Positions 1-64,000 of a stretch of 64,000 nucleotides of DNA are shown in pieces (position 1 is the first letter of the stretch; every line of letters starts with the position of its first letter). Origin of the DNA: Mycolicibacterium litorale (GTDB taxonomy: Bacteria; Actinomycetota; Actinomycetes; Mycobacteriales; Mycobacteriaceae); the NCBI RefSeq assembly GCF_010731695.1, contig NZ_AP022586.1:558001-622000 (forward strand), written 5' to 3'. A model generated the notes under the pieces. The model did not search any database. It had not been told where the DNA came from and was given only the letters and a program-made list of their open reading frames with translations. The position numbers and the translations under genes were made by a program.

Positions 1-208
1 GTCAGAGGTCGTCGAGGCGCTCGCGGCGTTCATCGTCGAGGGCATCGACAGGCTCGGTGGCGCCTTGCTGATCCCGGCGATGACGTTGGCTCAGGTGCTG
101 GTCGCGACCAGTGATTCCGTCGTTCTGGGCAGCGAGCTCGACGATGTCGACCTGTACCGGCCGGTCATCGAGATGTACATGTCCGCGATCAAACTGCCCG
201 ACAACTGA
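1..208 (+). CDS. C-terminal fragment of a probable TetR-family regulator
   Basis: The window opens inside this gene. Reading from base 2, an open frame of 68 codons ends at TGA 206-208. The peptide is helical and includes the segments EALAAFIVEGIDRLGG and YRPVIEMYMSAIK, which resemble the ligand-binding C-terminal half of TetR regulators. The DNA-binding domain lies outside the window, so the family call is an inference. The P450 gene starts 26 bases downstream on the same strand, so this could be a local regulator. Confidence 0.45.
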   Translation, partial: SEVVEALAAFIVEGIDRLGGALLIPAMTLAQVLVATSDSVVLGSELDDVDLYRPVIEMYMSAIKLPDN

Positions 209-234
209 AGCGAATATCGGCGAAGGGAGCTCCG

Positions 235-1437
235 GTGACCACCACCGCAGCGGAGGGACTCTATTACGACCCGTGGAATGTCGCCCTCAACGCCGACCCG
301 TATCCGATGCTCGGGCGGATCCGCGAACAGGCGCCGCTCTACTACAACGCCGACCACGACTTCTACGCGCTGAGCCGCTTCGACGACGTGAACCGTGCGC
401 TCGTCGACCATCAGACGTTCAGCTCCGCACGCGGTGCGGTGCTCGAGATCATCCAGTCCGGCATGGAGATTCCGCCCGGCACTCTGGTTTTCGAGGACCC
501 GCCCCTGCACGACATCCACCGCAACCTGTTGTCCCGGGCGTTCACACCGCGCAAGATCAATTCGCTCGAGCCGAAGATCCGGGAGCTCACCGCGCGCTGT
601 CTCGACCCGTTCATCGGCGGGGACCACTTCGACTTCGTCACGCACCTCGGCTCGGTCATGCCGATGCGTGTGGTCGGGATGTTGTTCGGAATACCTGAGG
701 ACTACCAGAAACTCGTCGCCGAGGACGGCGACAAGCACGTCCGGGTCGAGCACGGTCGGTCGATGACGGACAATCCGGAGGGTGCCATCACCGACGGAGA
801 GGTGTTCGCCGAGTTCATCGACTGGCGGCGTAAGCACCCGGCCGACGATTTGACCACCGAACTGCTGAACGCGGAGTTCGAGGACGAGACCGGCACCGTC
901 CGCACGCTGCACCGCGACGAGTTGCTGATGTTCATGAACGTCGTCGCGGTCGCCGGCGCCGAGACGACGACACGCCTGATCGGCTGGTCCGGCAAGCTGT
1001 TGTCCGACCATCCCGAGCAGCGCAGGCGGCTGATAGCCGACAGGGCGCTACTTCCCGGTGCGATCGAGGAGATCCTGCGCTACGAACCGCCGGCGCTGCA
1101 GGCGGCGCGCTATGTCACTCGCGACGTCGACTACCACGGGCGTACGGTGCCCGCGGGATCGGCGATGCTGATGCTCATCGGAGCCGCCAACCGCGACCCA
1201 CGGCGCTTCGGGGAGGATGCCGAGCGCTTCGACATCACCCGTCCGGTCCGCCAGCATCTGACCTTCGGGGTCGGCGCGCACTACTGCCTGGGAAACGCGC
1301 TGGCACGACTCGAAGGCCGAATCGCGTTGGACGAGATTCTCATCCGGTTCCATGACTGGGAAGTCGACATCGACAACGCCGTGATGTCGCCGGCATCGGC
1401 GGTGCGGGGCTGGGACAGCATGCCGGCGCGTCTCTAG
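235..1437 (+). CDS. Cytochrome P450 monooxygenase
   Basis: A 400-residue soluble bacterial class I P450, which would hydroxylate a small hydrophobic substrate with electrons from a ferredoxin. The I-helix oxygen-binding motif AGAETT is at residues 240-245, the ExxR is in EEILR, and the haem-binding loop FGVGAHYCLG has its axial cysteine at residue 351. It starts at GTG 235 behind AGGGAG. No ferredoxin gene is adjacent, so it must use one encoded elsewhere, perhaps one of the four in this window. Its stop codon overlaps that of the convergent membrane-protein gene within the shared bases CTAG (1434-1437). CYP subfamily and substrate are not assignable by eye. Confidence 0.93.
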   Translation: MTTTAAEGLYYDPWNVALNADPYPMLGRIREQAPLYYNADHDFYALSRFDDVNRALVDHQTFSSARGAVLEIIQSGMEIPPGTLVFEDPPLHDIHRNLLSRAFTPRKINSLEPKIRELTARCLDPFIGGDHFDFVTHLGSVMPMRVVGMLFGIPEDYQKLVAEDGDKHVRVEHGRSMTDNPEGAITDGEVFAEFIDWRRKHPADDLTTELLNAEFEDETGTVRTLHRDELLMFMNVVAVAGAETTTRLIGWSGKLLSDHPEQRRRLIADRALLPGAIEEILRYEPPALQAARYVTRDVDYHGRTVPAGSAMLMLIGAANRDPRRFGEDAERFDITRPVRQHLTFGVGAHYCLGNALARLEGRIALDEILIRFHDWEVDIDNAVMSPASAVRGWDSMPARL

Positions 1438-2198
1438 GCGGCTGCGCCCGCCCGCCGCGTCAGGTAGTCGATTTGCAGGTGGATCGCGTAGAGGACCACC
1501 GGGGGCAGCACGACGAACGGGACGTTCTCGGCGATGAACTTGAATCCCAGCCCGAACGCGCCCTGCCCGATGTTCTCGAAACCGGCGCCCACCTCCGCCA
1601 GGAAGTACACCGCGGTGCTGCTCATCAGCACCGCGCATCCGGCGAATGCCACCCACAGGCAGCGGATCCGCGACTCCGTCGGCAGGTCGACCTTGATCAA
1701 CCGCAGCCACATGGTGAACACGATGACGCCGGTGACGACGCCGACCACCTCGAGCGCGAAGATCCACGGGTTCCCGCTGACGTAGCGGGTGTCGGCCAGC
1801 GCGTACTGCCACCACAGCCACTTCCAGCCGGGGTCCGTCGTCGGCGTCCACCATCCCAGCGGGTGCCCGACGAGGAACATCAGCTCGTAGCCGATCTGGC
1901 TGCACGCCGTGTAAGGCAGGTAGAACAGCGTCAGCTCAGCCGCCTTGTCGAGCGTGGTGCGGTTCTCGCCGGGCGCATCCCACAGGAGGATGAGCGGTAC
2001 CAACAGCACCGGGATCCCGAAGAGCAGGTTGGCGATGACGTCGGCAGTGAAGGTCGGTGCGATCCAGCCGAATTGGACGCCGATCGTCATTCCGAGGAAG
2101 ACCGCGCCGGTCAGCAGCCCGACACCGAGGTAGATCCGGCCCCGGTGGGGTGCGACCGGCCGGGCGAAGTTCGGTTCGCGGGTCTGCACCGTCGTCAT
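1434..2198 (-). CDS. Emopamil-binding-protein (EBP/EXPERA)-like membrane protein
   Basis: A 254-residue polytopic membrane protein. Two stretches resemble eukaryotic sterol delta8-delta7 isomerase (EBP): residues 130-155 (WQYALADTRY...FALEVVG, compare WKEYAKGDSRY...CMETITA) and residues 196-240 (AVYFLAEVGAGFENIGQGA...ENVPFVVLP). Of the residues known to matter in human EBP, the two glutamates (Glu105, Glu150) and the asparagine (Asn225) have counterparts. The histidine appears as Gln101, the threonine as Gly153 and the tryptophan as Phe228. The same isomerisation is therefore uncertain. The gene starts at ATG 2198, 4 bases after the aldehyde dehydrogenase stop, so the two are probably co-transcribed. 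The homology rests on remembered sequences, not a search. Confidence 0.65.
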   Translation of the reverse strand: MTTVQTREPNFARPVAPHRGRIYLGVGLLTGAVFLGMTIGVQFGWIAPTFTADVIANLLFGIPVLLVPLILLWDAPGENRTTLDKAAELTLFYLPYTACSQIGYELMFLVGHPLGWWTPTTDPGWKWLWWQYALADTRYVSGNPWIFALEVVGVVTGVIVFTMWLRLIKVDLPTESRIRCLWVAFAGCAVLMSSTAVYFLAEVGAGFENIGQGAFGLGFKFIAENVPFVVLPPVVLYAIHLQIDYLTRRAGAAA

Positions 2199-2202
2199 GT
2201 CC

Positions 2203-3684
2203 TCACGCCCCCTTGCCCTGCGCGGCGGTCGCCGGGTCCTGCTTCGCGGCGACGGAGATCGATTTCGTGTCGGTGTAGCCGTCGATACCCTCCCGGCCGA
2301 GCTCACGGCCGTAGCCGCTGCCCTTCACGCCGCCGAAGGGCGCGAACGGGTCCATGGTGTAGCCCTGGTTGACGCCGAAGGTCCCGGTCCGGATGCGGGC
2401 GGCGACGCCGAGTCCGCGCTCGAGGTCCTCGGTGAACACCGACCCCGCAAGGCCGTAGTCGGAGTCGTTGGCGATCGCCACCGCCTCCTGCTCGTCGGCG
2501 AAGGGGATGACGGTGAGCACCGGACCGAAGATCTCCTCGCGGGCGATGCGCATGTCGTTTTTCGCGTCGGCGAACAGGGTCGGACGCACGTACCACCCCT
2601 TCTCGACTCCGTCGGGCATCTGGGCTCCGCCGGTGACCAGACGGGCGCCTTCGGCACAGCCGGTGGCGATGTAGCCGCGCACCCGCTGCTGCTGGCGCTG
2701 GGCGACCAGCGGGCCGACCTGAGTAGCGCTGTCGGTCGGGTCGCCGACCACCAGGGCGGCCATCTCGGCGGCCAGCGCATCGGTGAACTCGTCGGCCCGG
2801 GCCGCGGGCACCAGGATGCGGGTGAGGGCATTGCAGATCTGTCCGCTGTTGGACAGGCTGGCCGACCGCACGCCGCTCGCCACGGTCGCCGGATCGGCGT
2901 CGTCGAGCACGATGGCGGCGGACTTCCCGCCGAGTTCCAGGCTGACCCGTTTCAGATCGGGGGCGCACGCCGCGGCGACGGCCTTGCCCGCCGTCGTCGA
3001 GCCGGTGAACGAAACCTTGTCCACGCCCGCATGCTTCACCAGATACTCGCCGGCCGAGCCGTCGCCCGGCAGGACGCTCACCACGCCGGGCGGCAGATCC
3101 GACTCCGCGATCATCTCGGCAAGCAGCAACGCGTTGAGCGGTGACTCCGGCGCCGGCTTGAGGATCACGACGCATCCGGCGAGCAGTGCGGGCACCAGCT
3201 TGGTGACGATGAGGAACTGCGGCATGTTCCACGGCACGATCGCGGCGACGACACCGACGGGCTCCCGGCGGATGTGGACGGCGGCGCCGTACCTCCCCGG
3301 CCGCTCCTCGTGGAACGGATACGCCTCGGCCAGATCGCAGAAGGCGGTCATCATCGTCCACGGCAACGCGACCTGGGCGCGCTGCGCGAAGCTGATGGGT
3401 GCCCCGATCTCGGAGGTGATGATCTCGGCCATCTGAGAGCGTCGTTCGCCGTATGCGGCGGCCAGGCGCCGCACCGCGCCGATGCGCTCGGCGGGGTCGA
3501 GCCGCGGCCACGGACCGCCGTCGAACGCCGTCCGTGCGGCAGCGACCGCCGCATCGACGTCCCCGGGGCCTGCGGCGGCGACCTGGGCGATCGGCTCCTC
3601 GGTATGCGGGGCGATCACGTCGATGCGTGGCGCGGTGGTCGGCTCGCACCACACGCCGCCGATGAACAGTTCGTCAGGACGCAC
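2203..3684 (-). CDS. NAD(P)-dependent aldehyde dehydrogenase
   Basis: A 493-residue ALDH-superfamily enzyme oxidising an aldehyde to a carboxylate. Visible hallmarks are PWNMP with the catalytic Asn153, FTGSTTAGK (227-234), LELGGKS with the general base Glu250, and GQICN with the nucleophile Cys284. EEIFGPV and PFGGVKGSGYGRE lie in the C-terminal part. The start is placed at GTG 3684 because a strong GGAAGGAAG ribosome-binding site lies just upstream. The open frame extends to 3822, but that extension is unlike the family N-terminus. The gene is first of a two-gene unit with the EBP-like gene and is divergent from the Rieske oxygenase at 3885. A likely role is oxidising an alcohol-derived aldehyde produced by the neighbouring oxygenases. 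Confidence 0.93.
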   Translation of the reverse strand: MRPDELFIGGVWCEPTTAPRIDVIAPHTEEPIAQVAAAGPGDVDAAVAAARTAFDGGPWPRLDPAERIGAVRRLAAAYGERRSQMAEIITSEIGAPISFAQRAQVALPWTMMTAFCDLAEAYPFHEERPGRYGAAVHIRREPVGVVAAIVPWNMPQFLIVTKLVPALLAGCVVILKPAPESPLNALLLAEMIAESDLPPGVVSVLPGDGSAGEYLVKHAGVDKVSFTGSTTAGKAVAAACAPDLKRVSLELGGKSAAIVLDDADPATVASGVRSASLSNSGQICNALTRILVPAARADEFTDALAAEMAALVVGDPTDSATQVGPLVAQRQQQRVRGYIATGCAEGARLVTGGAQMPDGVEKGWYVRPTLFADAKNDMRIAREEIFGPVLTVIPFADEQEAVAIANDSDYGLAGSVFTEDLERGLGVAARIRTGTFGVNQGYTMDPFAPFGGVKGSGYGRELGREGIDGYTDTKSISVAAKQDPATAAQGKGA

Positions 3685-3722
3685 CTGTTCGACTTCCTTC
3701 CACCGAGACGACCCGGGAATAT

Positions 3723-3732
3723 CAACTACTTG
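3723..3732. promoter_or_regulatory. Possible regulator half-matched site in the ALDH/Rieske divergent promoter
   Basis: CAACTACTTG here differs by one base from the perfect palindrome CAAGTACTTG that is doubled at 7316-7352. It lies in the 200-base divergent region between the ALDH (3684) and Rieske (3885) starts. A short inverted repeat CTGAG-N3-CTCAG is also present at 3814-3826. Single imperfect matches of this length can occur by chance. Confidence 0.25.
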
Positions 3733-3884
3733 CGATTGACCGGATGAGCATATACCGTCGGCCATGCCGACTCTCGCGAAACGACGAAAAGGCAGCTGCG
3801 CCTGATTGTTTGCCTGAGACACTCAGATCGGCGCAGCGCCGAGGCGGGTAGCGCGTCACGAACACCGGTCAACAGGAGACGACA

Positions 3885-5159
3885 ATGGCCCGATTCCCCA
3901 AGCCACCCGAGGGCAGCTGGACCGAGCACTACCCGCATCTGGGCACGGGACCGGTGTCCTACGAGGACTCCATCGACCCACAGTTCTACGAAGTCGAGCG
4001 CAAGGCGGTGTTCAAGCGGGCCTGGCTCAACGTCGGTCGGGTCGAGCAGATCCCCCGCAAGGGCAGCTACTTCACCAAGGAGCTGAAGGTCGTCAACACG
4101 TCGATCATCGTGGTGCGCACGACCTCCGGCGAGGTGAAGGCCTACCACAACATCTGCCGGCACCGGGGCAACAAGCTGGTCTGGAACGACATGCCGCTCG
4201 AGGAGACCAGTGGCGTGTGCAGGCAGTTCACCTGCAAGTACCACGCGTGGCGCTACGACCTCGACGGCAACCTGACGTTCGTGCAGCAGGAAGGCGAGTT
4301 CTTCGATCTGGACAAGAGCCGCTACGGCCTGGTGCCGGTCCACTGCGACGTCTGGGAAGGGTTCATCTTCGTCAACTTCGCCAGCAACACTGAAGCGCCC
4401 GAACAGTCCCTGCGCGACTTCCTCGGCCCGATGATCACCGACCTGGAGGGCTATCCGTTCGACCGGATGACCTCGCGGTTCCACTACAGGTCGGAGGTGA
4501 AGGCGAACTGGAAGCTGTACATGGACGCCTTCCAGGAGTTCTACCACGCGCCGGTACTGCACGCGAACCAGTCGCCGACGGCGTACTCGAAGGCGGCCGC
4601 GGAGGCCGGTTTCGAAGCGCCGCACTATCGGATCGAGGGGCCGCACCGGCTGGTGAGCACCTCGGGCATTCGGGCCTGGGAGATGGCCGACGAGATGCGC
4701 AAGCCCATCGAGGACATCTGTCAGAGCGGGCTTTTCGGGCCATGGGACAAACCGGATCTGGGGGAGATGCCGGTCGGGCTGAACCCCGCCAAGTGCGACC
4801 CGTGGGGCCTGGACTCGTTCCAGCTCTTCCCGAACTTCGTGATGCTCTTCTGGGGGCAGGGCTGGTATCTGACCTACCACTACTGGCCGACGTCGCACAA
4901 CACCCACATCTTCGAGGGCACAGTGTATTTCCCGCAGCCGCGTACGCCGCGTGAACGCATCGCCCAGGAACTGGCCGCCGTGTCGTTCAAGGAGTACGGC
5001 CTGCAGGACGCCAACACTCTGGAGGCGACGCAGACGATGGTCGAGTCGCGAGTGCTCGACAACTTCGTGCTCTGCGATCAGGAGGTGCTCATCCGGCACC
5101 TGCACAAGGAGACGGCCGCCTGGGTCGAGGAATACCAGCGCAAGACGGCGGGGGTGTGA
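3885..5159 (+). CDS. Rieske non-haem iron oxygenase, alpha subunit
   Basis: A 424-residue ring-hydroxylating-type oxygenase. The Rieske [2Fe-2S] ligands are Cys91-x-His93 (CRHRGNK) and Cys117-x2-His120 (CKYHAW). The mononuclear iron site is in DAFQEFYHAPVLH with His221 and His226. The residue three before His221, usually an Asp that relays electrons between the centres, is Glu218, as reported for carnitine monooxygenase CntA. The start ATG 3885 has AGGAG upstream. It overlaps or abuts a small gene (5162) that recurs beside the second Rieske oxygenase at 9208. Electrons probably come from the KshB-type reductase at 7363. The substrate is unknown; the two paralogues share about the first 50 residues closely. 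Confidence 0.92.
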   Translation: MARFPKPPEGSWTEHYPHLGTGPVSYEDSIDPQFYEVERKAVFKRAWLNVGRVEQIPRKGSYFTKELKVVNTSIIVVRTTSGEVKAYHNICRHRGNKLVWNDMPLEETSGVCRQFTCKYHAWRYDLDGNLTFVQQEGEFFDLDKSRYGLVPVHCDVWEGFIFVNFASNTEAPEQSLRDFLGPMITDLEGYPFDRMTSRFHYRSEVKANWKLYMDAFQEFYHAPVLHANQSPTAYSKAAAEAGFEAPHYRIEGPHRLVSTSGIRAWEMADEMRKPIEDICQSGLFGPWDKPDLGEMPVGLNPAKCDPWGLDSFQLFPNFVMLFWGQGWYLTYHYWPTSHNTHIFEGTVYFPQPRTPRERIAQELAAVSFKEYGLQDANTLEATQTMVESRVLDNFVLCDQEVLIRHLHKETAAWVEEYQRKTAGV

Positions 5160-5161
5160 GC

Positions 5162-5530
5162 ATGGCAGGCATCACGACCGCTGGGACCGTGACCGCGGAG
5201 ACCGGGGCGAAACTGCCGCCCGAATTCGCCGACCTCGAGGAGTTCTCCGACTGGTGCCTGGGCTCCGAACCGGAGCGCTACGCCAAGCGGCTCGCCTCCT
5301 CGATGCGGGAGATGCAAGCCTTCTACGACGCGGTCACGGCGCGAGCGGAGGAGGCGATCTCCTACTGTGACAAGTTCCCGCTCGACGACCTGCCCGACGA
5401 TGTTCTGAACCTGATGCATCTGCTGTACTCGATGATCCAGGTGTCGTTCCCGGTCGAGTGCTGGAAACAACCGAAGGTGCCCGACACCGGCGCGACGAGC
5501 CTGGACTGCGACGTCGAGCCCAGGCCGTGA
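5162..5530 (+). CDS. Small conserved partner of the Rieske oxygenase (unknown function)
   Basis: A 122-residue protein starting at ATG 5162; GTG 5156, overlapping the Rieske stop, is an alternative. It is clearly paralogous to the 111-residue product at 10467. Both share a Trp-Cys near the N-terminus, an acidic helix, YCDKFPLDD(L/V)PDD, and LNL(M/L)HL(L/I)YSMI. It is not a recognisable beta subunit, ferredoxin or cupin. Its fixed position directly after each Rieske gene suggests a subunit, chaperone or stability factor for the oxygenase. Its stop overlaps the next gene's start. Confidence 0.8.
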   Translation: MAGITTAGTVTAETGAKLPPEFADLEEFSDWCLGSEPERYAKRLASSMREMQAFYDAVTARAEEAISYCDKFPLDDLPDDVLNLMHLLYSMIQVSFPVECWKQPKVPDTGATSLDCDVEPRP

Positions 5531-6810
5531 CACAACGGGAAACCGGTACGACCACGGTATTGCGCGCGACCCGCTGGGCCGACGTCGAGGCGCAGCAGGT
5601 GCGGTCGCCGGCGGTGATCGTCGTCCGGGGCAACAGGATCGAGTCCGTCAACCCGGCCGAGCTGCCGACGGAGGCGGACCGCGACATCGATCTCGGCGAC
5701 GTCACGCTGCTGCCGGGGCTGATGGACATGGAACTCAACCTGCTCATCGGCGGCCCGGGCGGTCCGGAAGGACTGCCCAGCCCCATGCACGGAGTGCAGG
5801 ACGACCCGGCCTATCGCACGCTGCGGGGGGCAGTGAACGCGCGATCGACGCTGGACGCCGGATTCACCACCGTGCGGAATCTCGGCTTGATGGTCAAGAC
5901 CGGTGGTTACCTGCTCGACGTGGCGCTGCAGCGCGCGATCGATCAGGGCTGGCACGCCGGGCCGCGCATCTATCCGGCCGGTCACGCCGTGACTCCGTAC
6001 GGCGGGCACCTCGACCCGACGGTCTTCCAGCGTCTCGCACCGGGAATCATGCCGTTGAGTGTCGCCGAAGGCATCGCCAACGGCGTGGACGACGTCCGCG
6101 CGTGCGTGCGCTACCAGATCCGGCACGGCGCCAAGCTCATCAAGGTCTCGGCCTCCGGCGGCGTGATGTCGCACAGTACAGCCCCTGGCGCGCAACAGTA
6201 TTCGGACGACGAATTCGCCGCCATCGCCGACGAGGCACACCGGGCGGGGGTTCGGGTGGCCGCCCACGCGGTGGGCGACAGCGCCATCCGAGCCTGCATC
6301 CGGGCGGGCATCGACTGCATCGAGCACGGCTTCCTCGCCACCGACGACACCATCCAGATGATGGTCGACCACGGCACCTTCCTGGTGTCGACGACGTATC
6401 TCACCGAGGCGATGGCGGTCGACCGCATCGCACCCGAACTGCGCAAGAAGGCCGAGGAGGTGTTCCCGCGTGCGCAGGCCATGTTGCCGAAGGCGATCGC
6501 CGCAGGTGTCCGCATCGCCTGCGGCACCGATGCGCCCGCGATCCCGCACGGGCAGAACGCCAAGGAGCTGCGTGCGCTCGTGGCCCGCGGGATGACCCCG
6601 ATGCAGGCCATCCGCGCGGCGACGATCACCAGCGCCGAACTGATCGAGGCCGACGACGAGCTGGGCCGGCTGGCGCCGGGGTACCTCGCCGACATCATCG
6701 CCGTGCCGGGCGACCCCTCCCGGGATATCGAGACCACCCTCGATGTGCGCTTCGTGATGAAGGACGGCGTCGTCCACTCAGGCGTTCAGGATGGCGGTCA
6801 GGAGCGCTAA
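5527..6810 (+). CDS. Amidohydrolase-superfamily protein with a degenerate metal site
   Basis: A 427-residue protein of the imidazolonepropionase/prolidase-like amidohydrolase group, starting at GTG 5527, which overlaps the upstream TGA. Family landmarks include LLPGLMD (63-67), LIKVSASGG, HAVGDSAI, IEHGF and CGTDAP. Where the first metal-binding HxH normally follows PGL(I/M)D, this protein reads MELN (Glu69-Leu-Asn71). The metal centre is therefore altered, or the protein belongs to an atypical subfamily. Co-transcription with the Rieske oxygenase and its partner suggests action on the oxygenase product, for example C-N or C-O hydrolysis. This is inference. Confidence 0.85.
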   Translation: MTQRETGTTTVLRATRWADVEAQQVRSPAVIVVRGNRIESVNPAELPTEADRDIDLGDVTLLPGLMDMELNLLIGGPGGPEGLPSPMHGVQDDPAYRTLRGAVNARSTLDAGFTTVRNLGLMVKTGGYLLDVALQRAIDQGWHAGPRIYPAGHAVTPYGGHLDPTVFQRLAPGIMPLSVAEGIANGVDDVRACVRYQIRHGAKLIKVSASGGVMSHSTAPGAQQYSDDEFAAIADEAHRAGVRVAAHAVGDSAIRACIRAGIDCIEHGFLATDDTIQMMVDHGTFLVSTTYLTEAMAVDRIAPELRKKAEEVFPRAQAMLPKAIAAGVRIACGTDAPAIPHGQNAKELRALVARGMTPMQAIRAATITSAELIEADDELGRLAPGYLADIIAVPGDPSRDIETTLDVRFVMKDGVVHSGVQDGGQER

Positions 6811-6819
6811 CGTCTAGGC

Positions 6820-7296
6820 ATGGAGGCGCGTGACGTGGCTGGTATAGAGCTCACAGACAACATCCTGTGGCTGCTCAAGCAGGCGTTCTACTTCTCGTTG
6901 ACCACCGTGAACGAGGCAGTGAGCGAACATGGCGTGAGCACCGCACAGATCGGCGTGCTGCGTCAGCTGTCCAATGAGCCGGGGTTGTCGGGCGCCGAGC
7001 TCGCCCGGCGGTTGCTGATCAGCCCCCAGGGCGTCCAGCTCGCGCTCACCGCGCTGGAGCGGCGCAATCTCGTTGAGCGCAAGCAGGATCCGCAGCACGG
7101 GCGCATCCTGCAAGCCTTCCTGACCGAGCAGGGCCGTAAGGTCGCCGGCACGGTGGTCCACGATGCGATCGCCGCGCACGAGAGGGTGTTCGGCGTGCTG
7201 AGCAAAGCGGAGCAGAAGACGTTGCGTGAACTGCTCGCGCGGGTGGTCGAACAGGGCACGGGCCACAAACTGCACGACGACCACGTCGAGAGCTGA
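6820..7296 (+). CDS. MarR-family transcriptional regulator
   Basis: A 158-residue winged-helix regulator. The helix-turn-helix runs through LSGAELARRLLISPQGVQLALTALE (57-81, written here from its two helices) and the wing carries D90PQHGR95, the typical DxxxxR. MarR proteins bind DNA as dimers at short palindromes and release on binding aromatic or hydrophobic ligands. The doubled palindrome at 7316-7352, just past this gene and before the reductase, is the obvious candidate operator. The gene is only 9 bases after the amidohydrolase, so it may be the last gene of that operon. Confidence 0.92.
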   Translation: MEARDVAGIELTDNILWLLKQAFYFSLTTVNEAVSEHGVSTAQIGVLRQLSNEPGLSGAELARRLLISPQGVQLALTALERRNLVERKQDPQHGRILQAFLTEQGRKVAGTVVHDAIAAHERVFGVLSKAEQKTLRELLARVVEQGTGHKLHDDHVES

Positions 7297-7315
7297 CGCG
7301 GCGCCGCCCAGGGTG

Positions 7316-7352
7316 TGACAAGTACTTGATATGAATGACAAGTACTTGATAT
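7316..7352. promoter_or_regulatory. Tandem palindromic operator before the reductase gene
   Basis: TGACAAGTACTTGATAT occurs twice without mismatch, at 7316-7332 and 7336-7352, a 20-base period or about two helical turns. Each copy has the perfect 10-base palindrome CAAGTACTTG at its core. The second copy ends 10 bases before ATG 7363, so bound protein would block the promoter or initiation. The adjacent MarR is the likely ligand. The core also matches 9 of the 10 defined positions of the published KstR2 box AnCAAGnnCTTGnT, so a KstR2-like TetR protein is an alternative. Confidence 0.8.
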
Positions 7353-7362
7353 CGTTGCCTCG

Positions 7363-8394
7363 ATGGTCGACGACGGTAGCCCTGACGGATTCGCGCCGCT
7401 GCGTATCAAGCGGGTGGTGCGCGAGACGTCCGACGCCGTGTCCCTGGTGCTCGATGTGCCCGAACACTGTTCGCACCGGTACCGCTACCAGGCCGGGCAG
7501 TTCCTGACCCTGCGTGTCAGTGTCGGCGGACAGTATCTGCGCCGGTGCTATTCGATGTCGTCGGCGCCGATCGAGGACGAACTGCGCATCACCGTCAAGC
7601 GGGATCCCGGCGGTGTGGTCTCCAACTGGATCAACGACAGCGCCACCGAGGGCGACGAGCTGCTCGCTATGCCGCCTGAGGGCAGATTCGTTCTGCGGCA
7701 GGAGGTCTCCGCGTCAGCGGAGCTGATCGCGTTCGCCGGCGGCAGCGGCATCACCCCCATCATGTCGCTCGTGCGGACGGCGCTGGCCGGCACGGCCCGC
7801 CCGGTGCGGCTGTTCTACGCCAACCGTGGCCGCGACTCGGTCATCTTCTCCGAACCGTTGGCCGCCCTGGCCGAGGCGCACGCCGACCGGCTCGTCGTGT
7901 CGCACCATTACGACGAGGACCGCGGCGTGGTCACCGCCGCCGACGTCGAGGCCTTCATCGCCGGAGCCGGTGACGCCGACTACTACATCTGCGGACCCGC
8001 GCCGTTCATGGCGACGGTGGAGAAGGCCCTGCTGACCGCCGGGGTGGCGAAGGAGCGGCTGCACCTCGAGCGGTTCACGGTCGCCGAGGCACCGCCGCCT
8101 GCCGCCGATGCCGGCGAGGCGACCGAAGAGGTCGTGATCGAGCTGGACCGCCGGACGACCACCCAGCCCTACCGCGACGGCGACACGCTGCTGCAGACGG
8201 CCCGCATGGCTGGCCTGCGCGCCCCCTCGTCGTGCGAAACCGGTTCCTGCGGCACGTGTATGGCGCGGGTCGTCGACGGCAGCGCGCGCATGCTCAACAA
8301 CGACGCCCTCGAGGACGACGAAGTCGAGGAGGGCTGGGTGCTGACCTGTCAGGCGCTGCCCACCAGCCGGACCGTCCACGTGGTCTACGAGTAG
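7363..8394 (+). CDS. KshB-type ferredoxin-NAD(P) reductase with C-terminal [2Fe-2S]
   Basis: A 343-residue electron-transfer protein. The N-terminal flavin domain has the FAD motif RCYS (61-64), the central NAD domain has FAGGSGITPIMS, and a C-terminal plant-type [2Fe-2S] domain has Cys291, Cys296, Cys299 and Cys329 (C-x4-C-x2-C-x29-C). This order is that of KshB/HmpX-type reductases, which feed single-component Rieske oxygenases. It sits between two Rieske oxygenase genes (3885 and 9208) and is the natural donor for both. No clear Shine-Dalgarno precedes ATG 7363. Expression is probably controlled by the tandem palindromes immediately upstream. Confidence 0.93.
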   Translation: MVDDGSPDGFAPLRIKRVVRETSDAVSLVLDVPEHCSHRYRYQAGQFLTLRVSVGGQYLRRCYSMSSAPIEDELRITVKRDPGGVVSNWINDSATEGDELLAMPPEGRFVLRQEVSASAELIAFAGGSGITPIMSLVRTALAGTARPVRLFYANRGRDSVIFSEPLAALAEAHADRLVVSHHYDEDRGVVTAADVEAFIAGAGDADYYICGPAPFMATVEKALLTAGVAKERLHLERFTVAEAPPPAADAGEATEEVVIELDRRTTTQPYRDGDTLLQTARMAGLRAPSSCETGSCGTCMARVVDGSARMLNNDALEDDEVEEGWVLTCQALPTSRTVHVVYE

Positions 8395-8424
8395 AAGCGA
8401 GAATCTGATGAACAGGCTTGTCCG

Positions 8425-9168
8425 ATGAGCCGGGTCGCGGTGGTGACCGGGGGCGCCTCCGGCATGGGCGAGGCGACCTGCCACGAGTTGGGCCGGCGGG
8501 GACACCGGGTCGCCGTTCTGGACCTCAAAGGCGATGCCGCGCAACGGGTCGCCGAGGATCTACGGGCCGACGGGGTCACGGCGCTCGGCGTTGCCGCCGA
8601 CGTGAGCAACCGCGCGGCCGTCGAGGAGGCCTTCGCCAAGGTGCGCACCGAGCTCGGCCCGGTACACATCCTGGTGACCAGTGCCGGCCTCGTCGATTTC
8701 GCTCCGTTCGTCGAGATCTCGCCGCAGTCCTGGCAACGACTGGTCGACGTCAACCTCACCGGCACCTTCCACTGCTGCCAGGTCGCGGTCCCGGACATGC
8801 TCGAGGCCGGCTGGGGCCGCATCGTGATGATCTCCTCGTCGAGCGCCCAGCGCGGATCGCCGGGGATGGCGCACTACGCCGCCTCCAAGGGCGCGTTGCT
8901 GTCGCTGACCAGATCGCTGGCGCGCGAATACGGCACAGCCGGCATCACGGTCAACAACATCCCGCCCTCAGGCATCGAGACGCCCATGCAGCACGAGTCG
9001 CAGGCGGCCGGCTTCCTGCCGCCCAACGAACAGATGGCGGCCAGCATCCCGGTCGGCCACCTCGGCACCGGTGACGACATCGCGGCCGCGGTCGGCTTCC
9101 TGTGTTCGGACGAGGCCGGGTTCATCACGGGTCAGACCCTGGGTGTCAACGGCGGCTCGGTGATGTGA
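8425..9168 (+). CDS. Short-chain dehydrogenase/reductase (FabG-like)
   Basis: A 247-residue classical SDR: Rossmann motif TGGASGMG (8-15), catalytic Ser in ISSSS (137-140), and Tyr151 and Lys155 in YAASK. The C-terminus ITGQTLGVNGG is typical. It would oxidise or reduce a hydroxyl/keto group, presumably on the product of the flanking oxygenases. It lies 30 bases after the reductase and 39 before the second Rieske gene, so it is probably in the same operon. It resembles the SDR at 32307, but substrate cannot be read from sequence. Confidence 0.93.
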   Translation: MSRVAVVTGGASGMGEATCHELGRRGHRVAVLDLKGDAAQRVAEDLRADGVTALGVAADVSNRAAVEEAFAKVRTELGPVHILVTSAGLVDFAPFVEISPQSWQRLVDVNLTGTFHCCQVAVPDMLEAGWGRIVMISSSSAQRGSPGMAHYAASKGALLSLTRSLAREYGTAGITVNNIPPSGIETPMQHESQAAGFLPPNEQMAASIPVGHLGTGDDIAAAVGFLCSDEAGFITGQTLGVNGGSVM

Positions 9169-9207
9169 TGACGACAACGAGAAACACGACAGCGCACGGA
9201 GGTTCGC

Positions 9208-10470
9208 ATGGCCCGGTGGCCTAAGCCCGCGGAGGGCAGCTGGACGGAACACTATCCTGAACTCGGTACCGGACCGATCTCGTTCCGCGACTCGATCTCG
9301 CCGGAGTTCTACGAACTCGAACGCGAGGCGGTGTTCAAGCGGGCATGGCTCAACGTCGGCCGCGTGGAGGAAGTGCCGCGGGTCGGCAGTTACTTCACCA
9401 AGGAAATCGACGTGGCGAAGGTCTCGGTGATCGTGGTGAAGGGCCGCGACGAGACGATCCGCGCCTTCTACAACGTCTGCCGCCATCGCGGAAACAAGCT
9501 GGTGTGGAACGACTATCCCAACGAGGAGGTCAAAGGCACCTGCCGGCAGTTCACCTGCAAGTACCACGGCTGGCGCTACGGCCTCGACGGCGAGCTCAAG
9601 TTCGTCCAGCAGGCCGGCGAGTTCTTCGGGCTGGACACCGAGAACCTCGGGCTCGCACCGGTGCAGTGCGACGTCTGGAACGGGTTCATCTTCATCAACC
9701 TCGACCCGGAGCCCCGATGGAGCCTGCGGGAGTTCCTCGGTCCGATGATCACCGCGCTCGACGACTATCCGTTCGAGCTCATGACCGAGCGCTACGAATT
9801 CGAAGCGCACAACAACAGCAACTGGAAGATCTTCGCCGACGCGTTCCAGGAGTACTACCACGTCCCGTCACTGCACAGCCAGCAGGTGCCCAGCGAGGTG
9901 CGCCAGCCGAACGCGACCTTCGAGTGCGGGCACTTCCAGATCGACGGGCCGCACCGGCTGGTGTCCACCGCGGGCACCCGGCGCTGGCTGCTCGCGCCGG
10001 AGTACATGTATCCCGTCGAACGGGTCACGCGCAGCGGCCTGGTGGGGCCGTGGCGTACCCCGGAGACCCATCACTCGGCCGGCCTGAACCCGGGCGGGAT
10101 CGAACCGTGGGGCATCACGAACTTCCAGATCTTCCCGAACCTGGAGATCCTCATCTACCACGGCTGGTACCTGCTGTACCGGTACTGGCCGACGTCGCAC
10201 AACACCCACAAGTTCGAGGCCTACAACGCCTTCCACCCGGCGCGCACCGTGCGCGAACGCATCGAACACGAGGTCGCGTCCGTGGTACTCAAGGAGTTCG
10301 CGCTCCAGGACGCCGGCATGCTCGGTGGTACCCAGGCGGCGCTCGAATACGACGTGGTCGACGATTACCCGCTGTCCGATCAGGAGATCCTCGTGCGCCA
10401 TCTGCACAAAGTGGCCGTCGACTGGGTCGAGGAGTACCGCAGCGAACACCGGCCGGTGGGGGTGTCATGA
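9208..10470 (+). CDS. Rieske non-haem iron oxygenase, second copy
   Basis: A 420-residue paralogue of the 3885 enzyme. Rieske ligands are Cys91, His93, Cys117 and His120, at the same positions as in the first copy. The catalytic iron motif DAFQEYYHVPSLH provides His218 and His223, with Glu215 at the bridging position. A GGAGG site precedes ATG 9208. The stop overlaps the start of the second copy of the small partner gene (ATGA), so the two-gene module is duplicated as a unit. Divergence in the substrate-facing half suggests a different substrate or a successive step. Confidence 0.92.
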   Translation: MARWPKPAEGSWTEHYPELGTGPISFRDSISPEFYELEREAVFKRAWLNVGRVEEVPRVGSYFTKEIDVAKVSVIVVKGRDETIRAFYNVCRHRGNKLVWNDYPNEEVKGTCRQFTCKYHGWRYGLDGELKFVQQAGEFFGLDTENLGLAPVQCDVWNGFIFINLDPEPRWSLREFLGPMITALDDYPFELMTERYEFEAHNNSNWKIFADAFQEYYHVPSLHSQQVPSEVRQPNATFECGHFQIDGPHRLVSTAGTRRWLLAPEYMYPVERVTRSGLVGPWRTPETHHSAGLNPGGIEPWGITNFQIFPNLEILIYHGWYLLYRYWPTSHNTHKFEAYNAFHPARTVRERIEHEVASVVLKEFALQDAGMLGGTQAALEYDVVDDYPLSDQEILVRHLHKVAVDWVEEYRSEHRPVGVS

Positions 10471-10802
10471 CCGGATCACGCCTGCCCAGCGCCTTCGCCG
10501 AATTCGAACCGTTCGCCGAGAAGTGGTGTCTGGCCACCGAAGCCGAGCGCTGGGCGACCCGGCTGGCCACCCCGATGCCGGAGATCCGCGAGTTCTACGA
10601 TGCGTTCTCGCCACGCTTCGAGGAGGCGATCGACTACTGCGACAAGTTTCCGCTCGACGATGTACCCGACGACGCGCTGAACCTGTTGCACCTCATCTAC
10701 TCGATGATCATGGTTTCGATGGCCGTCGAGATCTTCGGGACGCAGAAGCCCGCCGACTCCGCCGACGCTGTGATGAACCGCGTCAGCGCGCCGGTGCCGT
10801 GA
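10467..10802 (+). CDS. Small conserved Rieske-oxygenase partner, second copy
   Basis: A 111-residue protein starting at ATG 10467, overlapping the oxygenase stop. It is a paralogue of the 5162 product through the shared core YCDKFPLDDVPDDALNLLHL and the preceding Trp-Cys/acidic helix. The C-terminal tail diverges. No signal peptide, membrane segment or metal-binding cluster is evident. Function is unknown. Confidence 0.8.
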   Translation: MTGSRLPSAFAEFEPFAEKWCLATEAERWATRLATPMPEIREFYDAFSPRFEEAIDYCDKFPLDDVPDDALNLLHLIYSMIMVSMAVEIFGTQKPADSADAVMNRVSAPVP

Positions 10803-10821
10803 CCTACAGGATGGAACGACC

Positions 10822-11667
10822 ATGAGTCTGCTGACGATCAACAAGCTCACCGCATCGGTCGGGGCGGAGGTGACCGGGCTCGACCCCGACGCGCTCGCCG
10901 CCGACGAGGCGCTGGCCACCGCGGTGCTCGAGGCGCTGGAAGACAATGGCGTGCTGGTGTTTCCGGGTCTGCGCCTCGGTCCGCAGGCGCAGGTGGATTT
11001 CTGCCGGCGCCTCGGCGACATCGACCACTCGTCCGACGGGCACCACCCGGTCGCGGGCATCTATCCCGTCACCCTCGACAAGTCGAAGAACTCTTCGGCG
11101 GCCTATCTGCGCGCGACCTTCGACTGGCACATCGACGGATGCACGCCCACCGGCGATGAATATCCGCAGATGGCGACGGTGCTCTCGGCGCTGCGGGTGG
11201 CCGAGAGCGGTGGCGAGACCGAATTCGCCAGTGCCTACGGCGCCTACGACCGGCTCGGCGAGGACGAGAAGCAGCGGCTGGCATCGTTGCGGGTGGTGCA
11301 CTCGCTGGAGGCCTCGCAGCGCCGGGTCACCCCGGATCCGTCCCCGGAGTTGTTGGCGCGCTGGCGGTCCCGTCCCACCCACGAACATCCCCTGGTGTGG
11401 ACCCACCGCAGCGGCCGCAGATCGCTGGTGCTCGGCGCTTCGGCGGATCACGTCGTCGGAATGGACCTCGACGAGGGCAGGGCTTTGCTGGCCGACCTGC
11501 TCGACCGCGCCACCCGCCCCGGACTCGTCTACCGCCACTCGTGGTCGGTCGGCGACACCGTCATCTGGGACAACCGGGGCGTGCTGCATCGCGCGGCGCC
11601 GTACCCGGAGAACTCACCGCGGGAGATGTTGCGCACCACCGTGCTCGGCGACGAACCGATCCAGTGA
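10822..11667 (+). CDS. TauD/TfdA-family alpha-ketoglutarate-dependent dioxygenase
   Basis: A 281-residue Fe(II)/2-oxoglutarate dioxygenase. The facial triad is visible as His103-x-Asp105 in WHIDG and His256 in GVLHRAAPY, with an Arg shortly after (REMLRTT) suited to bind 2-oxoglutarate. Members hydroxylate and often cleave C-S, C-O or C-N bonds of small acids. It follows the second Rieske module by 19 bases and overlaps the CMD-like gene by 4, so it belongs to the same plus-strand operon. Confidence 0.9.
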   Translation: MSLLTINKLTASVGAEVTGLDPDALAADEALATAVLEALEDNGVLVFPGLRLGPQAQVDFCRRLGDIDHSSDGHHPVAGIYPVTLDKSKNSSAAYLRATFDWHIDGCTPTGDEYPQMATVLSALRVAESGGETEFASAYGAYDRLGEDEKQRLASLRVVHSLEASQRRVTPDPSPELLARWRSRPTHEHPLVWTHRSGRRSLVLGASADHVVGMDLDEGRALLADLLDRATRPGLVYRHSWSVGDTVIWDNRGVLHRAAPYPENSPREMLRTTVLGDEPIQ

Positions 11668-12188
11668 CGCGCCTGACGCCGCTGCCGCCCGACGAGTGGG
11701 ACGACGGCGTCCGCGACGCCCTGGGGCCGCTGTTGTCCGCCGAACGCGCCAATCCCCGCGATGCGGGCAACATCCTGGGGACCCTGGTCCGGCACCGGCC
11801 GCTGACGCGCGCGTATCTGGAGTTCAACGCCTACCTGCTGCGGGATTCGACGCTCAGCGCGCGTATCCGGGAGGTGGCGCTGATGCGCGCGGTGCTCTGG
11901 CGGCGGTGCGACTACCTGTGGGACCACCACGTCGAGCTCGCTGCGCGGGCCGGGCTGACGGCAGCCGAGATCGACGGCATCAAGACCGGGGCCCTCGACG
12001 ACGAGCTCGACAGCCTGGTGCTGCGTGCGGTCGACGAACTCGAGCACGACAGCACGATCGCCGACGCGACGTGGGCTGCGCTGGGCCGGCACCTCGACGA
12101 CCCGCAACGGATGGACCTGGTGTTCACGATCGGCGGCTACCACCTGCTCGCTCTCGCGGTGAACGCCTTCGGTATCGAGGCGGAGTAA
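11664..12188 (+). CDS. Carboxymuconolactone decarboxylase (CMD/AhpD)-like protein
   Basis: A 174-residue all-helical protein starting at GTG 11664, which overlaps the dioxygenase stop. The region REVALMRAVLWRRCDYLWDHH matches the CMD/AhpD core, but the redox CxxC of peroxidase-type members is missing: only the single Cys of RRCDYLWDHH is present. A thiol-peroxidase role is therefore unlikely. A decarboxylase or isomerase-like role in the pathway is possible. It is the last gene before a promoter region with an operator at 12239. Confidence 0.82.
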   Translation: MTRLTPLPPDEWDDGVRDALGPLLSAERANPRDAGNILGTLVRHRPLTRAYLEFNAYLLRDSTLSARIREVALMRAVLWRRCDYLWDHHVELAARAGLTAAEIDGIKTGALDDELDSLVLRAVDELEHDSTIADATWAALGRHLDDPQRMDLVFTIGGYHLLALAVNAFGIEAE

Positions 12189-12238
12189 CCCCCTCGTTGA
12201 CGCCGCCCTGGTGGTATGAAAACCTGATACGCAAAGAT

Positions 12239-12253
12239 GAGAATAACGTTCTC
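12239..12253. promoter_or_regulatory. GAGAAT-type operator before the P450/ferredoxin operon
   Basis: GAGAAT-AAC-GTTCTC is an inverted repeat with a 3-base spacer, ending 14 bases before ATG 12268. It is a member of the repeated RAGAAY-N3-RTTCTC family found before about ten transcription units here. No convincing third half-site is seen at the N7 spacing. Confidence 0.65.
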
Positions 12254-12267
12254 GCTTCTGGGATCGA

Positions 12268-13566
12268 ATGGAGCAGCGCATGGCGGAGGACCTCACCGCG
12301 GTTGACTTCTTCCGGGATGGCCGTCTGACCGACGACCCGTACACGTTCTACGCGGCGCTGCGCGAGAAGTGTCCGGTCACCAAGGAGAACCACTACGGCG
12401 TCACGATGGTGACCGGGTGGCAGGAGGCCGTCGACGTCTACAACGACGCCGAGACGTTCTCCTCGTGCATCTCGGTGACCGGGCCGTTCCCCGGCTTCCC
12501 GATCCCCCTGGAAGGGGACGACGTCACGGACCTGATCGTCAAGCACCGCGACGAGATCCCGTTCAGCGACCAGCTACCGACACTCGACCCACCGACCCAC
12601 ACCAACCACCGCGCCCTGTTGATGCGGCTGATCACGCCCAAGCGCCTCAAGGAGAACGAGGACGCCATGTGGCAGTTGGCCGACGACATCCTCGACGACT
12701 TCCTCGCACCGGGTGAGGGGGAGTTCATCAAGGGCTTCGCGGCGCCGTTCACGCTGCGGGTGATCGCCGATCTGCTCGGGGTGCCCGAAGAGGACCGGCC
12801 CGAACTCCTCGAGCGCCTCGCACGCGGCACCCACGGCGGCGCGCTGGGCAGCGCCGACAAGTCGTTGACCAAGACACCGCTGGAGTACCTCTACGACATC
12901 TTCGCCGAGTACATCGAGGACCGGCGGCGCGAACCCCGCGAGGACGTGCTGACCGGGCTGGCGACCGCGACGTTCCCCGACGGCACGATGCCCGAGGTCG
13001 CCGACGTGGTGCGGGTCGCGACCAACGTGTTCTCCGCCGGGCAGGAGACCACCGTGCGCCTGCTGTCCACGGCGCTCAAGGTGATCGGGGACCACCCCGA
13101 CATCCAGCGCGCGCTGCGCGAGGACCGCAGCCTGCTGCCCAACTTCATCGAAGAGTGCCTGCGCATCGAGAGCCCCGTCAAGGGCGACTTCCGGTTGTCG
13201 CGGGTGCCGACCACCGTCGGCGACGAATCGCTGCCCGCCGGAAGCACGGTGATGGTGATCAACGGCGCGGCCAATCGCGATCCGCGCCGGTTCGAGAACC
13301 CCGACACCTTCGACCCACAGCGCAAGAACGCCCGCCAGCACCTGGCGTTCGGGCGCGGCATCCACAGCTGCCCCGGGGCGCCGCTCGCCCGCGCCGAGAC
13401 GCGCGTCGGCCTCGAACGGCTGCTCGACCGGACCACCGACATCCGGATCAGCGAGACGCACCACGGGCCGGCCGGTGACCGCCGCTACGGCTACATCCCG
13501 ACCTACATCCTGCGCGGTCTCACCGAACTGCATCTGGAGTTCGACGTCACAGGGGGACAGTCGTGA
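12268..13566 (+). CDS. Cytochrome P450 monooxygenase
   Basis: A 432-residue P450 with I-helix AGQETT (257-262), ExxR in EECLR, and haem loop FGRGIHSCPG with axial Cys368. It is paralogous to the P450 at 50222: both contain FSSCIS near the N-terminus and PKRLKENED. ATG 12268 is used here; ATG 12280 (MAEDLT) is possible. The overlapping ferredoxin gene (ATGA-type junction at 13563) supplies its redox partner. It is the first gene of a three-gene unit under the 12239 operator. Confidence 0.93.
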   Translation: MEQRMAEDLTAVDFFRDGRLTDDPYTFYAALREKCPVTKENHYGVTMVTGWQEAVDVYNDAETFSSCISVTGPFPGFPIPLEGDDVTDLIVKHRDEIPFSDQLPTLDPPTHTNHRALLMRLITPKRLKENEDAMWQLADDILDDFLAPGEGEFIKGFAAPFTLRVIADLLGVPEEDRPELLERLARGTHGGALGSADKSLTKTPLEYLYDIFAEYIEDRRREPREDVLTGLATATFPDGTMPEVADVVRVATNVFSAGQETTVRLLSTALKVIGDHPDIQRALREDRSLLPNFIEECLRIESPVKGDFRLSRVPTTVGDESLPAGSTVMVINGAANRDPRRFENPDTFDPQRKNARQHLAFGRGIHSCPGAPLARAETRVGLERLLDRTTDIRISETHHGPAGDRRYGYIPTYILRGLTELHLEFDVTGGQS

Positions 13567-13754
13567 AGGTCACCGTCGACGAGGACCGCTGCCGCGGCCA
13601 CGGCATGTGCCTCACGCTGTGCCCGGAGGTCTTCACCATGACCGACGACGGATACGCCGTCGCGGACCCGTCCGACGTGCCCGACGGGCTCGAAGGGGCG
13701 GCCAAGGACGCCATCTCCAACTGCCCGGAACAAGCCATCGTCGAAATCAGCTGA
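13563..13754 (+). CDS. 3Fe-4S ferredoxin (P450 redox partner)
   Basis: A 63-residue ferredoxin starting at GTG 13563. Cluster ligands are Cys10, Cys16 and Cys54 in CRGHGMC ... NCPEQAI, with His at the variable position of the motif. It differs from the other three ferredoxins in this window by an additional Cys20 (LTLCPEVF). It is translationally coupled to the upstream P450 and presumably delivers electrons to it. Confidence 0.93.
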   Translation: MKVTVDEDRCRGHGMCLTLCPEVFTMTDDGYAVADPSDVPDGLEGAAKDAISNCPEQAIVEIS

Positions 13755-13770
13755 GCGACAAGGAGACACA

Positions 13771-14058
13771 GTGCCCAAGGGCTACATCCTCATCACCGAA
13801 GACGTCAAGGACCCGGCCGGTATGGCCGAGTACGGCAAGCTGGCCGCGCAGACCATGGCCGGTTCGACACTGCTGTCGTTCGACTCGAAACCCGAAGTGC
13901 TCGAGGGGGAGTGGCACGGCACCCAGACGGTGCTGCTCGAATTCGAGTCGGTCGAGGCGGCCCGTGAATGGTACAACTCCGACGCCTACCAGGAGGCGGT
14001 CAAGTTGCGGCAGGCCGCCGCCGACTGCAACGGCGTCATCCTGCACGGCCTCGGCTAG
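13771..14058 (+). CDS. DUF1330-family small protein
   Basis: A 95-residue protein with the features of DUF1330 (dimeric alpha/beta-barrel fold): KGYILITEDVKDP at the start, then LEGEWHGTQTVLLEFES and AREWYNSDAYQEAVKLR. It follows the ferredoxin by 16 bases with AAGGAG upstream, so it is the third gene of the P450 operon. The function of the family is not established; relatives often accompany degradative enzymes. Confidence 0.85.
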   Translation: MPKGYILITEDVKDPAGMAEYGKLAAQTMAGSTLLSFDSKPEVLEGEWHGTQTVLLEFESVEAAREWYNSDAYQEAVKLRQAAADCNGVILHGLG

Positions 14059-14065
14059 CACTCCC

Positions 14066-14122
14066 CGAAACCGCATTCCCGGCTGTCAAGCGCACCGCTT
14101 GGCAGCCGGGAATGCGGTTTCG
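14066..14122. terminator. Long hairpin between convergent genes (bidirectional terminator)
   Basis: A 20-base perfect stem pairs 14066-14085 with 14103-14122. After a T-G wobble it continues with six more pairs (CAAGCG/CGCTTG) around a CAC loop. It sits exactly between the stops of the DUF1330 gene (plus) and a P450 gene (minus). There is no U-tract, as is common for mycobacterial terminators. Confidence 0.85.
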
Positions 14123-14126
14123 CGGG

Positions 14127-15344
14127 TTACTTCAGGACCCGCACCGGGACGTGTGACCAACCCGCCACGTTCTGCATGGCCACCCGACGGCACTCGTCCC
14201 ACAGCACCTCGTAGCGGGGCATGAAGTCGAGCAGGCGCTCCAGCGCGATCGCGCTCTCCATCCGCGCCAGCGCCGCGCCGAGGCAGCTGTGCACGCCGTA
14301 TCCGAAGCCGAGGTTCTGCGCCTCGGTGCGGTCACGGTCGATGTCGAAGGTGTCGGCGTCGGTGAACGCCTCGGGATCGCGGTTGGCCGAACCACCCAGC
14401 AGGAACACGGGTTTGCCGGCGGGGATCGTGACGCCGTGCAGTGTCACGTCCTTCATCGAACGGCGGACGTTGTACTGCGCCGGCGCCTCGTAGCGCAGCA
14501 GTTCCTCGACCGCGGCGGGGATCTTGCTGCGGTCGTCGAGCAGCTTCTGCCACTGATCCGGGAAGCGGGCGAACGTGACGGCCGCGTTGCCGATCAACTT
14601 GGTCACCGTCTCGGCGCCCGCGCCGCCCAGAAGCGTTGCGAAGCCCGCGATCTCGAGGTCGTCGAGGCGTTCCATCCGCCCGTCTTCACGCTCGATCTCG
14701 GCCTGCACGAGGCGGGTGAACATATCGTCCTGCGGGTTCTCCCGGCGTTGCGCGATCAGCTCGAAGTACAGGCCCATGGCCTCGGCGATGGCCTGCATGC
14801 CCTCCGGGGACATCTCCTCCTGGCCCGGTTCGCGGTGCAGCGAGGTGTCCACCCATTGGCGCACCTGCTGGCGGCGATCCTCCGGGACGCCGAGCATCCG
14901 GGTGATCACCTCAACCGGGAAGAAGGCGGCGAACTCCTGCACCACGTCGAAATGCTCAGGATCGGCGGCGCGGAAGCACGAGTCGATGGTCTCTTCGACC
15001 ATCGGCTTGAGGTTCGCGATCGCCCGCGGGGTGAACACCTTGTTGACGAGGCTGCGCATCTGCCGATGCTCCGGCGGATCCATCAGGATGATCATCTTGA
15101 ACGGGGCCGGTTCACCGGTCTTCACCATCGACAGGTCGAGGCCGTACGCCGAGGAGAACGTCTGGTAGTCCTTGAACGCGGCCGCCACATCGGCGTGCCG
15201 CGACAACGCGTAGAAGTCCAGTTCCTCGTTGTAGTACACCGGCGCCTCTTCGCGCATGCGCCGGTAGATCTCCCACGGCTCGTTGAAATACTCCTCGGAG
15301 AACGGGTCGAACACGAGATCGGAATTGGTCTTTGGGGTGGTCAT
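14127..15344 (-). CDS. Cytochrome P450 monooxygenase
   Basis: A 405-residue P450: I-helix motif GGAGAETVTKL, ExxR in EELLR, and haem loop FGYGVHSCLG with Cys354. It is a close paralogue of the P450 at 15567 (shared DPFS.EYF, IYRRMR, DFYALSRH, and ARMESAIALE near the haem loop). The two flank one ferredoxin gene, so they look like a tandem duplication sharing a redox partner. It is the last gene of the minus-strand block and ends at the 14066 hairpin. Confidence 0.93.
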   Translation of the reverse strand: MTTPKTNSDLVFDPFSEEYFNEPWEIYRRMREEAPVYYNEELDFYALSRHADVAAAFKDYQTFSSAYGLDLSMVKTGEPAPFKMIILMDPPEHRQMRSLVNKVFTPRAIANLKPMVEETIDSCFRAADPEHFDVVQEFAAFFPVEVITRMLGVPEDRRQQVRQWVDTSLHREPGQEEMSPEGMQAIAEAMGLYFELIAQRRENPQDDMFTRLVQAEIEREDGRMERLDDLEIAGFATLLGGAGAETVTKLIGNAAVTFARFPDQWQKLLDDRSKIPAAVEELLRYEAPAQYNVRRSMKDVTLHGVTIPAGKPVFLLGGSANRDPEAFTDADTFDIDRDRTEAQNLGFGYGVHSCLGAALARMESAIALERLLDFMPRYEVLWDECRRVAMQNVAGWSHVPVRVLK

Positions 15345-15372
15345 TCACTCTCCCGGTCGGCCGCGAGGCGTC

Positions 15373-15570
15373 TCATTCTTCGCGGATGCTGATGGCCTGC
15401 CGCGGGCACTGGCGCACCGCTTCTTTGACCCGTTCTTCGTTCTCAGGGGTGACCTCATCGGTCAGGACATGCAGGTAGTCCTCATCGTCCAGGTCGAACA
15501 CCTCGGGGATGATGCCCATGCAGACCCCGTTGCTCTCGCACAGGCCGAAATCGACGACGATCTTGCTCAT
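15373..15570 (-). CDS. 3Fe-4S ferredoxin between two P450 genes
   Basis: A 65-residue ferredoxin with cluster cysteines Cys11, Cys17 and Cys55 (CESNGVC ... QCPRQAI). The variable motif position is Asn rather than the His seen in the other P450-adjacent ferredoxins. Its ATG 15570 overlaps the upstream P450 stop (ATGA), indicating coupled translation with the 15567 P450. It probably serves both flanking P450s. Confidence 0.93.
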   Translation of the reverse strand: MSKIVVDFGLCESNGVCMGIIPEVFDLDDEDYLHVLTDEVTPENEERVKEAVRQCPRQAISIREE

Positions 15571-16769
15571 CGCAGTACCCGAACCGGGACATGGTGGTAC
15601 CCCGCGACGTTCTGCATGTGCACGCGTTCCAGCCCGTCGAAGTCGACCTCGTAGCGCGGCATGAAGTCGAGCAGGTGTTCCAGCGCGATCGCGGTCTCCA
15701 TGCGGGCCAGTGCCGCACCCAGGCAACTGTGGATGCCGTAGCCCAGGCCGAGGTTCTGCGCCTGGGTGCGGTCGCGGGTGATGTCGAACGTCTCGGCGTC
15801 GTCGAACGCGCGCGAATCGCGGTTGGCGGCGGCCTTCATCAGGAACACCGGCTTGTGCGCGGGGATCACGCCGCTCGGGACATGGGCTTCGCGCAGCGTG
15901 TAGCGCACGTTGTACTGCACCGGTCCGACGTAGCGCAGGAGTTCCTCCACGGCGGCGGGAATCAGGCTGCGGTCGTCGAGCAGCAGCTGCCACTGCTCGG
16001 GGTGCCGCGCGAACTCGACGACGGCGCTGCCGACGAGCTTGGTGACCGTTTCGGCGCCGGCGCCCCCCAGCAGCGCGGTGAAGCCGGTGATCTCGATGTC
16101 ATCGAGCCTGCGCATTCCGCCGTTCTCGCCCGGGATCTCCGCGGCGATCAGTCGGCTGATCATGTCGTCCTGCGGGTTGGCCCGACGTTCCTGGACCAGG
16201 CTGTAGTAGTAGACGCCCGCCTCCATGTTGGCCTGCATGTTCTCGTCGGACATCTCGAGCTGTCCCGGCTTGACTTCCAGACCCTTGTCGATCCAGTGCC
16301 GGACCTGTTGGCGGAACTCCTCGGGGACACCGGCCATCCGGGTGATCACCTCGACCGGGAAAGGACCCGAGAAGTCCTGCACCACGTCGAAATTGTCCGG
16401 ATCGACCTGGCTCAGGTAGTGCTCGACGAGGTTGACGACGGTGGCGTGCTGGGACTGGATGGCGCGCGGCGTGAACGCCTTGTTGAGCAGGCTGCGCATG
16501 AAGCGGTGTTCCGGCGGATCCATGAAGATGATGGATTTCTGGAACCCCTCGCCGGATTTGATCATCGACAGGTGGCACCCACGGGTCGACGAGAACGACT
16601 CGTAGTCCTTGAGCGCCGCCGCGACGTCCTCATGCCGGGTCAGCGCGTAGAAGTCCTCGTCCTCGTCGTAGTAGAGCGGGGTGTCGTCGCGCATCCGCCG
16701 ATAGATCTCGTACGGGTCGTCGAAGTATTCCTGCGAGAACGGGTCGAACTTCAAGCGTGGCTTGGTCAT
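15567..16769 (-). CDS. Cytochrome P450 monooxygenase
   Basis: A 400-residue P450 with I-helix GGAGAETVTKL, ExxR in EELLR, and haem loop LGYGIHSCLG with axial Cys349. It is paralogous to the 14127 enzyme. GGAGGAG lies just upstream of ATG 16769. It is the first gene of the P450-ferredoxin-P450 cassette, with an inverted repeat at 16803-16834 in the short gap before the upstream dehydrogenase gene. The cassette may therefore have its own promoter inside the longer operon. Confidence 0.93.
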   Translation of the reverse strand: MTKPRLKFDPFSQEYFDDPYEIYRRMRDDTPLYYDEDEDFYALTRHEDVAAALKDYESFSSTRGCHLSMIKSGEGFQKSIIFMDPPEHRFMRSLLNKAFTPRAIQSQHATVVNLVEHYLSQVDPDNFDVVQDFSGPFPVEVITRMAGVPEEFRQQVRHWIDKGLEVKPGQLEMSDENMQANMEAGVYYYSLVQERRANPQDDMISRLIAAEIPGENGGMRRLDDIEITGFTALLGGAGAETVTKLVGSAVVEFARHPEQWQLLLDDRSLIPAAVEELLRYVGPVQYNVRYTLREAHVPSGVIPAHKPVFLMKAAANRDSRAFDDAETFDITRDRTQAQNLGLGYGIHSCLGAALARMETAIALEHLLDFMPRYEVDFDGLERVHMQNVAGYHHVPVRVLR

Positions 16770-16802
16770 GGGCTCCTCCTTCGCGGCGGGCTGATAGCCG
16801 GA

Positions 16803-16834
16803 AGCGTTACGTACAGCAAACTTACTGTAACGCT
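16803..16834. promoter_or_regulatory. Inverted-repeat operator candidate before the P450 cassette
   Basis: AGCGTTAC (16803-16810) and GTAACGCT (16827-16834) are perfect reverse complements across a 16-base spacer, with a second nested pair TACAG/CTGTA. The repeat overlaps the last codons of the HIBADH-like gene and lies 34 bases from the P450 start. It is TetR-like in appearance and unrelated to the GAGAAT family. Confidence 0.5.
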
Positions 16835-17648
16835 AACAGTTTTCGTCTCTCGTGAGAGCGAGTTCGGCGATCGCGTCCTCGAGCACACCGAGGCCGGTTC
16901 CGGCCTCACGGGCGATCGTGCGGACCACCTCGACGTCCTTGCCGACGAACGCCCCCGCCATGTCGAGGAACGTGCCCACCGATCCACGTGGCGCGATCAT
17001 GGTCAGCACCCGGCTCGCCGAACTGCCGTGGGTCAGCGCGGTCAGCAGGTCGGGTTCGGCCACGCCCAGCGCGCCGCCCAGCCGCACCGCCTCCCGCAGC
17101 AACCCGATCTGCGCGGCGAACACCGTGTTGTTGACCAGCTTCACGCTCTGCCCGGCGCCCAGCGGTCCGACGTGCAGAACCGGATCGCCGTAGGCGCCCA
17201 GCACCGGCCGCACGGCGTCGACGGCGGCGGCCGCACCACCGACGAACAGCGTCACCGTCCCCTCGGCGATGTCGTGCGGCCCGCCGCTGATCGGCGCGTC
17301 CACGACCGCCACGCCGTACTCCTCGCCGCGGGCGGCGATGTCACGGGCGGTGGCCGGGCTGCCGGTGGTGTGGATGACCAGCGTCGCGCCCGGCACCATC
17401 GCGGCGAGAAGGCCGTCGTCGAGGCACATGTTGCGCACCTGATCGTCGGTGAACACGCACACGGCCACGACGTCGGCGTCGGCGGCGACGTCGGCCGGTT
17501 CGGACACCGCGATGGCGCCCAGTTCCTGGGCGGCCGTGCGCTTCTCCTGGGTCCGGCCCAGGACGGTGACGGTGTGTCCGGCCTCGACGAGGCGGCGCAC
17601 CATGGGCGCACCCATGCGTCCGGCCCCGACGAAGCCGATCTTGCTCAC
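16833..17648 (-). CDS. 3-hydroxyisobutyrate dehydrogenase-like oxidoreductase
   Basis: A 271-residue beta-hydroxyacid dehydrogenase. It has the Rossmann motif GFVGAGRMG (5-13), the substrate motif DAPISGG (118-124), and the catalytic Lys170 in GQSVKLVNN. It oxidises beta-hydroxy acids with NAD(P). It overlaps the start region of its paralogue at 17645 by 4 bases. The pair may act sequentially or as a hetero-oligomer; which substrate each takes is unknown. Confidence 0.9.
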   Translation of the reverse strand: MSKIGFVGAGRMGAPMVRRLVEAGHTVTVLGRTQEKRTAAQELGAIAVSEPADVAADADVVAVCVFTDDQVRNMCLDDGLLAAMVPGATLVIHTTGSPATARDIAARGEEYGVAVVDAPISGGPHDIAEGTVTLFVGGAAAAVDAVRPVLGAYGDPVLHVGPLGAGQSVKLVNNTVFAAQIGLLREAVRLGGALGVAEPDLLTALTHGSSASRVLTMIAPRGSVGTFLDMAGAFVGKDVEVVRTIAREAGTGLGVLEDAIAELALTRDENC

Positions 17649-18463
17649 CGCGGGTGGTCCATCGACTCCAGGGCGGTGTCGGCCGCGGTGAAGACCGATC
17701 CCTCGGGCGCCGACGCGGTCGCCGCGATGTTCGCGGCGTGGCGGACATCCTTCTGCAGCAGCGCACCGGCGATCGGCGCGAGGCCCTCCACGGTGCCGCC
17801 GAACATGCTGATGCTGCCGAGCGCCTTGCTGGTGGCCGATCCGCCGTTGAGGACCTCGGCGAGGCGGACCCGCGGGATGCCCAGCGATTCACCGAGTTCC
17901 AGTGTGCTCAGCGCACTGCCGAGGTTGGCGGTGAACAACAGGTTGTTCAGGATCTTGGTCACCTGGCCGCTGCCGAGCGGGCCCAGGTGCACGATGGGGT
18001 CGGCGTACGTGGCGAACACCGGACGCGCCCTCTCGACGTCGTCGTCCGCGCCGCCGACCATGACCAGCAGCGTGCCCTGCTCGACCGCCGGGGCGCCGCC
18101 GCTGACCGGTGCGTCGATCACCGAAACGCCCTGTGCCGCGGCCTTCTGCGCGATCTCCCTGCAGGTGTCCGGATGCACGGTGCTGTGGATGGCGATCAGT
18201 GCCCCGGACGCGAGGCCGGCCAGCACGCCGTTGTCTCCGTCGAGCACCTCGCGGACGTCGTCGTCGCCGACCACGCACAGGCACACCAGATCGCTGGCCG
18301 CCGCGAGTTCGGCGGGGCTGCCCGCGATCTTCGCGGCGGTGTCGGCGAACGGTTCCACCGAGGCCGGCCGGCGCGCCCACAGCGTCAGCTCGTACCCGCC
18401 TTCGACGATCCGTCGCGCCATCGGCGCACCCTGGCTGCCCAGGCCTATGAACCCGACGCGCAT
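17645..18463 (-). CDS. 3-hydroxyisobutyrate dehydrogenase-like oxidoreductase, second copy
   Basis: A 272-residue paralogue of the adjacent gene. Landmarks are GFIGLGSQG (4-12), DAPVSGG (118-124) and Lys170 in GQVTKILNN. All catalytic residues are retained. It begins one base from the alpha/beta-hydrolase stop and is part of the same minus-strand operon. Two such enzymes in tandem suggest the pathway generates a 3-hydroxy acid or its semialdehyde. Confidence 0.9.
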   Translation of the reverse strand: MRVGFIGLGSQGAPMARRIVEGGYELTLWARRPASVEPFADTAAKIAGSPAELAAASDLVCLCVVGDDDVREVLDGDNGVLAGLASGALIAIHSTVHPDTCREIAQKAAAQGVSVIDAPVSGGAPAVEQGTLLVMVGGADDDVERARPVFATYADPIVHLGPLGSGQVTKILNNLLFTANLGSALSTLELGESLGIPRVRLAEVLNGGSATSKALGSISMFGGTVEGLAPIAGALLQKDVRHAANIAATASAPEGSVFTAADTALESMDHPR

Positions 18464-19351
18464 CTAACCCACCTCCACATCGACTCGTCCCGCGCGGTCG
18501 CGGGCCACCACACACTCTTCGACGAACGCCAGCACCTTGAGGTGATAGGCCGCCGCGGTCACACCCAGGCTCAGGTTGTGCCCGGCGGCGGACTGCTCGG
18601 CGGAGGCGAACGACGCTGCCGCGGTGAAGATCCCGGCGATCTGCGCGAGCGCGTCGCCGTCGGAGCACCACACCCGTTCGTGCTCGGCGTGGCTGAAACG
18701 CACCGGTGTCCGCACCCGGGCGGCCAGCGCACGGAAGTCGCGCTGCGGCCAGTCCCTGACCATCGCGGCCTCGTACGGCGCACCCGTCGAGGAGTTCGTG
18801 ATCCCGGACAGCACCGCGTCCGGATACAGGTCGGCGGGCTCCCAGAGCAACTGGCGCAACCCGGGCGGCCTGCGGGTGGGCCCGGCGTCGCGCAGGATCT
18901 CGAGTGCGGCGTCCTGGTAGCGCAGACCCGTGCCGGCCAGCTCGAGACCGAGGAGGTCGGCGCCCTGATCTGCGGCGGCCATCCGCAGGGCGAGCTCACA
19001 CCCGTTGGAATGCGCGACCACGAACAGCCCGGCGCCGCGCGATCTTTCGCCCAGCATCGCCTCGACCGCGCCGTAGGCCAGTGCGACTCGCTGCTCCGGC
19101 AGCTCGAGGGCGTCGGGGTACGGTGCGGAGCTCCCGTAACCCGGCCGGTCGAGGGCGATCACGGTGTAGCCGAGTGCCGCGCCGACCCGCAGCAACGACA
19201 GCCGGGGGTGTCCCGGGCAGTCGAAGTACGCGGCGGTGCTCGCACCGCCGTGCAGCGCGACGATCACCGCGCGGGGGTCCGCGGCCTCGGCCATCAAACC
19301 CGACATCGGCACGCCGTCGACCATGACGACGCGTGGGCGCGGCGCGCTCAC
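18464..19351 (-). CDS. Alpha/beta-hydrolase
   Basis: A 295-residue hydrolase with oxyanion-hole HGG (34-36), the segment LDRPGYGSS, a nucleophile elbow AHSNG with Ser115, and a late catalytic His in AAGHNLS. It could be an esterase, lactonase or C-C hydrolase. It overlaps the end of the DUF35-thiolase gene by 4 bases, so a thioester, ester or ring-cleavage product from that pathway is a reasonable substrate. Specificity cannot be decided. Confidence 0.85.
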   Translation of the reverse strand: MSAPRPRVVMVDGVPMSGLMAEAADPRAVIVALHGGASTAAYFDCPGHPRLSLLRVGAALGYTVIALDRPGYGSSAPYPDALELPEQRVALAYGAVEAMLGERSRGAGLFVVAHSNGCELALRMAAADQGADLLGLELAGTGLRYQDAALEILRDAGPTRRPPGLRQLLWEPADLYPDAVLSGITNSSTGAPYEAAMVRDWPQRDFRALAARVRTPVRFSHAEHERVWCSDGDALAQIAGIFTAAASFASAEQSAAGHNLSLGVTAAAYHLKVLAFVEECVVARDRAGRVDVEVG

Positions 19352-21000
19352 GCGTCGCTCCGCAGCAGCAGCACCCCGCTGGGCGTGAGTCCGCCGCTGC
19401 TGACCACGGCGACGTGGGCGTCGGCGACCTGGCGCTCACCGGCCTCCCCGCGCAGCTGGCTGACGGCCTCGTGCATCAGCCCCATCCCGTGGGTGCGGCC
19501 GTGGGATAGCTGCCCGCCGTGGGTGTTGAGCGGCAGCACGCCGTCGCGGGCGATGTTGTGGCCGCCGTCGAGGAAGTCCTTCGCCTCGCCGATCCCGCAG
19601 AATCCCAGCGCCTCGATCCACGACAGACAGTTGAACGTGAAGCCGTCGTACAGCTCGGCGACGTCGACGTCGCCGGGCCGCAACTCGGTTCGGGTCCACA
19701 GGTGCGCGGACTGGCCGAGCACCTGCGGTTCGTGGGTCAGCGTGGTCTGATCCCAATCGGTGCGCTCGAGGATCTGGGTGCCGACGGCCTCGATGAACAC
19801 CGGTGGCTTCGCCATGTCGCGCGCGGCGTCGACGGCCGAGACCACGACGGCGACCGCGCCGTCGCACGGTACGTCGCAGTCGTACAGGCCGAACGGGGTG
19901 GTGATCGGGCGCGCCGACAGGTAGTCGTCCATCGTCATCGGGTCGCGGTAGATCGCCGTCGGGTTCAGCGCGGCGTTGGCCCGCTGGTTGAGCGCGATGT
20001 AGCCCAGCGTCTCGCGGGTGGTGCCGTAGCGGTGGAAATGCCGCTGCGCGTTGAGGGCCAGCGTGTGCGCCGCCGAGGTCGCGCCGAACGGCATCTGCCA
20101 GCTGGTCGTCCGCCCACCTCCGGGCGGCGCCATCCTGCCCTCTTTGAGCAGCTGGCCGAACGTCGCCTCCCACAGCGTGCGGAAGCACAGCACGTGGCGT
20201 GCCATCCCGGTCGCGACGGCCATCATCGCCGCGATGACCGAACCGCCGGGGCCGAAGGTGTCCATCCCGCCGTTGATCCACGTGGGCCGCAGCCCCAGTG
20301 CGCCTTCGAGGGCGGTGACACCGCCTTCACCCATGCCCGCGACGTCCAGGCCGGGGTAGGTGGACAGCCCGTCGATGTCGTCGAACGTCAGGCCCGCATC
20401 GGCGACCGCTGCCTCGCATGCCTCGATGGTCAGCGACAGCGGCGGCACCATCAGCCGGCGGCCCAGCCGTGAGGCCCCGATACCGGTGATCGCCGAATGG
20501 TCCTCGAACTTCTCGCGGCGCAGCATGGGCCGGACGTGGTCGACGAACCGTTCGGGCGCGATGTCGTCGGCGGGCAGCTCGCCGGGTTCGCCGTCCACCG
20601 GACGGAACAGGGGTAGCCAGACGTCGTCGGCCTGGGCGAAGGTCACCTGCATCGGCTGGCCCAGCACCAGGGTCTCCGGATCGGCGTCGACGATGTTGGT
20701 GGTCAGCCGCACTCGCGGATCCTCGTCGACGGCCACCTGGGCCACCACGTACGGCGGCGGCAGGTCGGGGAAGCCGAAGCGGTGGTTGACGGTGAACCCG
20801 GCCAGCGTGCCACGGCCGGAAACCGTACGCACACCCAGCTTCTGGCTGCGGCAGTACCGGCAGATCGGTTGTGGCGGGTGGAGGAGCGACTGGCAGTCCT
20901 GGCACTCCTGGATGCGCAGTTCGCCGTCGCCGCCCGCGGTCCAGAAGAACTCGTTCTGCGCGGTCATCTGCGGCAGGGGCCGGCCCGGGATGTCGGCCAC
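19348..21000 (-). CDS. Fused DUF35 (Zn-ribbon/OB) - thiolase-like lipid-transfer protein
   Basis: A 550-residue natural fusion. Residues 1-150 form a DUF35 domain with zinc-ribbon cysteines 33, 36, 47 and 50. From about residue 170 a thiolase/SCP2-thiolase (Ltp-like) domain follows, with SxxGPGGSV and C-terminal LNTHGGQLSHGR. The thiolase nucleophilic Cys is not visible at its usual place, as in Ltp-type aldolases. GTG 21000 is chosen because RPLP upstream of ATG 20967 is conserved in DUF35 proteins. In steroid side-chain breakdown, separate Ltp2 and ChsH2 (DUF35) subunits perform retro-aldol cleavage. This fusion could combine both roles. Confidence 0.87.
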   Translation of the reverse strand: MADIPGRPLPQMTAQNEFFWTAGGDGELRIQECQDCQSLLHPPQPICRYCRSQKLGVRTVSGRGTLAGFTVNHRFGFPDLPPPYVVAQVAVDEDPRVRLTTNIVDADPETLVLGQPMQVTFAQADDVWLPLFRPVDGEPGELPADDIAPERFVDHVRPMLRREKFEDHSAITGIGASRLGRRLMVPPLSLTIEACEAAVADAGLTFDDIDGLSTYPGLDVAGMGEGGVTALEGALGLRPTWINGGMDTFGPGGSVIAAMMAVATGMARHVLCFRTLWEATFGQLLKEGRMAPPGGGRTTSWQMPFGATSAAHTLALNAQRHFHRYGTTRETLGYIALNQRANAALNPTAIYRDPMTMDDYLSARPITTPFGLYDCDVPCDGAVAVVVSAVDAARDMAKPPVFIEAVGTQILERTDWDQTTLTHEPQVLGQSAHLWTRTELRPGDVDVAELYDGFTFNCLSWIEALGFCGIGEAKDFLDGGHNIARDGVLPLNTHGGQLSHGRTHGMGLMHEAVSQLRGEAGERQVADAHVAVVSSGGLTPSGVLLLRSDA

Positions 21001-21002
21001 GT

Positions 21003-21317
21003 CTACAGCCCCGGCAGCATGTGCTCTTCGCGGACGGCGCCGGCGTGGTCGCCGTTCGCCGCATCGTCCACGGACACGGCACCGGCCGGCGGCTGTGAAG
21101 GCCTGTCGCGCACCGGTTCTCCCTCGCGCATCTCGATGATGGCGTGTACCGGGCAGTCGAGCAGCGCCCGCCGCACCGCGGGCTGGTCGGCCTCGGGCAC
21201 CGTGCCGTTGCCGATCAATGAGGCGTACCCCCAGTCGTCGAGCGAGAAGTACTCCGGCGCATGCTTGGCGCAGATGCCGAAACCGTCGCACATGGTGCGA
21301 TCGAGACGGACTCTCAC
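21003..21317 (-). CDS. 3Fe-4S ferredoxin with C-terminal extension
   Basis: A 104-residue ferredoxin starting at GTG 21317, which overlaps the NuoF-like stop. Cluster ligands are Cys10, Cys16 and Cys55 (CDGFGIC ... DCPVHAI), with Phe at the variable motif position. About 40 extra residues follow the usual end and look disordered. Its neighbour is a NuoF-like flavoprotein and not a P450, so it may accept electrons from that enzyme. Confidence 0.9.
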   Translation of the reverse strand: MRVRLDRTMCDGFGICAKHAPEYFSLDDWGYASLIGNGTVPEADQPAVRRALLDCPVHAIIEMREGEPVRDRPSQPPAGAVSVDDAANGDHAGAVREEHMLPGL

Positions 21318-22614
21318 GCGGTCACCACCGCCTCTACTTCGTAGGGTCGTCGGACGTCGAAGGCCTCGACCGCGCAGCTGTCGCAGGCACCTTGCAGATG
21401 CCGCGTCACGGCCTGCGGGAACGCGGTCAGCAGGCTGGCCGCGACGTTGGTGGCGGCGTCGAGCGTCGCGCAGGCACCGCGGCCCCGCAGCACCACCGAC
21501 CAGCGTTCCAGCCGGGCCAGATCCTCGTCGGCGGCAACGCCGTCGCGCAGCGCCCCGGCGACCGCCGCCATCGCCGCGGTGCCGTTGAAGCACGATCCGC
21601 ACTGCCCGGCGTTCTCCCGGTCGAAGTACGCCAGCACCGACGCGGCGACCGCGACGGGGCATTCGTCGGTCAGCACCCCTACCGCCCCGCAGCCCAATCC
21701 ACTGCCGAGCCGGCGCAGCGCCTCGTGGTCGAGCGTCGCGTCGAGGACGTCCCGGTTGAGCAGACCGGTGAAGTAGCCGCCCATCAGCACCCCGCCCACC
21801 CGGTCGGGGGAGATTCCGTGCCAGGACAGCACATCGGCCAGCGCGACGCCGTGGGGGAGTTCGTAGAGCGCCGGCGGCAGGCCGCCCCCGGTGACGGTGG
21901 CCAGGAAGGTGCCGGGCGACGACGGGGTGCCCGCCGCCCGGTAATCGCGCGCCCCGTGGCTGTGCAGGTACGGCAGGTTCGCCAGCGTCTCGACGTTGCT
22001 GACCAGGGTGGGCAGGCCGCCCACCCCTCCTCGAACGGCCGCGGTGGCTTGTCGGTCGGTTTGGCCGGCCCGCCGTTGACGGCGCGCACCGCGGCGGTCT
22101 CCTCACCCGCGACGTAGCCGGCGTCGACGCACACCACGCTCACCGACACGCCGTCCAGCACCGCCGAATCAATCTGGGACAGCGCCGTTTCCACGCTGCG
22201 GGCGGCCTCCGGGTCGGAGACGTAGACCACCGCGCGGTCGGCGGCCACCATGCGAGCGGCCAGCCGCAGGCCGTCGAGCACGAGGTGCGGACGACGCCGC
22301 AGCAGCCAGCGGTCCTTGATCGAGGCGGGTTCGCCCTCCTCGCCGTTCGCGATCGCGACGGCACCGCCGCGGGCCCGGCCGTGATCGCGCACCGAGCGGA
22401 GTTTGACCGCCATCGGGAACGCGGCACCGCCGCGCCCGAGCAGTCCGGACAGTTCGACCTCTTCGAGCAGTCGGTCCGGATCCGGCAGCTCACGGTACCC
22501 GCCGGACTGCGCGTAATCGGCGTAGTCCTCGCGACCGGTCGGCACCTGGAGCAGGCGCGGGGTGCCGCCGGGCCAGACGGCGGTGGTGAGATCGGTTGTG
22601 GCGGTGGGGTTCAT
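21314..22614 (-). pseudogene. NuoF-like NADH/FMN oxidoreductase, interrupted by a frameshift
   Basis: Two overlapping frames together make one NuoF-like (complex I 51-kDa) protein of about 433 residues. The first contains GRGGAAFP and ANGEEGEPASIKDR, equivalent to the FMN/NADH-binding motifs. The second contains GLPTLVSNVETLANLP and a C-terminal cluster region AGQCGSCFNG with a distal Cys. The frame breaks at a C4 run (22024-22027, G4 on the coding strand): one more G would restore a continuous reading of EEGVGGLPTLVSNVE. The cause may be a real mutation or a sequencing error. The third cysteine of the usual NuoF CxxCxxC is also missing. It starts at ATG 22614. Confidence 0.82.
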
Positions 22615-22653
22615 CGGCTTCTACCTCGTTCAGTGCCGGTTAGGCTGGCCGGC

Positions 22654-23127
22654 ATGAGGACTGCGGTGGTGCGGGTGGGCGTCGACCCGGCGGGTGAATT
22701 GACACCCGCACAGTTAGCGGGCGGCATGACGCGTCTGCGCGAACTCGGCGCCGCGGCGGGCGCCGAAGTGGTGGACAACAACCTGCCCGCGATGCCCCCG
22801 AGCCGGCGCGAGGCCGAGCTGCTGATCGCCGGCGACGACCCGCAGGCCCTCACGGCCCTGGCGGTCGCCATGTGCGCGGAGGCGTTCGGCACTGAACCGG
22901 TCGCGGGTGTGCTCACCTACATCAGCCGCGGCACCGACGACGACGCGCTCGGCGTGCTGGCCGGCTTCGGGTTGACCGGCGAGGTCACCAGGACCGCGGA
23001 CGACGACGGCTGGGACGTCGTCCACGTCACGCTGCGTAAGGCGGACCTGGACCGGATCCCGGAGAGCCGCATCCACACCGCGCTGGAGGCCTCGCTGAAC
23101 TGCGAGGTGCACATCCGCATCCGGTGA
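22654..23127 (+). CDS. Conserved-looking protein of unknown function
   Basis: A 157-residue protein starting at ATG 22654, divergent from the NuoF-like gene across 39 bases. It has alternating hydrophobic strands (TAVVRVGVDP, AGVLTYISRG, DVVHVTLRK) and acidic loops, with no signal peptide, membrane segment or Cys-rich motif. I do not recognise a family. It is the only plus-strand gene between two long minus-strand blocks, and its stop is 9 bases from the convergent hydrolase stop. Confidence 0.7.
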   Translation: MRTAVVRVGVDPAGELTPAQLAGGMTRLRELGAAAGAEVVDNNLPAMPPSRREAELLIAGDDPQALTALAVAMCAEAFGTEPVAGVLTYISRGTDDDALGVLAGFGLTGEVTRTADDDGWDVVHVTLRKADLDRIPESRIHTALEASLNCEVHIRIR

Positions 23128-23136
23128 CATGGTCGC

Positions 23137-24057
23137 CTACCGGCCCAGGAAGTCGAGGATGGCCGGTGCTGCCTGCACCCAGGTGTCGAACATGTTGAAC
23201 CGCTTGACCTTTCCTGACGCGCGCTTCTCGCCCGCACGCTCCCAGGCGTCCTCCGGCCACGGCGGGTCGATCAGCGTCGAACCCTTGATCAGGCAGCTGA
23301 CCTCCAGTGAGGTCCGCTTGGGGTGGTCGAGGTCGTTCTCCCCGCCGCGGATGATCAGCGTCGGCACCCGGATGTTGTCGAACATCTCGTCCTCGACTCC
23401 CGGAATCGTCTGACCCGGTTTGGGGACGAACGCGTTGAGCCAGCGCAGCATCAACTTGAGGAACTCGTCGGCGTCCAGGCGCAGGATGCGGTCGCGGTTG
23501 GCCGGATTCTCGGCGATCCGTTCCTGCCACTCCGCGACGTGGACGACGCCCTTCATCCCGGCGCCGCGGACGGCCAGGATGCTCGGCACGATGTAGTACG
23601 AGCCCAGCACGAACGAGCCGTACACGCCGCCGACGATGTTCCACACCACCAACTTGGTGACGATCTCCGGATGCAGCATCGTCGTCAGCATCGAATCGCG
23701 CGCCCCGCCGGACCCGCCGGCCAGGATGCACGGCCCGATGTCGAGCGTGGTGATCAGCTGGTGCAGCGTCTCGGCCCGCATATGGGACTCGCTCTGACCG
23801 TAGAACTGCACGTCGGATTTCCCGCAGTTCGGCCGGTCCCAGAGCAGGACGCGGTAGCCGCCCTTGACCAGTGCCTGAGCCAGCGGTCGCAGCCCCGGGA
23901 TGTCCTTGCTGAAGCGCCCTCCCGGGGTCAGCGCGATGAAGTCACCGCTCTTGCCGAGGATCTCGTAGACGACGTTGCCGCCGTTGATCTCGATGGTCCT
24001 CTCGCCGCGCTTGAGCTCGGGACCGAGCTGCTCGGTCGCGTCGTCGGTAGTGGTCAT
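23137..24057 (-). CDS. Alpha/beta-hydrolase
   Basis: A 306-residue hydrolase with TPGGR near the oxyanion hole, LWDRPNCGKSD, and the nucleophile elbow GGSGG with Ser116. DNLDHP-like acid and late basic regions (ENDLDHP) follow. It is separated from the Rieske ferredoxin gene upstream by an 88-base gap holding a large inverted repeat, so it may have its own promoter. The elbow with flanking glycines is typical of C-C bond or ester hydrolases in aromatic and steroid breakdown; the substrate is unknown. Confidence 0.85.
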   Translation of the reverse strand: MTTTDDATEQLGPELKRGERTIEINGGNVVYEILGKSGDFIALTPGGRFSKDIPGLRPLAQALVKGGYRVLLWDRPNCGKSDVQFYGQSESHMRAETLHQLITTLDIGPCILAGGSGGARDSMLTTMLHPEIVTKLVVWNIVGGVYGSFVLGSYYIVPSILAVRGAGMKGVVHVAEWQERIAENPANRDRILRLDADEFLKLMLRWLNAFVPKPGQTIPGVEDEMFDNIRVPTLIIRGGENDLDHPKRTSLEVSCLIKGSTLIDPPWPEDAWERAGEKRASGKVKRFNMFDTWVQAAPAILDFLGR

Positions 24058-24066
24058 GCGAAACCT

Positions 24067-24130
24067 CCGCGAGCGTGCGCACAGTGTCGTTTTTTCGCGG
24101 CATGTCGTGTGCAGACGCGCACGCTCGCGG
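24067..24130. repeat. Large intergenic inverted repeat
   Basis: CCGCGAGCGTGCGC (24067-24080) and its exact complement (24117-24130) flank a 36-base centre that itself contains T6 and CGCGG. It lies between the Rieske ferredoxin stop (24146) and the hydrolase start (24057). It could be a terminator or a dispersed intergenic repeat. Whether copies exist elsewhere in the genome cannot be seen here. Confidence 0.6.
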
Positions 24131-24145
24131 GGGAAGGTGACCCGT

Positions 24146-24553
24146 TCATGCCATCACCAGCACATCGTTGCCCACCACACGCACCGGGTAGGTGCGGATG
24201 CTCCACTCCGGTTTCACCGCGGTGGTGCCCGTCGCCAGCTCGAAACCCCATTGGTGCCAGGGGCAGTAGATGTACTCCAGATCGCGCACCATCACCGCGT
24301 CGCCGGGCACGCTGTCGTCGACCACCGTGCGCCCACGGGCGCGGCCCACACACAGCGGACCGCCCTCGTGCGGGCAGTAGTTGGCGATCGCGTAGAAGGT
24401 GCCGTTGACGTTGTAGACGCCCACACCGTGGCGCCCGATGGGCACCACTTTGTGTGCGCCCGGCGGAATCTCGTCGACGGTGGCGACGATGTGCTCCCGC
24501 CCCTGCGCCAATCTCTGTGGGCGAGCCGGGGGCGTTTTGGCTTCTTCGGTCAT
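24146..24553 (-). CDS. Rieske-type [2Fe-2S] ferredoxin
   Basis: A 135-residue single-domain Rieske protein. Ligands are Cys60-x-His62 in CPHEGGPLC and Cys97-x2-His100 in CPWHQWGF. Such proteins pass electrons to oxygenases or other redox enzymes. It lies 5 bases after an amidohydrolase gene in a minus-strand operon of two amidohydrolases plus this ferredoxin. The role of a redox protein beside amidohydrolases is not obvious. Confidence 0.92.
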   Translation of the reverse strand: MTEEAKTPPARPQRLAQGREHIVATVDEIPPGAHKVVPIGRHGVGVYNVNGTFYAIANYCPHEGGPLCVGRARGRTVVDDSVPGDAVMVRDLEYIYCPWHQWGFELATGTTAVKPEWSIRTYPVRVVGNDVLVMA

Positions 24554-24558
24554 ATCGG

Positions 24559-25701
24559 TCAGAACACCCGGACCTGGCCCTCGAGGGCGGGCACGGTGTC
24601 GGGGAGGTGATAGGTGGCCAGACCGTTGCGGAACATCACGTTCTCCCTGGCGTGTTCGGGCAGATGCTTGACCAGCCACCGCGGATCGTCGAACGTCCAG
24701 TGCGGGTAGTCGGAGCTGTACAGCAGGATCTTGTCGCACTCCATCCATTCGAACGCCCGGGTCAGTTCGGTCTTGTCCTCGGGGTAGTCCAGCGGCTGGG
24801 TGGTGAACTTGATGTGGTCCTTGACGTATTCGCTCGGCTTGCGCTTGATGTCCAGCCACGACTTGCGGGCCTCGTAGATCGCGTCCATCCGCCACATCAG
24901 CGGCAGGATCCACGTGAAGGCGTGTTCGACCAGCACGATGCGCAGGGTCGGGAAGCGGTCGAAGAGGCCGTCGAACACCATGCTCATCACCTGATTGGCG
25001 GCCAGCAGTGAGTAGGTGACCATGAAATCGTGGTTGTAGCTGGGGAATCCGACCGGCGGGATGGGCAGCTCTTCGTGATGGCTGCGCGAGAGGTGGCAAC
25101 TGACGGTGATGTCGTGCTTGGTGGCGGCCTCCCACAGGGGGTTGTACTTCGGATCGCCCCACGCCGGGCGCGGCTCGGCCTTGATCAGGATCTGCCCCAT
25201 GTAGGGGTGTCCGGCCCAGCGCTCCACTTCACGCGCCGCGTCCTGCGGTGCCTCGATCGCCACACATATCGAGCCGCGCCAGCGCTCATGCCAGTTGTTG
25301 TGGCTGTCCAGCCAGTGGTTGGCCTGCCAGTCGTTCAGTGCGCAACTCATCGCGTGGTTCACCTCGGGGAACCGCGCCGGGTATGCGGCGGGCTCGAGGA
25401 TCGCGATGTCGGCACCGGCCTCCATGATCAGTTGCCTGAACGCGAGATCCGGGTCGCTGCCCGGGAACTGGCCGTCGGCCGGGAAGGTGTCGACGCGCAT
25501 CGCGTAGGCGTGGGCATAGTCCGGCGCGTCGTAGTAGATCTGATCGCCGACCCTGCGGTTGAGGAAGTACTTGCTGCGCCACGGCTCGGGGATGTACTGA
25601 GCCAGGTCACCGCTGCGGGGCACAGGGTGGACGTCGGAGTCGACGCACCGGACCGCGATGCGCTCGGCCGCCGGCATCCGCGGTGTGGTTGTGACCGTCA
25701 T
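24559..25701 (-). CDS. Amidohydrolase-2 family protein (metal site intact)
   Basis: A 380-residue protein of the ACMSD-like amidohydrolase family (decarboxylases and hydrolases, TIM barrel). It has the N-terminal D21SDVH25 motif and the C-terminal metal-binding Asp331 in SSDYPHW. ATG 25701 is preferred over GTG 25731 because AAGGGAG precedes it. It is paralogous to the next gene, with both sharing the FPGSDPDLA region and TW/FMWRMD. Co-transcription with a paralogue lacking the Asp suggests a catalytic/non-catalytic pair. Confidence 0.88.
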   Translation of the reverse strand: MTVTTTPRMPAAERIAVRCVDSDVHPVPRSGDLAQYIPEPWRSKYFLNRRVGDQIYYDAPDYAHAYAMRVDTFPADGQFPGSDPDLAFRQLIMEAGADIAILEPAAYPARFPEVNHAMSCALNDWQANHWLDSHNNWHERWRGSICVAIEAPQDAAREVERWAGHPYMGQILIKAEPRPAWGDPKYNPLWEAATKHDITVSCHLSRSHHEELPIPPVGFPSYNHDFMVTYSLLAANQVMSMVFDGLFDRFPTLRIVLVEHAFTWILPLMWRMDAIYEARKSWLDIKRKPSEYVKDHIKFTTQPLDYPEDKTELTRAFEWMECDKILLYSSDYPHWTFDDPRWLVKHLPEHARENVMFRNGLATYHLPDTVPALEGQVRVF

Positions 25702-25727
25702 CGTCGTGTCTCCCTTGATCGCTGTCG

Positions 25728-26825
25728 TCACTGCTGTGCGCCGACCCCTGCGCCGATCTGTATGCCGTAGAGCTCAGCGGCGTTGCGCCACAGCAGTTTG
25801 TCGCGCTGCTCGGCGCTGAAGGCGGCCGGCGCCGACGGCTCGTTGAGTTGCCAGTGCGGATAGCTGGACCCGTACATCACCATGTCGTCCTTGCCGGTGA
25901 ACGAGTGCCACTCGCCGGCGAAGTCGGCGTCTCCCGGACCGTCCATCGCACCCTGCACGAAGTAGGTGTGGCCGGGCAGGTAGTCGCTGGGCATCCGCGG
26001 CGCCCACGGAGTCTGCTCGAGGTGCGGGCGTCCGAAGCAGTCCATCCGCCACATGAACGGCGTCAGCAGATCGGCGGCGCCGTCCGCCCAGACGAACCTC
26101 AGAGCCGGCATCTTCTCGAATACCCCTTCGACGATGAGGTTCATCAAGTGGTACAGGTAGTTCAGCGCCATGAAACTGACGTAGTTCTCATACGTCCTCG
26201 GCACGCCGGACGGGGTCGGGGCGAACTGGACGCCCGCACCGACCTCGATGTGCACCGACACCGGCAGGTTCGCCTCGGTGGCCGCTTCCCACAGCGGCCA
26301 GTACTGGGGCTTTCCGTAGAGCTCGCGTGACTGCAGCGGGACCCCGATCTGCACGACGCGCGGATGGTCACGGTACTTCTCGATCTCGCGCAGCGCGCCG
26401 GTCACGTCGTCGGGATTGACGCGGATCGTCCCGCGGAAGCGTTCGCCGTGCTCGGGGTGTTCGAGCCAGCGGGTCACCAGCATCTCGTTGTGCGCCGCGG
26501 CGATCGCCGTGCCGAGATGCCGGTCGGGCATGATTCCCCGGGTCATCGGATGCAGGATCGCCACGTCGACCCCGCGGTCGGTGAACAGGTGCTTGGCCGC
26601 CAGGTCCGGATCCGACCCGGGGTACTGGCCGTCCGGGCCCTCGGTGCCCGTGGCGTATTCGCCGCCGGGGGCGCCGTACCAGTCCATCTCGTAGTCGGGG
26701 AAGCCGCGGCTCTTGAACGGCTCGCGCATGAAGTTCTGGCGCAGGTCCTTGTTGGAGCCGAAGAAGATGTGCACGCTGGCGTCGATCAGGGGCGTCTGCG
26801 TCCCGTCGGGCTGCGTTGTGGCCAA
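25728..26825 (-). CDS. Amidohydrolase-2 family protein with substituted catalytic residues
   Basis: A 365-residue paralogue of the downstream gene. The N-terminal motif reads D15ASVH19 (second Asp replaced by Ser). The C-terminal motif reads GSSYPHW, with Ser321 where family members have the metal-binding Asp. Activity as a decarboxylase or hydrolase is doubtful; a structural or regulatory partner role is possible. The start is TTG 26825 behind GGAGGA; the open frame continues to 26900, but without family resemblance. A composite GAGAAC-type operator lies about 100 bases upstream. Confidence 0.82.
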   Translation of the reverse strand: MATTQPDGTQTPLIDASVHIFFGSNKDLRQNFMREPFKSRGFPDYEMDWYGAPGGEYATGTEGPDGQYPGSDPDLAAKHLFTDRGVDVAILHPMTRGIMPDRHLGTAIAAAHNEMLVTRWLEHPEHGERFRGTIRVNPDDVTGALREIEKYRDHPRVVQIGVPLQSRELYGKPQYWPLWEAATEANLPVSVHIEVGAGVQFAPTPSGVPRTYENYVSFMALNYLYHLMNLIVEGVFEKMPALRFVWADGAADLLTPFMWRMDCFGRPHLEQTPWAPRMPSDYLPGHTYFVQGAMDGPGDADFAGEWHSFTGKDDMVMYGSSYPHWQLNEPSAPAAFSAEQRDKLLWRNAAELYGIQIGAGVGAQQ

Positions 26826-26919
26826 GGCTGTCCTCCGATGTTCGTCCGGCGACACCACGGCGCGCAGACGGTTTCGAGCGTGTGCGGCGAAGCCGGACAC
26901 ACAGTCAGTGTAAATCGAA

Positions 26920-26947
26920 GTTCTTCAAAGGCAAGAACCGAGTTCTC
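26920..26947. promoter_or_regulatory. Composite operator, amidohydrolase side of a divergent promoter
   Basis: Reads GTTCTT-N7-AAGAAC-CGA-GTTCTC on the plus strand: three half-sites, the outer two both inverted relative to the middle one. On the minus strand this is GAGAAC-N3-GTTCTT-N7-AAGAAC, the same 28-base architecture as at 50143, 56314 and 57093. It is 95 bases from the TTG start of the amidohydrolase operon. Confidence 0.65.
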
Positions 26948-27055
26948 CGAATACTTACGCGCATCAACGCAGGTCGGAGACTGTGCTGGTCAGTCGGCCA
27001 GCGGTGTGCCCACAGAAGCTGCCACGCGTTGGACGAGAACGCGTGATCCTGCGAT

Positions 27056-27070
27056 GAGAATGATATTCTC
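27056..27070. promoter_or_regulatory. GAGAAT-N3-ATTCTC operator before the acyl-CoA dehydrogenase operon
   Basis: A perfect inverted repeat GAGAAT-GAT-ATTCTC, 33 bases upstream of ATG 27104. With the composite at 26920 it gives two sites in one divergent promoter region. A weak third half-site (GTGATC) stands at the N7 distance. Confidence 0.7.
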
Positions 27071-27103
27071 CCTCTGATCTGACTGAGCCCCAGGAGGCGC
27101 CGG

Positions 27104-28102
27104 ATGCTACTCGAGTTCGATGCCGATCAGCGGCTGTGGCAGGAGACCGTGCGCGACGCGGTGACCAAACAGTGTCCGGCCTCGCTGGTCCGCGAGATCG
27201 CCGAGAACGGTGTCGACCCGACGCCGCTGTGGAGAAGCTACGTCGACGCCGGGTGGACGGAGCTGACCGACCCCGAGAACGCCGTCGAGTTGGCGATCGT
27301 GCTCGAAGAGATGGGGCGCGCCACCGATCCGACGCCGTTCCTCGCCACGATGACGCAGTACGCGCCGCTGGCCGGGGACCGGTTCGAGGCGCAACAGGCG
27401 GGCGCGGCCATCTACGACGGCATCACCGCGGTCCGCGACGCGGACGGCTGGGTGCTCGACGGCGCCGCGCGCTTCGTCCTCGACGGCGACCGCGCCGACC
27501 GGTTCGCGGTGGCCACCGACGCGGGCGTCTTCGTCGTGGACGCCGCCGTCGCGGCGCGCCGCCGCACTCCGGTGTTCGATCCCGTGCTGCACATCGCCGA
27601 CGTGTCGTTCGACAGGGTGCGCGTGCCCGACGGCGACCGGGTGCCCACCGACGCGGAGCGGGCCCGCCACCTCGCGCTGACCGGGATCGCGATCACGACC
27701 GTCGGCGCCTGCCAGCGGATCCTCGACCTCGCCCTCGACCACGTCAAACAGCGCCACCAGTTCGGGGTGCCCATCGGCTCGTTCCAGGCCGTGCAGCACA
27801 AGGCCGTCGACATGCACGTGGCCACCGAACGCGCCCGCGCGCTGTCGTACTTCGCCGCGCTGACCATCGCGGCCGACGATCCGCGTCGCCGGCTGGCCGC
27901 AGCCATGGCCAAGGCCGCGGCCGGCGAATGCCAGGCGGTGGTGTTCCGGCACGGCCTGCAACTGTTCGGCGCCATGGGTTTCACCTGGGAGAACGACCTG
28001 CAGTTCGCGCTGAAACGGGCCAAGGCCGGCGAGCTGCTGCTGGGCGGTGCCGCCGAACACCGCGCGACGATCGCGAAGGAATTTCATGCAGCTGACTTTT
28101 GA
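27104..28102 (+). CDS. Acyl-CoA dehydrogenase family protein, short subunit
   Basis: A 332-residue acyl-CoA dehydrogenase-like protein, shorter than the usual 380-400, with a reduced middle beta domain and a helical C-terminus (HQFGVPIGSFQAVQHKAVDMH, written from its two motifs). The active-site Glu of the family is not evident. It overlaps the longer acyl-CoA dehydrogenase downstream by 17 bases. In actinobacterial steroid catabolism such paired genes form alpha2beta2 heterotetramers (for example FadE26-FadE27). An equivalent pair is likely here. AGGAGG precedes ATG 27104. Confidence 0.88.
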   Translation: MLLEFDADQRLWQETVRDAVTKQCPASLVREIAENGVDPTPLWRSYVDAGWTELTDPENAVELAIVLEEMGRATDPTPFLATMTQYAPLAGDRFEAQQAGAAIYDGITAVRDADGWVLDGAARFVLDGDRADRFAVATDAGVFVVDAAVAARRRTPVFDPVLHIADVSFDRVRVPDGDRVPTDAERARHLALTGIAITTVGACQRILDLALDHVKQRHQFGVPIGSFQAVQHKAVDMHVATERARALSYFAALTIAADDPRRRLAAAMAKAAAGECQAVVFRHGLQLFGAMGFTWENDLQFALKRAKAGELLLGGAAEHRATIAKEFHAADF

Positions 28103-29273
28103 TTCCGACGTCGAGCAGTTCCGCGCCGAGTTCGCGGCGTTCCTCGACGAGCACCTGCCGCCCGAATCGGCCACGCTCGAGCGTCCCAAGTCGGTGTCGC
28201 ACATGCCGCAGTGGGCCCGGGACTGGCAGCGGCTGCTGTTCGACAACGGCTGGCTGCTACCCGCCCAGCCGCCCGAGTTCGGCGGCCGCAACGCCACCGT
28301 GCTGCAGCAGTTCGTCCACCTCGACGAACTGTGCCGCCGCCGGATCTACCACAGCTTCAATCCGCAGGGCGTCAACATCGTCGCGGCGTCGCTGATCACG
28401 TTCGGCAGCGACGAGCAGAAGCACCGCTGGGCGGTGCCGGTGCTGCGGGGCGAACTCACCGCGTCACTGGGGATGAGCGAGCCGAGTGCCGGCTCCGACC
28501 TCGCGTCGTTGCGCACCCGGGCGGACTTCGTCTCGGGCGGCGACGGGGACCACTTCGTGGTCAACGGTCAGAAGGTGTGGACGTCGGGCGCCCACGACGC
28601 CGACTACCTGCTGGCGTTCGTGCGCACCGATCCGGATGCCCCCAAGCACCGGGGCATCAGCGCGCTGATCATCCCGACCGATACGCCGGGCGTGGTGTGC
28701 CGGCCGTTCGCCGACCTGTGCGGCGAGGAGAACAAGGACTTCAACGAGGTCTTCTTCACCGACGCCCGGGTACCCGCCGAGAACCTCGTCGGACCGTTGA
28801 ACCAGGGCTGGAAGGTGGCCAACGGGTCACTCGGCCACGAACGCACGATGATGTGGCTGGGTTTCGCCGACCGGATCGACAACGTGATCGCCGACTTCGT
28901 CCCCCATACGGAGATCGAACGCGATCAGTACGCCTCGATGATCATGGATTACCAGGCGCTGCGGGCCATGGGCTCGGCGGCGCTGGCGCGCGCGGCACGC
29001 GGAGAGATGGACACGGCCTCGGTCTCTGTGCTCAAACTGTTCGGCTCCGAGGCGGAGATGCGGGCCGCCGATGCGGCGCTCACGGCATCCGGGTCCGCCG
29101 GGTTGGTGCACCCCTCGACGACTGGGGCGTACGCGCACATGAACCTCGACCACTACTTTGCCAGCTGGTTCGAACGCTATGCCCGCAGTTTCTCCGGCAC
29201 CATCGCCGGCGGAACCTCGGAGATCCAGCGCAACATCATCGCCACGCAGGTACTGGGGTTGCCGCGCGGCTGA
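28086..29273 (+). CDS. Acyl-CoA dehydrogenase, catalytic subunit
   Basis: A 395-residue acyl-CoA dehydrogenase. It shows the FAD/substrate motifs MSEPSAGSDL (130-139) and VWTSGAH, and the C-terminal GGTSEIQRN. The MCAD-type catalytic Glu position (before GGTS) is Gly, but Glu252 in LGHERTMMW corresponds to the isovaleryl-CoA dehydrogenase-type base. It probably desaturates a bulky CoA thioester together with the 27104 subunit. The start ATG 28086 lies within the end of the upstream gene. Its stop codon is inside the palindrome at 29261-29289. Confidence 0.9.
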   Translation: MQLTFDSDVEQFRAEFAAFLDEHLPPESATLERPKSVSHMPQWARDWQRLLFDNGWLLPAQPPEFGGRNATVLQQFVHLDELCRRRIYHSFNPQGVNIVAASLITFGSDEQKHRWAVPVLRGELTASLGMSEPSAGSDLASLRTRADFVSGGDGDHFVVNGQKVWTSGAHDADYLLAFVRTDPDAPKHRGISALIIPTDTPGVVCRPFADLCGEENKDFNEVFFTDARVPAENLVGPLNQGWKVANGSLGHERTMMWLGFADRIDNVIADFVPHTEIERDQYASMIMDYQALRAMGSAALARAARGEMDTASVSVLKLFGSEAEMRAADAALTASGSAGLVHPSTTGAYAHMNLDHYFASWFERYARSFSGTIAGGTSEIQRNIIATQVLGLPRG

Positions 29274-29289
29274 TGATCAGCCGCGCGGC
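29261..29289. terminator. Bidirectional terminator-like palindrome
   Basis: A perfect 29-base palindrome: 14-base arms 29261-29274 and 29276-29289 around a single G, GC-rich at the outside. It spans the stop of the acyl-CoA dehydrogenase gene and lies 6 bases from the stop of the convergent TB8.4-like gene, the expected place for a shared terminator. Confidence 0.75.
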
Positions 29290-29295
29290 CACCGC

Positions 29296-29634
29296 TCAGT
29301 AGTTGTTGCAGGTGTTCGCGACGTCCGAGATCGGCCCGAAGTAGGCCTGTGCGGTCGGGTTGCCCTGCAGGAAGGCAACCGTGGCCTGCCGCTGCTGCGG
29401 CGACGACGCGAGGAAGTTACGAACAGCGGCCTGGCCACTACGCTGCTGCGCGAACTGCGCTGCCAGGTCCGGATGCTGGTCGTTGAGTGCCGCGATCACC
29501 TGGTCATAGGTGCACGTGGTGTTGATGATCGGGCCCAGGTCGGGCTGCGCCGACGCGACGCCCGCGGAGAGCGGAATCGCCACGGCGAGGCCGCCGAGCG
29601 TGACAGCCAGTTTCGTGCGCGACAGCTTCAGCAT
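29296..29634 (-). CDS. Secreted TB8.4 (Rv1174c)-like / hemophore-related protein
   Basis: A 112-residue protein with a signal peptide ending SAGVASAQP. The mature part reads INTTCTYDQVIAALN, then AAVRNFLASSPQQRQA and a terminal TCNNY. From memory this matches Mycobacterium tuberculosis TB8.4 (Rv1174c: INTTCNYGQVVAALN ... YLRNFLAAPPPQRAA ... SCNNY), which is grouped with hemophore-related proteins. The two cysteines, near each end, would form a disulphide outside the cell. ATG 29634 is the start. It stands alone between a terminator and the P450 operon. Confidence 0.88.
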   Translation of the reverse strand: MLKLSRTKLAVTLGGLAVAIPLSAGVASAQPDLGPIINTTCTYDQVIAALNDQHPDLAAQFAQQRSGQAAVRNFLASSPQQRQATVAFLQGNPTAQAYFGPISDVANTCNNY

Positions 29635-29717
29635 GGAGTACACCCTCTTCTCGGAATTCTGTTGTCGAAATGCGCTTTGCCGGGCAACAAGATCGCCCGA
29701 CAGCAGATACATCGACA

Positions 29718-29736
29718 GTAACAGCGGGACTGTTAC
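29718..29736. promoter_or_regulatory. Inverted repeat upstream of the TB8.4-like gene
   Basis: GTAACAG-CGGGA-CTGTTAC, 7-base perfect arms with a 5-base centre, 84 bases upstream of ATG 29634 and 31 bases past the P450 stop. It could be an operator for the secreted protein gene or a weak terminator of the P450 operon. Confidence 0.4.
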
Positions 29737-29767
29737 CTTTTCATCCCTCGAGCAAACCTCGCGGCGG

Positions 29768-31162
29768 TCAGTCGATGACCGCGGCCTCTTTGCGCTCGGT
29801 GATGGGACGGGCCAGTTCCTGCTGGTCGCATATCCGCTGCAGCTTGTCGAGTGTCTCGTCGAGGCCCGGTCCGAGCGGTTTTGCGGGGGTGAACGTCGCC
29901 GGCAGGTTGCGCATGCCCTGGATCACGCCGATCGTGTCGTAGTGCACAGCGCCCTCGGGGTCGCACACGTAGTCCGGCATTCTGTCGAGCACCGCGGTCA
30001 GCATCGACTTGAACACCGTGCGGGCCACGTTGGAGCCCACGCAGCGATGCACACCGATGCCGAAGCTGAAGTGCCGGTTGCCCTTACGGTCCAGGATCAC
30101 CTCGTTGGGCCGGTCGAACACCGACGCGTCGCGATTGGCCATGGCCCAGGAGAGCCAGAGCCGTTCGTACTTCTTGAACTGCTGACCCTCCACCTCGACG
30201 TCGTCGGCGAAGGTCCGGCCGTCACCGGGCGCCGGGGTGAAGAAGCGCAGGAACTCCTCGGTGGCCGGATGCAGCAGCGTGTCGCGCTCACGGCTGAGAC
30301 GCTCGCGCTGATCGGGGTGCTCGCCGAGCCATTCCAGCGCGTGCGCGGTGAGCGCGGTCGTCGTGTCGAAACCACCACCGATGATGAGGCCGAGATTGCC
30401 GAGGATCTCCATGTCCGGTGCCGGCTCACCGTCGATCCGCAACTGCACCAGCGCATTGACCAGACCCGGACGCGGATGCTGCCGGATCTCCATCATGTTG
30501 TTGATGAGGTCGATGCCCATCTCGCGATGCTGTTCGTTGATCTTCTCGCGTTCGGGGGAGTGCTCAGGGGTGTACACCGAGGCGTGGGTCGGCTCGCTGT
30601 AGACGTTCCACTTCTTCAGCTCGATGCCCATCATCGCCAGCGTGAACACCGCCGGCACCACGTTCGCCAGGTGCTCCACGAAATCGATGCGGCCCGACTC
30701 GATGTGCTCGTCGAGTGCGGCGCGGGTGATCTCGTCGACGAACGGTTCCCAGCGCTTGATCGCCGCGGGCGACAGGTAGGGGTTGAGCGCCCCGCGGTAC
30801 GCGCTGTGTTCGGGTTCGTCCATCTCCAGGATGCCGCCGCGCACGACGGTCGCGCGGCTGGCCTTCGGGACGGTGATCCCCTGGAACGGTGTCTCACCGG
30901 TGATGTCGTGGTGATTGGACACCACCGGACAGCGCGCCAACTCGAACACGTGCTTGCTGTCGGCGGCCACCCAGTGCCCGCCGTACGTCTCGGTCCACGC
31001 CATCGGGCACTTGGCGTGCATCTCCTCGGTGATCTTCTCGAACTGCTCCCGGTATTCCGGTGTGTGCCGGTCGAAGTGGTACTGGCTCTTCCGGCGATCA
31101 CTGTCGGCAGAGTCGCCGCGCCGATCGTCGACGGTGCTCACGTGGTTGGCTCCCTGAGTCAT
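29768..31162 (-). CDS. Cytochrome P450 monooxygenase (long form)
   Basis: A 464-residue P450 with I-helix GGGFDTTT, ExxR in EEFLR and haem loop FSFGIGVHRCVG with axial Cys374. It is longer than the other five P450s here, with about 25 hydrophilic N-terminal residues and a roughly 30-residue C-terminal tail. Its ferredoxin gene lies 8 bases upstream and two SDRs precede that. The operon could therefore hydroxylate a substrate and oxidise the alcohol. Confidence 0.93.
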   Translation of the reverse strand: MTQGANHVSTVDDRRGDSADSDRRKSQYHFDRHTPEYREQFEKITEEMHAKCPMAWTETYGGHWVAADSKHVFELARCPVVSNHHDITGETPFQGITVPKASRATVVRGGILEMDEPEHSAYRGALNPYLSPAAIKRWEPFVDEITRAALDEHIESGRIDFVEHLANVVPAVFTLAMMGIELKKWNVYSEPTHASVYTPEHSPEREKINEQHREMGIDLINNMMEIRQHPRPGLVNALVQLRIDGEPAPDMEILGNLGLIIGGGFDTTTALTAHALEWLGEHPDQRERLSRERDTLLHPATEEFLRFFTPAPGDGRTFADDVEVEGQQFKKYERLWLSWAMANRDASVFDRPNEVILDRKGNRHFSFGIGVHRCVGSNVARTVFKSMLTAVLDRMPDYVCDPEGAVHYDTIGVIQGMRNLPATFTPAKPLGPGLDETLDKLQRICDQQELARPITERKEAAVID

Positions 31163-31170
31163 TGGTCGAG

Positions 31171-31365
31171 TCAGTCGTCGATCGAGATCGCTTGTTCGGG
31201 GCAGGACGAGACCGCCTCGCGGACCGCGTCCTGCTGATCGTCGGGAACGATCTCGTTGACCGGCGACGCGGTGCCGTCGATGTCGCTCAGCTCGAAGGAG
31301 TCCGGCGCGATCATCGCGCAGAGTGTGTGCCCCTGGCAGCGGCCCGAATCAACCCTTACCTTCAC
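31171..31365 (-). CDS. 3Fe-4S ferredoxin
   Basis: A 64-residue ferredoxin starting at GTG 31365 behind GAGGAG. Cluster ligands are Cys10, Cys16 and Cys55 (CQGHTLC ... SCPEQAI), with His at the variable motif position. It is directly followed by the long P450, its probable acceptor. Confidence 0.93.
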   Translation of the reverse strand: MKVRVDSGRCQGHTLCAMIAPDSFELSDIDGTASPVNEIVPDDQQDAVREAVSSCPEQAISIDD

Positions 31366-31404
31366 TGTTCTCCTCGAAGTCCCTGGCGGCCAACGTCTTC
31401 GGCG

Positions 31405-32277
31405 TCAGACGTGGTAGTCGTACCACTTGAGATAACCGCCCGCGTCCACGCGCAGCTGCATGCCGGTGACGAACCGTGACTCGTCGGAGGCCAGCCACAG
31501 CACGGCGTTGCTGATGTCCTCGGGTTCGATGAACGGCACGGGCATCGCCTGCTGCACGCCGAAGGCCAGTTCGGCGTCGGCGCGGGTCGGCTTCTCGAGG
31601 TCGGGCCGGAACGAGCGGTACATCGGCTCGCTCTGCAGCATGTCGGTGTTGCAGTTGGTGGGGTGGATGACGTTGGCCCGGATGTTGCGGACCGCCAGTT
31701 CGGTCGCCAGGTCGTGCACGTACTGGGAGATCAGGCGTTTGGAGGTCATGTACCCCATCCCGCCGGGATCGGCGCCCGGGCGGTCCTTCTTCGACGCGTC
31801 CATCAACGCCGCGGCCGAGGCCGTCGCGATGATCGACGCACCCTCCTTGAGGTGTGGCAGCGCCACCTGGATGGCGTTGATGGTCCCGACGAAGTTCGTG
31901 TTGATCCCGTCGGTCCACGCCTGCATCGGCGGGGCGCCCTTCATCGCCGCGATGCCGGCCTGCGCGACGACGATGTCGAGGTGGCCGAGTTCGGCGACGC
32001 CGTTGTCGAGTGCTTCCTTGAGCTTGGCGGCGTCCCGGACGTCGGCCTGGGCGATGATCGCCTTCCGGCCGGCCTTCTCGACGTACTGCGCGGTCTCCTC
32101 GAGGTCCTCCGGCTTGGCGAGCGGGTAGCCCACGGTGTCGATGTCGGCGCAGATGTCGACGGCGATGATGTCGGCGCCTTCCTCGGCGAGCCGAATGGCG
32201 TGGCTGCGGCCCTGCCCGCGTGCTGCGCCGGTGATGAAAGCAACTTTCCCTTGTACGCGCCCATCTGAGTTACCCAC
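31405..32277 (-). CDS. Mycofactocin-coupled SDR family oxidoreductase
   Basis: A 290-residue SDR starting at GTG 32277 behind GAAGGAAGGA. It has GAARGQGRSHAIRLAEEGAD (17-36), the long insertion after the second strand (YPLAKPEDLEET), and catalytic Tyr176 and Lys180. This combination marks the mycofactocin-associated SDR family, whose bound nicotinamide is recycled by the peptide-derived cofactor mycofactocin. It would oxidise an alcohol, plausibly one made by the P450 two genes downstream. No mycofactocin biosynthesis gene is in the window. Confidence 0.88.
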   Translation of the reverse strand: MGNSDGRVQGKVAFITGAARGQGRSHAIRLAEEGADIIAVDICADIDTVGYPLAKPEDLEETAQYVEKAGRKAIIAQADVRDAAKLKEALDNGVAELGHLDIVVAQAGIAAMKGAPPMQAWTDGINTNFVGTINAIQVALPHLKEGASIIATASAAALMDASKKDRPGADPGGMGYMTSKRLISQYVHDLATELAVRNIRANVIHPTNCNTDMLQSEPMYRSFRPDLEKPTRADAELAFGVQQAMPVPFIEPEDISNAVLWLASDESRFVTGMQLRVDAGGYLKWYDYHV

Positions 32278-32306
32278 AGGATGTCCTTCCTTCGGTTGAC
32301 CGGCCG

Positions 32307-33008
32307 TCAGGTGTTGCGGCCGCCGTTGACACCGAGGATCTGGCCGGTGATGTAGCCGGCCTCCTCGCTGATGAGGAATGCGCACGCGGCGGCGATGTCC
32401 TCGGGTCTGCCGATGCGCCGCACCGGCGTGGCCGCGATGGTCGCGTCGATGTCGCCGAGGTATCCGCGCTCGGCGGCGGCGCGCAGCATCGGGGTGTCGA
32501 TGAAGCCGGGCGGCACGGCGTTGACCGTGATGCCGCTCGGGCCGTATTCGAGCGCAAGCGATTTGGTCAGGCCGTTGACCGCGGACTTGGCCGCCACGTA
32601 GGGCGACATGTACGGCGCGCCCGAGTGCGTACTGGACGACGAGATGTTGACGATTCGCCCCCACCCGGCCTCGACCATGTCGGGCAGCACCGCCTGGATG
32701 GTGTGGAAGACGCCGTTGAGGTTGACGTCGATGACCTTCTGCCAGCGGTCGAAGGACACGTCGGTGAACCGTTTGAAGCAGTCCAGCCCCGCGGCGTTGA
32801 CGAGCACGGTGATGGGGCCGAGCTGGCTGCGGATCGCGGTGAAGGCGGCCTCCACGGCGCCGCGGTCGGTCACATCCGCGGCGTGGGCGAACTCGCCGTC
32901 GCCCGGGTTGAGGTCGATCGTGGCGACGTGGATGCCGTCCGCCTGCAGGCGACGCGCGATGGCAAGTCCGATACCCGACGCACCGCCGGTGACGACGGCG
33001 GTCTTCAC
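32307..33008 (-). CDS. Short-chain dehydrogenase/reductase
   Basis: A 233-residue classical SDR with TGGASGIG (7-14), NISSSS, and Tyr137 and Lys141 in YVAAK. The C-terminus ITGQILGVNGG is like that of the 8425 SDR, to which it is similar throughout. It is first gene of the SDR-SDR-ferredoxin-P450 operon and begins 73 bases from an operator-like repeat at 33081. Confidence 0.92.
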   Translation of the reverse strand: MKTAVVTGGASGIGLAIARRLQADGIHVATIDLNPGDGEFAHAADVTDRGAVEAAFTAIRSQLGPITVLVNAAGLDCFKRFTDVSFDRWQKVIDVNLNGVFHTIQAVLPDMVEAGWGRIVNISSSSTHSGAPYMSPYVAAKSAVNGLTKSLALEYGPSGITVNAVPPGFIDTPMLRAAAERGYLGDIDATIAATPVRRIGRPEDIAAACAFLISEEAGYITGQILGVNGGRNT

Positions 33009-33080
33009 AGAGCGTCCTCCACCGCGGTGGCGGGGGGTACGACGGGCGTCTCAGGCATCAAGAATCATCCTTCCGATTAT

Positions 33081-33095
33081 GAGAACCGTACTCTC
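33081..33095. promoter_or_regulatory. GAGAAC-type operator on the SDR side of a divergent promoter
   Basis: GAGAAC-CGT-ACTCTC matches the RAGAAY-N3-RTTCTC family with one mismatch in the right arm. It lies 73 bases upstream of the SDR start (33008) and faces a second, composite site at 33221. Confidence 0.5.
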
Positions 33096-33220
33096 GACAT
33101 TGATCATTCTGCAAGAAATCACACGGGTCCGCTCGGCTTCGACCTATGCTCCGAGCCGGTTCATCAAGCCTATGACTAGCCACTCTAGGTTTCCTTGAGT
33201 TCTCTGGGACCGAATGTATG

Positions 33221-33248
33221 ATTCGCCGGGAATGAGAATGGAATTTCC
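33221..33248. promoter_or_regulatory. Composite operator before the ALDH-mce operon
   Basis: Reads ATTCGC-N7-GAGAAT-GGA-ATTTCC, the three-half-site 28-base arrangement in the same orientation as 26920 and 48771. A perfect palindrome ATGGAA-T-TTCCAT (33238-33250) overlaps its right part. It ends 15 bases before ATG 33264, so it probably governs the long catabolic-plus-mce operon. Confidence 0.55.
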
Positions 33249-33263
33249 ATCACACTGAGGAGG

Positions 33264-34772
<1,509 letters not shown>

Positions 34773-34803
34773 TGAGCGCTTGCGCGAAGAACGGAGGGCT
34801 GCG

Positions 34804-36012
34804 ATGAGCAGACCGTTGGAGGGCGTCCGCATCCTCGAGGTCGCGATGTACGGGTTCGTCCCGTCGTGCGGTGCGGTGCTCGGTGAGTGGGGCGCCGATG
34901 TCATCAAGGTCGAACACGCGGTGACCGGCGACCCGCAGCGCGGGCTGCGCCAGACCGGCCCGCTGCGCGTCGAGGGCGACCCGAACCCGAACATTGAACA
35001 CGCCAATCGGGGCAAGCGCAGCATCGGGCTGGACATGTCGGTGCCCGAGGGGCGCGAGGTGCTGCTCGAACTGGCCCGCCGCGCCGATGTGTTCCTCACC
35101 AGTTTCCTGCCGGGGCACCGGCAGAAGTTCGGCATCGACGTCGACGACATCCGCGCGGTGAACCCGAACATCATCTACGCCCGCGGTAGCGCGCTCGGAC
35201 CGCGCGGCGAGGAGTCGGTCAAGGGCGGCTACGACATGACGGCGTTCTGGTGCCGGGCCGGGACGGCCGCCACCATCACCCCGCCCGGGATCGAGGGCAT
35301 GATCGGTCCGCCCGGGCCGGCCTACGGCGACACCATCTCCGGGACCAATCTGGCCGGCGGCATCGCGGCGGCGCTGTTCAAGCGGGAGCGCACCGGAGAG
35401 CCGTCGGTGGTCGACGTATCGCTGCTCGGCAGCGGCCTGTGGTCGATGGGCCACACTGTCGCGCTGACCACCCACCTCAACCAGCTGATGGTCACCCCCC
35501 CGCCCGGCGTGCACGGGTCACCGATCAACCCGCTGGTGGGCGTCTACCCGACGGCCGACGCCCGCTACATCTCGTTCGTGATGATGCAGCCGACGAAGTT
35601 CTGGGCCGACGTGTGCAAGCACATGGATCTCGAGGACTACGCCGACGATCCGCGCTTCGCCACCGCAGAATCCTTCGCCGAGCACACACCTGCCGCCGTC
35701 GAGATGCTCACCGAGGCGATGCGTAAACGCCCGCTGCCCGAGTGGAGCGAGCGGTTTGCGACGCTTGCCGGTCCGTGGGCTCCCGTACAGGACACCCTGC
35801 AGGCGGCCCAGGACGCGCAGATCCGGGCCAACGAGTACATCGTGCAGGCCGGCGAGCTGGAACTGGTGGCCAATCCGGTCCAGTTCGACGTCGCCGCCCC
35901 GCAGACCGGTGGGGCACCGGGTTTCGCCGAGCAGACCGACGACATCCTGGTCGAACTCGGCCTCGACTGGGACCGCATCATCGAGCTCAAGACGGCCGGC
36001 GCCGTCACGTGA
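34804..36012 (+). CDS. CaiB/BaiF-type (family III) CoA-transferase
   Basis: A 402-residue family III CoA-transferase. It begins PLEGVRILEV with GEWGADVIKVE (27-37) and ANRGKRSIGLD (67-77); the expected nucleophilic Asp is Asp144 in GGYDMTAF. It moves CoA between acyl donors and carboxylic acids, activating substrates without ATP. It lies between the ALDH and thiolase-type genes, so it could activate the acid formed by the ALDH. ATG 34804 is 31 bases after the ALDH stop. Confidence 0.92.
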   Translation: MSRPLEGVRILEVAMYGFVPSCGAVLGEWGADVIKVEHAVTGDPQRGLRQTGPLRVEGDPNPNIEHANRGKRSIGLDMSVPEGREVLLELARRADVFLTSFLPGHRQKFGIDVDDIRAVNPNIIYARGSALGPRGEESVKGGYDMTAFWCRAGTAATITPPGIEGMIGPPGPAYGDTISGTNLAGGIAAALFKRERTGEPSVVDVSLLGSGLWSMGHTVALTTHLNQLMVTPPPGVHGSPINPLVGVYPTADARYISFVMMQPTKFWADVCKHMDLEDYADDPRFATAESFAEHTPAAVEMLTEAMRKRPLPEWSERFATLAGPWAPVQDTLQAAQDAQIRANEYIVQAGELELVANPVQFDVAAPQTGGAPGFAEQTDDILVELGLDWDRIIELKTAGAVT

Positions 36013-36026
36013 CAGTGGAGACCTGA

Positions 36027-37226
36027 ATGCCGTTCATCGCTTCGATCGGGACGTACCTCCCGTGTTGGGGCACACCGCATCACCGCATCGCCGGTGATGA
36101 CGAGGACGCCATCACCATGGCCGTCGAGGCCGGGCGCGCGGCGCTGAGCGCGGGTGGGCCGGCGGAGCGGGTGGTGCTGGTCGGCCGCGACCTGCCGCTG
36201 ACCGAGAGCAGCAACGCCGCGGTCCTGCTGGCCGGTCTCGGCCTGGATCCGGAACTGGAGGTCGACGAGCGGCTCGGCGGTGCGCCGGCCACGCTGGACG
36301 CGGTGAGTTCCGCCCGGCCCCGGTCCCTGGTCATCGGGGTGGATCTCGAACCGGCGGGCGCCGCGGCGATCCTCACCTCCGACCGCGGAAAACAGGTCCG
36401 CACCGCCGCCCGCGTGGCGCGCAGCCTGCCGGTGCGCACCCGTAACGCCGTCGGCGTCGTCCACGACTACGGCGACCCGCGACTGCTGCACGAGCGCGGA
36501 CTGCTGGCGTCCCTGTCGGCGGCCTGGCTGGACACGCCGGTGGTCGTCGCCGGGGTCGAGCACGACAAGGTCGTGACGCTGTGCGCCGGCGATCCGCCAC
36601 GGCTGCCGACTTTCGGAGCAAGTTCTGGTCTGTTCGCCCTCGCGAGCCTGACCGAGTCCCATACGATGGGCCCCTTGGTCGCGGTGGAGCAGGCGAGTCT
36701 GTCCGGCATCACCGTCACAGGCGGTGAGGCACAAGTGATTCGACGCGAACCGGCGGCGCGGCCGCTACCGGAGGGGACGGTCACCCCGGGCGCCGACCTG
36801 GCGATTTCGCTGGCAGCCTACGAGCGCGCATTCGAAGCGAAGGTGCGCTGGGAGGCCGGCAGGCACACCGGCAGTGACGATCTCGATTTCCCGCCGCGGT
36901 ACCGGGTCGGCGACGACTGCGCCCTCGACACCGACTACGAGTTGGTGCCGTTACCGCGCACGGGCACCGTCTACACCGAGGCGACGGTGCGGATCCCGGT
37001 GCCGGGGATGCGGTCGCCGTACTCGCTGGTGATCGTCGAACTCGACGGGACCGACGTGCGGGCACTGGTCAAGGTCACCGGTGCCGAACCCGGTTCGGTC
37101 GACATCGGTGACCGGGGACGGATGGCGTTGCGCCGCGTCGCGGTGCGCTCCGGGGTGCCCGACTACGGCTATGCCTTCGAACCCGGTGCCTTCGAACCCG
37201 GTGCCTTCGAACCGGATGCGGCATGA
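36027..37226 (+). CDS. HMG-CoA-synthase-like protein with a C-terminal DUF35-like OB domain
   Basis: A 399-residue two-part protein. Residues 1-240 resemble the thiolase-fold HMG-CoA synthase group (FIASIGTYLP at the start, DEDAITMAVEAGRAAL). Residues 260-390 resemble a DUF35 OB domain (DFPPRYRVGD, YTEATVRIPVPG, LVIVELDG). The cysteines that normally bind zinc in the DUF35 ribbon are absent apart from one. It ends in a threefold FEPGA repeat encoded by 15-base direct repeats. It precedes a thiolase gene, suggesting a two-subunit acyltransferase or aldolase. Confidence 0.75.
   Translation: MPFIASIGTYLPCWGTPHHRIAGDDEDAITMAVEAGRAALSAGGPAERVVLVGRDLPLTESSNAAVLLAGLGLDPELEVDERLGGAPATLDAVSSARPRSLVIGVDLEPAGAAAILTSDRGKQVRTAARVARSLPVRTRNAVGVVHDYGDPRLLHERGLLASLSAAWLDTPVVVAGVEHDKVVTLCAGDPPRLPTFGASSGLFALASLTESHTMGPLVAVEQASLSGITVTGGEAQVIRREPAARPLPEGTVTPGADLAISLAAYERAFEAKVRWEAGRHTGSDDLDFPPRYRVGDDCALDTDYELVPLPRTGTVYTEATVRIPVPGMRSPYSLVIVELDGTDVRALVKVTGAEPGSVDIGDRGRMALRRVAVRSGVPDYGYAFEPGAFEPGAFEPDAA
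37173..37217. repeat. 15-base tandem repeat at the end of a coding region
   Basis: GCCTTCGAACCCGGT occurs at 37173-37187 and 37188-37202, with a third, diverged copy at 37203-37217. It is in frame and encodes the terminal FEPGA repeats of the HMG-CoA-synthase-like protein, so copy-number change would alter only the tail. Confidence 0.85.
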
Positions 37227-37248
37227 CCGCGCCGGGGCGGGAGGCGCC

Positions 37249-38415
37249 ATGCGCAAGGTAGCGATCGTCGGGGCGGGGATGACCCCGTTCGCCGAACACT
37301 TCGCGCTCGGCATCAAGGACCTGCTGCCGATGGCGTTCGCGGAATGCGCTGCCAGCGTGGACAAGGGCATGGCGAAGAACGACATCGACGCGGTCTGGTT
37401 CGGGGCCATGGGCACCACCGACGGCTTCCCGTCCGGCATCCTCGCCGACACGCTCGGTATGCAGGACATTCCGGTCACCCATGTCGAGAACTCCTGCGCC
37501 ACCGGCAACGACGCGGTGCGCAACGCGCTGTACGGCATCGCCTCGGGCGCGGCCGACGTCGCGCTGGTGATGGGAGCTGACAAGCTGCGCGAGGTCGCCA
37601 CCAAGGACATGCTGTGGGGCTGGGAGGCGACCACCCGCGACATGGCGTGGGACTACCCGCTCGGCCTCGTCGCACCAGCCGGGTTCGCGCTGCACGTGCG
37701 CCGGTACCTGTACGAATCCCCGGCCACCCGTGAGCATCTGGCGATGATCGCGGTCAAGAACCACCGCAACGCCGTTGAGAACCCGAAGGCCAGGCTGCGC
37801 TTCGAGATCACGGTCGAGCAGGCGCTGGCCGCACCGATCGTGGCCGACCCGTTCGGGGTCTACGACTGCGCACCGCAGAGCGACGGCGCCGCCGCACTGG
37901 TCCTGGCCGCCGAGGACGTCGTCGACCGCTTCACCGACCGGCCCGTGTGGGTCCGCGGGGTGGGGCTCGGCATGGATTCGGTGATGTATCCGCACAAGCC
38001 GGATATGACGACGTTCCCCGCGACCGTGCGCGCCGCCAAACGGGCCTTCGGCATGGCGGGGCTGACACCCTCCGACGTCGACGTCGCCGAGGTGCACGAC
38101 TACTTCACCGGTATCGAGCTGATCAGCTACGAAGACCTCGGATTCGCCGAGAGGTTCGGCGCCCACAAACTCGTCGAGGCCGAGGTGACCAGCATGGGTG
38201 GGGCGCTGCCGGTCAACCCCAGCGGCGGCCTCAAGGCCAAAGGCCACCCGCCGGGCGCGACCGGCGTCGCGCAGTGCGTCGAGCTGTTCGGGCAGCTCCG
38301 CGGCGAGGCGGTCAATCAGGTCGACGGGGCACGAATCGGTCTGGCACACAACATCGGTGGTCCGACCGCGGTCGCGGCGGTCACCATACTGGAAGGGGCC
38401 GGAGCCCATGGCTGA
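37249..38415 (+). CDS. Thiolase / lipid-transfer-type acetyl-CoA acetyltransferase
   Basis: A 388-residue thiolase-family protein: N-terminal VAIVGAGMTPF (4-14), nucleophile Cys83 in NSCATG, EVHDYFTG, and C-terminal NPSGGLKAKGHPPGATG. Unlike the DUF35-fused protein at 19348 it keeps the nucleophile, so thiolytic cleavage of a 3-ketoacyl-CoA is plausible. ATG 37249 follows GGGAGG. Its stop overlaps the yrbEA start, tying catabolism and transport genes into one message. Confidence 0.92.
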   Translation: MRKVAIVGAGMTPFAEHFALGIKDLLPMAFAECAASVDKGMAKNDIDAVWFGAMGTTDGFPSGILADTLGMQDIPVTHVENSCATGNDAVRNALYGIASGAADVALVMGADKLREVATKDMLWGWEATTRDMAWDYPLGLVAPAGFALHVRRYLYESPATREHLAMIAVKNHRNAVENPKARLRFEITVEQALAAPIVADPFGVYDCAPQSDGAAALVLAAEDVVDRFTDRPVWVRGVGLGMDSVMYPHKPDMTTFPATVRAAKRAFGMAGLTPSDVDVAEVHDYFTGIELISYEDLGFAERFGAHKLVEAEVTSMGGALPVNPSGGLKAKGHPPGATGVAQCVELFGQLRGEAVNQVDGARIGLAHNIGGPTAVAAVTILEGAGAHG

Positions 38416-39205
38416 GCGGTGGACCCCAGGGATCTCCCTGGGCCGCAACCTGTCCGGGCCGATGCAGGCCGTGGGCGGGTTGTTCGCGATGTCGGCCGAC
38501 GCGGTGCGGTACGTGTTCCAGCGGCCGTTTCAGTGGCGCGAATTCCTCGAGCAGTGCTGGTTCGTGGCCCGGGTGTCCCTGGCCCCGACCCTGCTGGTGG
38601 CGATCCCGTTCACCGTGCTGGTGAGCTTCATCCTCAACATCCTGTTGCGCGAACTGGGCGCCGCCGACCTCAGCGGCGCCGGTGCCGCGTTCGGCGCGGT
38701 GACCCAGGTCGGCCCGATGGTGACGGTGCTGATCGTCGCCGGCGCCGGGGCCACCGCGATGTGCGCCGACCTGGGGTCGCGCACCATCCGCGAGGAGATC
38801 GACGCGATGGAGGTGCTGGGCATCAACCCGGTCCAGCGGCTGGTGACGCCACGGATGCTCGCCTCCGGTCTGGTCGCCCTGCTGCTCAACAGCCTGGTCG
38901 TCATCATCGGCATCCTCGGCGGCTACGTGTTCTCGGTCTTCATCCAGGACGTCAACCCCGGTGCCTTCGCCGCAGGCATCACGCTGCTCACCGGTGTGCC
39001 CGAAGTGATCATCTCCTGCATCAAGGCCGCGCTGTTCGGGCTGATCGCCGGCCTGGTGGCGTGCTACCGCGGCCTGACGATCAGCGGTGGCGGCGCCAAG
39101 GCCGTGGGCAACGCGGTCAACGAGACGGTGGTGTACGCGTTCATGGCGCTGTTCGTCATCAACGTGCTCGTCACCGCCATCGGCATCCGGATGACGACGG
39201 GCTGA
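38408..39205 (+). CDS. yrbEA: YrbEA, Mce-transporter permease subunit
   Basis: A 265-residue MlaE/YrbE-family inner-membrane permease with about five hydrophobic segments. It has the conserved cytoplasmic loop EEIDAMEVLGINP followed by TPRMLA, which docks the ATPase. It pairs with YrbEB, the six Mce proteins and an ATPase (MceG/Mkl, not in the window) to form a lipid importer. ATG 38408 lies 8 bases before the end of the thiolase gene. Confidence 0.96.
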   Translation: MAERWTPGISLGRNLSGPMQAVGGLFAMSADAVRYVFQRPFQWREFLEQCWFVARVSLAPTLLVAIPFTVLVSFILNILLRELGAADLSGAGAAFGAVTQVGPMVTVLIVAGAGATAMCADLGSRTIREEIDAMEVLGINPVQRLVTPRMLASGLVALLLNSLVVIIGILGGYVFSVFIQDVNPGAFAAGITLLTGVPEVIISCIKAALFGLIAGLVACYRGLTISGGGAKAVGNAVNETVVYAFMALFVINVLVTAIGIRMTTG

Positions 39206-39208
39206 GCC

Positions 39209-40066
39209 ATGGGAACGATGACCACACTGCGGGCGACCTATCCCCGCATCAGCCGCCAACTCGGCCGCCCCGCGCAGATCCTGGGCCGGATCGGCGACCA
39301 CACCCTGTTCTACGTCCGCGCCCTGGCGGGCACCCCCCACGCGGCGGTGCACTTCCGCAAGGAGATCATCCGGTTGATCGCCGAGATCTCCATGGGGGCG
39401 GGCACTCTGGCGATGATCGGCGGCACCGTCGTGATCGTCGGATTCCTGACCCTCGCCGCGGGCGGCACGCTGGCCGTGCAGGGCTACAGCTCGCTGGGCA
39501 ACATCGGCATCGAGGCGTTGACGGGCTTCCTCGCCGCGTTCATCAACGTGCGCATCTCCGCGCCGGTGGTGGCGGGTATCGGGCTGGCCGCCACCTTCGG
39601 CGCGGGCGTCACCGCGCAGCTGGGTGCGATGCGCATCAACGAAGAGGTCGACGCGCTGGAGTCGATGGGCATCCGGCCGGTCGAGTACCTGGTGAGCACG
39701 CGGATCGTAGCCGGGATGATCGCGATCACCCCGCTGTACTCCATCGCGGTGATCCTGTCGTTCGTGGCATCGCAGTTCACCACGGTCGTCCTGTTCGGAC
39801 AGTCCGGCGGTCTCTACGACCACTACTTCGACACGTTCCTCAACCCGATCGACCTGCTGTGGTCGTTCCTGCAGGCGATCCTGATGGCGATCACGATCCT
39901 GTTGATCCACACGTACTTCGGCTACTTCGCCACCGGCGGGCCGTCGGGTGTGGGGGTTGCGGTCGGCAATGCGGTGCGGACCTCGCTGATCGTGGTGGTC
40001 TCGGTGACCCTGCTCGTCTCGCTGTCCATCTACGGCTCCAACGGCAACTTCAACCTGTCGGGGTAG
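39209..40066 (+). CDS. yrbEB: YrbEB, Mce-transporter permease subunit
   Basis: A 285-residue second permease of the MlaE/YrbE family with about five membrane segments. The loop EEVDALESMGIRP followed by STRIVAGM corresponds to the ATPase-contact loop of YrbEA. The two subunits would form a heterodimer. It starts 3 bases after yrbEA and 9 bases before mceA. Confidence 0.96.
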   Translation: MGTMTTLRATYPRISRQLGRPAQILGRIGDHTLFYVRALAGTPHAAVHFRKEIIRLIAEISMGAGTLAMIGGTVVIVGFLTLAAGGTLAVQGYSSLGNIGIEALTGFLAAFINVRISAPVVAGIGLAATFGAGVTAQLGAMRINEEVDALESMGIRPVEYLVSTRIVAGMIAITPLYSIAVILSFVASQFTTVVLFGQSGGLYDHYFDTFLNPIDLLWSFLQAILMAITILLIHTYFGYFATGGPSGVGVAVGNAVRTSLIVVVSVTLLVSLSIYGSNGNFNLSG

Positions 40067-40075
40067 GGGAGCACT

Positions 40076-41353
40076 GTGTCGAAGAATATGGGCCCCGGAC
40101 CGATGCATCGCTCCGAGACGACGAGCGGAGCCTCACCAATCGCCTCGTCGAGCGGTCGCCACTTCGGGGTCACGCATTACGCGAGGCCGCTGGCCGGTCT
40201 CGGCATGGTCGTGGCCGTGGTACTCATCGTTGCGCTGGCGGTCGGGCTGTTTCGCGGCAGCTTCTCCGAAAGCGTTCCGGTGACCGTGATCTCGGACCGC
40301 GCCGGTCTGGTGATGAACCCCGACGCCAAGGTCAAGATGCGTGGGGTGGAGGTCGGCAAGGTCGACTCGATCGAGCACCGTGCCGACGGCACGGCCGCGC
40401 TGCATCTGGCGATCGAGCCGTCACAGATGCGGCTGATTCCCGAGAACGTGGGCGTCGACATCGAGTCGACGACGGTGTTCGGCGCGAAATCCGTGCAGTT
40501 CGTCACGCCCCCTGATCCGTCGGCCAAACCGCTGAGCCCCGGTCAGACACTGCGCGGTGACCGGGTCATGGTCGAGATCAACACCGTCTTCCAGGATCTG
40601 GTGGCCGTACTGGACCGTATCGACCCGGCCAAATTGAACCAGACGCTCGGAGCGCTCTCGTCGGCCTTTTCGGGTCGCGGGGAGAGCATGGGTAAGACCC
40701 TGAGCGATTTCAACGCCCTGCTCGCCGAGCTGGAGCCCAGCCTGCCCAACCTCGCCAGGGACATGGAACTGACCGCACCGGTGGCCTCCGCCTACGCGGA
40801 CATCGCACCGGACCTCCTGCGCACCATGCGCAATGCGACGACGATCAGCGACGGCATCGTCGAGGAACAGAACAACCTGGACGCGTTCCTGGTCAGCGCG
40901 ATCGGACTCGCCGACATCGGCAACGAGGTCATCGGCGGCAACCGTGAGGCGTTCAGCGAGGTGCTCAGACTGCTCGTCCCCACCACCGATCTGTTCAACG
41001 AGTACGCGAAGGCGATCAACTGCACCCTCGAGGGCATGAGCTACGTGCTGCACCAACCGCCGCAGCTGGATCCGGGAGTTGTGGTGAACGTGGCCTTCAC
41101 CATGGGCATCGAGCGCTACCGCTACCCGCGGAACCTGCCGAAGGTCGCCGCGAAGGGCGGACCGCAATGTATGGGACTGCCCTACATCGGATTCGGCAAC
41201 CGGTCGAAGTTCCTGGTCACCGACAACAACGGCAACCCGTGGCAATACGGCAACCAGGGCATCTTGCTGAACTCCGACGGTCTCAAGCAACTGCTCTTCG
41301 GACCGCTCGACGGGCCGCCGCGTAACACCGCACAGATCGGACAGCCGGGATGA
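40076..41353 (+). CDS. mceA: MceA-type lipid-binding protein
   Basis: A 425-residue Mce protein starting at GTG 40076 behind AGGGGA. One membrane helix (about residues 40-60, LGMVVAVVLIVALAVGLF) is followed by the MCE domain (VTVISDRAGLVMNPDAKVKM; DVESTT-like and FGAKSVQF), a helical middle and a C-terminal globular tail. Mce proteins assemble as a six-member periplasmic tunnel that moves hydrophobic substrates to the YrbE permease. No C-terminal tail rich in proline is present, unlike D-F. Confidence 0.95.
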   Translation: MSKNMGPGPMHRSETTSGASPIASSSGRHFGVTHYARPLAGLGMVVAVVLIVALAVGLFRGSFSESVPVTVISDRAGLVMNPDAKVKMRGVEVGKVDSIEHRADGTAALHLAIEPSQMRLIPENVGVDIESTTVFGAKSVQFVTPPDPSAKPLSPGQTLRGDRVMVEINTVFQDLVAVLDRIDPAKLNQTLGALSSAFSGRGESMGKTLSDFNALLAELEPSLPNLARDMELTAPVASAYADIAPDLLRTMRNATTISDGIVEEQNNLDAFLVSAIGLADIGNEVIGGNREAFSEVLRLLVPTTDLFNEYAKAINCTLEGMSYVLHQPPQLDPGVVVNVAFTMGIERYRYPRNLPKVAAKGGPQCMGLPYIGFGNRSKFLVTDNNGNPWQYGNQGILLNSDGLKQLLFGPLDGPPRNTAQIGQPG

Positions 41354-42375
41354 CGCGCGTAACAGGCACACTGGTGAAGTTCGCGGTGTTCGCCACAGTG
41401 ATGACGCTGCTGACCGTCTTCCTGTTCATGGCCTTCAGTCAGTACCGGAGCGGTTCCACCTCGAGTTACTCCGCGGTGTTCTCCGACGCATCGCAACTGA
41501 AGACCGGCGACTCGGTGCGGGTGGCCGGGGTCAGGGTGGGCACCGTGGAGGGCGTTGCGCTGCAGAACGATAAGACCGTGCTGGTGGAGTTCGACGCCGA
41601 TCAGAGCGTCGTCCTCACCTCCGGCACGCAGGCCGCCGTGCGCTACCTCAACCTGACCGGTGACCGCTATCTCGAACTCATCGACGGTCCCGGTTCGACG
41701 CGTGTCCTGCCCGCAGGGGCACAGATCCCGAAGGAACGCACCGCCGCTGCGCTCGACCTCGACCTGTTGCTCGGCGGCCTGCGTCCGGTGATCCAAGGCC
41801 TCAATCCCCAGGACGTCAACGCGCTGACGACCTCGCTGATCCAGATCTTCCAGGGTCAGGGCAACACGCTGGATTCGCTGCTGAGCAAGACCTCGTCATT
41901 CTCGAACACCCTCGCCGACAACAGTCAGGTCATCCAGCAGTTGATCGACAACCTCAACACGGTCGTCGACACCCTGGCCCGGGACGGTGACAAGTTCTCC
42001 GGCGCCATCGACCGCCTCGAGCAGCTGATCAGCGGCCTGGCCGAGGACCGCGACCCGATCGGCACCGCGATCACCGCCCTGGACAACGGAACCGCGTCCA
42101 TCGCCGATCTGCTCACCGAGGCTCGCCCGCCGCTCAACCGCACCGTGGACGAGTTGAACCGGCTGGCGCCCCTGGTCGACGATCACAAGATCATCCTCGA
42201 CATGGCCTTGCAGAAAGGACCCGAGAACTACCGCAAGGTCGCGCGGCTCGGCGCCTACGGCAGCTGGATCATGTACTACATCTGCGGGATCTCGTTCCGC
42301 GTGACCGATCTGCAGGGCCGTACGGCGGTCTTCCCGATGCTCAAACAGGAAAGCGGGAGGTGCGGCGAGCCCTGA
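41350..42375 (+). CDS. mceB: MceB-type lipid-binding protein
   Basis: A 341-residue Mce protein whose start overlaps mceA by 4 bases. It has an N-terminal helix (FAVFATVMTLLTVFLFMAF) and an MCE domain (YSAVFSDASQLKTGDSVRVAGVRVG, recognisable from its two halves). A long amphipathic helical region (SSFSNTLADN, LIDNLNTVVDTLA) would form part of the tunnel. It is one of the shortest in the operon, typical for MceB. Confidence 0.95.
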   Translation: MTRVTGTLVKFAVFATVMTLLTVFLFMAFSQYRSGSTSSYSAVFSDASQLKTGDSVRVAGVRVGTVEGVALQNDKTVLVEFDADQSVVLTSGTQAAVRYLNLTGDRYLELIDGPGSTRVLPAGAQIPKERTAAALDLDLLLGGLRPVIQGLNPQDVNALTTSLIQIFQGQGNTLDSLLSKTSSFSNTLADNSQVIQQLIDNLNTVVDTLARDGDKFSGAIDRLEQLISGLAEDRDPIGTAITALDNGTASIADLLTEARPPLNRTVDELNRLAPLVDDHKIILDMALQKGPENYRKVARLGAYGSWIMYYICGISFRVTDLQGRTAVFPMLKQESGRCGEP

Positions 42376-43457
42376 TGCGCAAATATCGTGAATCGAATCT
42401 GATCAAGGCCGGCTTCATCGGCGTAGCGCTGATCGTGCTGGTGATCGCCGTCGGGCTGCAACCCGAGCGCATCATCCAGTGGGCCACCTCGGTGCGGCAC
42501 CAGGCGCTGTTCACCGAGGCCGGTGGCCTCACCGCCGGCAACGACGTCATGGTGTCGGGGATCAAGGTCGGTTCGGTGACCGACGTGTCGTTGTCCAATG
42601 GCGATGCGCTGGTGACGTTCACGACGGACGGACGTTACACGCTGGGATCGCAGACGACCGCGCACATCCGCATCGGATCCCTGCTGGGTGAGCGCATCCT
42701 CACCCTCACGTCCGAGGGCAGTGGATCGCTGAGCCAGTCCGAGATCATCCCTGTCTCGCGGACTTCGTCGCCCTATTCTCTGACCGATGCCGTCGGCGAC
42801 CTGACGACCAACACCGCCGGTACGGACACGACGTCGCTGAATCAGTCGCTGGACACCCTGGCGGCGACGATCGACCAGGTGGCGCCGCAGCTCGGACCGA
42901 CCTTCGACGGACTGAGCCGGCTGTCGCGTTCGCTCAACAGCCGCAACGAGAACCTGGCCGGGTTGCTCAAGAGCGCCAGCGAGGTCACCGAGGTGCTGTC
43001 GCAGCGCAGCCAGCAGTTGAACACTTTGATCCTCAACGCGAACGATCTGCTCGGGGTGCTCAACGACCGCAGGCAGGCGATCGTCGATCTGCTGGCCAAC
43101 ACCTCGGCCGTCGCCCAGCAACTCACCGGTCTGGTCGCCGACAACGAACAGGAGTTGGCGCCGACGCTGCAGCGGCTCAACTCGGTGATGGCGATGCTCG
43201 AAGGCCATCGCGACAACATCGCCAAGATCCTGCCGAGCCTGAAGAAATTCATTCTCGCGCAGGGCGAGACGCTGGCAAACGGCCCCTACTACAACGCCTT
43301 CGTGCCCAACCTGCAGCCGGCGCAGATCCTGCAGCCGTTCATGGACTACGCGTTCGGCTTCCGGCGCGGCACCAACGCCGGTCAGCCGCCGGACACCGCG
43401 GGGCCACGTGCCGAATTGCCGCTGCCCTACAACGGCATCCCGGGAGGTTCGCGATGA
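42375..43457 (+). CDS. mceC: MceC-type lipid-binding protein
   Basis: A 360-residue Mce protein. ATG 42375 overlaps the mceB stop and gives MRKYRESNLIKAGFIG, the usual MceC beginning; GTG 42360 would add five residues. An N-terminal membrane helix, an MCE domain (FTEAGGLTAGNDVMVSGIKVG) and a long helical repeat region rich in Leu/Asn follow. Confidence 0.95.
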   Translation: MRKYRESNLIKAGFIGVALIVLVIAVGLQPERIIQWATSVRHQALFTEAGGLTAGNDVMVSGIKVGSVTDVSLSNGDALVTFTTDGRYTLGSQTTAHIRIGSLLGERILTLTSEGSGSLSQSEIIPVSRTSSPYSLTDAVGDLTTNTAGTDTTSLNQSLDTLAATIDQVAPQLGPTFDGLSRLSRSLNSRNENLAGLLKSASEVTEVLSQRSQQLNTLILNANDLLGVLNDRRQAIVDLLANTSAVAQQLTGLVADNEQELAPTLQRLNSVMAMLEGHRDNIAKILPSLKKFILAQGETLANGPYYNAFVPNLQPAQILQPFMDYAFGFRRGTNAGQPPDTAGPRAELPLPYNGIPGGSR

Positions 43458-44929
43458 CAAGCCGGGGACGTCTGACGAAGCTGCTGACGGTGGGGCTGGT
43501 CGCGCTGGTGGTGGCCGGTGTCGCCGTGCTGGTGCGCCAGGTGTACTTCGGTCCGAAGAAGATCGCCGCGGTGTTCACCTCCGCGACGGGCATCTATCCG
43601 GGTGACGAGGTCCGGGTGTCCGGTGTGCAGGTGGGCACCATCGACTCCATCAACCCGGAGGGCACCCAGACCCGGCTGATGCTCCACATCGACCGCGACG
43701 TGCCGATCCCCGCGGACGCCAAGGCCGTCATCGTCGCGCCCAACCTGATCGCCGCGCGCTACGTCCAGCTGACCCCGGCCTATCGCACGAGCGGCCCGAC
43801 GATGCCCGAGGACGCGGTGATCCCGCTGGAGCGCACCGCCGTCCCGGTCGAATGGGATGAGGTCAAAGAACAGCTCATGCGCCTGGCGACCGACCTCGGC
43901 CCGCAGAGCGGGGTGGACGGCACCTCGGTGTCGCGGTTCATCAACAGCGCCGCCAACGCGATGGACGGCAACGGCGACAAGTTGCGCCAGGTCATCACCG
44001 AGCTGTCCGGGGCCGCCCGCGTGCTGGCCGAGGGCAGCGGCAACATCGTCGACATCATCAAGAACCTGCAGACCTTCATCTCGGCCTTGAAGAACAGCAA
44101 TGAGCAGGTGATGTTGTTCCAGGACCGGTTGGCCACGCTGACGAGCGTGATCGACGGCAGCCGGTCGGATCTCGATGCGGCGCTGAAGGATCTGTCGGTG
44201 GCCGTCGTCGAGGTGCAGCGTTTCGTTTCGGGCACCCGCAATCCGGCCTCCGAGCAGGTGCAGCGGTTGGCCAACGTCACGCGGAACCTGCTCGACAACA
44301 AGCTCGAGATCGAGAACCTGCTGCACATCGCGCCGAATGCCTTGAGCAACGCCTACAACATCTACAACCCCGACACGGGCAGTGCCGTCGGCCAGTTCGT
44401 GTTGAACAACTTCTCCAACCCCGTGCAGTTCATCTGCGGTGCGGTCGGCGCAATCGAGAACACCACCGCCCCCGAGACCTCGAAGCTCTGCTCGCAGTAC
44501 CTCGGACCGGCGTTGCGCCTGTTGAACTTCAACTATCTGCCCATCCCGATCGCGCCGTATCTGTCGCCGTCGGCCAATCCCGAGAACATCATCTACTCCG
44601 AGCCCGGTCTCGCCCCGGGAGCGGGCGGCAGCACTCCGCAACCGCCGTTGACTCCGCCATCCGTTTCCGCCTACGAGGGTGTCGCCCCCGGTCCGCCACC
44701 GTTCACCGGGCGACCGCCCGGTGTACCGGGTCCCGGTGCGCAGCAACTGCTTCCGGGGGCGCCACCCGTGATACCGCCGAATCTGCCGACCTCGGTGGAG
44801 AACGTTCTCAATCCGGCCGGTGTGCCGGCGGGTCCGCCACCCGGGCCGCCACCTCCCGGGCCACTGCTGCCGGCCGAGGCCCCGGCACCGGGCGCACCCG
44901 CACCCGCGGAAGGGACCCCACCAGCATGA
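43454..44929 (+). CDS. mceD: MceD-type lipid-binding protein with proline-rich tail
   Basis: A 491-residue Mce protein overlapping mceC by 4 bases. It has an N-terminal helix (LLTVGLVALVVAGVAVLV) and an MCE domain (VFTSATGIYPGDEVRVSGVQVG). A helical middle is followed by a last ~100 residues rich in Pro, Gly and Ala, probably extended outside the tunnel. Length and tail fit MceD. Confidence 0.95.
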   Translation: MTSRGRLTKLLTVGLVALVVAGVAVLVRQVYFGPKKIAAVFTSATGIYPGDEVRVSGVQVGTIDSINPEGTQTRLMLHIDRDVPIPADAKAVIVAPNLIAARYVQLTPAYRTSGPTMPEDAVIPLERTAVPVEWDEVKEQLMRLATDLGPQSGVDGTSVSRFINSAANAMDGNGDKLRQVITELSGAARVLAEGSGNIVDIIKNLQTFISALKNSNEQVMLFQDRLATLTSVIDGSRSDLDAALKDLSVAVVEVQRFVSGTRNPASEQVQRLANVTRNLLDNKLEIENLLHIAPNALSNAYNIYNPDTGSAVGQFVLNNFSNPVQFICGAVGAIENTTAPETSKLCSQYLGPALRLLNFNYLPIPIAPYLSPSANPENIIYSEPGLAPGAGGSTPQPPLTPPSVSAYEGVAPGPPPFTGRPPGVPGPGAQQLLPGAPPVIPPNLPTSVENVLNPAGVPAGPPPGPPPPGPLLPAEAPAPGAPAPAEGTPPA

Positions 44930-46302
44930 CGGGCGGAAAGGCCAAGCGCCTCACCATCGCCGTGGGCTCGTGCGTTGCCGTGACCCTCAGCGGTTGCGGG
45001 TTCCAGGGCGTCAACACCCTGCCGCTGCCGGGTGCGGTCGGCCGCGGGCCCGACGCGAAGACGTATCACGTCGAGATCGCCAATGTCGCTCAGCTGGAAC
45101 CGAACTCGCCGGTGATGATCGACGACGTCGTGGTCGGCAGTGTGAAGTCGATGTCGGTGAAGAACTGGCACGCCGACGTCGAGATCTCTGTGAAGCCGGA
45201 GGTCGTGGTGCCGGGGAACGCGATCGCGAGTGTCGCGCAGACCTCGCTGCTGGGGTCGATGCACCTCGCGCTCAATCCGCCCCTCGGCGAGGATCCCGAG
45301 GGCGTGCTGCAGCCCGGATCCACGATCTCGCTCAACGACTCGTCCACCTACCCCACCACCGAGCAGACGCTGTCGTCGCTGGCGGCCGTCGTCAACGGTG
45401 GCGGGCTGGGGCAGATCGGCGATGTGATCCACAATTTCAGTACCGCGCTCGACGGCCGTCAGGGTGAGGTGCGCGATCTGCTCACCCGGCTCGACACGTT
45501 CGTCAGCACGCTGGACGCCCAACGCGACAACATCGTGTCGTCTATCCAATCGCTGAACCGGCTGTCGTCGACGTTCGCCCAGCAGCGCGACGACATCACC
45601 GTGGCGCTGGACCGGATTCCGCCGGCCATCGACGTGCTCGTCAGGGAGCGGCCCCGGTTGACCACCGCGCTGCAGAAGCTCGGTACGTTCAGCGACACCG
45701 CGACGCAGTTCGTCAACGATTCGCAGGCCGACCTGGTGAGGAACTTGAAGAACCTGGAACCCGCGATCAAGGCGTTCGCCGACGTGGGCCCGGATCTGAA
45801 CAAGATCCTCGAGTTCGCGGCCCACTTCCCGTTCACGCAGAGCTTCATCGATCGCGCCATCCGCGGCGACTACTACAACCTGTTCGCCATCGTCGACTTC
45901 ACGATCCCGCGGTTGAAGCGAACTCTGTTCCTGGGGACCCGGTGGGAACAGGAGGGCGCCGAATTGATCCCTGCGCCAGGCGATCCCAACTACCTGCAGT
46001 ACACCTACGATCCGCTCAAGCTCGGGATCGACCCACCGCCACCCGATGCGTTCCCGGATGCGGCGCCGATCGAGTCGGCGACCGGGGAGGCTGCGCCGCC
46101 ACCGCCACCGCCACCGCCGCCGGTCACCGCCGACGTGGGGCCGATTCTGCCGGTGACGCCGCCGGCGCCGATGTCGGCCTTCGGGGCGCCCGCCCCGGCG
46201 CCGGCGCCCGCCCCCGGAGCGACGGCACCGGTCTTCGCGGGACCGTATCCGAATTCGACGCCGCCGCCTGATGCGGCGCCGCCGGCTCCAGGGGGTCGCT
46301 GA
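44926..46302 (+). CDS. mceE: MceE-type lipoprotein (LprN-like)
   Basis: A 458-residue Mce protein with a lipoprotein signal: TLSGCGF gives the lipobox L-S-G-C with acylated Cys24, the hallmark of MceE. The MCE domain (VEIANVAQLEPNSPVMIDDVVVG) and helical middle follow, then a proline-rich tail with a run of about ten prolines encoded by CCACCG-type repeats at 46096-46122. It overlaps mceD by 4 bases. Confidence 0.95.
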   Translation: MTGGKAKRLTIAVGSCVAVTLSGCGFQGVNTLPLPGAVGRGPDAKTYHVEIANVAQLEPNSPVMIDDVVVGSVKSMSVKNWHADVEISVKPEVVVPGNAIASVAQTSLLGSMHLALNPPLGEDPEGVLQPGSTISLNDSSTYPTTEQTLSSLAAVVNGGGLGQIGDVIHNFSTALDGRQGEVRDLLTRLDTFVSTLDAQRDNIVSSIQSLNRLSSTFAQQRDDITVALDRIPPAIDVLVRERPRLTTALQKLGTFSDTATQFVNDSQADLVRNLKNLEPAIKAFADVGPDLNKILEFAAHFPFTQSFIDRAIRGDYYNLFAIVDFTIPRLKRTLFLGTRWEQEGAELIPAPGDPNYLQYTYDPLKLGIDPPPPDAFPDAAPIESATGEAAPPPPPPPPPVTADVGPILPVTPPAPMSAFGAPAPAPAPAPGATAPVFAGPYPNSTPPPDAAPPAPGGR

Positions 46303-48053
46303 TGCTGACACGCTTCGTCCGGATCCAGTTGATCCTCTTCACGATCGCCTCGATCGTCGGCGTTGCGGTCATGGCGTTCGTCTACATGCAGGTGCCCACG
46401 CTGCTCGGGGTGGGCCGGATGATCGTCAAGGTGGAGCTGCCGGATTCCGGTGGTCTCTACCAGTTCAGCAACGTCACCTATCGCGGCTCTCAGGTCGGCA
46501 AGGTCACGACGGTGACGCTCACCGAGAAAGGTGCCGAGGCGACGCTGTCCCTCGAGGGTTCGGCGAAGATCCCGGCGGATCTGAAGGCCGAGGTGCGCAG
46601 CGTGTCGGCGGTCGGCGAGCAGTACGTCGAGCTCCTGCCCCGCACGGATCAGCCGCCGTATCTGGAGGACGGCTCGGTGATCGCCATGGAGAACACCACG
46701 GTTCCTCAGGCGGTCGGCCCGATGCTGGATCAGGTGAGCGCATTGGTCAACACGATTCCGAAGGACACGCTCGGTCAGTTGCTCGACGAGTCGTACAACG
46801 CGTTCAAGGGCACGGATTTCGACTTCGGATCGCTCCTCGACTCGTCATCGACCATCACCCGGGACGCGCGCGGGATAGCGGGGCAGACGCGAGCCCTCAC
46901 CGACGACGCTGTGCCGTTCCTCGACGCGCAGGCCCAGACGGCCGATTCGATCCGCACATGGGGCAGAAGCCTCGCCGGCGTCACCGATCAGATCTCCAAC
47001 AACGACCCCCAGGTCCGCTCGATCCTGCGCAACGGGCCGGGCTTCGCGCAGGAGACCGCCCGGTTGCTCGAACAGGTGAAGCCGACGCTGCCGGTGTTGT
47101 TGGCCAACCTCACCACGTTCGGCCAGATCGGCGTGACCTACAACCCGTCGATCGAACAACTGCTGGTACTCGTGCCGCCGTTCGTCGCGCAGATCCAGAC
47201 CTACGCGCCGACCAACAACCCCAGCGGTCTGCCCAATGGTGACTTCTCCTTGGGCCTGGGCGATCCCGCGGCCTGCACCGTCGGGTTCCTGCCGCCGTCG
47301 TCGTGGCGCAGTCCGGCCGACACGTCGGTCATCGACACCCCGGACGACCTCTACTGCAAGCTGCCGCAGGATTCTCCGGTCGCGGTGCGTGGGGCGCGCA
47401 ACTACCCGTGCATGGGACACCCGGGGAAACGCGCACCCACCGTGGAAATCTGCAACGATCCCAACGGCTTTCAGCCGCTGGCGCAGCGTCAGCATGTACT
47501 CGGGCCGTACCCCTTCGACCCGAACCTGATGAAGCAGGGCATTCCACCGGACAGCCGGGCGTTGGTCGACTCGAACACCTTCGGACCCATCGAGGGCACT
47601 CCGCTACCACCCGGGGTGACCGAGCGGCCGGCCGACATACCACCGCCCCCGTCACCGCCACCGAATTTCGCGGGCACGGGTCCGGGACCACTGTTACCCG
47701 GGCGGCCGTTGTACACCTCACCGCCGGTGAGCCCGCCGGGGCCGGCCCAGGTGACCGAACCCGACGCCGTTCCGCTGCCGCCCGCGCGACTCCCGCAGGC
47801 CACCGAGGTTCCCGTGCCGCCCGGTATGGCCCCCGAAGACGTGCCGCTGCCACCCGGCGCCTCACCAGTGCCGTCGCCGGCTCCGGCCGCGGCGCCCACG
47901 GGGTTCGACGGCGGCGCCTCGTCCGGCCCGTCGGTGGGCATCGCGAAATACAACCCGCGGACCGGTGAGTACATGGGCAGTGACGGCAACATGTACCGGC
48001 AGTCCGACCTCGTCACGCAACCGAAGTCGTGGCAGGAGATGATGCCGACCTGA
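46302..48053 (+). CDS. mceF: MceF-type lipid-binding protein with long proline-rich tail
   Basis: A 583-residue Mce protein, last of the operon, starting one base into the mceE stop. It has an N-terminal helix (IQLILFTIASIVGVAVMAFVY), an MCE domain (LPDSGGLYQFSNVTYRGSQVG), a helical region, and a roughly 140-residue Pro/Ala-rich tail. It ends in YNPRTGEYMGSDGNMYRQSD, a typical MceF C-terminus. A terminator hairpin follows 16 bases later. Confidence 0.95.
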   Translation: MLTRFVRIQLILFTIASIVGVAVMAFVYMQVPTLLGVGRMIVKVELPDSGGLYQFSNVTYRGSQVGKVTTVTLTEKGAEATLSLEGSAKIPADLKAEVRSVSAVGEQYVELLPRTDQPPYLEDGSVIAMENTTVPQAVGPMLDQVSALVNTIPKDTLGQLLDESYNAFKGTDFDFGSLLDSSSTITRDARGIAGQTRALTDDAVPFLDAQAQTADSIRTWGRSLAGVTDQISNNDPQVRSILRNGPGFAQETARLLEQVKPTLPVLLANLTTFGQIGVTYNPSIEQLLVLVPPFVAQIQTYAPTNNPSGLPNGDFSLGLGDPAACTVGFLPPSSWRSPADTSVIDTPDDLYCKLPQDSPVAVRGARNYPCMGHPGKRAPTVEICNDPNGFQPLAQRQHVLGPYPFDPNLMKQGIPPDSRALVDSNTFGPIEGTPLPPGVTERPADIPPPPSPPPNFAGTGPGPLLPGRPLYTSPPVSPPGPAQVTEPDAVPLPPARLPQATEVPVPPGMAPEDVPLPPGASPVPSPAPAAAPTGFDGGASSGPSVGIAKYNPRTGEYMGSDGNMYRQSDLVTQPKSWQEMMPT

Positions 48054-48069
48054 GACGCCGACCAACGAA

Positions 48070-48104
48070 AACCGGCCCGGGCAGACAACTGCTCTGGGCC
48101 GGTT
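48070..48104. terminator. Terminator at the end of the mce operon
   Basis: AACCGGCCC (48070-48078) pairs with GGGCCGGTT (48096-48104), and an inner GCAG/CTGC pair extends the stem past a small bulge. It lies between the mceF stop and the stop of the convergent secreted-protein gene, so it may serve both. Confidence 0.8.
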
Positions 48105-48128
48105 CTGGTTGTGACGCAGCGACTCTGG

Positions 48129-48635
48129 TCAGATCTTCTTCATGTAGAACGGCATCCGGATCTGGGGCCACTGGTTGCGGCCACACGATCCGCTCGGGCC
48201 GACGGTCTGGTTCTCACCGGTGTACTCGGTGGAATTCGGGTCGAGGTGACCGTCGAAGCCGACCGGGTAGATCTTGTAGATGCGGAGTCCTTCGACCGGC
48301 TGACCGTCGGCGCAGAACCGCCACTCCGGGACCACCCGTTTGACGTACCACAGACCGTTCGTCGTGTAGATCGGCGCACTCCAGCCCGCATCGCTGTTGA
48401 CCGTGCCTGCACAGTCGTTGGGTGACGTGCACACCGTGTTGATCGTCCACGTGCTGCGCTCGCCGGGCTGGATCTCGAAGCGCTCGTTGACCTTTGCGCG
48501 ATCACCGTTGGACGAGATGGCGAAGGTTCCGTTGATGCCCCAGTCGTTGCTCGCGCCGGCAGGCGCAGCCGAGGTCATCCCGACGACCGCGGTGACTCCC
48601 GCGATCGCGGCACCGACCTTGATCTTGGCCGACAT
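48129..48635 (-). CDS. Secreted protein of unknown function, mce-adjacent
   Basis: A 168-residue exported protein starting at ATG 48635, with signal peptide MSAKIKVGAAIAGVTAVVGM ending SAAPAGAS. The mature part has four cysteines (VCTSPNDCAG, RFCADG, GSCGRN) and aromatic-rich strands (NGLWYVKRVVPEWRF). This suggests a disulphide-stabilised beta-rich fold. I recognise no family with certainty. Position directly after a mce operon is common for small secreted mycobacterial proteins. Confidence 0.8.
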   Translation of the reverse strand: MSAKIKVGAAIAGVTAVVGMTSAAPAGASNDWGINGTFAISSNGDRAKVNERFEIQPGERSTWTINTVCTSPNDCAGTVNSDAGWSAPIYTTNGLWYVKRVVPEWRFCADGQPVEGLRIYKIYPVGFDGHLDPNSTEYTGENQTVGPSGSCGRNQWPQIRMPFYMKKI

Positions 48636-48678
48636 TGGCGTCACTCCTCTGCCCAGCATAGTGCAGTCATCGATCTGC

Positions 48679-48694
48679 GAGAATACCAGTTCTG
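48679..48694. promoter_or_regulatory. Spacing-variant GAGAAT repeat before the secreted-protein gene
   Basis: GAGAAT-ACCA-GTTCTG resembles the regional operator, but the spacer is 4 bases where 3 is usual. A weak third half-site (GTCATC) stands 7 bases to the left. It is 44 bases upstream of the minus-strand start at 48635. Confidence 0.35.
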
Positions 48695-48770
48695 ACGAAA
48701 GACCGTTGCGCATCAACCGGATTCGGCCCGGGACGTTCTCTCGCGGTCGGTGGCTGAATGGCGTACCAAT

Positions 48771-48798
48771 CTTCTCCGAAGGCAAGAGTTCAGTTCTG
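48771..48798. promoter_or_regulatory. Composite operator before a small secreted-protein gene
   Basis: CTTCTC-N7-AAGAGT-TCA-GTTCTG, the three-half-site arrangement with two degenerate arms. The N7 segment CGAAGGC differs by one base from that at 26926-26932 (CAAAGGC). It ends 26 bases before ATG 48825. Confidence 0.45.
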
Positions 48799-48824
48799 CG
48801 ATGTGGGAAACTGTAGGGGTGCGG

Positions 48825-49214
48825 ATGACCATGTTGGCTGCCGTCTCGGCGGTGGTGGCCGGAATGCTGACTGCGCCGCAGGCGAGCGCGGAACCGCAGA
48901 CCTGCAATGACCCCTTCTGCGTTCCCGGTATCACGCCGAACGTCGTGCAGGGCTCCTATTGCTCGAACACCAGCTACTACGTGTTCGGCACCGCGGTCGC
49001 CGGTGCGTCGACGCGGGCGGGCCGCCTGCTTTTCTGCGGTTCCCCCCGCCGGTACGAACCGCGATGGTTCCGGTCGCCGCCGATGGCCGGGATCCGGACC
49101 GAGGGCAGCGACTGTGCCAACTATCTGGACTACGTGGCGCAGGCGCCGGACGGCCTGTTTCTGACCTGTGTCCCGATGAACGGTCGGCAGCTCTGGCGCC
49201 GAGGGGATGCCTGA
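48825..49214 (+). CDS. Small secreted cysteine-rich protein, unknown function
   Basis: A 129-residue exported protein. The signal peptide MTMLAAVSAVVAGMLTAPQA ends SAEPQ, and the mature part has six cysteines (TCNDPFC, YCSN, LLFCG, DCAN, LTCVP), implying disulphides. TAGGGG precedes; GTG 48819 is an alternative start. It is divergent from the 48129 gene and convergent with the 49228 gene. Confidence 0.75.
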   Translation: MTMLAAVSAVVAGMLTAPQASAEPQTCNDPFCVPGITPNVVQGSYCSNTSYYVFGTAVAGASTRAGRLLFCGSPRRYEPRWFRSPPMAGIRTEGSDCANYLDYVAQAPDGLFLTCVPMNGRQLWRRGDA

Positions 49215-49227
49215 GTACCGCTGCCGT

Positions 49228-49644
49228 CTACCAGGCGCGGATGGAGCACAGTGCGCCCCGAGTACCGCTGTCGGTCTTGACGACCGTACCGTCGACAGCC
49301 AGTTCGCATCTGAGCGTGGGCGCCTGCAGCTCCGGCGACTCGCCGCTCTGGACGAGAACCATTGCCCAGCGAGCCGGATCGGCGAGCCGGGTCTCGAGCA
49401 CCCACGGCCGGTCCGGCGCGATGTCAGCCTCCGCCTTCGGGCTGAAGATGTAGGGGTTGTGGCTGTATTCGGAGAAGTTCGGGGGTTCGACGTCGCGGTA
49501 GTAGATGTCGCCATAGAACGGAGCGTCGGCTGTCACGGTGTATCGGACCTCGTGCATGACCGGCTGCGCCGTCGCCGGGGCTGCCGTGCCGAGCGCCCCA
49601 CCGACGAGAACCATCGCCGCGCTGATCGCCATCGTGGTGCGCAT
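49228..49644 (-). CDS. Secreted protein, possibly MmpS-like
   Basis: A 138-residue exported protein with a signal peptide ending APATAQP. The mature part VRYTVTADAP ... LRCELAVDGTVVKTDSGTRG ... CSIRAW resembles the extracytoplasmic beta-sandwich of MmpS transport-accessory proteins, with one cysteine in each of the last strands. There is no N-terminal membrane anchor beyond the signal and no MmpL gene nearby. The family call is tentative. Its ATG 49644 touches the stop of the upstream secreted-protein gene, so the two form an operon. Confidence 0.7.
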   Translation of the reverse strand: MRTTMAISAAMVLVGGALGTAAPATAQPVMHEVRYTVTADAPFYGDIYYRDVEPPNFSEYSHNPYIFSPKAEADIAPDRPWVLETRLADPARWAMVLVQSGESPELQAPTLRCELAVDGTVVKTDSGTRGALCSIRAW

Positions 49645-50102
49645 CAGGACATCCTGGTCAGGGTGAAGGGATAGGTGCGCTGACCGCCCGGGGCCCCGTC
49701 GCAACCGGCGTTGAACGACGAGACCATGTGACCGGCCAATGTCGTCGCGTCCCAGGTGTAGACATCGTGTGTGGGGATGGTCGGCCCGTAGTAGATGTCG
49801 CCGCAACGCAATCCGAACGGATCGTCGATGACCATGGTGTAGCGGCCGTCGGCCAACCATGCCTCGGCCTTCGTGTAGACCGCCTTGGCGATCGGCTGCG
49901 GCATCGTCATTGCGTCGATGCAGTCGGTCCGCTTGGAGTTGTCCGGGTTGCGGCACGGTGAGATCGCCGAGAGGATCCAGGTGTGGAAATCCCTGCGGTC
50001 GGGGATGTTGAGCATGTAGTTGCCGAGGGTCATGGCCGACGCCTGAGGGGCGCCGACCAGCGCCGCCGTCACGAGTGCGACACCGATCAAGACAGACTTC
50101 AC
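49644..50102 (-). CDS. Secreted protein of unknown function
   Basis: A 152-residue exported protein starting at GTG 50102 behind GGAGGG. The signal peptide ends APQASAM. The mature part contains YMLNIPDRRDFHTWIL, CRNPDNSKRTDC and a C-terminal YPFTLTRMS, and has four cysteines. No family is recognised with confidence; the pattern is of small mycobacterial secreted proteins found near mce operons. A composite operator lies 41 bases upstream. Confidence 0.75.
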   Translation of the reverse strand: MKSVLIGVALVTAALVGAPQASAMTLGNYMLNIPDRRDFHTWILSAISPCRNPDNSKRTDCIDAMTMPQPIAKAVYTKAEAWLADGRYTMVIDDPFGLRCGDIYYGPTIPTHDVYTWDATTLAGHMVSSFNAGCDGAPGGQRTYPFTLTRMS

Positions 50103-50142
50103 GGACCCCTCCAGCGCATCGAAAACCCTTGCTCGCCTTGAC

Positions 50143-50170
50143 GAGATCGGCCTTCTCATCACGGGAGAAT
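50143..50170. promoter_or_regulatory. Composite operator before two secreted-protein genes
   Basis: GAGATC-GGC-CTTCTC-N7-GAGAAT: the 28-base three-half-site arrangement. The first spacer is GGC, exactly as at 56320, 57099 and 61501. It lies between the P450 stop (50222) and the secreted-protein start (50102). Confidence 0.6.
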
Positions 50171-50221
50171 ATCAACTGCACGGGCGGCGCACCGGGGAAC
50201 GGCCGGATGCGCCACCGTCTG

Positions 50222-51499
50222 TCACTCGCCGCTGAAGGTGATGTGCAGATCGGTGAGCCCGCGCAGGATGAAGGTCGGCTCGTAGGTGTAGCGGCGGTCC
50301 TCCCGGGGGCCGTGCCGCTCTTCGTCGATCGCGATCGTGCCCAACCGGTCCAGGAGCCGCTCCACCGAGACACGGCCTTCGACCCGTGCCAGCGGTGCGC
50401 CCGGGCACGAGTGGATGCCACGGCTGAACGCCAGGTGTTCGCGCACGTTGCGGCGGTTGATGTCGAACTCGTGGGGATTCTCGAACCGGCGCGGATCCCG
50501 GTTGACCGCACCGGGACTCACCATCACCGTGGTGCCCGCGGGAGTGTCGACCTCGCCGACGGTGGTGGTCTTGCGCGCCATCCGGAATACGGTCTTCACG
50601 GGGCTGTCCATCCGCAGGCACTCCTCGATGAAGTTCGGGATGCGGCTGCGGTCGGCGCGCAGCGTCTCCTGCAGTTCCGGTCGGTCGCCGAGCACCCGCA
50701 GCGCCGCACTCAGCAGCTTGGCCGTCGTCTCCTGACCTGCGGCGAACAGGAACGTCGCGGTGCGCACGACGTCGACGACCTCGGGGGTGGAGCCGTCCGG
50801 GTATTTCGCGGTCGCGATCGAGGTGAGGACGTCTTCACGCGGGTTGCGCCTACGGTCTTCGATGTACTGGCCGAACTTCTCGTCGGCCCACGCCAGTGGG
50901 TTGACGGAGATGGTCTCGTGGTCCAGCGAGCCGATGCGCGAGCCCGGCCGTTCGGCGCCGAAGGCTTCGCGGAACTCTTCGTGGTCTTCTTCGGGCACAC
51001 CGAGCAGGTCGGCAACGACCAGGAGCGAGAACGGTTTCGCGTACGCGGCCAGGAACTCACACCTGCCGTCCGCGATGAATTCGTCGATGTGCCGGTCGGC
51101 CAACCGCCACATGAAGTCCTCGTTCTCCTTGAGCCGCTTGGGCGTCAGCAGACGGGAGAGGATCGACCGGGCATCGGTGTGCTGCGGTGGATCCATGGTC
51201 ACCATGTGCTCGAACATGGGGATCTCGGTGCGATGCGCGTCGATCTGGGCGCAGATGTCGTCACCCTCGGGGGTGAACGGCATCGGCGTGAACGGACCCA
51301 TGACCGAGATACATGAAGAAAAGGACTCGGTGTCGCGGTAGACCGCGTTGGCCTCTTCCCAACCGGTGACCGCCACCACCCCGTGGTGCGGCTCCCGGAT
51401 CACCGGGCACTTGGCCCGCAGGTGGTCGAAATACGGATGCGGGTCGGGCACGAGCGAGGGGTCGGTGAAGTAGTCGATGTTGTCGAAATCGGTTGTCAT
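50222..51499 (-). CDS. Cytochrome P450 monooxygenase
   Basis: A 425-residue P450 starting at ATG 51499: I-helix AAGQETT, ExxR in EECLR, and haem loop FSRGIHSCPG with axial Cys365. It is a paralogue of the 12268 P450 (FSSCIS, TPKRLKENED). No ferredoxin gene is adjacent. It is divergent from a TetR gene with an inverted repeat between them, so it may be repressed by that protein, separately from the GAGAAT regulon. Confidence 0.93.
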   Translation of the reverse strand: MTTDFDNIDYFTDPSLVPDPHPYFDHLRAKCPVIREPHHGVVAVTGWEEANAVYRDTESFSSCISVMGPFTPMPFTPEGDDICAQIDAHRTEIPMFEHMVTMDPPQHTDARSILSRLLTPKRLKENEDFMWRLADRHIDEFIADGRCEFLAAYAKPFSLLVVADLLGVPEEDHEEFREAFGAERPGSRIGSLDHETISVNPLAWADEKFGQYIEDRRRNPREDVLTSIATAKYPDGSTPEVVDVVRTATFLFAAGQETTAKLLSAALRVLGDRPELQETLRADRSRIPNFIEECLRMDSPVKTVFRMARKTTTVGEVDTPAGTTVMVSPGAVNRDPRRFENPHEFDINRRNVREHLAFSRGIHSCPGAPLARVEGRVSVERLLDRLGTIAIDEERHGPREDRRYTYEPTFILRGLTDLHITFSGE

Positions 51500-51529
51500 G
51501 GATGTTCCTTCCCGAACGTCCGCATCGTT

Positions 51530-51547
51530 GCTGAGCACCTGCTTAGC
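51530..51547. promoter_or_regulatory. Inverted repeat between the P450 and the divergent TetR gene
   Basis: GCTGAGCA-CC-TGCTTAGC: 8-base arms matching at 7 of 8 positions. It is 31 bases from the P450 start and 101 bases from the TetR start, the usual place for an autoregulatory TetR operator. Confidence 0.55.
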
Positions 51548-51647
51548 ATGGCCGTAGAGTGTTGGTCAAGGTCGACTGGTGGACGGCGCCTACCATTCCT
51601 GTTGTGGCGCGGGCGGACCCGGTGACCGCAGGACAGGAGGTGGCGGA

Positions 51648-52265
51648 GTGACGACGGCTTCGCAGCGGAGAATCGGTGCGCCCGACGCGAAGAACCGCGG
51701 CGTTCTTCTCGACGCCGCCGAACGACTGATGGTCGAAGAGGGATACGCCGCGGTGACGTCGCGGCGGGTCGCCGAACGGGCGGGACTCAAACCGCAGTTG
51801 GTGCACTACTACTTCCGCACCATGGACGACCTGTTCCAGGCGGTGTTCCGACGCCGAGCCGAACAGGGACTGGAAGTGCAGGCGCGCGTGCTGGACTCCC
51901 CGCAGCCGCTGTGGGCGCTGTGGCGGTTCAGTACCGACGCCGCGGCGACCCGGCTGACGATGGAGTTCATGGGTCTGGCGAATCACCGCCACGCGTTGCG
52001 CGAGGACATCGCGTACTACGCCGAGCGGTTCCGCGCTGAACAGAACAAGGTGCTCACCGCCGCGCTGCAGCGCTACGGTGCCGACGTCTCGGATGTTCCG
52101 CCGGTGGTGTGGACCGTGTTCGCCACGAGCGTCTCGCGCGTGATGGTCATGGAGCGTGCGTTGGGGATGTCCGCCGGTCACGCCGAGACGTGGGCGTTCT
52201 GCGAACAATGGCTGCGCCGCCTGGAAGGCGACTACCGGCCGCAGGACACCGAAGCCCCTGCCTGA
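51648..52265 (+). CDS. TetR-family transcriptional regulator
   Basis: A 205-residue regulator starting at GTG 51648 behind AGGAGG. The N-terminal helix-turn-helix includes ILLDAAE-like VLLDAAERLMVEEGYAAVT, then SRRVAERAGLKPQLVHYYF, the typical TetR recognition segment. The ligand-binding half is ordinary in length. It is divergent from the P450 at 51499 and convergent with the oxidase-subunit operon. It could also bind the regional GAGAAT sites, but nothing in the sequence shows this. Confidence 0.92.
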   Translation: MTTASQRRIGAPDAKNRGVLLDAAERLMVEEGYAAVTSRRVAERAGLKPQLVHYYFRTMDDLFQAVFRRRAEQGLEVQARVLDSPQPLWALWRFSTDAAATRLTMEFMGLANHRHALREDIAYYAERFRAEQNKVLTAALQRYGADVSDVPPVVWTVFATSVSRVMVMERALGMSAGHAETWAFCEQWLRRLEGDYRPQDTEAPA

Positions 52266-52285
52266 CGCGGTGATCCGGCCGGCAT

Positions 52286-52579
52286 TCACCACAGGTACAC
52301 CGCCAGGATGGCCGCCCACAGCACGAGAAGCCAGGCGTCGGTCGACAACTGCAGCCAGCGGGGCGCGTGCCGGACCTCCATGAAGTAGCGGATGATCAAG
52401 CGGCTTTTGATCACGGCCAGCGCGGCCACTGCGAGAGTGATCGGCACGCTCGAGGTCACCGGTCCGTGGGAGTGTGCGGGCGCCAACCACCACGACAGCA
52501 CGGTGATCGCGGCGAGGGCGAGCCACGCCACGGTGACGGCGCGCGGCGCTGCGGTGCGGTTGGCGGCTGCGGTGTCCAT
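52286..52579 (-). CDS. Cytochrome c oxidase subunit IV-like membrane protein
   Basis: A 97-residue protein with three membrane helices. It resembles the prokaryotic cytochrome-oxidase subunit IV family, with the pattern LAVIKSRLIIRYFMEVRHAP between helices two and three. It follows the subunit III gene by 3 bases, the order seen in some haem-copper oxidase operons. No subunit I or II gene is in the window. Confidence 0.8.
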   Translation of the reverse strand: MDTAAANRTAAPRAVTVAWLALAAITVLSWWLAPAHSHGPVTSSVPITLAVAALAVIKSRLIIRYFMEVRHAPRWLQLSTDAWLLVLWAAILAVYLW

Positions 52580-52582
52580 CGG

Positions 52583-53170
52583 TCATCTCATCACGTAGAG
52601 CAGAGCGAAGATGACGATCCACAGCAGATCGACCATGTGCCAATAGGTTGCGCCGGACTCCACCATCGACATCCGCCGTCGCGTCCGCAGCTCCCGCGCG
52701 ACGATGCCCAGAATCAGCAGGCCCAGTGCGACGTGGAACAGGTGGACACCGGTGAGCATGTAGTAGAAACCGAAGAACTCGCCGCTGCCCAGCGAATACC
52801 CCTCGGTGATCTTCGCCGACCACTCGTAGACCTTGATGCCGATGAAGACGGCGCCGCACAGTCCGCCGGCGTAGGTGAGGCGCAGCGCTCGGGTGTGGTC
52901 ACCGGCGCGGGCGGCGAGCACCCCGCGCGCCACGAACCACGAACTCGTCAGCAGCACAACGGTGTTGAGCATGCCCGCGGTCAGGCTGAGATGCTGCTGG
53001 GCGGTGAGGAACGCCTCGGGTGCCATGGCCCGGTGGACCATGTAGATCACGAAGTATGCCCCGAAGATGATCAGATCGCCGAGCACCATGACCCACATCG
53101 CGCCGTCGCCGGGGAGATGGGCCTCGGGGCGGGCGGGGGACGTGGACGGCGCCTGTCGGGTCTCGGTCAT
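52583..53170 (-). CDS. Cytochrome c oxidase subunit III-like membrane protein
   Basis: A 195-residue protein with about five membrane helices and the family motif YYMLTGVHLFHVALG, as in CtaE/NorE-type subunit III. The N-terminus is short, as in the five-helix forms. The catalytic haem-copper subunit I is missing from the operon. The gene instead follows two paralogous membrane proteins of unknown function and a thiolase. Confidence 0.85.
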   Translation of the reverse strand: MTETRQAPSTSPARPEAHLPGDGAMWVMVLGDLIIFGAYFVIYMVHRAMAPEAFLTAQQHLSLTAGMLNTVVLLTSSWFVARGVLAARAGDHTRALRLTYAGGLCGAVFIGIKVYEWSAKITEGYSLGSGEFFGFYYMLTGVHLFHVALGLLILGIVARELRTRRRMSMVESGATYWHMVDLLWIVIFALLYVMR

Positions 53171-53175
53171 CGGCG

Positions 53176-53922
53176 TCAGGCCACCGGTGCTTCGTCGGGG
53201 GACTGCTGTTCGTTGGCCCTCTTGAGGAAATAGATCACGCAGGACAGCCAGAATCCGAAGATCACTGTCCCCGTCCAGAACGACATCGAGCCGTTCCAGG
53301 CGAAGGGCCCCGCGGTGGTGACGAAGACCGGGATCGCCATGATCTCGGTGACGATCTGCCACACCGTCACGTAGGCCAGCCATTTCGGGAAGATCCCGTT
53401 GCGGTCGTAGAGGATGGCCACCGCGAACCCGAAATACGCTGCGGTGAAACACCCCAGCGAGCCGACGTAGGACAGGCAACCGAGGTCGTAGAGCAGGGAG
53501 AGCAGTTCCGGGTCGCGATCGGGGCGGTAGACGGCGGCCAGGAAGCAGAAGGCGACCAGCAGACAGCCCGGCAGCGCGCCGACCGCCATCCCGCCCAGAT
53601 AGATGTACGCGCAGACGGATCCGGCCGTCATCCGCTTCATGTGGTAGACCACGATGCCGTTGGCCACCCCGGCGCCGCCGACGATGAGGATCAGCAGGCC
53701 GAAGCCGATCTGGATGGTCAGATCGTGGGCGGCGAAGAAGTCCACCTTGCCCGCCGTCGTGACGTCCGGCCGCGGCGGCGGCATCGTCCGGGCGAGGAGG
53801 AAGAAGATCGCGCCGAACGCGGTGTAGAAGGCAGGCACGATCCAGAAGGCGATCCAGATGTCGCGGGTGCCGGCGGGCCGGATGCGGTCCACCGTCGTCT
53901 GGTCGGAGACCAGGGCACTCAC
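53176..53922 (-). CDS. Polytopic membrane protein of unknown function (paralogue pair, second)
   Basis: A 248-residue protein with about six membrane helices, starting at GTG 53922, which overlaps the stop of its paralogue. It shares YRPDRDPELLSLLYDL, AVAIL, FPKWLAYVTV and GPFAWNGSMSFW with the upstream protein. No haem- or copper-ligand pattern of oxidase subunit I is evident. The two may form a heterodimer on which subunits III and IV assemble. Confidence 0.8.
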   Translation of the reverse strand: MSALVSDQTTVDRIRPAGTRDIWIAFWIVPAFYTAFGAIFFLLARTMPPPRPDVTTAGKVDFFAAHDLTIQIGFGLLILIVGGAGVANGIVVYHMKRMTAGSVCAYIYLGGMAVGALPGCLLVAFCFLAAVYRPDRDPELLSLLYDLGCLSYVGSLGCFTAAYFGFAVAILYDRNGIFPKWLAYVTVWQIVTEIMAIPVFVTTAGPFAWNGSMSFWTGTVIFGFWLSCVIYFLKRANEQQSPDEAPVA

Positions 53923-54659
53923 GGCGCGGCGCCTTCCTCGGCGGCCTGGCGGCGCAGTGCGGTTCGCAGCGCGAAGAACATCACGACGACGAAGCCGACG
54001 AACGCGCCGTTGCGCAGCCAGAACGACACCGCGCCGTCCCACGCCAGCGGACCGCTCGAGACCGCCGCCGCGCACGCCGCAGGCGCCATGGCCAGCCCCG
54101 TGATCAGCGCCACCAGCGCCACCCACCGCGGGAAGACCGGCCGAGGGCCGTCATCGAGATGGATCGCCAAGGCCAGCAACAGGTTCTGGGCCACCAGCAT
54201 GCCGACGGGGGCGACGAAGACGATCCACGCCATGTCGTTGAGCAACTGCACCAGTTCCGGGCTGCGGTCCGGCCGGAACGCCGCGACGAGGAAGAAGATG
54301 TCGGCGAGCGCGAAGATCGTCGCACCGCTCACCGCGGCCGTCAGATAGCAGTACGCCAGCACATGGGTCTGGGTCGCCATGCGCTTCATCTGCACGACGA
54401 TGACCATGAAGAACGGCAGCACCATGATGCCGCACAGATTCCAGGTGATCATGGTGGCGCGGACCAGGTCCGCGTTGTCGCGGTAGAACGCCGCCACCTC
54501 GTCGGCCGGCATGGCCGGTGACATCGGCGGGAAGAACCCCGGATACACCAGGAAGCCGATCAGCACCACGACCCCGGCGCACAGACCCGTCCACAGGCCT
54601 ATGGTCTGTGTCCTGACGTCAGCCGAGGCGGGCGTCTGGGGTCCGGCGACCGTGGTCAT
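53919..54659 (-). CDS. Polytopic membrane protein of unknown function (paralogue pair, first)
   Basis: A 246-residue protein with about six membrane helices. Shared landmarks with the 53176 protein are FRPDRSPELVQLLNDM, LALAIHLDDGPRPVFPRWVAL and GPLAWDGAVSFW. It starts 6 bases after the thiolase stop, so it is co-transcribed with thiolase and DUF35 genes. I do not recognise the family. Confidence 0.8.
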   Translation of the reverse strand: MTTVAGPQTPASADVRTQTIGLWTGLCAGVVVLIGFLVYPGFFPPMSPAMPADEVAAFYRDNADLVRATMITWNLCGIMVLPFFMVIVVQMKRMATQTHVLAYCYLTAAVSGATIFALADIFFLVAAFRPDRSPELVQLLNDMAWIVFVAPVGMLVAQNLLLALAIHLDDGPRPVFPRWVALVALITGLAMAPAACAAAVSSGPLAWDGAVSFWLRNGAFVGFVVVMFFALRTALRRQAAEEGAAP

Positions 54660-54665
54660 CGGCGG

Positions 54666-55808
54666 TCACACGGACAGGATCGTCGCCGAGGCGGTACCGG
54701 GGGCGCCGTACACCTGCGCCAGGCCGACTTTGGGTTCACCCGGCACCTGCCGGTCGCCGGCCTCGCCGCGCAGCTGGCGCACGAGCTCGTGCACCTGACG
54801 CAGGCCCGACGCCCCGATGGGCTCACCGTTGGCGATCAACCCGCCGTCGGTGTTGACCGGGATGGAGCCGTGGATCTCGGTGGCGCCGTCGGCGAGCAGC
54901 TTCTCCTGCTCACCGTCGGCGCACAGGCCGGTCTCGGCCATGTGGATGACCTCCGCGCCCGCGTCGGTGTCCTGCAGCTGCGCGATGTCGACGTCTTCCG
55001 GGCCGATGCCGGCGATCTCGTAGGCGGCGCGCGCGGCGTACACGGTCGGGGAGGGGTCCTCGTCGAGCGGCGCGGAGGTGGCGTGCACCTCGTACGCGCC
55101 GTACGTACGGGTGCGGATCTCGCTGGCGCGCAGATACACCGGCTTGTCGGTGTAGCGGTGCGCGATGTCGCCGCGGCACATGATGACCGCGGCCGCGCCC
55201 TCGTCCGGTGCGCAGAACATGTACTGCCGCAGCGGGTAGTTCAATACCGGCGAGGCCATGATCTCCTCGACGGAGATCTCCTTGCGACGGAACGCGTTCG
55301 GATTCAGCGCGCCGTTGCGGAAGTTCTTGTTGGCGACCCGCGCCAGCGTCTCCTCGGAGATGCCGTGTCTGTGGAGATAGGTGTTGGCCTTGATGCCGAA
55401 GAATTTGGTGGTCACGAACTGACCGTTCTCGGCATACCACTGGGGGAGCGCGAGTTTCGCCGGATCGTCGGTGAACGCGCCGCGCGGGTGCTTGTCGAGG
55501 CCGATGGCGATACCGATGTCGTACTTGCCCAGGCGGATGGTGTCCGCCGTCTGCTGGATGGCGCTGGCGGCCGTGGCGCAGGCGTTGAACACATTGGTGA
55601 ACGTGATGCCGGTCAGGCCGACCAACCGGGTGACCGCGTCGGGGTTGGACACCTCGTAGCTGCCGCCGAAGCCGAACTGAATGTCCTTCCACTCCAGCTT
55701 CGCGTCGGTGAGTGCGGTCTGGATCGCGTCGGCGCCCATCTGCATCGCGGTCTTGTCGAACCTCCCGAACGGGTGCAGGCCGACGCCGATGATGGCTACG
55801 TCGTTCAT
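54666..55808 (-). CDS. Thiolase-family lipid-transfer protein
   Basis: A 380-residue thiolase/SCP2-thiolase protein: VAIIGVGLHPFGRF at the start, Cys77 in NACATAAS at the nucleophile position, and C-terminal NTDGGLIANGEPIGASG. The usual GHP of thiolases is replaced by GEP, which removes a catalytic His. This is typical of Ltp-type proteins that cleave or bind acyl-CoA together with a DUF35 partner. That partner gene (55837) lies 28 bases upstream. Confidence 0.88.
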   Translation of the reverse strand: MNDVAIIGVGLHPFGRFDKTAMQMGADAIQTALTDAKLEWKDIQFGFGGSYEVSNPDAVTRLVGLTGITFTNVFNACATAASAIQQTADTIRLGKYDIGIAIGLDKHPRGAFTDDPAKLALPQWYAENGQFVTTKFFGIKANTYLHRHGISEETLARVANKNFRNGALNPNAFRRKEISVEEIMASPVLNYPLRQYMFCAPDEGAAAVIMCRGDIAHRYTDKPVYLRASEIRTRTYGAYEVHATSAPLDEDPSPTVYAARAAYEIAGIGPEDVDIAQLQDTDAGAEVIHMAETGLCADGEQEKLLADGATEIHGSIPVNTDGGLIANGEPIGASGLRQVHELVRQLRGEAGDRQVPGEPKVGLAQVYGAPGTASATILSV

Positions 55809-55836
55809 ATCTCGACTCTTTCTCTCGTCGGCCGGC

Positions 55837-56250
55837 TCAGATCGGCTGGAACGCGAAGGTGACGACGTCCTCGCCGTCCTCGTCCTTGGTGAACGGCACC
55901 ATGGTCAGCTCGACCTGCATGCCGAATTCGAGTTTGGCGGGGTCGTTCTCGGTGAGCCGGCCCTCGACCCGCACCACGTCATCGAGTTGGACGAGACCGA
56001 CCCCGAACGGAACGAAATCCTTTCCCGTGGGGCCCTTGTAGGGAGGTCCCGGCGGGAACCCCTGGGTCGTCCAGGCGACCAGCGTGCCCCGCCGCGGAAG
56101 CAGCACCTGCGACATCTCGCCGCCACTGCACTTGGGGCAGCGGTCCTGCATCGGGAAGGTGGTGGCCGCGCAGCGTGCGCAGCGGCTGCCGATCAGCTGC
56201 GGTCGGTCCTCGGGCCAGGTCGAGATCTCGGGCGCGAGCGCCTTCGCCAT
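55837..56250 (-). CDS. DUF35 Zn-ribbon/OB-fold protein
   Basis: A 137-residue DUF35 protein starting at ATG 56250. The zinc ribbon has Cys24, Cys27, Cys38 and Cys41 (CARC ... CPKC), followed by the OB fold (GTLVAWTTQGFPPGPP, VEGRLTENDP). In steroid breakdown a DUF35 domain (ChsH2) binds Ltp2 to give an active aldolase; the adjacent thiolase-like gene suggests an equivalent complex. It is the first gene of a six-gene operon controlled by the composite operator at 56314. Confidence 0.92.
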   Translation of the reverse strand: MAKALAPEISTWPEDRPQLIGSRCARCAATTFPMQDRCPKCSGGEMSQVLLPRRGTLVAWTTQGFPPGPPYKGPTGKDFVPFGVGLVQLDDVVRVEGRLTENDPAKLEFGMQVELTMVPFTKDEDGEDVVTFAFQPI

Positions 56251-56313
56251 GCGTCGTCCTCCGTGTCCGGGCAAGCCGCGATCCGGCGTGCATGCACAAC
56301 GGTGACACTAGTG

Positions 56314-56341
56314 GGAAATGGCATTCTCGTCTAGAGAGAAT
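56314..56341. promoter_or_regulatory. Composite operator before the DUF35-thiolase-oxidase operon
   Basis: GGAAAT-GGC-ATTCTC-N7-GAGAAT, one of the clearest three-half-site examples. The pair ATTCTC/GAGAAT is perfect. It lies 63 bases upstream of ATG 56250. Confidence 0.7.
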
Positions 56342-56357
56342 CGTCGCTGCGACGCGG

Positions 56358-57074
56358 TCACTTGCCGCGCTTCATGACTTTCTCCGCGGCGACCCAGTGC
56401 TCGTCGGCCACCCACAGCCGCGCGAAGGCGGACACCGCCTCGGTGGCCGGCACCCCGTCGATCACGCGTTTGATCTCCGCGGCCGGCCGGCCGGCGAGCG
56501 CGCGGGCGATCGTGCGCCAGCCCTCGTCGAAGCTCTCCCGCGGCAGGACCATGTCCACGAGGTGCACCTGGTACGCCTCGGCGGCGGTCAGGATCCGGCC
56601 CGTACCCGCCAGCAGCAGCGCCCTGCTCTTGCCGACCAGGTCGGCCAACCGCTCGGCGCCGCCCCATGCCGGCATGATCTCCAGCGACACCTGGTTGAAC
56701 CCGATCCTGATGTCGTCGGCGGCCAACCGGATGTCCGCTGCGACCGCCACCTCGGCGCCGCCGCCGAGCGCGTGGCCGTTCAGCGCCGCGATGACCGGAC
56801 CCGGGAATTCGGCGATCCGGTCGCAGATGCCGCGCATGCGCCAGGCCATTTCGGACGCCTCCGACTCGGTGCGCAGCGCGGCGAGTTCCTTGAGATCGCC
56901 GCCGGAGACGAACGCCCGGTCGCCGGCACCCGTCACGGCCAGTGCCCGCGCGCCGTGGGCGCCGTCGAGCGCCTTCTCCAGCTGGTCCATCGTCTCCAGT
57001 GAGATGGCGTTGCGGGCATGCGGGCGATCGATTGTGATGACGGCCAGACCGTCTTCGATTTCGAGGTCGACCAT
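56358..57074 (-). CDS. Enoyl-CoA hydratase/isomerase family protein
   Basis: A 238-residue crotonase-fold enzyme starting at ATG 57074. It has ITIDRPHARNAIS (13-25), the oxyanion-hole loops GGDLKELAAL and NGHALGGGAEVA, and MPAWGGAERL. The usual catalytic glutamates of hydratases are not both obvious (AWGGAERL retains one). It hydrates or isomerises an enoyl-CoA in beta-oxidation. Divergent from the AMP-ligase gene with an operator between them. Confidence 0.9.
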   Translation of the reverse strand: MVDLEIEDGLAVITIDRPHARNAISLETMDQLEKALDGAHGARALAVTGAGDRAFVSGGDLKELAALRTESEASEMAWRMRGICDRIAEFPGPVIAALNGHALGGGAEVAVAADIRLAADDIRIGFNQVSLEIMPAWGGAERLADLVGKSRALLLAGTGRILTAAEAYQVHLVDMVLPRESFDEGWRTIARALAGRPAAEIKRVIDGVPATEAVSAFARLWVADEHWVAAEKVMKRGK

Positions 57075-57092
57075 CAGACGTTCTCCCAGTCC

Positions 57093-57120
57093 GGTATTGG
57101 CATTCTCGGTTGCGGAGAAT
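57093..57120. promoter_or_regulatory. Composite operator in the hydratase/ligase divergent promoter
   Basis: GGTATT-GGC-ATTCTC-N7-GAGAAT: the first half-site is weak, the other two are perfect, and the spacings equal those at 56314. It is 18 bases from ATG 57074 and 34 bases from GTG 57155, so it could control both genes. Confidence 0.6.
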
Positions 57121-57154
57121 AGCATCACCAACGAGCTGGAGGTGCTGCGGAGGC

Positions 57155-58729
57155 GTGCGAAAGATCCCTGATGAGCTGACCAAACGCTACGAGCAAGAAG
57201 GGTGGTGGACACCCGAAACGCTCGGCGAACTCCTCGCGCGGCATCTCGCGACGGGGCCGGACACCGGGTTCTGCGTGCACTCCGAGCTGCGCCCCTACCG
57301 GGGCACCTTCGCCGACGTCGAACGCCAGGCCCGCCAGCTCGCGGCCGGGCTGCGCAGGCGTGGCGTCGGCCCGGGCGACGTCGTCGCCCTGCAGCTGCCG
57401 AACTGGGCCGAGGCGGCGATGACGTTCTGGGCCTCGGCGTTCCTGGGCGCGGTCGTGGTGCCCATCGTGCACTTCTACGGCCGCAAGGAACTCAGCCACA
57501 TCCTGTCCAGCGCCCGGCCGAAGGTGTTCATCACCACCGCGGCGTTCGGCCGGATGACCTTCCAGCCGGACCTGTGCGCCGACGTCCCGATCGTCGGTCT
57601 GGTCGGCGAGTCCAGCTTCGGGGAACTGCTCGACGACGAGCCGATGGCCGGTACGGTCCACACCGATCCCGCCGGACCCGCGCTGATCGCCTTCACCTCC
57701 GGCACCACCCGCGATCCCAAGGGCGTCGTCCACAGCCACCAGACCCTCGGGTTCGAAACCCGCCAGCTGCTGGAGAACTATCCGCCCGACCGTGGGCGCC
57801 AGCTGACGGCCACCCCGGTCGGACACTTCATCGGGATGGTCGGCGCCTTCCTCATCCCGGTCCTCGAGAACGCGCCGATCGACCTGTGCGACGTCTGGGA
57901 CCCCGGCAAGGTGCTCGGCCTGATGGAGACCGAGGGGTTGTCGATCGGCGGCGGACCGCCGTACTTCGTCACCAGCCTGCTCGACCATCCCGACTGCACC
58001 CCCGCCCACATCGCACGCTTCTCCACCGTCGGCCTCGGGGGGTCGACCGTCCCTGCGGCGGTGACGCGCCGGCTGGCCGATCTCGGGCTGTTCGTCTTCC
58101 GTTCGTACGGCAGCACCGAACATCCCTCGATCACCGGCTCGCGGCCGAGTGCGCCGGAGGCCAAGCGGCTCTACACCGACGGCGACCCTCGCCCCGGTGT
58201 GGAGATCAAGCTCACCGACGACGGTGAGATCCTGTCCCGCGGCCCGGACCTCTGCCTCGGGTACACCGACGCGGCGTTGACCGCCAAGGCATTCGACGAC
58301 GACGGCTGGTACCACACCGGCGATGTCGGGGTCATCGACGAGGACGGCTATCTGACCATCACCGACCGCAAGGCGGACGTCATCATCCGCGGTGGCGAGA
58401 ACATCAGCGCGCTCGAAGTCGAAGAGGTGCTGCTCAGCATGCCCGCCGTCGCCGAGGCGGTGGTGGTGTCGGCGCCCGACTCCCGGCTCGGCGAACACGC
58501 GGCCGCGGTGCTGCGAATCCGGCCCGGCCATTCGATGCCCACCCTCGACGACGTCCGCGGGCACTTCGAACGGGCGGGTGTCGCGCGGCAGAAGTGGCCC
58601 GAGCAACTGGTCGAGATCCCCGAAGGTCAGGACTACCCGCGGACCGCCAGCGGAAAGGTGCAGAAAGTGCTCATCCGCGAGCAGGTTCGCCGCATCGCAC
58701 AGCAGGGCATTGCAGCCGTGGCAAATTGA
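57155..58729 (+). CDS. AMP-forming acyl-CoA ligase (ANL superfamily)
   Basis: A 524-residue adenylate-forming ligase activating a carboxylic acid to its CoA thioester. Motifs are FTSGTTRDPKG (P-loop, A3), YGSTEHPS (A5), GWYHTGDVG (A7), DRKADVIIRGGENIS (A8) and the catalytic Lys in RTASGKVQK (A10). GTG 57155 is the best start; the open frame upstream runs into the operator. Its stop overlaps another operator (58728). Confidence 0.92.
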   Translation: MRKIPDELTKRYEQEGWWTPETLGELLARHLATGPDTGFCVHSELRPYRGTFADVERQARQLAAGLRRRGVGPGDVVALQLPNWAEAAMTFWASAFLGAVVVPIVHFYGRKELSHILSSARPKVFITTAAFGRMTFQPDLCADVPIVGLVGESSFGELLDDEPMAGTVHTDPAGPALIAFTSGTTRDPKGVVHSHQTLGFETRQLLENYPPDRGRQLTATPVGHFIGMVGAFLIPVLENAPIDLCDVWDPGKVLGLMETEGLSIGGGPPYFVTSLLDHPDCTPAHIARFSTVGLGGSTVPAAVTRRLADLGLFVFRSYGSTEHPSITGSRPSAPEAKRLYTDGDPRPGVEIKLTDDGEILSRGPDLCLGYTDAALTAKAFDDDGWYHTGDVGVIDEDGYLTITDRKADVIIRGGENISALEVEEVLLSMPAVAEAVVVSAPDSRLGEHAAAVLRIRPGHSMPTLDDVRGHFERAGVARQKWPEQLVEIPEGQDYPRTASGKVQKVLIREQVRRIAQQGIAAVAN

Positions 58730-58742
58730 GAATACGATTCTC
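58728..58742. promoter_or_regulatory. GAGAAT-N3-ATTCTC operator before the amidohydrolase-ligase unit
   Basis: A perfect GAGAAT-ACG-ATTCTC inverted repeat, overlapping the ligase stop codon and ending 22 bases before ATG 58765. A degenerate third half-site (GAAAAG) stands at the N7 position. Its presence inside an apparent run of plus-strand genes argues for an internal promoter here. Confidence 0.7.
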
Positions 58743-58764
58743 GCAATAAGAAAAGGAGTGTTTC

Positions 58765-59955
58765 ATGGGGCAACTGTCGCATCGGGTCGACATACCGTTT
58801 CCGCTGTTCGACGCGGACAACCATCTCTACGAGCCGCCGGAGGCGATGACCAAGTACCTCCCGAAGGAGTACAAGGACGTCGTCCAGTACGTCGAGGTCA
58901 ACGGCCGCACCAAGATCGCCCTCAAGGGCCAGATCAGCAACTACATCCCCAACCCCACGTTCTCGGTGGTCGCCAAACCGGGCGCATGGGAGGAGTACTT
59001 CAAGTTCGGCAACCCCGACGGCAAGAGCAAGCGCGAACTGTTCGGTGAGCCGATGAAGGCCATCCCGGCGTTCTTCGAGCCCGAACCCCGTATCAAGGTG
59101 ATGGACGAGCTCGGTGTCGACCGCAGCCTGATGTTCCCGACGCTGGCCAGCCTGATCGAGGAGCGACTCTCCGACGATCCGGTCGCCATCCATGTCATCA
59201 TCCACGCGCTCAACGAGTGGCTGCACGAGGTGTGGGGCTTCAACTACCAGAACCGCATCTTCACCACCCCGGTCATCACGCTGCCGATCGTGGAGAAGGC
59301 CATCGAGGAGCTGGAGTGGGCGGTCAAGCGTGGTGCCCGTGCCATCCTCATCCGTCCGGCGCCGGTGCCCGGATTCCGTGGCCCCCGTTCGTTCGCGCTG
59401 CCGGAGTTCGACCCGTTCTGGGAGCGCGTCGTGCACCACGACATCTTCGTCGGCATGCACTCGTCGGACAGCGGCTACTCGCGTTACACCTCGGAGTGGG
59501 ACGGTCAGGCGCAGGAGATGCTGCCGTTCCAGACGAACGCCATGTCCATCCTCAACGAGTGGCGGCCGATCCAGGATGCGGTGGCGTCGTGGGTGATTCA
59601 CGGTGCCCTGTTCCGGTTCCCGAAGCTCAAGGTGGGCATCGTCGAGGCTGGTTCGAAGTGGATGTTCCCGCTGCTCGACTCCATGGCCGAGGTGTACAAG
59701 AAGGCCCCTGAGGCGTTCCTCGGCAACCCGATGGAGGAGATCAAGAACCGGATCTACGTCAGCCCGTTCTACGAGGAGGGCATCGACGACCTGATCAACC
59801 TCATCGGCGTGGATCAGGTGCTCTACGGATCCGACTGGCCGCACCCCGAGGGTCTGGCCGAGCCGACGCACTATGTGACGGCGCTCGAGCACCTCTCGGT
59901 CGAGGACCAGGCGAAGATCATGGGCGGCAACCTCGGGCGTCTCGTCACGACGTGA
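58765..59955 (+). CDS. Amidohydrolase-2 family protein
   Basis: A 396-residue ACMSD-like TIM-barrel protein with the N-terminal FDADNHLYEP (Asp16, Asp18, His20) and the C-terminal YGSDWPHPEG with metal-binding Asp357. Both motifs are intact, unlike in the 25728 protein. Family members decarboxylate or hydrolyse aromatic or cyclic acids. AAAAGGAG precedes ATG 58765. It overlaps the downstream ligase gene by 4 bases. Confidence 0.9.
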   Translation: MGQLSHRVDIPFPLFDADNHLYEPPEAMTKYLPKEYKDVVQYVEVNGRTKIALKGQISNYIPNPTFSVVAKPGAWEEYFKFGNPDGKSKRELFGEPMKAIPAFFEPEPRIKVMDELGVDRSLMFPTLASLIEERLSDDPVAIHVIIHALNEWLHEVWGFNYQNRIFTTPVITLPIVEKAIEELEWAVKRGARAILIRPAPVPGFRGPRSFALPEFDPFWERVVHHDIFVGMHSSDSGYSRYTSEWDGQAQEMLPFQTNAMSILNEWRPIQDAVASWVIHGALFRFPKLKVGIVEAGSKWMFPLLDSMAEVYKKAPEAFLGNPMEEIKNRIYVSPFYEEGIDDLINLIGVDQVLYGSDWPHPEGLAEPTHYVTALEHLSVEDQAKIMGGNLGRLVTT

Positions 59956-61400
59956 CGTACCGGGCGCGCTGGAACACCATCCCCGAGATGGTGTTGAGCG
60001 CAGCGGACCGGTTCGGCGACGCGGAAGCGGTCGTCGACGGTCCGCTGCGCTTGTCCTTCGCGGAGCTGGTCCACCGGATTCGCTGCGCCGCAGGCGCTTT
60101 CGCCGAACTCGGCATCGAAAGGGGTGACCGCGCCGCGATCTGGGCGCCGAACTCCGCCGAGTGGATCATCGCGGCGTTCGGGCTGCTGACCGCGGGCGGC
60201 GTCCTCGTGCCGGTCAACACCCGCTTCAAGAACGAGGAGGCGGCCGACGTCATCGGCCGCAGTGGCGCGAAGGCGGTGCTGGTCCAGAAGGGCTTCTTGG
60301 GCCAGGACTACACCGCACCGGCCGGTGTGCCGGTGATCGACGTCAAATCCGACTTCCTCAGCAGCGGAAGCGCTTTCGAGCGTCCGGTCGAGGGCTCCGA
60401 CATCTCCGACATCATCTTCACCTCCGGTACCACCGGCAGGCCCAAGGGCGTGATGATGAACCACCGCCAGAACCTGCGGTTGTACGAGGAATGGTGCGAC
60501 CTCGCCGATCTGCGGCAGGGTGACCGGTACCTGATGGTCAACCCCTATTTCCACACCTTCGGGTACAAGGCCGGCCTGATCGCCTCGTTCATCCGCGGGG
60601 CGACGATGCTGCCGGTCGCGGTGTTCGACGTCGACCGCGTCGTGGACCTGATCGCGGCCGAACGCATCACGATGCTGCCGGGGCCGCCGACGCTGTATCA
60701 CTCGCTGCTCGCGGTCGAGGACAAGACGAAACTGGCCACCCTGCGTGCCGGTGTCACCGGCGCGGCCGACATCCCCGTCGAACTGGTGCGCCGCGTGCTC
60801 GAAGAACTGCCGTTCCAGACGCTGGCCACCGGATACGGGCTCACCGAGGCCGGCACCGCCACGCTGTCGCGCCCCGGTGACTCGTTCACCGACATCGCCA
60901 CCACGGTCGGCACCGCGTGCGACGGCGTCGAGGTCCGCATCGCCGACGACGGCGAAGTGCTGGTGCGCGGGTACAGCGTCATGCAGGGCTACCTCGACGA
61001 TCCGGCCGCCACCGCCGAGGCCGTCGACCGCGACGGCTGGCTGCACACCGGCGATCTCGGCACGCTCGACGATGCCGGACGACTGCGCATCGTGGGCCGT
61101 AAGAAGGACATGTTCATCGTCGGTGGGTTCAACGCCTACCCGGCCGAGATCGAGGGTTTCCTGCTCGAGCATCCAGCCGTCGCCCAGGTCGCCGTGATAG
61201 GCGTGGACGACGAACGCATGGGGCAGGTGGGGAAGGCGTTCGTGGTGCGAAAAGCCGCGAACACCGATATGACGGCCGAGGATCTGATTGGCTGGGCCAG
61301 GGGCAGGATGGCCGGCTACAAGGTGCCGCGCTACGTCGAGTTCCGCGACGAGCTACCACTCAACGCCACCGGGAAGGTGATGAAGGATCGGTTGCACTGA
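59952..61400 (+). CDS. FadD3-like AMP-forming acyl-CoA ligase
   Basis: A 482-residue ligase starting at GTG 59952, overlapping the amidohydrolase stop. Motifs are FTSGTTGRPKG, TGYGLTEAGT, GWLHTGDLG, GRKKDMFIVGGFNAYP and LNATGKVMK. Length and several stretches (NPYFHTFGYKAGLIASF, LPGPPTLYHSLL) recall M. tuberculosis FadD3, the CoA ligase for the HIP propionate side chain in cholesterol ring breakdown. The same substrate is not implied. It is followed by an operator region and Mce-associated genes. Confidence 0.9.
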   Translation: MTYRARWNTIPEMVLSAADRFGDAEAVVDGPLRLSFAELVHRIRCAAGAFAELGIERGDRAAIWAPNSAEWIIAAFGLLTAGGVLVPVNTRFKNEEAADVIGRSGAKAVLVQKGFLGQDYTAPAGVPVIDVKSDFLSSGSAFERPVEGSDISDIIFTSGTTGRPKGVMMNHRQNLRLYEEWCDLADLRQGDRYLMVNPYFHTFGYKAGLIASFIRGATMLPVAVFDVDRVVDLIAAERITMLPGPPTLYHSLLAVEDKTKLATLRAGVTGAADIPVELVRRVLEELPFQTLATGYGLTEAGTATLSRPGDSFTDIATTVGTACDGVEVRIADDGEVLVRGYSVMQGYLDDPAATAEAVDRDGWLHTGDLGTLDDAGRLRIVGRKKDMFIVGGFNAYPAEIEGFLLEHPAVAQVAVIGVDDERMGQVGKAFVVRKAANTDMTAEDLIGWARGRMAGYKVPRYVEFRDELPLNATGKVMKDRLH

Positions 61401-61415
61401 GCGGCTGCCCAAAAC

Positions 61416-61430
61416 GGAAATGACATTTCC
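61416..61430. promoter_or_regulatory. GGAAAT-N3-ATTTCC palindrome before Mce-associated genes
   Basis: GGAAAT-GAC-ATTTCC, a perfect palindrome extended by one C/G pair on each side. It is a variant of the regional operator. A TATAAC (61434-61439), possible -10 element, follows directly, so binding would block a promoter for the 61544 gene. Confidence 0.55.
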
Positions 61431-61494
61431 GCTGTATAACAGCCCTTCTGCGCCGATCCGGACATGAGGTATGGTCGCGGCGATATCCTGAACA

Positions 61495-61509
61495 GGTAAT
61501 GGCATTCTC
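61495..61509. promoter_or_regulatory. Second operator-like site before Mce-associated genes
   Basis: GGTAAT-GGC-ATTCTC fits the family with two mismatches in the left arm and has the GGC spacer found at three composite sites. It spans a potential ATG (61499), which argues against that start; the GTG at 61544 with AAGGAGG is preferred. Confidence 0.45.
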
Positions 61510-61543
61510 GTTGTTTCAAGCGCTCAACCGACAAGGAGGTCGC

Positions 61544-62389
61544 GTGGCTTTCCGCAAGCGACCCTCATCGGTACTCGACGGCGACCGGGTCGAAGACCTC
61601 GCTGAAAAGACCGATCTCGACACCATCGACGACGTACTGGCGCGGGCCGAGGAGGCCGAGGCCGAGGCGGCTGAGGCCGAAGCCCTCGCCTCCGCCGCCC
61701 GCGCCCGCGCCCGTGCCCTGCGGTTGCGCCGCGAGGCGCAGGCCAAGGCGTCGGAGAAGGCGCCGGCGGAGCAGTCCGACGCGGCGGACGCTCCGGCCAC
61801 GGACACCACGGTCATCGATGACGCCGTGGACACCGCCCAGACCACCGCCGCCGAGACCAAGGTAGAGGCCGCCCCGGTCCGCCGGCGCTTTCCGCGTCCG
61901 CGCCGGGTGCCCTGGCGCGCGCTCGGAGTCGGCTTCGCCGCCGTCGCGACGATCGCGCTGCTGGCCGTCAGTGGCCTCATGTTCGTCCACCACCGCCAGG
62001 CTCAGGCCGAACAGCAGCGCTCGGCCGAGTTCGCCGCGGCCGCCCGCCAAGGCGTGGTCACGCTGATGTCGCTGAACTTCGGCACCGCCAAAGAAGACGT
62101 GCAGCGCATCATCGACAACGCGGCCGGCCAGTTCAAGGAGGACTTCGAAGCCAGCGCTGAGGATTTCACCACGGTCGCGGAGCGGTCGAAGGTGATCACC
62201 GAGGCCAACGTGAACGCGACGGCCGTTCAGTCGATGACCGACAACTCGGCTGTGGTGCTGGTGGCCGCCACCTCTCGGATCACGAACGAGACCGGGGCGA
62301 AGCAGGACCCCCGCACGTGGCGATTGATCGTGGACGTGGTCCGCGACGGTGACCGGATCAAGATGTCGAAGGTGGAGTTCGCGCCGTGA
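61544..62389 (+). CDS. Mce-associated membrane protein
   Basis: A 281-residue protein starting at GTG 61544 behind AAGGAGG. The first ~120 residues are charged and coiled-coil-like (EEAEAEAAEAEALASA, RARARALRLRREA). One membrane helix (about 130-150, VGFAAVATIALLAVSGLMFV) and an extracytoplasmic domain of about 120 residues follow (VVTLMSLNFGTAKEDVQRII ... VVDVVRDGDRIKMSKVEFAP, partial motifs). This is the layout of Mas proteins found after mce operons. Here they are 13 kb from mceF. Confidence 0.87.
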   Translation: MAFRKRPSSVLDGDRVEDLAEKTDLDTIDDVLARAEEAEAEAAEAEALASAARARARALRLRREAQAKASEKAPAEQSDAADAPATDTTVIDDAVDTAQTTAAETKVEAAPVRRRFPRPRRVPWRALGVGFAAVATIALLAVSGLMFVHHRQAQAEQQRSAEFAAAARQGVVTLMSLNFGTAKEDVQRIIDNAAGQFKEDFEASAEDFTTVAERSKVITEANVNATAVQSMTDNSAVVLVAATSRITNETGAKQDPRTWRLIVDVVRDGDRIKMSKVEFAP

Positions 62390-63018
62390 CGAGCAACGAC
62401 AACACGAACCCGGACGACGTCGGCTCAGCAGCCGAGGCGAGCGAGGCCGACACCAGAGACGACGCCGAACCCGACGCCGTCGAGCAGCCGGCGGAAGAGC
62501 CGGCGGAGACGTCGACCCGACCCGTGCGCAGGACGCGGAAGTGGATCGTCCCCGTCGCGGCGGTGATGGTCGTGCTGGCCGCGGCGTCGGCCGCCGGCTG
62601 GCTGTACTTCTTCCAGTACAGGGTCGACGAGGAGACCGACGCCGACGCGTCCCGGGTGGCACTCGACGCGGCGAAGGACGGCACCGTCGCGCTGCTGTCC
62701 TATGCACCCGAGACCCTCGACGACGACTTCACGACCGCGAAGTCGCAGTTGACCGGCGACTTCCTGAACTACTACACCGACTTCACCGAGAAGGTGGTCG
62801 CGCCCGCGGCCAAGCAGAAATCGGTGAAGACCGAGGCGACGGTCGCGCAGGCCGCGATGTCGGAGATCACGCCCGATTCGGCGGTCGCGCTGCTGTTCGT
62901 CAACCAGGCGACCACCAGCAAGGAGAACCCGGACGGCGCGTTCGCCTCGAGCAGCATCAAGGTGGGGCTGACCAAGGTCGACGGCAAGTGGCTCATCTCG
63001 TCCTTCGATCCGGTGTGA
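62386..63018 (+). CDS. Mce-associated membrane protein, second
   Basis: A 210-residue protein starting at GTG 62386, overlapping the preceding gene by 4 bases. The first 50 residues are acidic and disordered. One helix (IVPVAAVMVVLAAASAAGWLYFF) and a domain with ALDAAKDGTVALLSYAPETLDDDF and GLTKVDGKWLISSFDPV follow, paralogous to the upstream protein's outer domain. The pair probably stabilises or assists a Mce complex. Confidence 0.87.
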   Translation: MTSNDNTNPDDVGSAAEASEADTRDDAEPDAVEQPAEEPAETSTRPVRRTRKWIVPVAAVMVVLAAASAAGWLYFFQYRVDEETDADASRVALDAAKDGTVALLSYAPETLDDDFTTAKSQLTGDFLNYYTDFTEKVVAPAAKQKSVKTEATVAQAAMSEITPDSAVALLFVNQATTSKENPDGAFASSSIKVGLTKVDGKWLISSFDPV

Positions 63019-63081
63019 CGCTCGGTCGTCCCTGACGGACGGCGGTGCTGAACCCGAGGCCGCGTGAGGGAAACTCGGGGC

Positions 63082-64000
63082 GTGACTGTCGAGCGACGAG
63101 GTATCCGGCCGATGCGCGGGCGCGACCCGCACGAAGTCCATCGGGTCGCGACGCCCCTGGAACTGCTGTTCGATCTGACGTTCGTGGTCGCGTTCGGTGT
63201 GGCCGCCTCGCAGTTTGCCCACCTGCTCGCCGAGGGGCACCTCGGCGGCGCGCTGGCCGGGTTCTGCTTCGCCACGTTCGCCGTCAGCTGGGCGTGGATC
63301 AACTTCAGCTGGTTCGCCTCGGCGTATGACACCGACGACTGGGTCTACCGGCTGACCACGATGATCCAGATGGTCGGCGTGCTCATCCTGGCGTTGGGGC
63401 TGCCGCAACTGGCGGCGTCCATCGACCACGGCGGACACCTCGACAACCGGATCGTCGTGGCGGGGTACGTGGTCATGCGAATCGCGTTGGTAGCGCAGTG
63501 GTTACGGGCCGCGTACGAAGACCCGCCACGGCGCGCCGCGTGCCTCACCTATGCCGGCGCGGTGGCTGTCGCGCAGCTGGGCTGGATCGCGTCGATCTTC
63601 GTCGACACGTCGGTGACCGTGAGCCTGGTGATCGCCGCGTTGCTCGCGCTGACGGAGATGTCCGGCCCGCTGGTGGCCGAACGGCGGATGGGCGGCACAC
63701 CGTGGCATGCCCACCACATCGCCGAGCGGTACGGGCTGCTCGCGATCATCGCGCTGGGGGAGGGCGTCGTCGGCACGGTCGCATCGTTGACCGCCGCGGT
63801 CGAGGAACTCGGGTGGTCGACCGACACCGTGCTCGTCGCGGTGGCGGGCACGGCGTTGACGTTCGGCATGTGGTGGGTGTACTTCGCCGAGCCGTTCGGG
63901 CCGCTTCTGCACGAGCGAAGGCAGCGCTCGTTCACGTTCGGCTATCTGCACATCCCCGTGTTCGGCGCCATCGTGGCCACCGGCGCCGGTCTGCACACCG
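63082..64000 (+). CDS. LtrA (low-temperature requirement A)-like membrane protein, truncated by the window
   Basis: An open frame from GTG 63082 continues past base 64000 for at least 306 codons (ATG 63112 is an alternative start). It begins with HRVATPLELLFDLTFVVAFGVAA, the typical opening of LtrA-family polytopic membrane proteins, and has repeated helices plus IALGEGVVGTVAS. Function of the family is poorly known. It is the only gene at the right edge and shows no obvious link to the catabolic genes. Confidence 0.85.
   Translation, partial: MTVERRGIRPMRGRDPHEVHRVATPLELLFDLTFVVAFGVAASQFAHLLAEGHLGGALAGFCFATFAVSWAWINFSWFASAYDTDDWVYRLTTMIQMVGVLILALGLPQLAASIDHGGHLDNRIVVAGYVVMRIALVAQWLRAAYEDPPRRAACLTYAGAVAVAQLGWIASIFVDTSVTVSLVIAALLALTEMSGPLVAERRMGGTPWHAHHIAERYGLLAIIALGEGVVGTVASLTAAVEELGWSTDTVLVAVAGTALTFGMWWVYFAEPFGPLLHERRQRSFTFGYLHIPVFGAIVATGAGLHT

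Follow-up and report, generated by a model that had tools for sequence, protein, structure and literature searches.

Operators of TetR-family repressors often consist of one palindrome that binds one dimer, or of a stretch that accommodates two overlapping dimers. Among the closest described systems, KstR2 is a TetR-type regulator whose 14-bp palindromes stand 22–82 bp ahead of most of the catabolic genes under its control and also occur in the promoter region of the regulator itself (PMC3068626); in M. tuberculosis, several EthR dimers cooperate on a 55 bp operator as a homo-octamer, and in C. glutamicum a pair of RolR dimers occupies two palindromes within one 29-bp operator (both PMC9210681). 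QacR and CprB each place two TetR dimers on one operator cooperatively (PMC4150764), and Mce3R from M. tuberculosis is described as having two TetR domains per chain and an operator of two non-palindromic 25-bp sites separated by 53 bp (PMC11667970). The motif analyzed here was not found in literature text as AGAATNNNATTCT, as GAGAAT-N3-ATTCTC or as either of two 15-mers, motifs given only in figures (e.g., the table of PMC4482099) lying outside the reach of this search; among the titles and abstracts listed by broader literature searches, none dealt with the regulator discussed below.

We find that one operator family, which we regard as confirmed, is common to the lipid-catabolic and Mce genes of the window, by which we mean the whole 64,000-nucleotide stretch analyzed (five-digit positions refer to it, longer ones to the genome, G000). 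All 12 coordinates named in a first-pass annotation hold the sequence described, 61416 only loosely. The inverted repeat RAGAAY-N3-RTTCTC is matched exactly at 12239, 27056 and 58728, with one mismatch at 33081 and two at 61495; a palindrome is present at 61416 (GGAAATGACATTTCC), but with four mismatches, which makes it a loose member of the family. The composites at 26920, 33221 and 48771 (one orientation) and at 50143, 56314 and 57093 (the other) show the N3/N7 geometry with 0–3 mismatches per half, and N3 is GGC at 50143, 56314, 57093 and 61495/61501. The 28-bp three-half-site form reported for these composites exists, but it belongs to larger arrays of up to five half-sites; the larger pattern that contains it is a 15-bp TetR-type unit repeated at 21–22 bp.

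These sites lie next to genes of related function along the window. GAAAAC at 21 bp pitch and GAGAAT-AAC-GTTCTC (12218–12253) stand 27 bp upstream of a P450 gene at 12280, and GTTCTT-N7-AAGAAC-CGA-GTTCTC (26920–26947) is flanked by an amidohydrolase (25728–26825, minus strand) and an acyl-CoA dehydrogenase (27104, plus), the latter also preceded by 34 bp by GAGAAC at 21 bp pitch with GAGAAT-GAT-ATTCTC (27035–27070). AAGAAT at 21 bp pitch and GAGAAC-CGT-ACTCTC (33060–33095) lie 52 bp upstream of an SDR gene (32307–33008, minus), where a similar palindrome occurs in 17 of 30 orthologous loci, these 17 being the ones that could be oriented. The five-half-site array GTTCTC-N7-GAATGT-ATG-ATTCGC-N7-GAGAAT-GGA-ATTTCC (33199–33248) is upstream of an ALDH-CaiB-DUF35-thiolase-mce operon, which begins with an aldehyde dehydrogenase (33267–34772, plus; Pfam Aldedh) and contains yrbE-like and Mce-family genes (38408–48053, plus), two of them scanned with models and the others judged by inspection: the gene at 38408 scores 135 bits with the MlaE-family permease model, under its cut-off of 212, and that at 40076 scores 201.7 bits with Mtu_fam_mce (cut-off 140.5). 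CTTCTC-N7-AAGAGT-TCA-GTTCTG (48771–48798) is upstream of a small secreted-looking protein at 48825 (plus), and GAAAAC, GAGATC-GGC-CTTCTC-N7-GAGAAT at 22 bp pitch (50121–50170) is 19 bp upstream of another (49644–50102, minus); a Pfam scan gave zero matches for either protein. GGAAAT-GGC-ATTCTC-N7-GAGAAT (56314–56341) is upstream of a ChsH2-like DUF35 gene (55837–56250, minus) and a thiolase (54666–55808, minus), and a second five-half-site array, GTTCTC-N7-GGTATT-GGC-ATTCTC-N7-GAGAAT-AGC-ATCACC (57080–57129), is flanked by an enoyl-CoA hydratase (56358–57074, minus) and an acyl-CoA ligase (57155, plus); the ALDH-mce and ligase promoters thus each hold five halves in 50 bp. GAGAAT-ACG-ATTCTC-N7-GAAAAG (58728–58755) precedes an amidohydrolase (58765, plus) by 10 bp, and the loose palindrome GGAAAT-GAC-ATTTCC (61416–61430) and GGTAAT-GGC-ATTCTC (61495–61509) lie 114 and 35 bp upstream of gene 61544, first annotated as Mce-associated and without a match in a Pfam scan.

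The sites are strongly concentrated. Eleven strand-matches (6 places) with at most one mismatch occur in the window against 0.67 expected, a number reached in none of 100 shuffles. In a genome-wide scan, 14 places match GAGAATNNNATTCTC with at most one mismatch, and 8 of the 14 fall within 482.8–616.7 kb, which is 2.45% of the genome (binomial 3.4e-10); the reversed control pattern has 0 such places genome-wide. Four of the five perfect palindromes in the genome lie in this cluster, as do 6 of 8 places with the everted N7 pair alone at no more than one mismatch. At up to two mismatches the everted pair has 37 places (reversed control, 6) and is unspecific, because only 10 of the 37 fall in the cluster. 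The regulon extends 75 kb to the left of the window, with sites at 482, 488, 493, 504, 517, 523 and 532 kb. A solitary site is seen at position 2,350,509. A position matrix built from ten words, of which nine come from a 182-kb region, gives 50 matches above 7.5 bits in that region, 23 intergenic and 27 coding; the ten best, mostly training words, are all intergenic, and the eleventh (window 43242) is coding. Our list of 20 sites omits weak intergenic matches (e.g., 493007, 502733, 566399 and 587652) and every coding match. The family differs from the KstR and KstR2 boxes: exact KstR2 boxes are absent from the 182 kb, and the KstR box has three exact matches there (493937, 581186 and 604794), of which none coincides with a site. 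The gene cluster of about 140 kb probably serves the degradation of fatty or isoprenoid-like compounds.

The likely best candidate reader of the motif, judged from sequence, is a 217-aa TetR protein encoded outside the window (contig C1 of G000, 522573–523226, minus), 35.4 to 34.6 kb left of base 1, whose own operator lies at 523327–523363. It has a single TetR_N stretch (31.2 bits, cut-off 24), and a fold search with its predicted model (mean pLDDT 73.9) returns TetR proteins including FadR, EthR2 and KstR2; the NCBIfam KstR model gives 20.7 bits against a cut-off of 280. All 80 close relatives carry a site within the divergent promoter of this gene, as do 19 of 20 additional chosen regions, G000 itself among them; the site is absent from about 1 kb upstream of the gene in G063. 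In another genus the site precedes both TetR copies (2/2), accompanied each time at +22 by a weaker partner (matching at 9 and 8 of 12 positions), and in G043 and G093 this promoter holds a pair of palindromic units at a distance of 21 bp. Five of six second copies have both halves jointly altered to GAGAAG/CTTCTC, possibly as one event, since the genomes are related. Of 148 genomes sampled from the genus, 122 encode an orthologue (E 4.7e-86 or better), and its co-occurrence with the motif is 120/2/2/24 (MCC 0.907), the exceptions being G044 and G070, with one motif and no orthologue, and G056 and G089, with an orthologue and imperfect sites only. Other TetRs of the cluster reach MCC values of 0.871 and 0.853, so co-occurrence alone cannot single out the regulator. 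TetR 506373 was set aside, as G137 (7 motifs) and G139 (4 motifs) lack it. Profiles covered this protein and TetR 51648; further TetR genes lie at 557600, at the left edge of the window, and at 555723.

The TetR-family regulator at 51648–52265 (plus; Pfam TetR_N, 55.7 bits), put forward in the first-pass annotation for binding assays, is located among the targets and co-occurs with the motif almost equally (117/5/1/25). However, its own divergent promoter bears a different, conserved palindrome, TGCTGAGC-N4-GCTTAGCA, and it is therefore not supported as the reader; this distinct operator, TGCTGAGCACCTGCTTAGCA (51529–51548), is flanked by a P450 gene (50222–51499, minus) and the regulator itself, and in 20 chosen loci the second-half word GCTTAGC is found in 19 and the first-half word GCTGAGC in 16. 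Across 20 regions upstream of this gene, a GAGAAT unit (at least 10 of 12 positions) occurs only in G056, where the divergent neighbor is the 217-aa TetR, and G139 has four perfect motifs without TetR 51648. We consider binding of the GAGAAT sites by TetR 51648 extremely unlikely.

A spacing rule emerges from half-site pairs counted without selection of sites at gaps of 0–120 in the intergenic DNA of the 182 kb. Inverted F-N3-R pairs number 12 against a mean over gaps of 0.73, everted R-N7-F pairs 10 against 0.87 (R-N29-F, 7), and direct pairs 12 at N16 and 9 at N15 against 1.46; the N3, N7 and N29 peaks are all absent from coding DNA. A second species (G012, 160 kb) reproduces every peak (N3, 12; N7, 12; N16, 14; N15, 11) except N29 (3). 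The pitch differs by promoter, being 21 in some and 22 in others. We considered and rejected the idea that strong palindromes regularly carry a third half-site: an exact search at gaps of 0–30 gives 17 matches, spread over 13 genomes out of 60, at gaps of 27 (five), 11 (three), 7 and 28 (two each), and 2, 3, 4, 6 and 13 (one each), and with only two at N7, a perfect unit plus a perfect third half is rare, so that we favor arrays composed of weaker units. Gaps of 6, 7, 27 and 28 (10 of 17) fit a 21/22-bp pitch post hoc, and the five of gap 27 resemble one promoter.

That rarity also speaks for a division between two proteins with a common GAGAAT half-site, in which the 217-aa TetR would read the perfect palindromes and another regulator or a heterodimer the composites; the seven promoters with an N3 pair only, the four with an N7 pair only, and the different halves that are strong in the 21- and 22-bp classes point the same way. 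Against such a division, which we hold to be unlikely, the N3 spacing is identical in both classes, five promoters carry N3 and N7 pairs together (482778, 488548, 532471, 26920 and 50143), and the promoter of the 217-aa TetR contains a further unit that keeps to this register.

Alignment of orthologous promoters shows that the 15-bp units are conserved and the 7-bp gaps mostly not. The search anchor is present in 28 of 30 ligase and 30 of 30 ALDH-mce loci; the strongest footprint columns, H2 and H3, are conserved by construction because both are this anchor, and the non-anchor half-sites retain 1.49–1.82 bits, the inner-unit N3 1.33–2.00 and the N7 gaps 0.40–1.20. One ALDH N7 gap is partially conserved (1.20 bits). 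In the promoter of the 217-aa TetR, the second unit includes TACAAT, by its sequence a possible -10 element, and a further block without a half-site, AGGGGG, is also conserved (1.72 bits). The TACAAT element and the weakness of the outer halves would suit operators made of 15-bp palindromes only, with the phased extra half-sites as promoter elements or chance, yet the outer halves are conserved in two unrelated promoters and the spacing peaks arise unselected in two species, and we judge this simpler scheme to be very unlikely.

The composite units pair one strong half with one conserved deviant half (GGTATT, GGAAAT or GGCGAT), as might be expected of a double-headed Mce3R-type TetR with one head per unlike half, a reading raised in the first-pass annotation; a double TetR with similarity to Mce3R (E 4.5e-40) is indeed encoded in G000 (3747967–3749211). 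This protein tracks the motif poorly, however (98/24/6/20 at E 1e-20, MCC 0.48), and the 20 kb around it contain zero units that match 10 of 12 positions. Strong sites here are perfect palindromes and only composites are asymmetric, as opposed to the Mce3R sites (PMC11667970), and the best candidate, the 217-aa TetR, has one TetR domain per chain, not two. Deviant and standard halves also swap at what seems the same promoter, GGAAAT in G000 (56314) and GAGAAT in G014 and G052, where the gap GTCTAGA is shared and the distance to the ligase is about equal. A double-headed reader is accordingly disfavored and appears most improbable, and the arrangement of the units supports the other reading offered for the composites, in which two adjacent dimers would bind.

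From the sequence pattern, its register, its conservation, the autoregulatory position and the co-occurrence, we infer that the sites are probably operators of one autoregulated TetR-family repressor, the 217-aa protein, with adjacent dimers in helical register. One dimer would recognize the 15-bp unit GAGAAT-N3-ATTCTC, and extra units or halves 21 or 22 bp away, clearest at promoters whose first unit includes a poor half, would lie two helical turns off on the same face, so that neighboring dimers could assist each other; the 28-bp form would then be two units of which three halves are recognizable. Bound dimers, 6–114 bp upstream of start codons, would block transcription until released by a pathway metabolite, probably a CoA thioester. 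More tentatively, and somewhat short of an even chance, we suggest a regulon widespread among mycobacteria whose own Mce system imports a hydrophobic substrate and in which one TetR may line up in two to three dimers, one every two helical turns; the number of poor half-sites in register would set promoter strength, and the operator grammar, with one perfect unit at some promoters and weak units in phase at others, would give a graded sequence of induction. About twenty operators, together with an Mce importer, are tied to one testable candidate regulator, and the phased spacing rule is nearly alike in two species with no sites picked beforehand. If phased rows of weak halves are bound, they would be a simple means of tuning many promoters in one pathway, and knowing the regulator offers a route to the inducer and from there to the pathway substrate.

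Among known systems, Mce3R is likewise a TetR-type regulator of an mce operon and of lipid genes, with more than one site per promoter, but it has two TetR domains in one chain and its sites are non-palindromic. RolR shares more than one palindrome per operator but has tighter spacing and other half-sites. QacR and CprB have two dimers per operator, as would be the case here; CprB dimers occupy opposite sides of one 22-bp stretch, and QacR is analogous, whereas the units here do not overlap and lie 21–22 bp, about two turns, apart, a statement about sequence units and not protein arrangement. KstR and KstR2 are also TetR-type with palindromic boxes, which for KstR2 lie near catabolic genes and in its own promoter region, but the KstR2 box, AnCAAGnnCTTGnT, has a 2-base center where this motif has N3 and another half-site, and phased arrays, present here, are not described in the available part of PMC3068626. 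EthR is similar in its long operator with several units, with cooperativity putative in our case; its repeats have other sequences and belong to one operator, whereas here arrays of a 15-bp unit at 21–22 bp recur in many promoters.

We find that half-sites between the genes of the joined 182 kb follow a spacing rule. All pairs of GAGAAY half-sites with at most one mismatch, counted without preselection of sites over gaps of 0-30 and then 0-120, peak for inverted pairs at N3 (12 against a mean of 0.73), for everted pairs at N7 and N29 (10 and 7; mean 0.87), and for direct pairs at N16 and N15 (12 and 9; mean 1.46). Gaps of 3, 7, 16 and 29 are those of 15-bp units, GAGAAT-N3-ATTCTC, at a 22-bp repeat, and a gap of 15 corresponds to a 21-bp repeat. 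Like counts in coding DNA lack the N3, N7 and N29 peaks, and direct pairs there track the 3-bp codon rhythm. Cluster promoters hold all 10 N7 and all 12 N3 pairs; two of the seven N29 pairs (contig positions 467007 and 523219) look unlike regulon sites. Over 160 kb of a second species (G012) the counts are N3 12, N7 12, N16 14 and N15 11, with just 3 at N29.

The twelve operator sites proposed in the first-pass annotation all carry the sequence described, the loosest, at 61416, departing from consensus at 4 of 12 positions, and the window (contig 558001-622000) holds 11 matches, counted by strand, with one mismatch or none where 0.67 are expected. Across the 5.58-Mb, single-contig source genome, GAGAATNNNATTCTC occurs at 14 places at this threshold and a reversed control pattern at none; 8 of the 14 fall within 482.8-616.7 kb, which bears out the proposed link of motif to locus, the stretch 482,778-619,510 being 2.45% of the genome. 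The site-bearing stretch begins at 482,778, which places the start of the regulon 75 kb to the left of the window. All 20 sites and arrays listed lie between genes, at 6-114 bp from the closest start codon as called within this analysis. Separately, an isolated perfect unit with a third half at N7, GAGAATACGATTCTC-N7-GCGAAT, lies 1.7 Mb off the cluster (2350509-2350536). Weak sites at 493007-493087 lie between an alpha/beta hydrolase gene and one that looks IclR-like, in surroundings resembling, by look, a phenylpropionate-type gene set.

Composite sites had been said to suit either adjacent dimers or a double-headed, Mce3R-type protein. Five half-sites, H0 to H4, make up each of the arrays before the ligase (57155; array 57080-57129) and ALDH (33267; array 33199-33248) genes, H0 of the former lying 6 bp from an enoyl-CoA hydratase gene start. 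Orthologues were sought in 60 genomes, and for each protein the 30 best-matching loci were read; the anchor H2-N7-H3 is present at 28/30 ligase and 30/30 ALDH loci. Over 27 distinct ligase-promoter sequences, H0-H4 carry 1.52, 1.77, 2.00, 2.00 and 1.49 bits, and over 29 distinct ALDH-promoter sequences 1.73, 1.82, 2.00, 1.96 and 1.52, where H2 and H3, as search anchor, are not counted as conserved, and H0, H1, H4 and N3 were free. The N3 spacers carry 2.00 and 1.60 (ligase) and 1.55 and 1.33 bits (ALDH), the N7 spacers 0.72 and 0.43, and 0.40 and 1.20. Because half-sites and N3 are high and N7 mostly low, the 15-bp blocks are under selection and the gaps mostly not, as expected of adjacent dimers. 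Poor half-sites stay poor across orthologous promoters, which suggests that weak binding itself is kept by selection; from the register and the weak halves we infer that dimers would bind cooperatively. The double-headed reading fares badly, since the genome's Mce3R-like double TetR co-occurs poorly with the motif. That protein is encoded at 3747967-3749211 (minus strand), and no mce genes were recognised by look among reading frames in the surrounding 20 kb.

The best candidate reader is a 217-aa TetR (522573-523226), 98% identical to its closest named loci, in Mycobacterium sp. IS-1742 and IS-1496. Its gene diverges from an acyl-CoA dehydrogenase gene, with a perfect unit at 523349 (array 523327-523363) between them. 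A unit lies 128-142 bp before the TetR start in 80/80 closest relatives (the best 80 of 405 found, near kin at 86-98% identity), and 19 of 20 further upstream regions, selected because they were divergent or belonged to second copies and with that of the source genome among them, have a unit matching at least 10/12 positions. A second unit in this promoter is conserved (1.71-1.97 bits), as is a non-half-site block beyond it. Among 18 partly related promoters of this TetR scored at offsets 16-39, the mean unit score is highest at +22 (6.17/12; next +20, 5.11, and +23, 5.06); G043 and G093 have two palindromic units 21 bp apart. A search of 200 genomes of the order finds 22 with a match at 1e-40, 21 from the same genus and one (G167) from a different genus within the family. 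G167 carries two copies (75% and 61%), each preceded by a perfect unit and, at +22, by a poorer one. Of six second copies of the TetR, five (L317, L319, L321, L328, L330) have their own sites, GAGAAG-N3-CTTCTC, with both halves altered together, perhaps through one event in a common ancestor; regulator and operator may possibly have changed together.

In tables read from match lists that name part of the matchless genomes, the rest being deduced by absence, the presence of the orthologue matches that of one or more perfect motifs in 144/148 genomes (120 both, 24 neither, 2 + 2 discordant), against 117 both, 5 and 1 discordant and 25 neither for TetR 51648, one of the two candidate readers first proposed, and 116, 6, 1 and 25 for a TetR at 506373. 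The latter two co-occur nearly as well because they are members of the same cluster. TetR 51648 does not hold up as the reader: G139, with 4 motifs, lacks it, and a different palindrome, TGCTGAGC-N4-GCTTAGCA (51529-51548), conserved in relatives and present at 19/20 loci by its second-half word, lies between it and a P450 gene (50222-51499) and is probably its own operator. The TetR at 506373 is missing from G137 (7 motifs) and G139. Two further, closely similar TetR genes (555723-556325 and 557600-558208), each beside a similar divergent gene, are a local duplication.

A dimer of the 217-aa TetR on a 15-bp unit near a start would block transcription, and a metabolite would release it from DNA. 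A fold search with its structure model (pLDDT 73.9) returns, among others, FadR proteins whose structures were determined with acyl-CoA, as well as EthR2 and KstR2. The ligand may plausibly be a CoA thioester, because profile searches identify the targets as acyl-CoA ligases, acyl-CoA dehydrogenases, an enoyl-CoA hydratase, thiolases with ChsH2-like partners, P450s, amidohydrolases and a Mce operon. Four similar two-gene sets, each a longer and a short protein (window 3885-5530 and 9208-10802; contig 545903-547509 and 530112-531780), resemble Rieske-type oxygenase subunits.

A search of the available papers for the motif in written text, as distinct from figures, found no description of this regulon. 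KstR fits neither by operator nor by curated model, in agreement with the earlier distinction of this motif from the KstR box. Set beside known systems, the regulator would use several dimers, as does EthR, and would control a catabolic cluster, as does KstR, whereas the units of QacR and CprB overlap and those here do not.
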